The notes under the pieces: model-generated
The model's database searches: none
What the model saw: only the letters and a program-made list of their open reading frames with translations
What the model was told of the DNA's origin: nothing
DNA from: Owenia fusiformis
Taxonomy: Eukaryota > Annelida > Polychaeta > Sabellida > Oweniidae
Length of the DNA stretch: 64,000 nt
Assembly (NCBI GenBank): GCA_903813345.2
Contig: CAIIXF020000004.1
Span: forward strand, 6,095,525-6,159,524
Reading direction: 5' to 3'
Program-made: the position numbers and the translations under genes
Shown: one piece after another, positions 1 through 64,000 of the stretch
Layout: the number at the start of each line of letters is the position of its first letter
Numbering within the stretch: the stretch's first letter is position 1

Positions 1-565
1 AGTGATACCTTGGTATGAAAACAGGTAATAATGTGATAATTGGCAAATTAGGATTTAATGGATTACCATAAAGCCAATTGGATTAACCTCCTGTAGAGAT
101 CAACATTTGATGCTACCACTAATTAATTTGATAATTAGCCAATTAGGATTTCATAAGATTATCATACATCAAATTGGATTAAGAGATGTCCATGTGATGC
201 TACTATTTAATACCCCTTGCTGTTTGTTTCATACTTAATAAGTACGATTAAGAATGTCAGTTAAAAACAAATGAATTATTAGCAGTAGAAAAAAGTCTTT
301 AAAACTTAATTGCCAAATCTTAGAGGAGGATTGACAATGTCAGAAAACATTTTTGGCAGAATGAATAGGATTAAGAATGTCAGATACCTTTTTGAGTAAA
401 ACAAATGGATAATAAATGATATATAGCTGCCCTGCAATGATCGGAGAATCTTATTTTCAGTGACACATATCAACCCTATATTTATTCTTTAAATCCCCGC
501 GAACCCGAAACCTCTGTAAGTGGAACACCTCCTAAGTGGCAGTGTTCAACTTACACAGGTTCTAC
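1..565. other. Non-coding flank, nothing recognised
   Basis: AT-rich sequence without an open frame or splice-bounded exon that I can support. Two loosely similar stretches near 30-70 and 130-180 share the phrase 'aattaggattt', so this may be an old decayed repeat. Confidence 0.4.
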
Positions 566-1628
566 TGTATATACAAGGGGCGATCCATATATTCTGATAA
601 AAATGTTCTCATTTTGTGATTTTTTCACATATCCCTTTCATTTTTTCAGAACATGTAGATTATGTAATTACACATACGATGCTAAAATATTTTAGCTATA
701 TCTTAAATTAATTTTGAAATAAGGTTGCCATGGTAACCTGTATTTAGGGTAGGCAGGTCAGTTAAATTATAACGTCTAAAATAGATAAATATGTTAATTT
801 AATCATTCCTTGGTACCTATTTTAAGCAGATCAAACGCATCTTTCAGTCATTGCCAACTATTCATTGATCTGTTCCATACCCCTGTTGCCCTTGTTTGAT
901 AATTTATACAGTTGGATAGCTATCTTTTCATGAGTAACATCTCAATTTATCGTAGTGTTATTCTCTGTCCGCAAGCTCTTCTTGCAACCAGATTGTGGAT
1001 GATCTTTAACAGTGACCATGCCTTCCTCTTTACAATACTACCTATAGATTCTTTATGCAGATATAACATCTTGTCCATGCACTTAATGAGTCCATGTATG
1101 TCTCTGACAGTGTCCTCTTACTTATTCTTGAAAGAAAATAAAATCTTCTAGTATTCCCTAATGTATCCGTTAATGTCATACTCTGCCTCAGCCACATTAA
1201 CCTCATCTGACAATTTTTGGTGTCTCATAACATGTAATGTCAATTGGCCCATTCTGTCCTACAATGCTATTGTGATTTGTTGTGATGTTATAGTGAGCAC
1301 ATATAAACATTTGTTTAGCAACAAACAACGAGTAACAATACCAAACTTTTTTAGAAAAAATGCATGATTTCAGCATACTTTAAAATAATCAAAATAACAA
1401 GTTATTATGATATTTATATGTTATAAGTTAATTGACCTGCCTACCCTTAATACAGGTTACCATGGCAACCTTATCTCATTGATAATTTAAGATATAGCTA
1501 TAATATTTTAGCGTTGTATGTGTAATTACATAATCTACATTTTCTGAAAAAATGAGAGGGATATGTGAAAAAAATCACAAAATGAGAGCATTTTTATCAG
1601 AATATATGGATCGCCCCTTGTATATACA
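566..1628. mobile_element. DNA transposon-like element with about 208-bp terminal inverted repeats
   Basis: Positions 566-773 match the reverse complement of 1420-1628 with few differences. Both ends begin with TGTATATACAAGGGGCGATC and both inner ends contain the phrase CAGGTTACCATGGCAACCTT or its complement. The middle (774-1419) has only short open frames that match no transposase I recognise, so this looks like a non-autonomous element. The outermost bases are TA-rich, so I cannot separate target duplication from repeat end and do not assign a superfamily. Confidence 0.75.
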
Positions 1629-2961
1629 TTTGTATTTATGTACTTATCTACTTGTAGTTATGTCTATGTAAGTTTTTCTTTCTCTTCTTTTGTACACTTG
1701 CCCTTAAGGGGATTATTGGGTAAAATAAATTAATATATAGAAAAAAATATGCCAATATAAGTGTGTTAATGAAATTATATCACTGAATGGGTCATTTCTG
1801 GTGATACCAGCTGAGCTAGCTATAAGCCCTTGTGAACTCTCCAACTTGACATCCCTCCTGTGTTGTGTTGGTGTTATAGCAAACATGCGTTTTGGCAGTA
1901 ACCATTCATAATCAGATAATGGACTTCACGACCGTCTAAACTTTATAATAATTTCTGTAAAAGTGGTGAAACTTTGCAGTCATTCAGGAGATATTTCTTG
2001 TGGCAGTTTATTGATAAAGACTACTATATCTAGCTTCCATAATTATTTGCCATTACTTGCTATTACTATCGATACGCTATCCAATCAACTTGCAGGATAT
2101 GATCACGTGAACAATCACAAGCACATGTTTGTTAAGGACCGCGCATGCACAAAGTAAAATATGAAATCGTAGAAATGGCAGATATCTCTGTTTGTTAAAG
2201 TTGAACATCATCAATTCAAAACTACGGTAATACTATTTCAGTTACACTATCAAAATATTCAGAAAACAACGGCGAACATTCTGAGACCTTGGTCAAGCCC
2301 ATAGAATTGTTCATCGAAGGTGACGTTGGCATAGTTCAGATCAGGACATCCCCTCTTCTGAGTTTTATTTTTATATTTTGATGACCTTGAAAGGTCAGAA
2401 CCGCGTTTTGGTTTCTATTTTGGTTCTTTAACATATTATTTCTCTTACCATGTTCATGCATGTTCATTTGGATCATAATTGTCAATAGATTGTCATGGTA
2501 ACCTCACAATGAAGAAGTTAACGCATTCTAGAATTGGCCCTATAGAATGGTATACAATTTGAAGCCAACTTCCCATCATTCAAAAAAATTCTTGGTGTAC
2601 ACATTCCAAGAAAAAAATATTTTGTACTCTTCATGTATGATATTTAGTTAAGAAATATCTTAAAAAACAACAAAAAAACATAACTAATGTGTACATGTTG
2701 ATTGTATGATACAAAATGGATTTTATCATACTTATGGAAGGGGATAATGAGAGTGTGAGTCCTCTCGCAAATTATATTTTTTATCAGAACTCATGAGTTA
2801 TTACCCACAACGCAACAATTCAGGAGAAAATTTTGAGACCTCTTTTTCTAATAGACATTTTTGTTAACTTTTACATATTTTGAGCTTTAATCATATTCGA
2901 AATAATTGATTTCAAGATAATACTAAGACAAACATATTTATCAAGTACTCTAAAAAACTAA
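1629..2961. other. Intergenic, nothing recognised
   Basis: No coding potential or RNA gene that I can support. Short open frames here have no recognisable domain. The duplicated block that carries the PR/SET genes starts just after this stretch. Confidence 0.4.
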
Positions 2962-3360
2962 TAGTGACGAACTTATTGCGAGTTTGGAATAGAATATACT
3001 CTCCCTCCACCATACGAAAATTCTTAGACCTAAACCACTTTTTGATACATTAATGTCTCCGATATATGTCCACTTCCATATTCGTTTACTGCAGATAAAT
3101 AAGACAAACGAACATCGACTTTATTCATATCCATTATATTGCTCACTTAGCCATTAATCGTGTATACAGTACTATACTATAAATTATGGGCTTCGTGAAT
3201 TTAGATAATAAAAGCGGCAGTAACTGAAATATATATTTTTTCATAAATATCGATTTTGATTTTAGTAATACATGCATTTCATACAAAATTTGTTCGTTGT
3301 ATGTCAAGATAGGCTCTCTCTCTTAATGGTATGGAATACATGTAGGGAGATTTTGCGACA

Positions 3361-6018
3361 ATGGTACCGGTTTGGCTTAATGACGTTTTACGACAACAGG
3401 TATATGTAAGTCTGCCCAAATCGTCGTTTAATGTCACTACACAGAAGTAGTGATATATTATTAACGATCATTATTTACATACATATATTAAACCCTGAAA
3501 ATATTTTTTTCTGATACATTGCACATCTCACAGGAACCGAACAGAATTGTCCGAAAATAAAATCCAACACCCTCTCACCCTTGGTATACGCAGCTATTGC
3601 CCCGAACCGATCCGTCTTCTCGCTGCAAGCAGATTGCCCCGAACCGGTCCGTCTTCTCGCTGCAAGCAGGATGAAATTCTTTGTCACAAAATTTGGCATT
3701 TTTTATAAAATCAAACGCGCGTCATTGAAACTCACAAGATGTAAATAGCATGTCATTTACATCATACCTTGATGGGGAAAAATAGATCTTATATGTTAGA
3801 AGTACTAAATAAAAGTTATCGTGAAAATGAGACAGTCGTTCTCAAGAGAAAAGAGCATAAATGCGCATTTAGAGAGTTTTGGTCCGTTTAAAAATCTGTA
3901 AAAAATTGGGGTACTTAAAAGCATCGGGAGGCATCATATATTTCAAATTAGACACGAGGAAGTCAATATTGAGCAAGTTATGGCTATTTCAAATTCAAAT
4001 AAAACCGTTAACCCGTACCGGTCTAGCTTTTGACCCGTACCGGTCAATTTTCGTTAGCTGCGTATACCAAGGATGCCTCTGTGAACCGAAGAAAAAAGAA
4101 TAAACGATTTTTTCTTAGTAAACACATAGTTTAGGGGAGGGGAGCGGGGTGTGTTGGATTTTCTGTTCGGACAATTCGAGGGTCTGTTTCTGTGCTTGAG
4201 TTCAAAATTCTTTGACAAGATACACTACTCTATTGAAGAGAAGCGTTTCGACATAATTTAAGAGTAAATCTTACATCTACTAGATGTATAGTATGTAGTT
4301 AGTTAATTGAATTGTAAAGAGCTGCTCAACGATGTTATTCAAAATGTTTTAAGCACAATCCCTTCAACCATACTATGTAGAATTTTATCACTAACTACAG
4401 TTTTAACACTAGGTGAAGATACAGGTGTTCCTGCTAGTGTGGAGTTGGATATCTTGTGAAGCAGGTTTGATTTTTGCATTTTAGTCATAAATTAATGTGT
4501 ATTCTGTTTGCGCAATACAGAGATGAAAGAGAGCAGTTTTTTTATTGTTCCTTTCAGAGGATATTATATATATAGGAAGTGTACACATAATATACTCGTA
4601 CAGCATATATTACAGGTAAAACTGATTGGAGCACAGCATATATGAATGAACGTCTATGTCCAACAGAAGACGATTACGTTATTCAAGATCAGAAAGTCAT
4701 GTGGTATTCGGCAAACCGAGCAAAGAAAACCCTCCCGCAAGTGTTTAGGATATCTACATCTAAAATACCAGGGGCAGGGCTAGGTGTATTCTCAGAGATG
4801 TTCATCCCAGTGGGTACTTTCTTTGGGCCATATCAAGGCGATACTGTTCAGAGTATCAAGGATGTTCATTTACAAGGCGATTATGCTTTTGCCGTGAGTA
4901 CATTGCATAATGTGAAGTAATGCCTGGGTCACATTTGCTCCGATCCATCGGCCGGGCGCCGTAGTAAAAATTGGAGCAAATGTGACCAAGGCATAACAAC
5001 CCAAGGTTACTTTTACCATTTTCTCTCCGCGAAAAAATGGGCCAAATAACCCAATTCTTATCTGGCACACTTGTTTGAAATTCAATGGAATTAAAGAGGC
5101 GGAATTGATTTAAAAGAAAGAAACCAAGGTTGAATCGGCTGATTAACGTATTCAAAGCGTATTTGTGTTATGCAAATAAAAATTGTAATTGACTCACAAT
5201 ATATTTGTGGTGATAAAGGATATAATGCAATACAATACAATGCAATACAATAAACGAAAATTAAGATGTGTTATGTGTTATTAAGATGTGTGAAAATACC
5301 ATTTTGTTTGGTACATCTAGGTTATGAAACGAGGCAAAATCATTTACATCATTGACGCTTGGAATCCCGACTGCTCGAACTGGTTACGCTATGTTAATTG
5401 TGCACGCGATATGATGGAACAGAATCTAGAAGCGATCCAATGTGATGGACATGTATGTATAATAGTACTAACCAAAAAAATCCAAAAAGGCCTGGGTTAA
5501 GTAATAATGTCCTGTTGAAGAACACTTATTCTCACTGTTGAAATGGTTCTTAAACAGAACATTGGGCTTGCTTTTTAGAGCCCTTCGGGCTTCGTGGAAT
5601 CTCACTTGTGAAAGATGTACAGGTATTCACCTCAATAGAGTGAAATATTTGTTCAATATTACACGTGTTGTATTTCCTCGTCCATTGCCTCCAAATGATA
5701 CCAGTTCCTTGCATAATATGATCACGAATAATGAAATAATGAATATATTCTTATCCAATACGAGTGCAAAACAAAACTTGAAAGTAATAGTAAGTTGTTT
5801 TTATAAAATCTACTTTTTTCATAATTCAGGTAAACTACAGAACTATCCAACCTATATATCCTGGTCAGGAGCTACTGGTTTTCTACGGTTCACTTTACGT
5901 TGAGTCACTGGGTATATCTATCTCCAACTACTGTAAATGGTACAACGGAACAATGCACCACGCCATAGGGTCTGATAGAAACTGTAGAGATCTGTATCAA
6001 CCAAAGTTAAGACATTGA
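3361..6018 (+). CDS. Secreted-type PR/SET-domain protein, copy A (228 aa, five exons)
   Basis: Exons 3361-3405, 4413-4455, 4616-4893, 5321-5452 and 5830-6018 join in frame with AG/GT borders to 228 codons plus TGA. Exons 1-2 give a leader with the hydrophobic run VFLLVWSWISC; an in-frame TAG at 3343 supports the ATG at 3361. Exons 3-5 give a PR domain like that of PRDM9: GAGLGVFSE (cofactor-binding region), YVNCARDMMEQNL (residues 146-158) and ELLVFYG, then a tail with CKWYNGT. No zinc fingers follow and the stop is clean, so this is a stand-alone PR domain. The family normally methylates histones in the nucleus; a leader, five or more cysteines and an N-glycosylation sequon (NGT) argue for the secretory route. 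Activity is unproven. The exon 2 donor (GTGAAG) is weak but conserved in copy C. Confidence 0.8.
4921..4993. repeat. Foldback hairpin in intron 3 of copy A
   Basis: TGCCTGGGTCACATTTGCTC at the left is matched by its complement at the right end with one mismatch, around a GC-rich loop (GGCCGGGCGCC). Copy C lacks it at the same place, so it arrived in block 1 after the duplication or was lost cleanly from block 2. Confidence 0.7.
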
Positions 6019-6502
6019 AAGTAGTGATCTACTTCAATTTGAAACATGTATCGAACCATTTTTTAAATAATAATTCCATTAGACATGACGGATTTGTATT
6101 TTCAGTTTCATTCTTTATCTACACCTACATGTACCTATTTCAATGCTCAATAATTTTTCATGAAATTTTCACAGGATAATCTTCCAAGCATTCCCAACGA
6201 ACAAAGTCTTTTGTTTAACTCATAATTTATTTTCAGTAGGATTACAGGTTTTCAAAAATGATGGCCAACTTCTGTTGTTAAGGGACTTTTTTCTCCTTTT
6301 GGAGGACAATTCCAGTTTTCGATTGTTATGATTCTAATTTTTTAATAGTTTAATAATAGTTTATTTCTTTGTCACAGGTTTACTCAAATATTACAAGTAA
6401 AATACATGTATTTACAACCCAACCATATGAATATACAAAGACAATCAATGAGAAATATAGCATTGGTATGTCAAAGGTACCTTTGAATGTTCTTTGCATG
6501 TA
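6019..6502. other. 3' flank of copy A, nothing further recognised
   Basis: Sequence after the stop codon shared in part with the region after copy C (near 21145-21240). Only an AATAAT-type A-rich stretch near 6066 is visible as a possible polyadenylation region. No other gene seen. Confidence 0.35.
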
Positions 6503-7490
6503 CAGGGCGTTCAATAAGTATTGCTAATTTTGTTATAACTTTCGTTATCTTGCATATTTCTTCATGAAACTTTTACGACATAAGCAACACATATCTGACC
6601 TTATTCTGGACAACCAACTTAGTATTGACAAAATTATTGTTACTAGGGTAACCATTGTCACAGATACGCGGGGCAACCTTAAGCCTTAAGGGTTTACATG
6701 ATGAATTATTGTTACACATCAAACAAACACTTTGATGAATAAAAACTGTTGATATGGTCAAATCTTGATGCTGTCAGTTTGAATTATATGTATTATCTAA
6801 CAGCGTCGAAAAGAGATCTGAGAGGAATATCGCACTAGAATCTCAACCAGCGGATATCTGTAGTGAACACTGCACATCCCTAGCCACACACTTCAGCGTC
6901 CTCAAAGAGCAATATCGACCTATACGGTCCACCAGGATAACGCCCCTGCTCACAGATCCTCTATTCTCCTAAATACATTAACAGAGCTTGGCATGGAATC
7001 ATTGCCCCACGCAGCAAATTTCCCAGATAAGGCCCCACTTGATTTTGTTGCATTCGCATCAGTGAAAAGGGATCCGAGAGGAATATTGCACCAGAATCTC
7101 AATCAGCTGATATCTGCAGTGAACACCTCCCTAGCCACACACTTTAAGGGTAGCTTCAAAAATGTGTACCATGAGTGGGTCGCCAGACTGCAACTGTGAA
7201 TTGACGCTCAGGGTACCTGCCTATTTTGAGCACCTCATGAAGTTAATATGGATCATGAAGTGACTCTGGCATGGATTATTTATAACTGCACTGCATGTCC
7301 CAAGAGTTAAACGGCATTAAATGATACTGCTTTCAACACTCAAATGTCGTCAAAAGTGACGTCAGAAATTTGCCCCGCATATCCATGATACTGGTTACCT
7401 TAGTAAACATAACTTTGTTAATACTTATGTTAATATGTTGTGAGAGTTTCATGAAGAAAAATACTTTGACTATGGCTTCAGTTTATATCA
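6503..7490 (+). mobile_element. Degraded mariner-like transposon
   Basis: The left end starts TA-CAGGGCGTTCAATAAG, and 6560-6680 is repeated in inverted orientation at about 7370-7460. Around 6925-7199 the plus strand reads pieces of a mariner transposase: VHQDNAPAHRS, then ESLPHAANFPDKAPLDF and a C-terminal stretch ending YHEWVARL. These match the DNAPAH and SPDLAPSDF regions of that family. A piece of the coding region (about 6808-6915) is duplicated. Stops and missing N-terminal sequence make it inactive. The right terminus is not clear. Confidence 0.65.
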
Positions 7491-7796
7491 CAGGAAAAAG
7501 ATAGATGGTGCCCAATGTGGTATCGAGAAATCAAGTTCTAAAATGTTGCATTTTCATTTTTCTGAATTTCTAATTCAAAACTCTAATAGTGTAATGCTTT
7601 TGTGTTTAGATTTTTAAGGGGGGGGGGGGTATGATGCACGGGAATGAGTTATATTTTAACTGAAGGAGAATGACAAAGGGTATGATACCTCACATATCAG
7701 TAATCTGATTTTCAGAAATAAAGATCCTATATCTCTAATTATGCTAAACAACAAATAGATTTGATAGATTGACCTCGATGTATGATATTACCATAC

Positions 7797-7885
7797 AAGG
7801 TGTTCATGAAGTCTCTGTACAATGACAATACAAAGCATATGTAGAATGTAGTGTAAGGAGACTTTATGGATTATGGACACTTTGT
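7797..7885. mobile_element. Small MITE-like repeat
   Basis: Ends read AAGGTGTTCATGAAGTCTC and, inverted, GGAGACTTTATGG..GGACACTTTGTA. It resembles three other short elements in the window, at 46396, 50447 and about 54843, whose ends carry the same 'gtgtccataaagtctc' theme. It lies 5' of copy B. Confidence 0.4.
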
Positions 7886-8224
7886 ATAACATAACCATTC
7901 TACAACGTTCTACATTTTATCGCAGGTGAAAATACAACATGATACATCATCAACTTCCAACAGTATATACTCATTGGTATCGATAATTGGCTATTAATCT
8001 TTCACATAGAACTATGCAACATTTTATATGAACAACCTTCATAAATTTACTTCACAAAAGCGGCACTGATTGTGAAATATATTTAAAATATATATTTATA
8101 CATATATTTTTACAAATATCGATTGTGACTCGACTGAAGTAATAAATGCATGCCATTGAAAATATAATGCACTTATTACATAGAACGGTCCTTGGTAGTT
8201 GGCTTGAAAAACCCGAAGGAAGAT

Positions 8225-11200
8225 ATGGCGACAATGATTTCGATTTATGAGGTTTTAAAACAACGAATTCATGTAAGTTTGCACTTTTTTAAAATGTTCA
8301 TGTGTCATAAAAAGTGGAAACGTGAAGTGTTGTAATAGGCGTTGTTACATACATATTTATTTGCGGGTAAGCTAACCATACATATTTACAATATTTGTTT
8401 GCCTAAAACCATCATACATTTTACGATCACATATAGAACATTTGTCAAGGAAGAAAATCCACTCCATTCATTCCTTGATACACAGCGAGATTTTATAATG
8501 TTGTCTTGATTGTTATTTTGACTTCCAAGGAGCTGTCCAAGAAACTGAAACCGTATTTTTAGTGAGGTTAAGTAACACGTTTTAAGAGAACCTGTATGCG
8601 AGCGTGTAATATTTTACCCGGGGTATCTTAAAGGGATCCATTTCTTGTACACCTTTTAGCTCTTTTTCATTTTCATCATGTGAAAAACTCGAAGTTTTGT
8701 AGGGGTCTTGACACATGTAATACCCGTTTACGGTTCTACTTTTTCTTTTTTCTTTCACAGGTGTCAGAATGGATTTACTTGTTTAAAAACGTGTAATTTA
8801 ACCTCCCTATTATAGATGAATCTGTACGCAAAATAAACCACTTCTGAATTAAATAAGTTTTCCGATATGCATGATCAAACACTAACTACAGTTATTAAAC
8901 ACGTAGGTGCAGGGACGGCTGCTAATGCTGATATGGTGTTCGATATCTTGTGAGTTTGACAATTCCTTTGTAGTACAGGGTGGTCAAAAAATGGAAACCC
9001 TGTATTTTCCTCATATCTTTGTCATTTTGGGTTATTATTCCCTGAAATTTGACACATATGTACAACATTCAATTTCTTACCAGCTAACCATATTTCATGA
9101 CCATCAGATTGATAGTCACAATGGTACAGCACTTTGAACAAGATGCCCCAGTGTGGCCACCATCGCGCTATTGGCAAATCTGAATGGGTTGTCAATGATC
9201 TGACTACATTTTTCAGCAGGTATGGCCTGAATGACATGGATGATTTGCTTTTTGAGGTCTGCAGTTGTCCTGGGGTTATTCTCGTACAATCTTTTTTGGT
9301 GTATCACCACAGGTTGAAGTTAAGTAGGGACATTTTGGATGATAGGTGCAGGTTTGCCGAAAGTGCAATATTGGCCACTGGAGCATGTTGTTTAAAGTGC
9401 TGTAACATTGTGACTATCAATTTGATCGTCATGAAATATGGTAGGCCGGTAGGAAATTGAATGATGTACATATTTGATTAATATCAGAGCGTAATTTCTT
9501 CAAATGACAAAGATATGAGGAAAATGGCGACAGGGTTTCCATTTTTTTGACCACCCTGTATGATAGAGTATTGTACATGGTACAACAGGAAGGTTAATCT
9601 TTAATATACACCTTATTGGGTTGCGATATACATGAAAGCAAACCAATAAGGTGTATATTAAAGATTAACCCCCCTGTTATCTCAAAATCTGCTTGAAACC
9701 CCACCATCGGATTAACAAGGGAAATTCCTCCTAGATAATATTACAGGGATTAAAGAATTGGTGCAGTTTACATAATTTGAGAAATTATTGGCATACATGA
9801 AACCTATTTAAAACAGCATTTCAATTATTCAAAAGCGTCGAGCACAATAATTCTCAGCCCTCTGAACTAAAAAATCTGGGTAGATAATCCTTGAAAATGA
9901 GAACTTTTTGGGGGATTATACGGAGCAATCTAATAATCAATAAAATGTTTTGCAGTGTATTGTTGTTTTTTAGATGAAAAAAATATAAGCAAAATGCACA
10001 AAAAACTTATTCGATTCATTCTAATAACAACTCGAGGTCCTTTGAATATAATATAGCCATACTTTGAAGAGATCAGAAAGTGTTTGCGAAATCCCACATT
10101 AAGCGGCCATTTTAAATTTTACGGGCCTGAATTAGAAAAACGATACAATATTTGCAATCTTCTCTAAATTGCCTTTCATTTGAGTATTATAAAGTTATAC
10201 TTCAAGAAAGATCTCAAAATTAACAAAAACACCTGTTTTCCCGATCCCCCATTCACGGCCCCAAGGTGTCAGGCTGAAAATCACGGAAGATATGCGAAAT
10301 TGATAGATGTTTTGAATGTACTATCAAAATGAATTTCGCAAAATATTCGCGCCATTTCTAGAGGGATGGTTATCATTTTCTGGGGTAACACTTTTGACCA
10401 ATATACATATTCCCACCAAATATGAAGCAAATTTGTCAACTAATGTAGTATTCGAGTCATCTTTCGGACGGACGGACAGATTGATGGACCGACAGACTGA
10501 CTGACTGATGGGTGAACGGCTTCACTATCCCTACCGATCTTCGCTCGTTGGGATAAAAATCCACGTCCAATTTGAAATTCCGGTTTTAAACTTATTTAGG
10601 AGTTGAGCTTCTCAGGCTCAGGGTTCACCGTTCCTGCAATCAACGTAGAGTATAATTACAGGCATACTTGGTTGGAGTAATGCTTTGTGTAGGAATACTT
10701 TATGTCCAACAGAAGACGATTATGTAATCCGAGATCGGAAAGTCATGTGGTATACGGCAAACCGAGCAAAGAAAACCATTCCGCAAGGGTTTAGGATATC
10801 TACATCTAAAATACCAGGGGCAGGGCTAGGTGTATTCTCAGAGAAAGTCATTCCAGTAGGTACTTTCTTTGGGCCATATCAAGGCGATACTGTTCCGAGC
10901 ATCGAGGATGTTCGTTTGTCTGGCGATTATACTTTTATCGTAAGTACCAAGGGACATAAGATGAGTTTCTCATATAAAATACAAGTAATCAAGAAGGTGG
11001 ATTAAACGAAAGTCTAGGTGAACTACATGAAAAAAACAATTTCGTTAATTTTTAACAGGTATACCGGAATGGTAGTAAGTACTTTGTTGACGCATGGAAT
11101 CCCGACTCCTCAAACTGGTTACGCTATGTTAATTGTGCACGCGATTTGATGGAACAGAACCTAGAATCTATCCCATATGGCGGAAATGTACGTTTGTATA

Positions 11201-13691
11201 CCATTACGAGGTACAAAGTTACAAAAATGTAATACTCGATTTAGCCATACCATTAATCGCATTTCCCGTTAAATCGCATTCTCCTCACATGTAAGTGTCA
11301 ACTCGATGTCAACTTGCGTCTACTGGGAATAGGACTTGAGTAAAATACATTTCCAGTATATATTATATGGACAGGGGACACGTTATAGATTCGATCTCAG
11401 AACTAATCAATTTAAATCTACTATTGGACAAAGGAGCATTAAACACACAGAACAGACAACATGGAATGATTTACTTGAAAATTTAAGAACCCTTTCAAAG
11501 AAAAATTCAAATCAAATTTGAAAGAATATTACTTGGACAGGTATTTAATTGTACTTTAGAACATTTAGCTATCGTGTTTATATATATTTCTTCCTTTCTT
11601 TTCTTTTTCTTTATTCTTTACTCTCATCCTTTTAAAAACAGTTTTATGAATTGTCATCTGCGAGCAAAGTCTATTTATAAACTACCCTCTGCTTAGTATA
11701 GAGTATATTACAGTTTAGCACCCCCGTTCCAAAGATTGGTGCCTGTGACAACCGGGTAATAAATCATTTCAAATTTACCACGCTGACCCTTTCTCATCCA
11801 ATCAGCGAATTGGAAGGGAACACGTGCTAAATACGTGCTCATTAACTACAGGGTGTCCGGAAAGTAAAGATGCAGACACTCTTATTTTAAGTGATTTGTT
11901 TTTTTTGTAATGAAATTGCTACGGATTGTAGAGGAACTATATAACAATACATCTACCAACTTTTAGAACATAAAGTCTAAACGTGTGAAAGTTACTGTTG
12001 TCATGGTTACGGTGGCCAGGGGTATGCGGAGCAGTTCCATGATATTGCTAAATTGTCATTAAATGCTAGAATTTAACCATTTGAAATGGTGTTAATTATT
12101 GTATTTCCTATCAATATTTTGTTTTGTTCAATACTGCATTCAAGCTGCAATAATATTCTCTTTAGTATAATGATATCATTGATACAGATTATAACTATGT
12201 AATGTCACTAAATAGTGTAATCAAAGAAAAATCATATAAGTGCTTAGAAAAAGTCCCTGGATTAATAGAAAAGTCAATAGCGCATACTCAACAATGCACC
12301 AATTCACAAAACAAAATTTACAATTGAATGTCTTGACATTAAACTTTTTTTGTACAATGGCCCATATTACCGTGATATTGCCCCGTTGAACTTCTACATT
12401 AATGAATATTTTAAAGCAATATTTATTAGAAGGTCAACATGAAAATGAGACTCTGCTTGAAGCCAATTTTATCAGTAATCTGCGAGATGGACAGCAGCGG
12501 TTTTTTCAGGTCTTTGAATCTCTGGTCAAGATGCACCACAAATGTTTAGACAATCTTAGAAATACATAATACTGGATAACAGTAGTAATGTCAAATGACC
12601 AAATGATGTTACAGTACTACTTCTTTTGCTGTTATAGTACATAATTTGATGTATAATAGCAACAGATAATGGAGTGTCAAGATGATATGAGCAGGAGAAA
12701 AGAATCATAAAGCATAATTGTGACACTGCTCCACATACCTGGGACTACCGTTACCATAACAACCATAACTTTTTCATTTTGAAATAATTTGTCATATACA
12801 ACTGCAGGATAAATTGTTATCCTGTCATTCTATAATCTGTTGCAATTTTCTCTAAACAAGTAAATCTATTGAAATTAGAGCATTTGCATCTTTACTTTCC
12901 GGACACCCTGTATGTGAGAATGTCAGAGGAAATGACCATAGAAAGTCGTCTGTATTTCGACGACGAACTCTGATTGGCTCGGTGAGATCAGTGATTAATT
13001 ATAAACTGAAAAAGTGAAGACGAAGCTCTCTTTTAAGAAGTGAAGTCGAACGAATGCTAGGGTATACAATATTCAACATACAATTATGACTATCAAAAAC
13101 GTGAAAGCCAGTGTTGTAATTTTAAAAGCATGATGACAATCAAAAGACAATTTTTCTATTGAAAAATAAGGGAAATATATATTTAAAGAATCTGCTGACG
13201 TGATATTGATTGGTAGAGACGGGATTCTAATATCAAAGTAACATTTATATGTCATTTGAAGAATGTAATCCTATTTTCTTTACTTTATTGCTATTTTTAC
13301 TGTTATTGAAAATGTATGCTTGGCACTAAAAGGGCACCAGTACAAATAAAATCCTATGGGGACGCATTTTACTCAAGTCCTATACGCCAGTACACGCAAG
13401 TTGACGTTAGTACGTGGGGTTTACGATGTTAAGGCAAAAATGCGATGGCTTATTTGAATGAAACTGATTGATTAGCTTAAAAATCATTTTTTTATAATTC
13501 AGATATACTATAGAAGCATTCAAGCTATATATCCTGGCCAAGAGTTACTGGTTTTCTATGGACACGACTATCTCGAGAAACTAGACATACCTATTCACAA
13601 CTACTGTAAATGGTTTAACGGGACAGTGCATCAAGCCATATGGTCAGATTTCATCTGTGGAAATCTCCATCAACCGAAATTAAAGAATTAA
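8225..13691 (+). CDS. Secreted-type PR/SET-domain protein, copy B (228 aa, five exons)
   Basis: Exons 8225-8272, 8907-8949, 10662-10939, 11059-11187 and 13503-13691 join in frame to 228 codons plus TAA. The leader is MATMISIYEVLKQRIH from exon 1 and VQGRLLMLIWCSIS from exon 2, then C-ILGWSNA from the start of exon 3. The hydrophobic core is about 15 residues, with a plausible cleavage after SNA. The PR domain has GAGLGVFSE, YVNCARDLMEQNL and ELLVFYG, then CKWFNGT and a final cysteine (DFIC). Introns are inflated by two mariner-type insertions (8976-9558 and 11849-12910) and a hairpin. Closest relative in the window is copy D. A histone-type methyltransferase fold is clear; enzymatic activity and secretion are inferred. 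Confidence 0.8.
8976..9558 (-). mobile_element. Mariner/Tc1-type element in intron 2 of copy B
   Basis: Terminal inverted repeats CAGGGTGGTCAAAAAATGG and its complement are flanked by TA on both sides, the target of Tc1/mariner elements. The minus strand carries the C-terminal part of a transposase (9116-9310), with phrases such as NPRTTADLKKQI and IPAEKCSQIIDN, typical of the end of these enzymes. At 583 bp it is an internally deleted copy. Copy D at the equivalent position has a single TA (near 23124), consistent with an unoccupied site. Confidence 0.75.
9592..9670. repeat. Perfect 28-bp-arm inverted repeat
   Basis: 9592-9619 and 9643-9670 are exact reverse complements, separated by 23 bases. 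Such a stem would fold strongly in the copy B pre-mRNA. It lies just downstream of the mariner insertion and may be a foldback element. Confidence 0.8.
10290..10556 (+). repeat. Dispersed repeat with GACGGACGGAC tract, copy 1
   Basis: The end reads GGGTGAACGGCTTCACTATC, then CGAACTTCGTTCGTTGGGAT-like sequence. Copies lie at about 24140-24410 (copy D) and, inverted, at 59222-59830. Upstream sequence (about 9990-10280) also belongs to the same family. It lies in the intron before the first PR exon in both B and D, so it predates the duplication. Confidence 0.7.
11849..12910 (+). mobile_element. Mariner/Tc1-type transposon in intron 4 of copy B
   Basis: Ends CAGGGTGTCCGGAAAGTAAA and its complement are flanked by TA. 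At about 12360-12570 the plus strand reads a degraded transposase C-terminus (DIAPLNFYINEYFK resembles the SPDLSPLDFFLWGYLK region). The frame is broken, so the element is inactive. Total 1062 bp, nearly the same size as the elements at 566-1628 and 14003-15063. Confidence 0.8.
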
Positions 13692-14002
13692 AAATAGTGA
13701 TCTACCAGTATTTCAATTTCTAACCTGTTATGAGATACTTTTTGAAATAATAATTTTTTAATAATGAAAGTAGGACATTAACACTCTATTTTCATCGAAA
13801 TCTCCATCGAATCTCCATCGAATCCATTTTCTTTTAAAATGGAAAAGGTATAATAGCGTTTCGAGTGTTGGACTTGGCGACGTATTGTTTATTAGGTGAA
13901 GGATGTTTTCTTAGCCTAAATGTTTTCAAAGAAGGTTGAGTATATCTAAGCTTATATTTGAGAATGCAACTTTCGGCTATCGACTATCGCATTATCTTAC
14001 TA

Positions 14003-15063
14003 CTTGGGTGCATCAAAAAGTTTTGCAATTTTGACACTATCTCAAGTTATACATTTAGCTTTGTTTTGAAATTTAGCACAATTATAGATCATATATTTAT
14101 ACATAGTGTGTAACGATTTGGTTGCTCATCTGTGATTGGGTAAAAAGATATGGTTGCTATGGTAACGGGACCCGAGGGTACTCGGTTCCACCTAGAATAT
14201 GTTAATTTTAAATTCTATTATATTCTGTTATTATTATGATTCAGTCACCAAAATTACAGGTTTGTGTGTCTTTTCATTCCCCCTTTCTATTTCTTATTGT
14301 TCTGATGACATCACACAAGGCTATTATGACATATGGATTTACATTGTGATGTAAATTGTGGGGAAAACCTGTGAATTCTGGCAGCCATTTTGTTTCAAGT
14401 AAATTTTCTCTTTCTGCTACAAACCCCACTTCCATATGGACAACGCATGGCCCCATACAAGTAGGGTGGCAATTGATGCTCAAGAGGACCTGGATTGGGA
14501 GCGTGTAACAACAGGCAGCTTACTCCCAGACACATTACCATGCGACTTCTTCTTGTTCAGTCATATGAAGAGGGGATTGAGGGGCATGTGCTTTGAAACC
14601 CAATAGGAACTTGCCTCAGCCGTGAGGAAGCGATTGACTGTTTTATCAGCAGGGGATTTCAGGCTGTCTTCAGAGACTGGGTCCACAGACATCAACAATG
14701 TTTGGCAGCTTGGAGCAATTATTTTGAATAATTTGAGAACAATGTTTGCAGAAAATTGATAATAGGAATTTGAGAACAATGTTTTAATATGCAGAAAATT
14801 GTTAATATGAGACTAAACAAGGTGTTGGCAAATTGATGTCATTTATTCTGTTTATTGCGTAATAATAAACTTGCATTGAACCATGAGGTCGCTTCTTATA
14901 TTACTATGACAACCATATTTTCTTGAAAAATGAAGATCCAGTCTATAAATTTTGCAGGTATGTCCACAAATGTATGATCATTGTATGTGCCGAATATTAT
15001 GACATAACTCAATATAGTTATTACGATAGAGTCAAAATTGCAAAACTTTTTGATGCACCCAAG
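14003..15063 (+). mobile_element. Mariner-like transposon inserted after the duplication
   Basis: Ends CTTGGGTGCATCAAAAAGTT and its complement, flanked by TA. The interior at 14522-14730 reads PDTLPCDFFLFSHMKRGL, then a stop, then (other frame) FISRGFQAVFRDWVHRHQQC: the C-terminal half of a mariner transposase with a frameshift. Block 2 has the empty site at about 27470, where the flanks meet across a single TA. The element therefore entered block 1 after the segmental duplication. Confidence 0.85.
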
Positions 15064-15912
15064 TATATGACCAACTCATTTAAATATGAATGGAATCGTA
15101 ACAGATGCTATTCATGTTTAAATGGGCTACCCATGAAACAGTAGCCGACAGCTGATAGTTGAATTCGTAAGTATGTAAGTCAAGTTATATATCATTTATT
15201 TATGAATTAAAAGGATGTAGATGATTTGTTTTATTGGAGTCGAGGCTTAAACATGTTTTAATTGTACTTGTCCAGCATACAGGGACTTGATTTCGCCTGC
15301 TTTGAGTAAAAATGCGAAGGACTATAGGTAGAGGCAATCGACATATCAATGATCTATGGTATTTGTTGAACAGAGACTATTTTAGAACCCCAAATTTCAA
15401 TGAAAATAAGAAAAACAGAATGCATATCCATCATCGATAACATATTTTATTTAAAAGTATGCCTAAGTATACAATATGTTGCAATTGATACTGTAGTAGG
15501 TAAAATAACATAGCTACCATTTGTCGATTTTTGTGCCTCATATTTCGAATGAGTCCCATTTGGAAAAACTTACATGAGAAAACAGAATGTCTATAAAGAA
15601 AAGTGGTGGGCATGTATGGTAGGCTGTTGCTTCTTATATGACTAGAATATGAATTAATTGAAGACCCTGAAATTGGCAACAGTGTTTGGAATGTAAAGCT
15701 TTGTCAACTTAATAGTGTAATATTCAATCATCTGTACAGTACATGTAAATAGTTTTTACAGATTCGGGTGTAAAATAATAGACAGACACTGAAATACATA
15801 TAATTGCAGCATCATCAAACACACAACAACAGTCTAAAAAATTAAAAATACAGAGTATCCGACACAATTTATATTATATATTATATATATAAAATATATA
15901 TATATATTATAT

Positions 15913-16360
15913 TTAAAACTTCAACACTAATAGGAAAGATAGTCCAGCTATCAGAGGTAAAAAATGTGCATGCGTGGCACCACTTCCGTTTGTTTTACTC
16001 AAACCCTTTTCAGTTTCTAAATTTTCATGTTCTTTGTCCTGAGATTCTAAAGGTTCTGCCCCCATGGGCCTTTCGACTAGACCATCTTCATCAATTACTT
16101 TTTGTTTTGTATCTGACATTGCGGTATGATGTGTAAGCCCAGCAAACTGAATAGAGCCAGATGTTTTCGGACAACCGTACCACCACTCGGCCGTTGAGCG
16201 CGGGTACGGGGCTGACGAACTCGAGTCGACTCTAAATTGACTGTCATTGTAACGGTAATAATTGCCATCTTTGAAGAAATACGTTCGCCCGTTTACCCTG
16301 TTCTTCCGTTCCCACTCCATACAAAAGCAGCGTCTATACTAGATGGCATGCCTCTGGAGC
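15913..16360 (-). pseudogene. Chimeric 3' fragment of a matrix metalloproteinase gene
   Basis: Reads the fourth hemopexin repeat (NGRTYFFKDGNYYRY), the closing cysteine (WWYGCPK) and the hydrophobic tail FLPLIAGLSFLLVLKF, nearly identical to the end of the full gene at 28954. At about 16298 the match jumps from the last exon to the preceding exon of the parent (parental positions about 29351 to 29776), removing an intron and most of a hemopexin blade. Both sides of the jump encode NGRTYF, so unequal recombination between hemopexin repeats is the likely cause. There is no catalytic domain or promoter. The frame is open for 135 codons, but I judge it a remnant. Confidence 0.8.
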
Positions 16361-16439
16361 TGGAGTAAATTAAACTTTATTCCGAATTTCAGCAATTGAC
16401 GAGCTATTTCAGATCATTTCAATTCGTGGAGTTTCATCA

Positions 16440-17110
16440 CCATAAAATCTCATACAATAGGTAATTATAGTTTATAAGTTCATTCGCCTTAGCTTCACCA
16501 CCATGTACGACACATTTCTTATAGTGTTTCAACCAGTCCTGAAATACATGGTTAAGTCCACCTTTAGCTGTAGCATAAACGCTATTAGTAAATGCCTGGA
16601 AATGTCAGCTTCGTCATCGAAATGGATACCACGCGGTGGTTTCTTGGCCTCAGGAAAAATATGAAAGTCACATGGTACCATATCAGAAGACTATGGCAGA
16701 TGGGGCTGTAGTTGGGCCTGCAAGCACTCGTGTATTGCCTCTTTTGTAACATTGGCTCTGTAGACTGGGGCATTATCATGGTTAAAGTAAAAATTCCCAA
16801 GGAGATCTGGTCGTTTTTTTCTCATAGCATCTTTAAGATCTTTTTTCAGCACCTGGTACACATTTTTAAACTGAGTAAGTGTTATACCTAATTGATTGAC
16901 TCAAAATAGATCAGCATACCTCATAAAAGTAAAATCTAGTTTACAACTTTATAAATGAGTGATAAGGTTTTGTAACTGACCTTTGAATAATAACCTCCAT
17001 TGACGGTGACTCCAGTTGCCACAGAGTGATCCAGGATAACTGTGTCATACTCTTGCTCCTCCTTCCCTGTTAGTTGTCATGTTGCTATGGTAACCAGACA
17101 ACTATGTTGC
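16440..17110 (-). mobile_element. Mariner-like transposase remnant at the duplication junction
   Basis: On the minus strand the sequence reads FNHDNAPVYRANVTKEAI, then MVPCDFHIFPEAKKPPRGIH, the DNAPVHRA and PSDFHLF regions of mariner transposases, with frame breaks. It sits between the end of block 1 and the start of block 2. No terminal repeats are clear. Confidence 0.65.
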
Positions 17111-18183
17111 TGGTCAAATTTACTGCTTATTTTTACACAATATGAAACTAATATATATGGGGTGGTTGTGGCTAAATATGAACAATATTCATATAATATT
17201 AAGATTCTTAGAGCAAACGGTTCGGAACTTTTGGATCAACCCACGTATAAGTTACCATCACTTTTTTGAAAGAAAGTTATGATGAATCGAAAAGTGAATC
17301 ATTAGGAATGGGCAACATTATAAAAACGTATAGTGACGAACTTTGCGAGTTTGCAATAGAATAATATACTCTCCCTCCACCATACGAAAATTCTTAGACC
17401 TAAACCACTTTTTGATACATTAATGTATCTGATGCATATCCACTTCCATATTCATTTGCTGCAGACGACAAATAAAATATCGACTTTATTCATGTACATT
17501 ATATTGCTGACTTAGCCATTAATCGTGTATACAGTACAATACTATAAATTATGGTCTTCATGAATTTAGTTCATAAAAGCGGCAGTGACTGAAATATATA
17601 TTTTTTCATAAATATCGATTTTGATTTTAGTAATACATGCATTTCATGCAACGTGGTATAAACATATTATATGTTAAACTGGCAATGCGCCTATTTTTGA
17701 AGGAAAAAGGATAAAATATTAGTTGAGACATGTCACTCACACAATCAATCAAATATGATAAAAACTTTAATTTGGGATAATTCTGAAGTGAAAAAAATTA
17801 CTCGCAAAGAAAACAGCATTTGAAGTTCAGAGATTGAAAAAAGTGAATTACCACTTTTCACAAAGTGTATGTTGTAAATAACTCTTGGATTAAAAGATGG
17901 CGAATGGATGATAACTGCAAACACCAATGCCATCTTTCTATGGCATTGCTAAAAACTTGACATATATAAATTGATAGATCAAAAATATTTTTTCATAATC
18001 TAGTGTCAACTCTGATGTGGTCTGTTTGAGCTTTTTTTGGTGTCAAATAAAAGATCGGGTACTTATTAATTCATTGGAAATACTATGAAGATCATCAGTG
18101 AGACTTCATTTACGCACTTTGTCCCTTTAAGGTAGGTTCTCTCTTTTAATGGTATGGAATACATGTATGGAGATTTTGCGACA

Positions 18184-21144
18184 ATGGTACCAGTTTGGCT
18201 TAATGACGTTTTACGACAACGGGTTTATGTAAGTCTGCCCAAATCGTTTAATGTCACCAAGATCATTATTTACATACATATTAAACCCTGGAAATTTTTT
18301 TCTCGAGACATTTCACAACTCACAGGAACTGGAACAGAATTGTCCGAAAATGAAATCCAACACCCTCTCTGAACCAAAGAAAAAACGATTAAACGATTTT
18401 ATCTTAGTAAACACAGTTTAGGGGAGGGGAGCGGGGGGTGTTGGATTTTCTGTTCGGATAATTCGAGTGTCTGTTTCTGTGCTTGAGTTCAAAAATCTTT
18501 GACAAGATACGCCACATTGAAGAGAAGAGTTTCGACATAATTTAAAAGCGTAAAACTATGTAGTTGGTTAATTGAATTGTAAGGAGCTGCTCAACGATGT
18601 TATTCAAAATGTTTACATACTATGTAGAATTCATCACTAACTACAGTTTAACACTAGGTGAAGATTCAGATGTCCCTGCTAGTGTGGAGTTGGATATCTT
18701 GTGAAGCAGGTTTGACAATTGCATTTTAGTCATAAATTAATGTGTATTCTGTTTGCGCAATACAGAGATGAAAGAGAGCAGTTTTACACTCCCTGCTCAA
18801 GGAGTTTGACAAGCGCAAGTCCCAACTGGACATGGCCAATTAAATTCTGTTTATGTTTAAATCTTATTATTTTTTCTAAAATACATTAAGAAGCTTGAAT
18901 ACTACCATAGTATTCGCAATGATCATCTTTCAACAAAATACTTGGTCCAAAGAGAACCTTATAGAAATGTTTTTACCAAATTGTTCCGCTGCAGGCAATG
19001 GAGTATCGAGTTTGAATAATGGCTGCCAATTCTCAATGGCTCCTGGCCTGCATATTTCAGAGGATAGAAAAGCTTGAGCCTTATATAGGAAGTGTACACA
19101 TAATATACTCGTATAGCATATATTACAGGTAAAACTGATTGGAGCACAGCATATATGAATGAACGTCTATGTCCAACAGAAGACGATTACGTTATTCAAG
19201 ATCAGAAAGTCATGTGGTATACGGCCAACCGAGCAAAGAAAACCCTCTCGCAAGGGCTTAGGATATCTACATCTAAAATACCAGGGGCAGGGCTAGGTGT
19301 ATTCGCAGAGATGGACATCCAAGTGGGTACTTTCTTTGGGCCATATCAAGGCGATACTGTTCAGAGTATCAAGGATGTTCATTTACAATGCGATAATGCT
19401 TTTGCCGTGAGTACTACCGTGCAATTAGACTAAATGTGTAGTAACAACGCAGGGTAACTTTTACCATTTTGTCCCAGCAAAAATGGGCCAAATAACCCAA
19501 TTCTTATCTAGCACACTTGTTTGAAATTCAATGAGATTAAACATTCAATGATATATTAACTAGTTCAATATAATCACTTTTTCGTTTTTGAGAATCAACC
19601 GTTTCGGCAAAAGAGGCGGAATTGATTAAAAAGAAAGAAGCCAAGGTTGAATCGGTTGATTAACGTATTCAAAGCGTAATGTGTTAATGCAAAATAAAAA
19701 TTGTAATTGCATCACAATATATTTGTGGTGATAAAGGATATTATGCAATACAATACAATACGATACAATACAATGAACGAAAATTAAAATGTGTTAAGAT
19801 GTATGGAAATACCATTTTGTTTATTTCATCTAGGTTATGAAACGAAGCAAACTCATATACATCATTGACGCTTGGAATCCCGATTGCTCGAACTGGTTAC
19901 GCTATGTTAATTGTGCATGCGATATGATGGAACATAATCTAGAAGCGATCCAATGTGATGGACATGTATGTATAATAGTACTAATCAACAATTTTAAAAA
20001 GGTCTTGAGTTAAGTTTAATGTCCTGTTGAAGAACCCATGTTCTTACTATTGAAAATGGATTCTAGCAATCTTTTCTCACTGTATAATAGTACTAACCAA
20101 AAATTTAAAAAAGGTCTGAGTTAAGTTTAATGTCCTGTTGGAGAACCCATGTTCTTACTATTGAAAATGGATTCTAGCAATCTTATCCAAAATGAATGTA
20201 CTTGTTGAGATTCCATCAAGTTGAGTTCCTCTGAGAATATGAGGATTTCAGGAAGGATACATTGACTTAACATGGTGACATAGATGATGGGGTGCCGATG
20301 ATGGTATCCCGATGCTAAGTCATTAGACTAAGTATAGTCAAAGTGTGTTTCTCCCCATGATGAATCAATGCACCCATGCTGAACTCCTCATTTTCTCAAA
20401 AGAATTCAACTCGATCGAGTCTCAACCAGTAGATTAATGTTGGATAGTATTGATAGAATCCATTTCAATAGTAAGAATGGGGGTTCTTAAACATAAGATT
20501 TTAGAACTTCTTCAAAATGAATGTACTTGTTGAGATTCCATCAAGTTGAGTTCCTCTGAGAATATGAGGATTTCAGGAAGGGTGCATTGACTTAACATGG
20601 TGACATAGATGGTGGGGTGCCGATGATGGTATCCCGATGCTAAGTCATTAGTCAATGCGTGTTTCTCCCCATGATGAATCAATGTACCCATGCTGAACTC
20701 CTCATTAAACTCCTCTTAAACATAACATTTTGGGCTTGCTTAACTTTTTAGAAGTTCTTGTTGGTACTATAAAGGGATGGATCGTGCACATGTAACATAC
20801 ATTTCTACATTTTTTTCTCGTCCATTGCCTCCAAATGATACCAGTTCCCTGCATAAGAAGATCACGAATAATGGATATATTTTTATCCAATACGCGTGCA
20901 ATACAAAACTTGAAAGTAATAGTAAGTTTTTTTTATAAAAATTACTTTTTTTATAATTCAGGTAAACTACAGAACTATCCAACCTATATATCCTGGCAAG
21001 GAGCTACTGGTTTTCTACGGTTCACTTTACGTTGAGTCACTGGGTATATCTATCTACAACTACTGTAAATGGTACAACGGAACAATACATCACGCAATAG
21101 GGTCAGATAGACAATGTAGAGATCTATATCAACCAATACATTGA
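18184..21144 (+). CDS. PR/SET-domain protein, copy C (226 aa, motif degenerate)
   Basis: Exons 18184-18228, 18658-18700, 19129-19406, 19834-19965 and 20962-21144 join in frame to 226 codons plus TGA. An upstream in-frame ATG at 18154 could add ten residues; I chose 18184 because it matches copy A. The leader is closed by MSLLVWSWISC. The signature NCARDMMEQN of the family reads NCACDMMEHN here, and DYAF reads DNAF. These changes fall in the most conserved strip of the PR fold and could weaken or abolish cofactor or substrate binding. Two codons are missing at the C-terminus compared with copy A. The frame is otherwise intact, so it may be a non-catalytic paralogue or a gene early in decay. 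Confidence 0.75.
19985..20710. repeat. Nested direct and inverted repeats in intron 4 of copy C
   Basis: A phrase ending CCCATGTTCTTACTATTG occurs twice (about 20010-20070 and 20125-20185) and again inverted near 20450-20490. A segment of about 200 bp beginning AAAATGAATGTACTTGTTGA occurs at about 20188 and again at about 20515. Copy A lacks this array in the same intron. Confidence 0.65.
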
Positions 21145-22030
21145 AAAATAGTGATCTAGCTATATTTCAATTTGAAACATGTATCGAAATATTTTTTTGA
21201 ATAATAATTTCATAAGACATGACGGATTTGTATTTGTTGTCCAAGTAAAACACGCGACATATGTTTAACAACATAATGACGTCAATATTCATCATTTTAG
21301 TCATGTCCAAGTTAGTCATGGGCCTAAATGAGCGAGTCTCAATCCAATATGCATTTTAAATAGGGCCGATACATCGATAACATTTTAAAAGAAAGGTAAC
21401 AAATGAAACTATTTATTTCTCATGGGAAAATATGATCTAATGGGAATATAAAGACGATACTTATTAGTTATATTGAACAAAAAAAATTGATATGATTTAT
21501 CATTTCAGACAAAAGACGCAAATAGGTAGACTATAAGAAATTGGCCATCATTTTTGAAAATCTGCTATTACAATGAACTTTTTTTTATATAATAAGTAAA
21601 ACAAAATATTTTTTGTGAATTTTTGCTTTTGTGGATGGATGTTTACCCTTTGAAACGCCTATGGACTTGGAGACTGGATTTTATCTATCCCACATCATTT
21701 GAGACTGAATGCCCTATCTTGAATGAGTACTTGTATCTACAACAATTTTTGAGGTTGTGAGTATTGGCTATCAATTGACTATCAATTTCTAATTTTTTCT
21801 TCAACATGTATTGTAATGACTTCAGTATGAATGAAATGTCATATTGGTCTTCTGGTCTTGGATTGTCATATTGATTCTTGAATGGTGGGGAGAAAGGGGG
21901 TATTAGACATTGTTTCTTTTCACGTTAGATCATGGTTTTGGGCTATATGGGGTTTGTTTTTCTTAACTGGCATGCACTTAGAGTTTGCTTTTTCTTGCTA
22001 AGTTCCTTTACAACTTTTGGTCCTTTCCCA
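21145..22030. other. Spacer between copies C and D
   Basis: No open frame or RNA gene recognised. The first 100 bases resemble the 3' flank of copy A, and the last bases lead into the shared 5' region of the B/D genes. Block 1 has a mariner remnant in the equivalent spacer. Confidence 0.35.
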
Positions 22031-22334
22031 GGTGAAAATACAACATGATACATCATCGACTTTCTATATATTCATTGATATCGATAACTTTTCTATTAAT
22101 CTTCTACATAGAACTATGCAACATTTCATATGAACAATCTTCATTTTACTTCACAAAAGCGGCACTGACTGTGAAATATTATATATTATTATTACATGTA
22201 CATATCTTTTTACAAATATCGATTGTGACTCGTCGCGATCGAATGTAGTAATAAATGCATGACATTGAAAATATAATGCACTTATTACATAGTACGGTTC
22301 TTCGTAGTCTGTTCAGTAAAACCCGAAGGAAGAC

Positions 22335-25300
22335 ATGGCGACAATGGTTTCGATGTATGAGGTTTTAAAAGAACGAGTACATGTAAGTTTGCACTATTTT
22401 TAAAATGTTCGAATTTAACAATCACATAGCATTTGTCAAGGAAGAAAATCAACCCCGACCTTTCCTTACACAGAGAGAGTGGGTTAGGCGGTGTGGGGGT
22501 GGGGGTGAGGGGGTTGATTTGTGATTTCATTTTTGAACAACTCGGTTCTGGCGCCTTCGTCCAAAACCGGCGCGACTAGAAAAGTTTTGACATCATTCAT
22601 GAGAGAAAATCTTCAATCTATATTGTTGTCTTGATTGTTATTTTGTGTTATATCTTCGGCTTCTAAGGGGCTGTCCAAGCAACTGAAACCTTATTGTTAG
22701 GAAGGTTAAATTATACGTTTTAAAAGAACCTATACGTGAGCGTGTAATATTCTGACCCCCGAGGATTGCTGTCCCGCTCTCAATTCACTTTTCTAAGGAC
22801 CTTTTTACAACATTTTCCGTACGCTTATACTCATCGGTCAAGAAAACACTACACGTTTGAGGACTTATCCAAAGAGGGCAATACTTCAACACGTTCACGT
22901 ACGTATATTTTTTGAAAACATGTAACTTAACCTTTCTACTATAGATGGATCTGTACGCAAAATAAATCATTCTCAATAAAATAATAAACTTTCCGATATG
23001 CATGATCAAACACTAACTATAGTTATTAAACACTTAGGTGCAGGGATGGCTGTTAATGCTGATTTGGTGTTTGATATCTTGTAAGTCAGGTTTTGCAATT
23101 CCATCGTAAATTATTGTGTATGATTGCGCAATACGGAAAACGTGTGTTGAAACACTTGGAAAGCTTATGATAGTATTCATTACCCATACCGTACATGTAC
23201 ATATACGACCCTTGATTTTTGCAGATATTTAAAAACATTCATTAGAGATTTATCAGAATTTCCAATTTAAGTATTTGGGCGACTATTTAGGAGTTTCAAA
23301 GGCTCAGATTACAAAGACAATACTTTCGATCTACCATACTTTAAAGAGATCTCTATAAGTATTTTTGCCATTATTATTATTTTTTAGCCATTTAGACGAA
23401 TCAGAAAAACAACACCATAATATTGATATACTCCAAAATTCCTTAAAGGATATCATTAAGGCATACTTTGAAGAGATCGGAAAATGTTTGCGAAATCCCA
23501 CATTAAGGATGCAGTACCTGGTCGGTTTTCACGTCTGTTTGCGCAGGTTTGACTTCCGGTTTGAGAAAGCTAGCTCCCAAGAACATCATTTTCGCATTTA
23601 GTCTTATTCAAAAATTATAGTTTATTTCGATAATGGTGTTTCCAGAAAAGAATTAAATTGCAAACATTTTATCAAGCATATTTTATCCCTTTCACTTTTA
23701 TGGAAAAACTTGTTCTTGAGTCGCAATTAGTGGATACGAAAATCAGGGTTCGAAAGGTGCCAGCTCTATTGAAAACTCAAAAAAGTTAAAAGATTTATTT
23801 TGGGTGGGTAAAATAATTTTTTTATGTAATTACCAGACGATCAATCCTCTTCATATTGCACTTGGATGATGATAACATCATAGTGATACATTGTAAAAAA
23901 TATGAGCAAAATCTAATGTCTGGAACTTTTTCTACGCTGACCTGGTACTGCATCCTTAAGCGGCCATTTTAAATTTTACGGGGCCTGAATTAGAAAAACG
24001 ATACAATATTTGCAATATTCTCTAAATTATCTTTCATTTGAGTATTATAAAGCTATACTTCAGAAAGATCTCAAAATCAACAAAAATTCCTGTTTTCCCG
24101 ATCCCCAATACACAGCCCCTGGGGGTCAGGCTAAAAAACATGGGAGATATGTGAATAGATAGATGTTTTGAATGTACTATCAAAATGAAAAACTTAAGCC
24201 TTTCGCTAAATACATTCCTGCCATTTTTCAAAGGTGGCGGGTATTTTTTGGGGTAACACTATTGATCAATATACATATTCCCAATAAATATTACGCAAAT
24301 TTGTCAACTAGTATTCGAGACGGACGGACGGACTGATGGACCGACGGACTGACTGATGGGTGAATGGCTTCACTATCCCTATACCGAACTTCGTTCGTTG
24401 GGATAAAAAACCACGTCCAATTTGAATTTCCGGTTTTAAACTTATTTAGGGGCTGAGCTTCTCAGGCTCAGGGTTCACCGCTCCTGCAATCAACGTAGAG
24501 TATAATTACAGGCATACTTGGTTGGAGTAATGCTTTGTGTAGGGATACTTTATGTCCAACAGAAGACGATTATGAAATCCGAGATCGGAAAGTCATGTGG
24601 TATACGGCAAACCGAGCAAAGAAAACCCTTCCGCAAGGGTTTAGGATATATACATCTAAAATACCAGGGGCCGGGCTAGGTGTATTCGCAGAAAAGGTCA
24701 TTCCAGTAGGTTACTATTTTGGGCCATATCAAGGCGATACTGTTCAGAGCATCGAGGATGTTCATTTGTTTGGCGATTATGCTTTTATCGTAAGTACCAA
24801 GGGACATAAGATGAGTTTCTCATTTTAGCCTTCCTGTTTGCCTATCTGTACATTGAATGTCTTTTGTCACCTTTCAATAAAATATTGAAAATATCGCAGT
24901 TGAAAAGAAATAACTTGAAGACCAAAAGAGGCGAAATACAAGTAATCAAGAAGGTGGATTAAACGAAAGTCTAGGTGAACTGCTTGAACAAAACCAATTT
25001 TGTTAATTTTGAACAGGTATACCGGAATGGTAAAAGGTACTTTGTTGACGCATGGAATCCCGACTCCTCAAACTGGATGCGCTATATTAATTCTGCACGC
25101 GATTTTATGGAACAGAACCTAGAATGTATCCCATATAACGGAAATGTACGTTTGTATACCATGACAAAGTTGCAAAAATGTAATACTCGATTTAGCCATA
25201 CCATTAACCACGTTTCCCGTTAAATCGCATTCTCCTCACATGTAAGCGTCAACTCGATGTCAACTTGGGAATAGTACTTGAGTAAAATTCATTCCCACTA

Positions 25301-26766
25301 AGTATTATACAGGGTGGTCCAAAATAGTGAACCCCTGCAACGGGCCATCTTTCCCTTATTACAAGCAGGAATTCGTTCATATTTTCACATGTATATGGAC
25401 AAGGAATATACGTTATAGATTCGATCTCAGAACTTATCAATATAAATTTTCTATTGGAAAAGGAGCATTAATACACAGGACGGACAACATAGAATGATTA
25501 ACTTGAAATTTATTAAGACAACCATTCAAAGAAAAATTCAAATCAGATTTGAAAGAATATTACTTGGACAGGTATTTAATTGTACTTTAGAACATTTAGC
25601 TATATCGTGTTTATATATATTTCTTCCTTTCTTTTCTTTTTCTTTATTCCTAACTTTCTAGATTTGAAAGAGTATTACTTGGACAGGTATTTAATTATAC
25701 AGATGCGAGTAGGTATTTACCACTTTCGCCACCAGGTGGCTAATTCGGGGGAAATAACATGGCAGGGTATTACAAAATTCCCTTAAACTTGAATATTCAT
25801 CAGTTTTAGTGCTTCTCTTTTCATATTATCCTTATGTATCTAATAGTTATGCAAATTAAAATATGTCCAGTGAAAGAAAATATTATCTCCCCAACACAAA
25901 AAAAGATAATTCACTTTTTGTGATTTTACAACATTGGGTCTATGGGGAATATCCCCAACCTAGAAGTCACATTTTCAAAGAATTTTCAAAGTTTATTAAC
26001 TCTTTTCAGAACCACATTACTAGATGTAATTTTACATGTACATTCAAAATATGACATCGTTTTGACTGAATTTTGATTATCTTATGAAGGAAATCATGAT
26101 TATTTCGACTCGCATCTGGTGTATTGTACTTTAGAACATTTAGTTACATCGTGCTTATATATATTTCTTCCTTACTTTTCCGTTTCTTTTCTCCTTACTT
26201 TCTATCTTTTAAAAACAGTTTGATATATTGTCATCTGCGAGAAAAGTCTAGTTATAAAGTACCCTCTTCTATTGAAGAGTGAGGGGAATATATTCAAAGA
26301 ATCTGCTGACATGAGAAATCGATTGGTAGAGACGGGATTGTTATATCAAAGTAACATTTTATATGTCTTTCGAATAATGTAATCCTATTTTCTTTATTTT
26401 ATCGCTATTTTCACTGTTATTGAAAATTGTATGTTGAATGTACGTTGGGCCCTAAAAGGGCATCAGTACAAATAAAAATCCTTTGGGGACGCATTTTACT
26501 CAAGTCCTATACGCCAATACACACAAGTTGACGTTAGTACGTGGGGTTTACGATGTTAAGGCACAAATATATTTCAGGTATACTATAGAAGCATTCAAGA
26601 TATATATCCTGGCCAAGAGTTAATGGTTTTCTATGGACACGACTATATCGAGAAACTAGGCATATCTATCCACAATTACTGTAAATGGTTTAACGGAACA
26701 GTACATCAAGCCATATTGTCAGATTTCATCTGTGGAAATCTCCATCAACAGAATTTAAAGAATTAA
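22335..26766 (+). CDS. Secreted-type PR/SET-domain protein, copy D (228 aa, five exons)
   Basis: Exons 22335-22382, 23038-23080, 24512-24789, 25017-25145 and 26578-26766 join in frame to 228 codons plus TAA. Exon 1 reads MATMVSMYEVLKERVH and exon 2 VQGWLLMLIWCLIS, completing a hydrophobic leader like that of copy B. The PR domain has GAGLGVFAE, YINSARDFMEQNL and ELMVFYG, then CKWFNGT. The cysteine of NCARD is serine here, while an extra cysteine appears nearby (NLECIPY), which may change disulfide pairing if the protein is secreted. Splice donors are good matches (GTAAGT at exons 1, 2 and 3). Confidence 0.8.
23507..23955. mobile_element. piggyBac-type MITE with TTAA target duplication
   Basis: Terminal repeats GGATGCAGTACCTGGTC and the complement of GACCTGGTACTGCATCC are each flanked by TTAA (23503-23506 and 23956-23959). 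Copy B at 10091-10110 shows the unoccupied site, CCCACATTAAGCGGCC. The 449-bp element carries no transposase frame. It inserted into copy D intron 2 after the duplication. Confidence 0.85.
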
Positions 26767-28138
26767 AAAATAGTGATCTACTAGTATTTCAGTTTGTAAC
26801 CTGTTATGAGATACTTTTAGAAGTATGTTTATGTTTATGTTTATGTATCTTTATTTCCACCTATGCAGATGAGTACATAATAATTATAAAGTTAATGTGG
26901 CAATATTAAAAATATAAAAATAAAAAATATATATATTTACAACGCAAACTGTGTTGATTTAATAGTTTATAGAGCTATAGCTGCAGCTCTTGTTTTTAAC
27001 ATGTGTTTGACACTTAACATTATCTTCACATACATTCTGTAGTCTAATGCTTCATTTTTTCCTAGTAAGACCTCCAGTAATAATTAGTAAGACGTATAAA
27101 ATGTGTTTTGAATTTCTCGGGGAATTTCATTATTCAGTCGCCACCATACCTTAGATACCTTAGGTTGTCGACCGGGAGCTCCATTTGGAAAGTTTGTAAG
27201 TTAAAGCCTGTTCGTGCAAAGGGATTTATTAATTCCTGTACCTGTAACTATCCTATTAAAAAGGAGACATCAACACTCTATTTTGATCGAAATCTCAATT
27301 TCCTTCTAAAATGGAAAAGGGTATAATAGCGTTTCGAGTGTTGAACTTGGCGACGTATTTTTTATTAGGCGAAGGATGTTTTCAAGCCTAAATGTTTTCA
27401 AAGAAGGTTGAGCATATCTAAAGCTTATATCTGCGAATCCAACTGTCGGCTATCGGCTATCACATTATCCTACTATGTGACCAACTCATTTAAATATGAA
27501 TGGAATCGTTACAGATGCTATTCCGACAGCTGAAAGTTGAATTCGTAAGTATGTATTTTAAAGTCAAGTTATATATCATTTATTTATGAATTAAAAGGAT
27601 GTAGATGTAGATGATTTGTTTTATTGGAATCGAGGCTTAAACATGTTTTAATTGTACTTGTCCAGCATACTGGGACTTCATGATTTTGACTGCTTTGAGC
27701 AAAAATGCGAAAGACTACAGGTAGAGGCAATCGACATATCAATGATCTATGGTATTTGTTGAACAGAGACTATTTTATAACCCGAAATTTCAATGAAAAT
27801 AAGAAAAACAGAATGCATATCTATCATCGATAACATATTTTATTTAAAAGTATGCCTAAGTATACAATATGTTGCAATTGATACTGTAGTAGGTAAAATA
27901 ACATGGCTACCATTTGTCGATTTTTGTGCCTTATATCTCGAATATGAGTCCCATTTGGAAAAATCTACATGAGAAAACAGAAATATCTATACAAGAAAAG
28001 TGGTGGGCATGTATGGTAGGCTGTTGTTTCTTAAATGACTAGAATATGACTTTATTGTAGACCCTGAAATTGGCAACAGTGTTTGGAATGTAAAGTTTTG
28101 TCACCTTAATAGTGTATTCAATAATCTGTATTGTTAGT

Positions 28139-28440
28139 ACCTCAGTTGAAATACTCGATTTTGATTGGTCAACGAGCGGTGAATAATTTTAACTGTACAC
28201 TGCGCAATGCATTGCCGGTGAATAATATTCCCAGCATTCCACTAAAATGATGTCATTATCAGACGATAAAATGGCCGCCGCTAGCACTAGCCGTTTCAAA
28301 AATGTTGAAGATGAGGATATTATTAGTCTCTTAGAGAGTAAAGACAGTCAAAATACGAAGAAAAATCTAAAACTTTGTACAAAGCGTTTAGTGGACTTCG
28401 CCCAGGAGAGTAATTTGACTCCATTGAGTTAACTTACTGC
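28139..28440 (+). pseudogene. 5' fragment of a Crypton/QRICH1-like repeat gene
   Basis: A short frame, 28247-28432, begins at an ATG and reads DEDIISLLESKDSQNTKKNL, then LCTKRLVDF. This resembles the start of the DUF3504/tyrosine-recombinase-like domain of Crypton-derived genes, where 'KNTKK' style segments precede an integrase-like fold. It stops after 61 codons with no recombinase core. I recognise only the style of the N-terminus, so the assignment is tentative. Confidence 0.35.
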
Positions 28441-28542
28441 CGATATACTGAAATACAACATGAACGTCTCGAGGGTCTGGATCCAACTTCAAGTCAACTT
28501 CAAGGGTCAGAAAAATCTAAGATATTCTTCGGACTAACAAAA

Positions 28543-28673
28543 CAATTATAGACCTCTCCATTCGGTTTACTGTCAAAATTATATCCCTCGACTGTAAACC
28601 TCGACCTACGGTCTCGGTTTACAGTCTCGGGATATAATTTTGACAGTAAACCTCTGGAGAGGTCAATAATTGT
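28543..28673. repeat. Long foldback hairpin
   Basis: The left arm (CAATTATAGACCTCTCC, then GGTTTACTGTCAAAATTATA) is mirrored on the right as its complement, ending GAGAGGTCAATAATTG, with a short CG-rich centre. It sits just 3' of the Crypton-like fragment and 3' of the metalloproteinase stop codon. Confidence 0.75.
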
Positions 28674-28953
28674 ATACAGTACATGTAAATAGTTTTTACA
28701 GATTCGGGTGTTAAAAACAGTTTTATATCTTGTCATCTTGATTAATACAATTATGTAATATAATCATATGTAACTGTATACACCCGCATAGGTGTCAGTT
28801 GCCTGTACATTGAAAATCGATATAATTGACAAATAAACAACTATGCAAACTGTATGCAAACTGTAAATAATAGACAGACACAATTGCAGCGTCATCTAAC
28901 ACAAAACAGCAGTCTAAAAATACAGAGTATCCGACACAATTTACATTATACAT

Positions 28954-31900
28954 TTAAAATTTCAACACTAATAGAAAAGATAGTCCAGCTATCAGAGGTA
29001 AAAATTGCGCATGCGTGGCACCACTTCCGTTTGTTTTACTCAAACCCTCTTCAGTTTCTATATTTTCATGTTCTTTGTCCTGAGATTCTAAAGGTTCTGC
29101 CCCCATGGGCCTTTCGACTAGACCATCTTCATCAATTGTTTGTATCCCTACTTCTTGTTTTGTATCTGACATTGCGGTATGGTGTGTAAGCCCAGCAAAC
29201 TGAATAGAGCCAGATGTTTTCGGACAACCATACCACCACTCAGCCGTTGAGCGTGGGTACGGGGCTGACGAACTCGAGTCGACTCTGAATTGACCGTCAT
29301 TGTAACGGTAGTAATTGCCATCTTTGAAGAAATACGTTCGCCCGTTTACCCACTGCATGGCGGAATCTAATGACTCTGGTAGGCCGTTCCAGATTGAGAG
29401 ACGTCTTGGGTAAGTTGAGTCGACGTAAGAACCTGAGTAACGCCAGTACTGATCTCCTGTAATAAGATAAATACCAATATTATTACGTTAGGTAGTGGTT
29501 ATATTCACACGTATACAACATGAAGTCATATGGTGTGCTAAGCACAAGTACCACATGTTTTCGTATCAACGGAATTTTACTGAGATGCCGTCACATAATT
29601 TAGATACTTCCTCTCAATTAAGATAAGAAAAATATTATTTGACTAAGGTATGAAGTAATGAAATAGTGTGTGTAATCAATTTTGATCAAAAAGTTCTTAA
29701 TTCAGTGAGATCGGAAGAGTATTACTGAATTAGATAAAAGTAAAATCATCTTACCTTTAACAAAGTATGTTCTTCCGTTCCCACTCCATACAAAAGCAGC
29801 GTCTACATTAGATGGCATGCCTCTGAAGCCGTCGATTCCAATCCTTCTTGGGTATCCTGCTGCCATCTTTTTGTTAACGAATCTCCAGTATAGTTCTCCT
29901 TTGAAGAAATAGGTGACGCCCCAGTATGCCCAATAAAGTGACGCATCTATGTTGTCAGGGAGACCTTCCCAATCATTACGGATTAGACCACTGGCCGCCA
30001 CGCCATAATCATTAAGTTCATAGTAATGAGCTCCTAAAATGGAGAATTTATAAGTATTTTGAATTGCCATAAAATGTATATATTACTTGTACTAGTCTAG
30101 TTTTTCATAGAAACTTACAATTATAAGTCTTAGAAATTCATGTGACTAAATGGAGACAGACGATTTAAGATGTACATGTACATATAAAAGTAAATGTACG
30201 CTTACCTTGAAACATATATGTCTTTCCATCATATGTGTTTGCGAATGCATCTGGCTTAGCCTTATTGCAGATGTCAATATCTGTTGATGTTGTAGTGATC
30301 ATTGGCTTTGTTGTAGTTGGCTTTTTGGTGGTAGTTGGCTTTGATGTCGTGGTTGGCTTTTTAGTTGTTGTTGAGGTTGTTGTCGTCGTTGGCTTTGTTG
30401 TAGTTGTTGGCTTTTTAGTGGTAGTTGGCTTTTTAGTTGTTGTTGTAGTTGTTGTAGTTGGCTTTGTTGTAGTTGTTGCCTTGGTAGTGGATGTTGGCTT
30501 TTTTGTTGTCGTAGTTGTAGTCTGTTGCCTAGCACCATACACCTCCTGTATTCCAACTATGTCATCTGAATGGAGCTCAAAGTTAGGCTGGTATCCCCGG
30601 TAAAATGGCGCCATGAGGGCATCGGAATCATCAGAATGTGATAACCCCAAGGCATGTCCGAATTCGTGAGCGGCGACTTGGAAGAGATTGATCCCGCCTG
30701 AGGTATCTAAGGTCCATTCTTCAGCTTCATCAAAATGTACGTCACCGCCGTACTGGGGAAAGAACGCATGCGCAAGTGTGCCAAATTCAGAATCAAATGG
30801 ATACCCATCACCGTGGTCGCCTGCAGAGAACTTTATCTCGATGTCAACGTTACTTCCTGCGGACCTCTGGGTAAAAGTTAACGGTGTGACGTCACTCCAA
30901 ACTTGAAAGCCTCGTTTTACTTCTTGGTCGACATAGTCACGTGCGAGATCGGGAGTATATACGAGAATAGAATACGTCAAGTCATTTTTGGGCCATTGGC
31001 TTCCTACAAAAGTTAATATTGTTTGGTTAGCATGACAACAGCAATAAGGAAATATGAGCACTGATAAGAGGATTTTTATGAATTCATGATGACAACATAA
31101 TACACAATAAGATCCTGAAAAGAGCACTTGATACACCCAATTGTTGATTCAAGTTCGCACTGGCAAGTGGTACAACGTGATACACGCTACACGACTGATA
31201 AGAATGAACTTACAAAAACATCTATACTGTCAATATGTGAATCACGACATTTTGGGATGAGTCACTCAGCATCTTAAAATTTTGTAATGGGAGCCAGTGA
31301 ACTTTGAAATTTTTATTCGTGATTCAGCTTTTTGATAGAGTAAAGCAAATTTGAAATACCAGTATGATGTGTTATTATGTTAACTCAATGTAGCATATAT
31401 TTTGATAATGTGTCATGCATTTCTCATTCACTTAGCTACACTTATGAGGCAGGCGGCCAATATCAAATCAAAGAAAATGTTAAGATGTAAAATTAGTCAC
31501 CAAAACACAAATATGAAAATGTAAAGCTTTAAACATTAAAAGATGACAATTTAAGTACAATGACTTGCATTTAGATACGTTTAAATTGTTTCCAAAAAAT
31601 ACAAATCAGCATTTTTGAGGATCCAATCCCCGACTAGAAATATGTATTTACGTTATATTTAGGGCGGGCCACAAGATATGACAGATAAGAAATAAGGCCC
31701 AGACTAGGTTTAACTTGTTGAACTACGTTATACTAAGCTAGTTCTTTTAGTCTTATATGGATTATTTAAGATTAAATCAAGCCGAGGACCCTTATGCAAA
31801 ATAGAAACATCTCATCTAAATTGATATCTTCACTGCAATATATGTGACAATGATATATGATATTTACCTTCTATTGCGTAACGTTTGCTTCTCGGAAGAT

Positions 31901-32844
31901 GGACCGTGGCGTCTGAGTTACCACATCTTGGCATCGCCATCATTTCTTTGGTTTTAGCATCAATCTCGCCTATAAAAAGAATATAATTTCGTAAATGTAA
32001 ATTATTTTTACATCCATAAATAAAAGCACGTTAGAATACAGATACTTTAAATACTGTTAATCTATCTATTCAAAAAACTTGTTCATTGCAATGTTCTCCT
32101 ATCATTTATGAAATGCATTCATAATACAAACCTCTTCTCTTAAATTACAAAAGGTATCAAAAATGCATAATGCCATTAAATGTAATTGAATTATTTGTAT
32201 ACCATGCATCAGCAATGGACTCCAGTAATATTTCCTCAAATACATGTAGTTTTAATTCTTCGATCCGATATCTTTGGACTTACCAGTTTGTTCTATTCCC
32301 GCCATTTTCTGGAAACGTTTCAGCGAATCCGTGATGTCAGAGTGTGTGATTGAGCCTAACTTGCCCCCTGATGAGGTTGAGGGCATGTGACCAAATCTGG
32401 TGAGGTAGTCCTAAAATATAGAAATCGATGCTCAGTTTACAGTAATCCATTTGGCCAATTCGATACTTTCTAAGACCAACTCATGTATTGATTTTAAGGA
32501 CTGTCAATAGATGACAAAACATTTATTGGGTTTAATAACATAGATGAAGATACATTTAAATGCATGTATAAAAATATCATCAAATTGATATTTAAACACG
32601 TTAGTATATAATTAGGAAGAGAAAATGTGATATTAAATGTATTAATGTAGCGAAAGAAAACATCCAAACAATAAGAAATCTGAAAGGATATCCCGATTAC
32701 AGAACAGCAATAAAAAAAAACTAAAATAAATTGACTTACCATTGCATCACCGTCGGACATTTGCGTCGTCGGCGCTGCTTTCACAATCGCCATACTCGCC
32801 AGGCACACGATCACGAGTACTTCTTTTAACATCATATTGAGCAT
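28954..32844 (-). CDS. Furin-activated, probably GPI-anchored matrix metalloproteinase (637 aa)
   Basis: Six exons on the minus strand (32740-32844, 32284-32410, 31868-31969, 30206-31003, 29755-30033, 28954-29456) join in frame. Signal peptide (LVIVCLASMAIVKA, 1 to about 23); propeptide with YLTRFG and the cysteine switch PRCGNSD (91-97); furin-type site RSKR (104-107); zinc protease domain with HEFGHALGLSH (224-234) and the Met-turn ALMAPFY (Met 242), all in one exon; an 82-residue Thr/Lys/Pro hinge (273-354), probably O-glycosylated; four hemopexin blades closed by C357 and C548; then a tail ending in a hydrophobic stretch (FLPLIAGLSFLLVLKF) with no cytoplasmic residues, as in GPI signals. 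It would cleave matrix or surface proteins at the cell surface. Vertebrate MMP17 and MMP25 share this layout; orthology is not claimed. Confidence 0.9.
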
Positions 32845-33074
32845 TTGTTCTTAATAAGTTAAAAATATTATATAAATAGTTTACAGTCCGGCTGTATTGT
32901 AAATCTAATAGATAAAGTATTGCAGTTTGTTAATTGCGAATGAGTTCTTCAGTTCTTCAGTTTGCTGCTTTAGTTCTTGTTCTTGTGTTGTTTTTGTTCC
33001 TTGTAGTTTTTCACATCAGAGGCCAGCTCCGTGTGTTAAATATTTTGTTTCTGATAATGTACAGTTAACGCGTG

Positions 33075-33082
33075 TATTTATA
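33075..33082 (-). promoter_or_regulatory. Candidate TATA box of the metalloproteinase gene
   Basis: TATAAATA on the minus strand, 231 bases upstream of the first ATG. Transcription would start near 33045-33050 and leave a 5' leader of about 200 bases. No other element was assigned. Confidence 0.45.
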
Positions 33083-33728
33083 CTAAAGCAGCCACAGTAG
33101 GTACACTTAAGTCGATAATTTAATTTCAATGTAAACCCATTCAAATCTTTTCAAGTCTACTCAAGCTTTTCAAATTATCGTGACAAACTGCGTCAATGAA
33201 TGGTCATGTGTTCCATATATGGATCTAATCCAGGGTCAAGTTGGGGATATACCATCATGATGCCCTTATATGGCAATGGGAATTCCCATTATGTATGAAT
33301 CACGTCGTCAGACTCGTCGGTCTGATTGATAACTTCCAAAGAACGGTACAGCATGCCAAATTAAGATTAAGACATACACAAGCGATTACATACTATATTT
33401 GTGATCAATCTTTTTGTGATTAATCTTTTGTCGAATTTTATTGGTTTAATGATAATTTGATATCCAAATCGTGTATCAATCATTTTGCGGTTGCAAGATT
33501 CTTTCTCGGGTTGCAGGAAAATACAATTGATGCAAAGTTGCACGTAGTGTGTTTCCTGATGTGTAGGAATCGAGAAATAACAAAACATTTCCATCAGTTG
33601 TTTTTTATCTGATTAGACTTACATAAAAGTTGCAATTTAAGGCACTAATTGTAGAAAACGGACCGATGAATATCGAATAAATCAAAACATTGAAAAACTG
33701 ATCCACAATTGTCTTAAAAAAGAGTTAT

Positions 33729-33934
33729 CAGGGGCGGATCCAGGAACCAAGAAGGGGGGAGCCCAAATTTTAGGTCAGAGAAAAAACTTTGGGCCCCTAA
33801 AACCAAAAAGTGGGCCCAAATTTTGAAATGTTGAGGCCCATTTTCTTCCGCAAAATTTGGCCTAAAATTAAAAAAACAAAGCCTTGGAAGGCCCATGAAT
33901 GACCAAAAAGGCCCACCCTCTGGATCCGCTACTG
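33729..33934. mobile_element. hAT-like MITE
   Basis: Ends CAGGGGCGGATCCAGG and, inverted, CAGTAGCGGATCCAGA enclose 206 bp rich in 'ggccca/tgggcc' phrases. The CAGGGGCGGATCC end is typical of hAT-type non-autonomous elements. Flanks share only GTTAT, so the 8-bp target duplication is not convincing. Confidence 0.55.
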
Positions 33935-35303
33935 GTTATTGCATTTAAACAATTGCTTTTAGTAATGGGTTAACATCTTCCTTTTTGTGATATTTACTCC
34001 ATCCCCAATTTACGTTTATACTTCAATTCTTAACTGAATGAACACTAACTATTTTCAACTATTCTATTTCTAAATCATATACTAGTATATATATTTAGGA
34101 TAACTTATTTATTGAACTCTGATACGATTACAATCGCACATAGGACGAAAAGTATAATGTTCATATTTAGATACGTGTAACATTTAGACGTGGTGTACAA
34201 GCTGTTGTTAATTTCAGTGAATCGGATAAGTGCAGGATTAGTATGGGGGTTATTACGTGGATTACAGGAAGATGACGAATTAAAACGTTGGATTTATGCT
34301 TTGATGATACAACAATTGACCAACTACTTGTAACAATGAAGTGGCAATCACTGAATGTCGACAAAACAAAGGTGAGGATATCCGGATTGATTTATGACAG
34401 CGCAACTTTTGATGACCGTTGAAACAATGGGATATGGTTAGAAACTTCCACATGGGGTAAATGGACATTGCGTCAATAGATGCGCTGGATGTTAATGTTG
34501 TTGGCGGTTTCGATCCCTGCCTATAGACAAAGGCTAAAGTGCAAATAAGGATGTACATGTAGACTTTGATTACATCCATTGGGCCAATCAGATTTTTTGT
34601 TCATTAATTGTGTAGCCACTTTTTGAAATAAATATTGCACTGGAACAGAACATTTCAGTACAAAGTGGTCATATTTTCCAAGACAGTACAGTTGCTAAAC
34701 ACACGTAGCTTTGAAATCTCGCTGAGATCTCGTTTTATTGAGACATTGGGAAACCTGCATTTTGATCAACATTTTCTGCAGATTCTGATTCTGATCTAAT
34801 ATTCAAATTGTGATCCTTCAAAGAGTAAATGAACTTTGAAAGGTCTTCTCCATTGTGTTAGCAGAGATTAAGCCTTACCCTTTTCAGAAAATTGACTTCC
34901 TGAAAATTGTATAAACAGGTAATTAACTGCAAATCAAGTTTTAATAAAAGATTACGCTCAGCTAGAATTCAAATATTAGTATGCTATCAAATAATTACTT
35001 TGCTTATAATATATATAAAATATTGTAAATTGTTTTAAATAATCCAATTTTAAATCTGTCATTTCGCTCTGTAATTTATTTATATTTCGAATACATGGAT
35101 GATTAGATGTCAGAACTAGAGTAGACATACCAATTAAGCCTCTCGACAAAATATTAAAAAAGTAATTAAATCAACCGTATATTGCAGTGTTATATTAAAT
35201 ACCTAGCGAAGCATTTGTATGGGAGTCAATTGAGCTGAAGATCGGCTATATATTTCTGTACGTATTTAGCGCCAAACTTTTGACATTTTGACACGACAGA
35301 CCC

Positions 35304-35475
35304 CAGGCCCGTAACCAGGACTTTTTGAAAAATTTTAGGGGGATTACTTGTGCAATTTTCGTCCAAAAATGGCCCAAATCACTTAAAAAGTACTCAGAAT
35401 GGTGAACAACTGCATGATTTTGAAGGATTTTTGGCCAGGGGGGGTCGAACTCCCCCCCCCCCGGCTACGGGCCTG
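35304..35475. mobile_element. hAT-like MITE ending CAGGCCCGTA
   Basis: Begins CAGGCCCGTAACCAGG and ends CCGGCTACGGGCCTG. A related copy lies at about 53270-53430 in the guanylate cyclase gene, sharing 'atggtgaaaaactgcatg' and the same right end. Both contain a long G/C homopolymer next to the right end. Confidence 0.6.
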
Positions 35476-35689
35476 GACCTGCAGGCTGGTGGGAACACAA
35501 TGGCTATTATGATATATCTTTAGTATTAAGTAATACATCCGAGGTGGATTAAACAATCCATTCATAAAAAGTAATGCCGGACGAGCTAGAAAATGAAAAT
35601 ATCATTCAAAAATCTTATCTGAAATGACACACTGTACGTATATATAAAGTACAAATGTAAGCTCATTTTAAGAAATAATACATCAACTG

Positions 35690-36480
35690 AATCTTTTGCA
35701 TATATTCCAGGTGCACTTTTGTTACATTTGTTACTATTGGTCTGTGTACAATTCGCATTCCTCTGTGAAGGAGAATGCAAGCTTATATTAGGAAATAATT
35801 GAATCTCTTTCATATATTGGTTTGTGTACAATTTCCATTCCTCTGTGTAGGAGAATGCAAGCTTATATTAAGAAATAATTCAATCTCTTGCATATGTTGA
35901 TCTGTGTACAATTCTCATTCATCTGTGTAGGAGAATGCAAGCTTATATCAAACAATAATTGACTCTCTTGCATATATTGGTTTGTGTACAATTCCCATCC
36001 ATCTGTGTAGGAGAATGCAAGCTTATATCAAACAATAATTGACTCTCTTGCATATATTGGTTTGTGTACAATTTTCATTCCTCTGTGTAGGAGGATGCAA
36101 GCTTATATTAAGAAATAATTGAATCTCTTGCATATATTCTAGATGCTGCTAACATTGGTCTGTGTACAATTCCCATTTCTCTGCGTAGAAAAATGCAGGT
36201 TTATATCAAGAAATAACCAAATCTCTTGCATATATATTGGTTTGTGTAGTATTCCCATTACTCTGCGTAAGAGAATGCAAGTTTATATTAAGAAGTAACT
36301 AAATCTCTTGCATATTAATTTCAGGTGCAATTGCTAATATTGCATGGTTTGTGTGCAATTCTCATTCCTCTGGGTAAAATAATGCAAGTTTATATTAATT
36401 TATTTGAAACATACTGTAGGAACAAATAACTGAATCTCTTATAAATTATTAATTGTATACATTCCTGGTGAAATTGCTAC
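35690..36480 (+). repeat. Minisatellite derived from a signal-peptide exon and its splice acceptor
   Basis: About nine units of roughly 80-100 bp. Better-preserved units read 'tgcatatattccag', then an ATG- or GTG-led stretch encoding LLLLVCVQFSFLC-like residues, then GGAGAATGCAAGC and 'ttatattaagaaataa'. The unit at 36143 encodes MLLTLVCVQFPFLCVEK after an AG. Most units carry frame breaks. The same unit recurs at 39240-39474, where the last copy is intact. Confidence 0.65.
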
Positions 36481-36489
36481 TATTGAAAT

Positions 36490-37529
36490 TTATAACACAA
36501 AAAATGTTTGTCGTCCAGATATCATAGACAAGGAAGCCATCTAAAGTCGTCGACATAAAAAAATATCGCATAAAAGTGATTGAAGCATATTGTATATCAT
36601 AACAATAAAAGAAATGATAGTAATAAGCAAAAGGAACTTAAATTCAATATTTAACGTGAGACAAAGCATAAAAACCCTCTTAATTAGTCACGACTTTTAA
36701 TACAAATGGCCGATCGTAATTTTAGGATACAAGACTTTCGCCATCCTTTTAAAAACGGAAAGTGATGAGGATGATGGGCATAATTCTAAACTGGCAGTAC
36801 CTTACAGTAGCATTATAAGAACATTGGCGATTATTTCATTTTGATACGATGCCATCCCTCCATGCGAATACGTTATTGCGCTGGGGCATTTGATAATTTA
36901 CGTAAATTGTTTTGACTGTAGCTACTTTCCTTTCCAAAAATGCACAACCGACAATGATATATTCTTAACTCAAAATCACGCGAGTAAACGGATGTGAAAC
37001 AAAGAATTAGAAGCTCTTTATTATTGCCTCTCTGGATAGAACTTATTATTTTGAGATTCGCCTGACACGTTGCATTAAGTTAACGTATGCAAATTTCGTT
37101 CTTTATTGTCACTCTTTCTAGATTTTAATATGCACATTTTGCAACGGTTCGTGGACCGTTTACTAGTAGTTATATACATATGGAAAAGCTGTTCACTGAA
37201 ACGCTGAAAACATTTTGATGTTATCCACTCCATTAGTATAATATGATCACTTTATCACAGTGTTTATTCATATGTGTAAAAGGGTGTAGCCGAGATCAAA
37301 ATCACAACACAAGCAATTTGTATATTTGCGTATACTAACCGCAAACACTGGCTGAATTGAACTTGAACTGGTATACTGTACCATATATTTGCTCAATACT
37401 TTTAGTTTGACAAGTGTACATAAAGTCATAAAACTTATGAAGAGTTGTCGCTGTCGATATACTTTAACGTACATATAATTCAATCGCATACATCAAATAA
37501 AATATAATGCATGCATATACATGTACATG
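36490..37529. other. Spacer, nothing recognised
   Basis: No exon, RNA gene or transposon end that I can support between the two duplicated units. Confidence 0.35.
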
Positions 37530-39474
37530 AACAATATAGACGTCCGAATTCCGGTGAATCGAATAAGTACAGGATTAGTATGGAGTTTATTACGTGGATT
37601 ACAGGAAGATGACGAATTAAAACTATGGATTTATGCTTTGATGATACAACAATTGACCAACTATTTGTAACGATGAAGTGGCAATCACTGAATGTCGACA
37701 AAACAAAGGTGAGGATATCCGGATTGATTTATGACAGCGCATCTTTTATGACAGTTAATGTTAAGGTAAAGTTCACGGAAAATTGAAAAATGTGCAGGGC
37801 AGAAATTTCAAACTTTTCTTTTATTGAATATTTATGAATGTTTATGCTGGGTCTAATGTCGTTTGTGGTTCAATCCTTGCAAATAGACGCACGCTAAAGT
37901 GCAAATAAGGATAGACAAATGCATCTCTATTTAGATATTTATGCATTAATTGTACTTTACTTGATTTCTCAAGATATTATTGCACGAGAACAGAATATTT
38001 AAGTGCAAATTGGTCATATCTAGGATTCTTCATCCCAGGTCATACTTTCTAAAACAGTTCGATTCAATCTAAAGGAAAAATTGGCACGTTACCTTTTGAA
38101 CTGTTTATTACAGATTTATAGTTGCTGCTTGACTGTACTGTATAGACTGTACAATGCAGTTTTTATTGTTAACTACAGGTGGAAATAGAAACAAAATTGT
38201 TGATAATTTATCCGTTCAAAAAGTGTCCATGTAATGCATGTAGTTTTAATGGGACATCTGCGAAATCTGATTATTAATCTGAAATAGTAAAGATACAAAG
38301 TCACTATATCCAAAATGTGTTAACAATGGCCCTTAACATGGGCATGTATCTAGAAATTGGTGGCAACCAGGGTGTGACGGTGTCACTACATTATGTGTAC
38401 ATAAATAACTCTAGTTAATCAGTTGATGGTATAAAGTCACAGCTAGATTTAATCAATGTACTTTTAATTAAAATAGTTGCTCTGACTGGTCATGGCGAAC
38501 TGACTCTGACACGGCCCGTGTTCTCGAAGTATGTTTCATATTTATCTACTTATGCGACATATAACATTCGAGACACAATTTGAATTCAACATCATCTAAT
38601 ATTATTGTATTTATGAAATCATTTGCATTTGGTTGCAACTGTTGCACAATCAACAAAGTTTGACTAGTTCTATTTATGTCATTATATAAATTGTACGTTA
38701 TATTTTATATTTTGCAAGTTTAGAAATTATTTCGAAAGGTGGTTGGATTCGGAATGGGTTGGTTTCAATTAGTTTTATTTATCTCCTTAATTAATTACTA
38801 TATTGTATATAATTTGTTCAAGTAAGGGAATAATTTCAAACAATGATAGTAATTAATGTATGTTTTTTCATAAATTACAGTTATCTAGTATAATCGCATT
38901 AATAAATCATGAAATCAAAGTAAGTTATCCTATCAAAATGGAAAAACATAACATAAAATGATTTACATAATATGGAAATAACGTAAGTTGTTAAATAATC
39001 AAATTTCAAATCTGTCATTAAGCCTTGCCAGTGTATCGAGTGGAACCAATAATGATATGTCAGTACGAGGATAGATATGTCAGCTCAGCTTCACGACGGA
39101 ATGTTTATTGAAAAGTTAATCCAACCTTATACATATTTTCTGAATATTTTGTATAAAAGTAATGTTTCCGATGTAAGTCTAGAACTCCATTAATGCAGAG
39201 AACGCCAGATGTTCATGAGCTACTGATTGGATCATATCAACTGAATATCTTGCATATACAATTCCAGGTGCATTTGTTACTATCGGTCTGTGTACAATTC
39301 TCATTCATCTGCGTAGGAGAATGCAAGCTTATATTAAGAAATAACTGAATCTTTTGCATATATTCCAGATGCGACTGCTACTATTGGTCTGTGTACACTT
39401 TTCGTTTCTCTGCGAAGGAGAAACTGGAGATGTCGGAGAAGCCGCCAGACAAAGCATAATAGACAAGTATAGAG
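37530..39474 (+). repeat. Duplicated unit 2
   Basis: Second copy of the unit at 34170-36480: the conserved stretch at 37550-37710 (VNRISTGLVWSLLRG, then GLQEDDELK), a diverged middle, and two signal-peptide-exon units at 39240-39474. About 1 kb of middle sequence (34990-35160 against 38940-39110) is still alignable by eye. Confidence 0.55.
39369..39474 (+). CDS. Orphan first coding exon with signal peptide
   Basis: Directly after an acceptor-like TATTCCAG, an ATG opens 35 codons and one extra base, ending at a GTGAAT donor. It begins MRLLLLVCVHFSFLCEG, a good secretory signal with a cysteine near the cleavage region, and continues ETGDVGEAARQSIIDKYR. The exon is the intact version of the units that form the arrays at 35690-36480 and 39240. 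Following exons were not found before copy E of the PR/SET family at 42031, which has its own start. It may belong to a gene whose other exons are too short to see, or be a relic. Confidence 0.4.
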
Positions 39475-39630
39475 GTGAATAAATGACTCGTTGTGCGTTG
39501 GCACATGGTCAGTCTCTAACTCTGATATTCTTAAAACCCTATGAACATATGGAACAGACAGATATTGAATTGTGACGTGTTATTATATTGATTTAAATTG
39601 TATTATATTATTTTGTATTAGTGTATATAT

Positions 39631-39800
39631 AGGTTATTTACTGGGAGGGATTGAATATGGGTTTTATTCCGAGGGACAATATGATATTGACCGAGGGAGC
39701 GCAGCGACCGAGTGTCAATATTATATTGCTCAAGGTCGATATCATATTTTTCCGAGGAATAAAACCCATATTGAATCCCGACCTGAAATAACATATTTAT
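39631..39800. repeat. Foldback element with CGAGGGAGCGCAGCGACCGAG centre
   Basis: Arms of about 50 bases around a CG-rich centre: GGATTGAATATGGGTTTTAT at the left is mirrored by its complement at the right. It resembles the hairpin at 61296-61466 in design but not in sequence. Confidence 0.7.
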
Positions 39801-40015
39801 TCCAAAATACATTCCTCTAAAATGTTACATTTGGATAATGCTTTCATCAATTAGCCAAGGTTAAAAAACAACCAGGAAACCAAAAATAGGTTAATACGTT
39901 TCAATACGATCTTTTCCCGGGGACAATACGATTTTTCCATGTACTACGCTCCAGTACGATTTTTTCCCCGGGGACAATACGATTTTTTCATGTAATACGA
40001 TTCAATACGATTTTT

Positions 40016-42030
40016 ATTCCTTCATATTTTCCTGGAAAAACAGTAGTATTATGGAATAATATGCTTTATTTAATTGAATCACAGTGTGTTACATTGTGTT
40101 TTATCTAATCGTACGTCCTATATTGCATTCTATATTATTGTATTAATTTAAATTTTTTAAAAAGCTGTATCTGTACTTGAATTCGCATATCAGTCAAGCC
40201 AAGTAAGTAAGTCAACATTCGAAAATAAAAATCTCAAAAATCGTACATCTTTGATTTCCAAAATAATTTGTGAGATGGTTATTTAGATGATAATACACAT
40301 TTTAACGCACTAATTTTGAGTACATCTCGAATCAATTCTCAACAAAGCGTTATCGAAATAAGTATTCGAAATGTTTGAGTTCGGGATGATAAAAGTACGT
40401 TAAGATATACCGCTCCTTAACAAACTCCTTTAGGAACAAGATAAAGAATCAAATGCATATTCTTCCTATTTATTCCCTGACACATGTCAATGAATGTTGC
40501 ATAAGTAAATATCTCCGTTTTAAAAAATTCGGAAAACGTTGTTCTCTACAGGTGCCATTTTTTATAATTGAAAAACAAAATTGAACAATTTGCATTTCTA
40601 AATTGATAAGTTTCTCGGAATACAACTTAACTGTAAACGATTTAAGACATTAATAATATTTCCCTTAGTGAACCCATGCTGAAAAGACAGTAACTGGGTC
40701 AATGTTTTGTGTTCAACCTTGTTTTCATGACTTTTAAACATGAGTCGACGATTATGTAGGAAATTTCATTTTAAATGTAAGCGTGTCAACTCCTGTTTTT
40801 GCACAATATTTAGCCCTTTATAATGATAGATCGCCAAAATATGCATGTACTCTCAATAAGGCGATATGTTTTTCAATTTATAGATGAAAACTATAAACTC
40901 AAACAAAAAATTCAAATCACCCGCTCTATTATTTTGATTACACAAGACGAAATTTCCACTCCCGGGGAGCACTTTGGTATCACCTTGAAGGAGAATTCTT
41001 GAAAAATCGTTCGAATTTTCACAAAAGGTTTCACGTAATTTTATTGCTTTGTTTAAGCCTCGACTTATATTATACTCAAATCCGATACCATAATTATGAA
41101 TCAAAATGAAACATTCAATTCACCAGGTTAAATAATTAACCGTTTCGAGAATTGATGATTTGAGTTAATTGTGGATATTTAATATATAAATGTAAGTTGG
41201 CATGTATTCGACGGTTAATGTACACACATGATGTATGCATCAACGTGTGATTTAAATATCAATTCGTGACTATCACATTTGGCTTCCAAAAATAAAGTTG
41301 GAAATTACAGTGGTAGGAGATTAACGAAAACGTCAATCACATCCAAATATCCGTACGACGTCAAGTATTAACAAAACACTTTTCGTGCATCTCGAACATG
41401 GCAAGGTTCTGTGATCCAGCAATGTGCATTTCGAAAGAAAAAATTCACAAATATCAAAAAAATTTCATTGAGTAGGATATTACATTCGTAATCACAACTT
41501 TCAAATTATTATTTTTAACCAAGAATTGTAAGAACTTGAAACATGTTGTGAGTTTTTCAAACGGCATATCCTCATTCACGTTCTTTGAAAAGGATGAATC
41601 CATTTGAAAACATGGATTTTCTTGATTATTCTTCAAAACTACCCTTGAAATATAAGTATGTAGGATATTACAGTGTAAATTGACACGCATTTGTTTGCTC
41701 GATATCCTGAACAAATAAATGCAGTACCGTCTTGCAATATTTGAAAACCGAAAGTTCATTCTGTATGTAAACAAGAAAAAATACATTTATGGTTGGTTCA
41801 TAATGAAAAATGACGAATAACATATATCTTTTGAAGTAGGGGTAGACAGGGACACAGTAGAAAATCAGAAATTTAGGTCATATCCCAAAGATTGCTTCAC
41901 CAATATGTAACAGAACATCAAAAGTATCATTTACACGTTTGCTGATAGGTTTATTGAAAATAATTAACCAGAGGTTTACTTCAATTGTGGCACCATTCTT
42001 ATTAAATATTGATGAACATACGAATTTCGA
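40016..42030. other. Region upstream of copy E, nothing recognised
   Basis: AT-rich. Minus-strand open frames at 41454-41786 and 40853-41104 have no recognised domain and no splice support. Short direct repeats of a 'caatacgattttt' phrase lie just before, at 39895-40015. The promoter of copy E should lie here, but I see no convincing TATA box. Confidence 0.35.
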
Positions 42031-43716
42031 ATGTTGACTAAGTTACTTGTCTTGACCGATATGCTGTTTCTAATTGTTCATGCTATATTGCATTCTAATA
42101 TTTATGTTCAAGGTAAACTCTCAAAATTCGCCAATCACGAAGGACTGTACAGTGATGAAATTGAAGCTCGCCTTGCCACACTTGACAAGGTTTCACTTCT
42201 TAAAAATGATGAATATGTAAATGATTTTAAAAGTAAACTCCAAAGTATGATTTCCGAGTACGATCAAGAGGATGTAGAATCCGAACCGGAACCGGAAGAA
42301 GAATCAGAACCGGAACCGGAAGAAGAATCGGAAGAAGAAGAAGACGACGACGAAGACGTTATATATTTAGAGGATGAAGAATGGGATATGGAATACTGGG
42401 ATGAACATCTATGCGCAACAGATCATGATGATATCATTCCTGATAACGTCATTGACTGGAATGTTACAGACCGTGCAAGAAAAACTATGCCACCGGGGTT
42501 TAGAATATCAAATTCTACAATACCCGGGGCGAATCTCGGTGTTTTCGCCGAGGCATTTATACCTTCAGGGACCTATATGGGACCATATGAGGGAGAAGTT
42601 ATTTATGATGACGAAGATCTCTATCTTAATGCAGACTATGCTTTCAAGGTAAATTGTTATTTTGAGATAAGGATCTGATTTTACCTTATGATTTGATTAG
42701 ACTCTGGGCGATCCAACAGCACTTAAAGCTGGAGAGGGTAGAGCATTTATCTGTTATGTCTTCAATTTGGAGGAGTAATTGTTAAATTCATACACTATCA
42801 AGTACATACATCGTCGCCTTCAATTGGGTTTATTAATATTTCGATTCATACAGCGTTATGATCGAAGAATAAAAATATAACTGAAGCCCAATACCCTGTT
42901 GGTCGTCCGATTCTGTGTACTTTGTTATTTGCTTGACTGATATTTAACTTAAGGTACCTTACCTTTTTATTCTTCTTTGCTAGATTTACAAAAACAATCA
43001 GCTCCTATTCTTCCGAGATGCCTGGCATCCAGATACCTCTAGCTGGGTACGCTACGTCAACTGTGCCCGCGATATGGTGGAACAAAACCTAGAACCAATA
43101 CAATGCGAAGACCATGTGAGTCTACACAATTAGTGACTGATGTTTTGATAATTAGGCCTAACGATTTGTACCCAAAGTTCTTCATTGATATAATTTGGCT
43201 ATTTACAAATATTTCCTCGTTTTTGTAAATATATGTACAGTATGTAAACAAAAGCGCCAAAAGGGAAATGACAATAACGTGTATGAAACACAATAGGGTA
43301 TGTAAAATTATATGGACCCCCTGTCCTTCTTGTTGGAATTAAAAGGGCTACGTTCATTAACTTCTGGGGTGGTTAATTCAATGGATATTGTAGGAACTCT
43401 TGGCACTTGGTCTATCATGATAGTTATTTGCTATACTTTTTGATTTTTAGGCCAGAATTCATCTTATTATCCTATTCCAATCTGTATAAATCGATCCCTA
43501 TATGCACAGACCTTACTGAATTCACTGCACCTGTAACTTCATTCTTCTTTTTAGATATACTTCCGGGCAATCAAGGATATTAAACCAAATACAGAACTAT
43601 TTATATTCTACGGTTGGGGTTATGCACCCAAACTTGGCCTAGTCGACTACGAATATTGCAAATGGTTCAATGGGACATTTTATGACAGTATTGGCTCAGA
43701 ATGGGTCTGCTCCTAG
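42031..43716 (+). CDS. Secreted acidic PR/SET-domain protein, copy E (303 aa, three exons)
   Basis: Exons 42031-42648, 42984-43115 and 43555-43716 join in frame. The N-terminus LLVLTDMLFLIVHAIL is a strong signal peptide. Residues about 29-77 are a charged helical segment, and 78-126 are mostly Glu and Asp with two EPEPEEE repeats. The PR domain follows: LCATD, NLGVFAE, YVNCARDMVEQNL (the full family signature) and ELFIFYG, then CKWFNGT and a stop after WVCS. Three N-glycosylation sequons (NVT, NST, NGT) fit secretion. Intron positions inside the PR domain match copies A-D, but the leader is not split, so the N-terminal gene structure differs. An AATAAA follows the stop by 40 bases. No zinc fingers. 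Confidence 0.85.
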
Positions 43717-43755
43717 ATATTCTGAACATACTGTTCAATATACTTCTATATAACT

Positions 43756-43761
43756 AATAAA
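43756..43761 (+). promoter_or_regulatory. Polyadenylation signal of copy E
   Basis: AATAAA, 40 bases after the TAG of exon 3, followed by a GT-rich stretch (CCTGTGGTGCATGTGCATG). It supports 43555-43716 as a genuine terminal exon. Confidence 0.6.
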
Positions 43762-44257
43762 CCTGTGGTGCATGTGCATGCTTCTAACTTAGCAAAGTGA
43801 TACTTACATATGCATGCGTTTAACTAAACCATTTTGCCTAAATGCACGACTTTTTGATTATCCGTGTAAAGATTCCAACTAGAAAGATCTGACACACCTG
43901 AAATATGCATGCCTGTAGCTGGGGATATCCGATGCTTGCGATGGATTCATACAACCCACGAATATTAAAACTTAAACTGGTGATGGGCCTTTCAGGCGGA
44001 GTCATGCATCTTGAAATCAATGCATACATCACTAGGCGACCCAAAAGCAGGTTACGGTTATTTAACAATCTCTTTCAGTAAACTGTGAATCTACTTTTGG
44101 TGCGCCTGTATAATTAGGGATTTTTTCAAAATAAAATTGCAGTAATATAAGGTGCCATGATTGAAAATGGAATGTGACGATTATTGACAATGAACTGTTT
44201 TTTGGTAGTTCCAGGCATAACCCACGTCTTACATAGCTTCTGCTTACATTATTTTAG

Positions 44258-44428
44258 ATATACTATAGGGCTATCCAACCTATTAAACCAGGCCAAGAAC
44301 TGTTTGTATTCTATGGAGAAGGGTACGTCGAAAAGCTTGGCATTGCAATGCGTAATTATTGCAAATGGTACAATGGAACTCTACACGATGGGATTGGATC
44401 AGATTATACTTGTGAGGACATTGACTAG
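44258..44428 (+). CDS. Second terminal PR exon of copy E, alternative or relic
   Basis: After a good acceptor (CATTATTTTAG) the frame reads IYYRAIQPIKPGQELFVFYG, then EGYVEKLGIAMRNYCKWYNG and ends at CEDID-stop, 56 codons. It starts in phase 0, as does exon 3 at 43555, so it could be spliced to 43115 instead and give a different C-terminus. It is more like copies A-D than exon 3 is (IYYR, PGQEL, KLGI). No matching upstream exons lie between 43716 and 44258. It is therefore either a mutually exclusive last exon or the survivor of a lost gene. Confidence 0.6.
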   Translation: MYYRAIQPIKPGQELFVFYGEGYVEKLGIAMRNYCKWYNGTLHDGIGSDYTCEDID

Positions 44429-44646
44429 GATCAGAGTATACTTGTGAGGGCATTGACTAGAATCAGAGTATACTTGTGAAGACATTGACTAGGATCAGAG
44501 TATACTTGTGAGGACATTGACTAGGATCAGAGTATACGTGTGAGGACATTGACTAGAATCAGAGTATACTTGTGAGGACATTGACTAGGATCAGAGTATA
44601 CTTGTGAGGACATTGACTAGAATCTTGGCAAACTTGTGAGGACAAT
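44395..44646 (+). repeat. 32-bp minisatellite grown from the end of a coding exon
   Basis: About eight units of AGGATCAGAGTATACTTGTG plus AGGACATTGACT. The first unit is the last part of the PR exon at 44258-44428, including its stop codon; the later units extend downstream with small changes. Confidence 0.85.
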
Positions 44647-44780
44647 CACATTTTACTATCTCAACCAATCAGAGTCCTTGGATTCCAATATAGTGTGATA
44701 ATATACATTATTGACGTATTATTTATGCATTGGACGATTTGAACCAAATAAGTAAGACCTTTTTGTCGTCAAGATAGACG

Positions 44781-44960
44781 AGCGAACGGACAGAGCCGTT
44801 CTTTAAAGTCTATAAGTCTTTTATCTAGCTTATTTATTATCAGTTTGATGGACCCGTCAAAATAGGAACGAGCAAACGGACAGAGCCGTTCTTTAAAGTC
44901 TATAAGTCTTTTATCTAGCTTATTTATTATCAGTTTGATGGACCCGTCATAATAGGAAGG
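44781..44960. repeat. 90-bp direct duplication
   Basis: 44781-44870 and 44871-44960 are nearly identical, beginning AGCGAACGGACAGAGCCGTT and AGCAAACGGACAGAGCCGTT and ending in a 'gatggacccgtcaaaatagga' type phrase. No coding sense. Confidence 0.85.
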
Positions 44961-45542
44961 GAGGTAACTCCCTCCCATAAGTTTGGCAACTGGAAGACTT
45001 CATTTGATAGATCAAAGTATGTTGATGTTTGAATCTTTTGATTTTGTTCCTTATATTTGAATTTTAGTGACAAGTTTTATGATTTTTTAAATCGCCAAAT
45101 ATAAACATGCTTTGATATACAAACCAAAAAGGGCACTTCCGGTTACCAAATTATGGAGGGGAGGGTGTGGTGTACCATAATATGTTATTTCATCCAAACT
45201 ACCGCAGGAAACTTAATTATACTTTACTTAGACTTGCTATTCGTCCATTTTGATATGTCTCGAAAATACTTTTGCTACCCTTCATAAAGCATCCAATCTT
45301 CATTAAAATATAAACGGAAAAGGAGTGGCAAGTCTGAATAAATTCCAGCCTGTATATTAAAGAAGAATATATAAGTAAAGATGATTGATATTTAATTGTA
45401 TTTATTTCAATAAATAAAATGATTATATTACATCTAAAATATATGAAAATGTATATGACTCTCATACCACTACGTACTTGGTGCGATCACTACATTACTG
45501 TATTTTGTAAAAAGATCTGTGATACAATAAAAAGAATATTTT
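44961..45542. other. Intergenic between copy E and the guanylate cyclase
   Basis: 3' region of the minus-strand cyclase gene. TTTATT at 45401-45406 reads AATAAA on the minus strand, about 140 bases after the cyclase stop, a candidate polyadenylation signal. Nothing else seen. Confidence 0.4.
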
Positions 45543-58178
<12,636 letters not shown>

Positions 58179-59221
58179 CTACAAACAGAACAAGTTGTGC
58201 AAGATTATGACATACAATGCGACACAGAGTGTGTACCAAAATACCTTAGTATGCGTGACAGTTAACGCAAAGGGTAAGGTACAAAATGAGGGTGGTGAGC
58301 AAGCCAACGTTATCATGATATCTGGTTAGTGCCCGTAAAACATTAGTTGACAAAGATAACTGTACAATTTGAAGGATCTTTTCCATAATGGGGTGTATAG
58401 TTTTAGCAATGCAACATGTCACCGCATCACTCGCCGATCGCCATACGCCAAACACCAACTGCCGAACACCGTCCACAAAAAGTTTTAGACAAAACTAATA
58501 TGTCACTACTTCTTGTGATGACATAAAAACTAAACATAAATAAACGATGAAATTATCCCTCTGTTTAAATTGCACCTAAACGCCTGGTGAGAATGACCGA
58601 TCTTTAAATAGGCTGCTCTGTATTCAGCTAAGTTAATGTCACTTTGCTACCAGGATTCCCAGTTTACATATTATTTACAAATTGATCTAATTATCTATAC
58701 TCAATTCAGAGAGAAACATATTTCAAGCGACTACAATCATTAAATCATGCTAAATGTTACGGCACCCAAGGGTACATCGAAACCTTGCAGTCATAAAGAC
58801 CTATTACAAAAAAAAAAATTTAACAGTTTTGAGCGGTGAATGTTTCCCCCTTTTCAAAATTGCCATTTTACTACTTACAAACTTTTGTAAATATTTCATG
58901 TAGAAACACTTTTTAAAACCTCGTGAATACAAAGCATTATTATTTTTGCCAGTTTTTGCCGCTTATTTTCTTAATTTACACCATTAAGTGTTCATTTTGA
59001 TGATATTAGTGAACATGAACCAATTATGCACATTTTGATGATTTGCGTAAATTGATCAACGTTTGTAAAGGATAGCCATAATAGTTAAGCATATTCTGCG
59101 AATTTTAGTCTCGGTATTCAAAGGGTTTGAATAATGGAAGTGCCACTGCCAATGTTGTCTAATGATTTGCCTCTGTCAACAGTTAGTGTCTATAAATTGT
59201 CTTAATCAGCGCCAGTTGCTT
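58179..59221. other. Upstream of the last recognised cyclase exon, nothing secure
   Basis: Intron of the cyclase gene in the minus direction. An open minus-strand frame at 58246-58476 has no ANF-receptor features and no good splice borders. No other feature seen. Confidence 0.35.
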
Positions 59222-59830
59222 ATTATCCCAACGAACGAAGTTCGGTAGGGTTATAGTGAAGCCCTCCGTCCGTCCGTCCGTCCGTCCGTCCGGAAGATAA
59301 CTTTAATACTGGTCAACGGATTTTCTTCATATTTGGTGGAAAGATGTATATTGGTGAATAGTTGTACGCAATTCAAAATGGCCGCCTTATGTGAGATTTC
59401 GCAATAATTGTCTGATCCCTTTAAAATATGGCTATATTATACTCAAATTGAAGGAAGTTTAGGGTATAGATCATTACTAAGGTATTGTATTTTTTATTTG
59501 TGCCTCAGAAAATTCAAAATGGCTGCCAACAGGAATTTGCGTTAATTTTGATATCTTTCTGAAGTATTGCTTTATTATACTCAAATGAAAGGCAATTTAG
59601 ATTAGATTGCAAATATTGTATCGGTTTGTAATTTGGGCCTCGTAAAATTAAAAATGGCCACCGCCTTATGTGGAATTTCGCAATCATTGTCTGATTTCTT
59701 CAAAGTTTGGCTATATTATTCTCAAATTGAAGGACAAGGCGAGATTGCTATTTTGGTATTGTTTCCCGGACCTGTGCCTCAGAAAAGTCAAATCGTCTTT
59801 ATTATTTGTGCCTAAATGCTTTTAAAATTG
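59222..59830 (-). repeat. Dispersed repeat with CGTC microsatellite, inverted copy
   Basis: Starts ATCCCAACGAACGAAGTTCG and a run of CGTC repeats, then several 'caaaatggccgcc' and 'gaaggcaatttaga' phrases. It is the reverse of the repeats at 9990-10556 and 23330-24410. Internal phrases recur about every 130 bases, so the element has a tandem substructure. Confidence 0.7.
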
Positions 59831-61295
59831 GTAGAAATTCTGATAGATCTCCAATGTTTATATTTTTTGTGACAAATACAGATTCATATATGTTATAGTG
59901 TTCGTTGGGGTTTGCTACTCTGTGGAGTTGCCGTTTTCTAGTTTATCCTAATATAACCTCTATGTCAATATAACCATTTTATATAATTGACGAGTACCTA
60001 AATTAATTGTGAAAGCACCTCTCGATGGTATTCAAATCCTGAAACTGTTTCTTTTGCTTTAGACATGCTAAGCAAGGTGGGAATGACCGATATCATCGTC
60101 CAATACTGTAAAACACTTCGCAGACATCACGAAATTCGCGTGAATGTAAAATTGATTCAGGATATCGCGAATTTGAAATTGTATTCCTGGCACATATCAA
60201 GGCTCTTCAAAATCGCCAAAAACCATAAGTTCGTAGCAGTTATCTCAGCTCATCCACGATGACCGAGCGCAATGATTTAGGCAATGACTTTTAGATCAGT
60301 GGCACATAGTTAAACTAGTGCAGCAGTTAAAACATACAATACATGTGTACAAGCACAAGATGCATAGGCCGCATCCTCAAGCATCCCTTCTAAACCATTA
60401 TTGGGAATACATGTCTTAAAATAATTGTATTCCTGTGTTTCTGGCCTTTAAAATAATTCCATCGATTCATATATCCCATAGTAATGTTTAACATCAAGTA
60501 TTTCCAAGTTAAAAATCATTTGCATATTTATCAAATCGCCTCCAATGAATCCAGTCAAAGAAATATTTTTCTTTTCTTACTTCAATCCACAGATTGTGCC
60601 AATATGACACCCAATACTAAAGAACGATTTATTGATTTATTTTGTCTTCAAACAAATCTAATCAAAGCCATAAAACAATAATGTTGCTAAACATACAATA
60701 ATGTTGCTAAACATACAATAATGTTGCTAAACATACATGTTTTAATCGGAAACATCTGACCAGAAATGAAATATTTTGTTAATACAAATAAATTTTTTGT
60801 AATAAATGGATAATATTATGTGAAAATTCACGTCGATAAAACTGCGAACATCAGCTTGTATATGTTTGGTCGAGGAAAAAAGCGGATCTTTTGCAGAGAA
60901 AATCAATCAATTGAACCATATCCTGGCCTACATGTCGTTTTAAAATCGAGTTAACCAGTTCAAGGTTAATTACTTATCTGCCTTTCGTTCTGCCGTGCCA
61001 TCATTCACGATAAATAGTAATAGGGACACGCTTACTATATGCTGAATAAAATCGTAATCGTATGAGGCAGAAATATAAAAGACAAACAAATTACCAGTAC
61101 TGAAATTTTGAGATGAATTCAAACTTGATAACGTTTTACAAGATACACATTTATTTTCTTTAATTTCCAAAAACATCTAACCCACTGAACGATATCTAAT
61201 ATCTAATTAAAATTGCCGGTCATTAATTGCATTCTTGACCGGCAATATGGACCACCACTATGACGTCACATATTGCTCAGCAGGTCAATATTGTA
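59831..61295. other. Nothing recognised apart from a short tandem repeat
   Basis: 60679-60740 has three units of ACAATAATGTTGCTAAACAT. Small open frames (60065-60262 plus, 60970-61176 minus) show no domain or splice support. Confidence 0.35.
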
Positions 61296-61466
61296 CAAAT
61301 AGTGACTGCCATTGAGGGAAATAGTGCATAATATTTTCCTCAAGGGAATATCCTGTCCACTGATATGTTCCCGAGGCTGCAGGCCGAGGGAACAAGTCAG
61401 TGGACAGGATATTCCCGAGAGGAAAATTTTTACACTATTTCCCGAAAATGTGACAGTCACTATTTG
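61296..61466. repeat. Long foldback hairpin
   Basis: Arms of about 75 bases: CAAATAGTGACTG to TATCCTGTCCACTGA on the left and the complement on the right, centred at about 61380 around GAGGCTGCAGGCCGAGGG. Near-perfect pairing with a few indels. Confidence 0.8.
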
Positions 61467-62377
61467 TTTTATTATATACCTGATAAGTACTCTGTAAACA
61501 AAAACAAAATGAGAAGTCTTTTCATTTCAATATCAAATGTTCACAGGTTCTTATTGGCATTTAAAGGCATTTTACCTTTCAACTCCTATAATCTCAGATT
61601 TGGGGGAAGATAAGATGTACTATTGACTGGTCACATGACCTAACTGGTGATTAGTACAATTCATCTTCCCCGAAAGCAGGGATTTAGGACTTTCCAGGGA
61701 ATTAGTTCATCTATTCCATGTCATGTGACCATGAATAAGCCAATGAGCATCTAGAATACATTTGAGGTATATAATAAAGTAAAATGAATGCCTTCTAAAC
61801 TAGCACTAAAACCCCTAGAACTGGCCCGACAAGGTGGTAATAATATAAATTAATGAATAGCAGGGTTACCAAAACTTTTGAGGGCAGTGTATTTTGCGCT
61901 GGGTAATATGGTAATATAATACTACTGTCGAGTAATTGACAGTAATGCTTAATAGAATGAAAATTAGGAAATTATTGTCTTCGAAAATCTGATAGGCTTT
62001 TAAAATTATTGTTTGTAATAATGGAATTGGCTTCATTATGACCGCTTATGCTTCTCAATGGTCAATTTTCGATGAACATTTGTAATGTCTCAAACGAGAA
62101 GTAACACCAAACTAATACATCAAACGCCTTGTTTGTAATGATCCTCGATGACACGTTACTACACAGTCTCAGCTGGAGTGGCCATTTAGCCCTTATTGCT
62201 CTGGAGTTGAGCATCGAACTCTCGAGCGGAGTGTCCTGGGTTGGACGATCGTCCTCGGGGTCGTTACATTGGTGTCTTATGTGTGATTTTCCCTCGTGTA
62301 TCAGCGTGTCGTCCTTCAAGGGATGGTGTTATGACCGTCGAAAACAAGTTGCAACTACGGTCTCGGTGGCTATATAA
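61467..62377. other. Nothing recognised
   Basis: Open frames on both strands at 62062-62377 overlap each other and lack any recognisable domain or splice border. Confidence 0.35.
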
Positions 62378-62450
62378 CCCTCATGGCTCAGAGGTAGAGC
62401 ATTGGATTCCGAAGTGAAAGGTTAGGGCTCCATCCCCGCAAAGGACATAG
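62378..62450 (+). other. tRNA-like sequence, probably a tRNA pseudogene or SINE head
   Basis: TGGCTCAGAGGTAGAGCA is a good A box/D arm. TTGGATTCCGAA looks like the anticodon arm of an Arg tRNA (CCG), but its 3' stem strand is mismatched (GTGAA in place of TCCAA). The T-arm (GGGCTCCATCCCC) departs from the B box, and the acceptor stem does not close. It is not likely to be a working tRNA. Confidence 0.4.
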
Positions 62451-62689
62451 AGGAAACCCAATAACATTTTCAACCACGTCCAATGCATTCCAAAACTGTT
62501 TTTAAAAGCTTGTTCAGTAACATGTTCCAAGAAAATTCTCCTTCGTGTTTTTTAATCGCAACTTGTTCACAAACTCGATTATTAAATCAATAGAATACTA
62601 ATAAATTGTTTGTCAATTTTTCTGTGGGTAATATGATATTTATGATAATCTCATTATCTTAGTGTATCCGGGATATTTTTTCTGTCAGG

Positions 62690-63130
62690 TCAATTCGACC
62701 CGAGTTTTATATACATATCGAAAAATTTAAAGGGAGTTACAAGTGCATTCAGTTCACCATTCCAACTCTTCCTCGATACATCTGGAGTATTTTTGCCCGA
62801 TAACATTATCAGTGAGTATCGAGGACATCTATTGGTCATCTGGTCATCATTGTAAACCAGAGGGAGCCACCAAATCAGCACATTGTCTTTGAATAAAAAG
62901 GTGGTAGCAAATCATCGAATTACGAGTGCGTTAAGTACACTATATACATAACATGTTTAAGATCCGTGTCGAGGAATAATGCCTCTAATCCTGCAAATAT
63001 GTACAATGTCCTTGAAAGGTAATGGATTCTGCGTCGCCAAAGCAGCAATTTGTATTCCGTCAGAGACTTTGGCGACAGATGTGTTAGAAAGGATAACAAC
63101 CAGTATATTCTGGTAATTGTCCATTAATAA
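62690..63130 (-). other. Candidate upstream exons of the guanylate cyclase ligand-binding domain
   Basis: On the minus strand, NILVVILSNTSVAKVSDGIQ with IAALATQNPLPF (63110 downward, after a TTACCAG acceptor) resembles the first strand and helix of ANF-receptor folds. IWWLPLVYNDDQMTNRCPRY (about 62877 downward) resembles the 'W..V.L.Y.DD....C' segment that follows in these folds. Order and strand fit the cyclase gene. Donor sites are not convincing and exons between 58178 and 62690 are missing, so this is only a lead. Confidence 0.2.
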
Positions 63131-63759
63131 GGTACATACGGCAATAACGACCAGAACCACTGTCTATAAATGTCATTGGTAATCAGTCATTGCTTGACAT
63201 TTGGGTATTGTTAATTTGCAATTCAACACCTAAAAATGTCTGGGCTGGGATAACACGATCCTATACTGAATTTGGAGCTTAATTTGATGTCGGCGGCCAT
63301 CGGGAGTCATTTTAGAGTTTGAAATAAAATCAATTGTGTAAAATATCAGTATCTGCTTCAGAGAGTCATTAACATGTTTTGTGGACCGTATTGCAGCATC
63401 TTTGTCTTAAATTCCTCATTTTCTAGATTTTAATGAGAAAAATAAACCATTGAAACGACTTTAGATATTCCCCTACCATCCTGTGTTTTACGTATACTCT
63501 TTAGTCTTTTTTCACTCGTGCTTACATATTATATTTTAACCTACTCGGTCATTAAGAAGAATCCGTCTTGGGATATGGGGAGATAATGGAAGTCTCATTA
63601 AATCCAGAGACAAAGCTCATAAGCTTTTCTCGAAATATGAGAAGTGTCTGGATATCATCATGACACTTTCTGATATTAAAATAAAATTTCTAATTAATTC
63701 CCACATTGTTTTTCTAGTTTGTCAGGTTTGATACCCGAGGTTTGATATTTCGCGCCCAG

Positions 63760-64000
63760 GGGTATTATAAAGGGCACCACCCTTCATGAGTTTATGGCAA
63801 CCACCCTTCATGAGTAAAGTAACCTGATATATCATAAAGGACATCATCCTCTGTGAGTTAATGGCAACCACCCTTCATGAATTAAGTAACCTGATATATC
63901 ATTAAGGACATCATCCTCTGTGAGTTAATGGCAACCACCCTTCATGAATTAAGTAACCTGATATATCATAAAGGACATCATCCTCTGTGAGTTAATAACC
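63760..64000. repeat. 67-bp tandem repeat running off the window
   Basis: GGCAACCACCCTTCATGA starts units at 63796, 63863 and 63930, each followed by 'taacctgatatatcat.aaggacatcatcctctgtgagttaat'. The array continues beyond the end. Confidence 0.85.

Follow-up and report, generated by a model that had tools for sequence, protein, structure and literature searches.

PR/SET proteins are known as nuclear histone methyltransferases or zinc-finger cofactors, and among the literature matches listed we found no account of secreted PR/SET proteins. According to the available text of PMC12122940, a KRAB domain belongs to PRDM9, in which Y276, Y341 and Y357 encircle the target amino group; the available text of PMC9861158 describes PRDM9 N320 as AdoMet-binding. 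Here, we analyzed a 64,000-nucleotide stretch of DNA (the window) from the annelid Owenia fusiformis, a tube-dwelling marine worm. It contains five genes (A to E), each of which encodes one PRDM9-like PR domain together with a hydrophobic leader. Based on their sequences, we consider that the A-E family comprises secretory-pathway PR-domain proteins that are probably lysine methyltransferases, a reading to which we give a probability of roughly 0.55.

Gene models and PR domains of the cluster

All five genes could be assembled in frame, each junction having a GT donor and an AG acceptor (Table 1), in agreement with the initial sequence-only reading of this DNA. Gene E extends beyond its PR exons to two leader exons, and the annotated Owenia protein P0028 corresponds to gene E including them. 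The joining of exons 2 and 3 had been proposed from the DNA before the comparison with P0028, which agrees with it; exon 1 was taken from P0028. With intron retention, the in-frame ATG at 42031 of exon 3 would provide a hydrophobic leader as well. This leader was dropped in favor of the spliced one because P0028 enters exon 3 at 42113 and uses both upstream leader exons. The annotated protein P0001 joins exons 1, 2 and 3 of gene A and is then fused to B. This A/B chimera counts against our preferred explanation. The Owenia annotation combines RNA-seq and ab initio models, and the available text of PMC9977687 reports RNA-seq support for 31,678 of 31,903 transcripts.

Table 1. Coordinates of genes A to E and related features, numbered from the first letter of the window.
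Feature	Position	Strand	Remark
Gene A	3361..6018	+	exons 1 and 2, with a portion of 3, occur in annotated P0001
Gene A exons	3361-3405, 4413-4464; 4616-4893, 5321-5452, 5830-6018	+	first two, leader; last three, PR domain and C-terminal sequon
Gene B	8225..13691	+	P0001 takes its 3' part from exons 4-5 and a portion of exon 3
Gene B exons	8225-8272, 8907-8949; 10662-10939, 11059-11187, 13503-13691	+	first two, leader
Gene C	18184..21144	+	recent duplicate of A; exons 18184-18228, 18658-18709, 19129-19406, 19834-19965, 20962-21144
Gene D	22335..26766	+	recent duplicate of B; exons 22335-22382, 23038-23080, 24512-24789, 25017-25145, 26578-26766
Extra copies of gene E 5' module	34288..36440	+	exon-1 copy (second ATG 34336) and array of leader-exon-2 copies (e.g. 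36143, MLLTLVCVQFPFLCVEKC); absent from P0028
Gene E exon 1, leader n-region	37625..37708	+	second in-frame ATG 37673; placed via P0028
Gene E exon 2, signal-peptide exon	39369..39474	+	MRLLLLVCVHFSFLCEG..., phase-1 end; in P0028
Gene E exon 3, acidic stretch plus first PR-domain half	42113..42648	+	
Gene E exon 4	42984..43115	+	NCARDMVEQN
Gene E possible last exon a	43555..43716	+	IYFRAI..., Phe at Y341 position, CKWFNGT; open, acceptor AG and stop; absent from P0028
Gene E last exon b	44258..44428	+	IYYRAI..., Tyr at Y341 position, CKWYNGT; used in P0028

In a test for the PR/SET domain (PF21549, PF00856), the Pfam family PRDM2_PR (cut-off 27 bits) matched all three proteins scanned: A (E = 2.6e-35, 121.3 bits), B (8.3e-35, 119.6 bits) and E, entered in its ATG-42031 form (5e-36, 123.6 bits). 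As the initial reading had claimed, these proteins gave PR/SET alone, and no C2H2 zinc fingers follow it; they end at most about 35 residues past the match. An N-terminal KRAB domain was likewise absent from A, B and P0028, for which Pfam gives PR/SET only. The zinc knuckle of PRDM9 is incomplete: in the mature part, a single knuckle cysteine, that of LC-T, can be aligned, but neither the CxxC nor the His. Of the motifs previously described as shared, FYG holds in all five genes, but only A, B and E match NCARDxxEQN exactly (NCACDMMEHN in C, NSARDFMEQN in D), and GLGVF reads NLGVF in E. In the AlphaFold model of P0028, the PR domain mostly has pLDDT above 90. The best Foldseek matches of this model are the PR domains of PRDM9 and PRDM1, and the nearest solved structure is PRDM9 4c1q, with a TM score of 0.80 by target length and 0.41 by query length. 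The A-E proteins are predicted to fold as PRDM9-type PR/SET domains that lack zinc fingers and a complete PRDM9 zinc knuckle.

Active-site residues and catalysis

Y276, N320, Y341 and Y357 are present in all of A-E. Across the family, every gene read has Y276 (10 genes) and N320 (12 genes), and all 13 last exons have Y357 and Y361; exon 3 of two partial genes, C1 and C2, was left out of this residue table. The Y341 position over the 13 last exons is Tyr in seven, Phe in five and Leu in one, W293 is replaced by Phe in 10/10 genes read, and E360 varies. Gene D also carries C321S and gene C Y291N. Among the 10 Owenia copies, 32 of the 131 columns free of gaps are invariant, and the invariance of the active site may be structural in origin.

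These substitutions bear on an alternative in which the proteins are secreted but catalytically dead, the PR fold serving as an extracellular binding scaffold (e.g. in tube, mucus or immunity) after loss of SAM chemistry. The change of W293 in every gene read, the replacement of Y341 by Phe or Leu in 6 of 13 last exons and the variable E360 fit this idea, as does the fast evolution of the recent duplicates, whose PR-part dN/dS is 0.63 (A/C) and 0.86 (B/D). In addition, SAM is not known to be abundant outside cells. On the other hand, Y276, N320, Y357 and Y361 persist in every copy read, whereas PRDM15 retains one of the three tyrosines according to the available text of PMC9861158. Moreover, lumenal SAM is plausible in invertebrates because glycan methylation is reduced in Caenorhabditis elegans when a candidate SAM transporter is deficient, as reported in the available text of PMC6422873. 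Since the active-site residues have been retained, we favor an enzyme and regard the dead scaffold as unlikely, though a serious contender. Provided that the proteins enter the secretory pathway, an active methyltransferase appears somewhat favored from the residues present.

Leaders, sequon and family expansion

The hydrophobic leader noted in each of the five genes was recovered in every case, and the signal-peptide check suggested for the spliced proteins gave scores of 7.7 (A), 7.4 (B), 5.0 (C), 8.8 (D) and 7.6 (E) with a hand-entered matrix. Scores of at least 5 and at least 7 occur in 5.2% and 0.9%, respectively, of 423 window ORFs, and one of 24 control PR proteins exceeds 3.5. The five values are not independent because A-D are related. 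Hydrophobicity by itself was dropped as a leader test because 26.8% of 533 window ORFs reach a Kyte-Doolittle value of 2.0; the values for A (1.99) and C (1.46) are weak. Simulated neutral decay left 4.7-11.2% of sequences still open and as hydrophobic as the B leader, which is weak support. For A vs B, the PR-part dN/dS of 0.37 speaks for our preferred explanation and the leader dN/dS of 1.2 against it. Mitochondrial targeting was considered by inspection and set aside.

The C-terminal region provides a further line of evidence. An N-X-S/T sequon, whose middle residue is G, A or E, lies at one position after CK[WG][YF] in all 13 last exons read, and the same exons keep CK[WG] and the final Cys. 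The cysteines described earlier for A-E (LC-T, CKW and final) and the NGT sequon hold in five of five. In the wider family, the N-terminal Cys of LC-T was found in 10/10 genes read (the C4b variant being ECPEE) and Cys335 in 10 of 12 genes; these cysteines are candidates for disulfide bonds. N-glycosylation would take place just after the PR domain. The predicted entry of A-E into the secretory pathway, proposed from the first inspection, is well supported by sequence, because leader exons lie in the annotated P0028, P0001 and P0065, the signal-peptide scores are as given above, the sequon is found in 13/13 last exons, and two leader-bearing PR proteins come from other sources (P0006 and P0031).

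Outside A-E, the leader exon of P0065 was the sole candidate that a prior scan had proposed for that gene, and it scores weakly (3.8). The scan returned three candidates each for C3, C5_1 and C1, from which one per gene was picked by position or make-up; the putative C1 leader, MWGVPVPGWGLCLLLIGVTSG, is without a confirmed junction. No candidate was returned for C2, and the three for C4b were overlapping, repeat-derived and unconvincing. C5_1 (2.1) and the C3 form that keeps its hydrophobic stretch (2.9) have weak matrix scores. Transcripts skipping exons 1-2, named by the sequence-only reading as evidence against secretion, do not appear in the annotated A and E models; yet P0064, the annotated C3 paralog outside the window, has this stretch spliced out as a 97-nt intron and lacks a hydrophobic leader (-5.7).

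The last observation would suit intracellular, possibly nuclear PR proteins whose hydrophobic stretches arise by chance or from untranslated or skipped exons, as would the ease with which window ORFs pass the Kyte-Doolittle value and the relatives listed without a leader (P0003, -2.3; P0016, -9.6; P0029, -4.3 on the matrix). An unresolved kmt8 (prdmx/mecom) expansion in Owenia has also been counted among histone modifiers in a 2025 study (available text of PMC12153100). However, the annotated leader exons, the sequon, CK and final cysteine of all 13 last exons, and the combination of leader and PR domain in P0006 and P0031 make an intracellular location improbable.

The expanded branch envisaged at first was borne out: 12 Owenia genes were found, A-E and seven elsewhere in the genome. 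In the PR-domain tree suggested earlier, the 10 genes entered (the partial C1 and C2 being left out) form one group. L004, a PRDM9-like PR gene of Owenia, falls outside this group, but joining both was not rejected (p-AU 0.213). When the recent duplicates are compared (A with C, B with D), the intron parts aligned by BLAST contain 54 gap openings in 3144 bases, whereas MAFFT-aligned exons contain one in-frame gap in 1377 bases, against about 24 expected from the aligned intron parts; the observation thus goes beyond chance. It is quite improbable that C and D are decaying, functionless duplicates: changes at otherwise kept sites (NCACD..EHN and Y291N in C, C321S in D) and their high dN/dS point that way, but their exons are open and in frame with this near absence of gaps. 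Some paralogs possibly have a signal anchor instead of a signal peptide. Type II membrane proteins with an uncleaved anchor and a lumenal PR domain, suggested by the basic n-region and long hydrophobic run of the C3 form keeping the 97-nt stretch and by the low cleavage scores of this form and C5_1, are very improbable given cleavage scores of 5.0-8.8 in A-E.

Proposed function and comparison with known systems

We return to secretory-pathway PR-domain proteins as the best explanation. With a PR/SET domain behind a secretion signal, this enzyme type, known from the nucleus, probably acts on proteins outside the cell or within the secretory pathway. The signal peptide would take the A-E proteins into the secretory pathway, where their most likely job would be lysine methylation of secreted or cell-surface proteins in the Golgi/ER lumen with lumenal S-adenosylmethionine; methylation outside the cell is a less likely variant. 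Secretion, glycosylation, activity, substrate and lumenal SAM in Owenia are what we infer here, and tube or mucus proteins as the substrate are a guess. Only tentatively would we extend this proposal to secretory-pathway lysine methyltransferases derived from a PRDM9-like PR domain in annelids and nemerteans (the latter as PLAT fusions), with about a dozen Owenia genes and with the alternative last exons of gene E (Tyr/Phe at Y341) setting the methyl number on secreted proteins.

If a secreted branch exists, the PR/SET fold has moved to a new compartment, as did the fold of secretory kinases, and lysine methylation of secreted animal proteins becomes directly testable. If the reported Owenia kmt8 (prdmx/mecom) genes are the A-E family, the expansion described in the available text of PMC12153100 would also need rereading.

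Among the systems compared, moth PRDM7-like proteins such as P0007 and P0012 have a PR domain and no zinc fingers in the Pfam listing, but lack a leader (-1.0 and -5.8, respectively); P0007 retains knuckle-like cysteines. L004 shares the PR domain, but C2H2 zinc fingers follow it. P0031 (216 aa, from an 883-base contig) resembles the family in its leader (9.5), PR domain, Cys335 and a Cys near the C-terminus, and differs in having no sequon at the Owenia position. P0006 from the nemertean Lineus longissimus likewise has a signal-peptide-like leader (7.4), a PR domain and the active-site tyrosines, but ends in a PLAT/LH2 domain and lacks the CKW-NGT tail; P0003, its relative in Lineus, has no leader as listed. 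Compared with the PRDM9/PRDM7 PR/SET histone lysine methyltransferases, the A-E family has no zinc fingers and no full zinc knuckle, and it differs further in its N-terminal leader and, towards the C-terminus, in new cysteines and a sequon for glycosylation, while sharing the PR fold (4c1q being nearest), Y276, N320, Y357, Y361 and an NCARD-like motif.

Gene models and annotated proteins

The window covers C4:6095525-6159524 of the 498-Mb genome. Protein searches with its genes returned two annotated Owenia fusiformis proteins, P0001 and P0028, as the top matches. Genes A-D have five exons apiece: a short coding start (exon 1), the hydrophobic core (exon 2), and the PR domain and tail (exons 3-5). 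All splice junctions in the models of A-E are GT/AG, and the exon lengths show that each leader exon ends in phase 1. Spliced gene E is identical to P0028 across 342 residues. The join of exons 2 and 3 had been predicted ahead of P0028 and exon 1 was found only with its help; because of the latter, the identity counts as a partial test. The two possible last exons of E are duplicates with Phe versus Tyr at the position of PRDM9 Y341 (PRDM9 numbering throughout), among other differences.

P0001 (230 residues) matches gene A over its first 93 residues from Met and gene B over its last 155. Since the overlap falls in a stretch identical between both genes, P0001 probably represents a chimera at the level of transcript or assembly; even so, it joins exons 1, 2 and 3 of A. 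The annotation is described as a PASA merge of RNA-seq and Augustus models, and according to its authors RNA-seq backs 31,678 of 31,903 transcripts (PMC9977687).

A second copy of E exon 1, 93.8% identical over 211 bases, lies within the module repeat at 34288-36440 and 39268, where leader-exon-2 copies are arrayed about 80 bases apart; one, at 36143 (MLLTLVCVQFPFLCVEKC), has an open frame that starts with an ATG placed at an acceptor. These repeated 5' modules may be alternative leaders or remnants.

Positions of family members, gene E exons and other window features (plain numbers are window positions)
Feature	Position	Strand	Remark
Gene E exon 1	37625-37708		
Gene E exon 2	39369-39474		
Gene E exon 3	42113-42648		
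Gene E exon 4	42984-43115		
Gene E possible last exon a	43555-43716		Phe at Y341 position
Gene E possible last exon b	44258-44428		Tyr at Y341 position; used by P0028
Family member	C3:3.12 Mb		
Three family members	C5:25.58-25.61 Mb		
Family member	C4:4.22 Mb		
Family member	C2:31.56 Mb		
Family member	C1:38.69 Mb		
Transposase-remnant look, by eye	6867-7199		no Pfam match at 0.01
C-terminal piece resembling metalloproteinase, by eye	15913-16338	-	between A-B and C-D pairs
Matrix metalloproteinase gene	28954-31148	-	Peptidase_M10 and hemopexin matches; hydrophobic C-terminus
Guanylate cyclase gene pieces	48420-50435	-	Pfam match at 49686-50081
Repeated stretch in guanylate cyclase region	~48.5-49.4 kb		from ORF list

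Leaders within and beyond the window

Leaders were scored with a weight matrix for eukaryotic signal peptides, which gave 7.7, 7.4, 5.0, 8.8 and 7.6 for A-E; among 423 window ORFs (starting with ATG, 35 codons or longer), 5.2% reach 5 and 0.9% reach 7. The five scores do not count as independent tests: each of the pairs A/C and B/D consists of near copies, and A is related to B. One of 24 control PR proteins from homology searches, some of them partial entries, exceeded 3.5 (P0004, 4.6).

Profile and protein searches across the Owenia genome identified seven additional members. An upstream scan for an ATG, a hydrophobic run and a phase-1 donor proposed candidate leaders for the three C5 genes and those at C3, C4:4.22 Mb and C1 (several per gene for some), and found no candidate for the C2 gene. 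For one C5 gene, the annotated protein (P0065) holds the sole leader exon that the scan had put forward beforehand. In the annotated C3 protein, P0064, the hydrophobic run is spliced away as a 97-nt intron, which speaks against secretion of this paralog; the run-keeping and P0064 forms may each be real. Of the annotated models, three carry leaders and one, P0064, does not. Scores were 2.1 and 5.9 for the other C5 genes, 3.8 for P0065 and 2.9 for the run-keeping C3 form. A small stretch, LELNVEPMQCREHV, occurs in tandem copies 3' of exon 4 of the C3 paralog (L039, about 9011-9622).

High scores were also obtained for the PR proteins P0006 of Lineus (7.4) and P0031 (9.5), and no leader was detected by the matrix in P0003 of Lineus (-2.3), P0016 (-9.6) or P0029 of Paralvinella (-4.3), sequences as listed. 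What the sequence-only reading described in A-E proved right and stronger than claimed: the family has more members, and P0006 and P0031, from other sources, also pair a leader with a PR domain.

Duplication, structure and phylogeny

Over the PR part, C is a recent copy of A (dS 0.07) and D of B (0.08), with dS of 0.51 between A and B. In these recent pairs, intron parts show 54 gap openings per 3144 BLAST-aligned bases, and exons a single, in-frame opening per 1377 MAFFT-aligned bases, against about 24 expected; exons 1-2 alone have none versus 3.2 expected (P = 0.04). The dN/dS values for A/B, A/C and B/D are 0.37, 0.63 and 0.86 in the PR part and, over few sites, 1.2, 0.26 and 0.54 in the leader; the value of 1.2 implies that leader letters drift between A and B.

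The AlphaFold model of P0028 has a PR domain mostly above pLDDT 90 (overall mean 72.3), and its closest structure in Foldseek is PRDM9 (4c1q). In a midpoint-rooted PR tree of 35 rows, a single branch (95/94; 0/500 label shuffles as low) sets the 10 Owenia copies included apart from all other rows, among them the zinc-finger genes with Owenia's own L004; P0031, P0016 and P0029 adjoin the Owenia copies (87/84, not starred). Joining the Owenia group with L004 is not rejected (p-AU 0.213), nor is adding Lineus to the wider group (p-AU 0.41). Given these two values, the tree allows a single secreted branch spanning Spiralia but does not establish one.

L004 (C4:31.288 Mb) and L003 (C2:5.135 Mb) are PRDM9-like PR genes; zinc fingers lie downstream in L004, so Owenia owns a nuclear-type gene alongside the leader-bearing family. 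P0029 is an annotated annelid protein (Paralvinella palmiformis) with repeated PR-like segments in a single chain.

A 2025 survey of histone modifiers reports significant kmt8 (prdmx/mecom) expansion in O. fusiformis, with up to six unresolved genes (PMC12153100), which might correspond to the genes described here. Among the papers listed by literature searches, with most subscription journals beyond their reach, none dealt with secreted PR/SET proteins.

Conserved residues and a proposed secretory course

The sequon placed at one site in every copy was confirmed in all 13 last exons (12 genes, E entered with both): CK[WG][YF] is followed by N-X-S/T, X being G, A or E, and then by an additional cysteine. 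Cys replaces PRDM9 Y335 in 10 of 12 Owenia genes (exceptions B and D) and in P0031 and P0016; both Lineus proteins (M, E) lack it, as do all 10 of the PRDM9-like sequences from outside this group. The zinc knuckle of PRDM9 is cut down to one aligned cysteine.

In PRDM9, Y357, Y276 and Y341 are reported to encircle the target amino group (PMC12122940) and N320 to bind AdoMet (PMC9861158). Y276 is retained in all 10 Owenia genes read (exon 3 of the C1 and C2 genes falls outside the alignment), N320 in 12/12 genes, and Y357 and Y361 in 13/13 last exons. At the Y341 position, seven last exons have Y, five have F and one has L; the W293 position is F in 10/10 genes. Among the 10 full copies, 32 of the 131 columns free of gaps do not vary, so that invariance at these sites is suggestive and no proof. 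A Tyr/Phe switch reportedly alters product specificity (PMC9861158), and we infer that gene E may use last exon a and the Y341 exchange as such a switch.

It is likely that the family enters the secretory pathway. The most likely course would begin with a signal peptide, translocation and cleavage, followed by N-glycosylation of the tail and disulfide formation, and would end in action on lumenal or secreted proteins. For the PR domain, a putative enzymatic use is the better bet. Lumenal SAM would be the weak step; it seems plausible by analogy with C. elegans, in which worms deficient for a candidate SAM transporter are reported to show less glycan methylation (PMC6422873).
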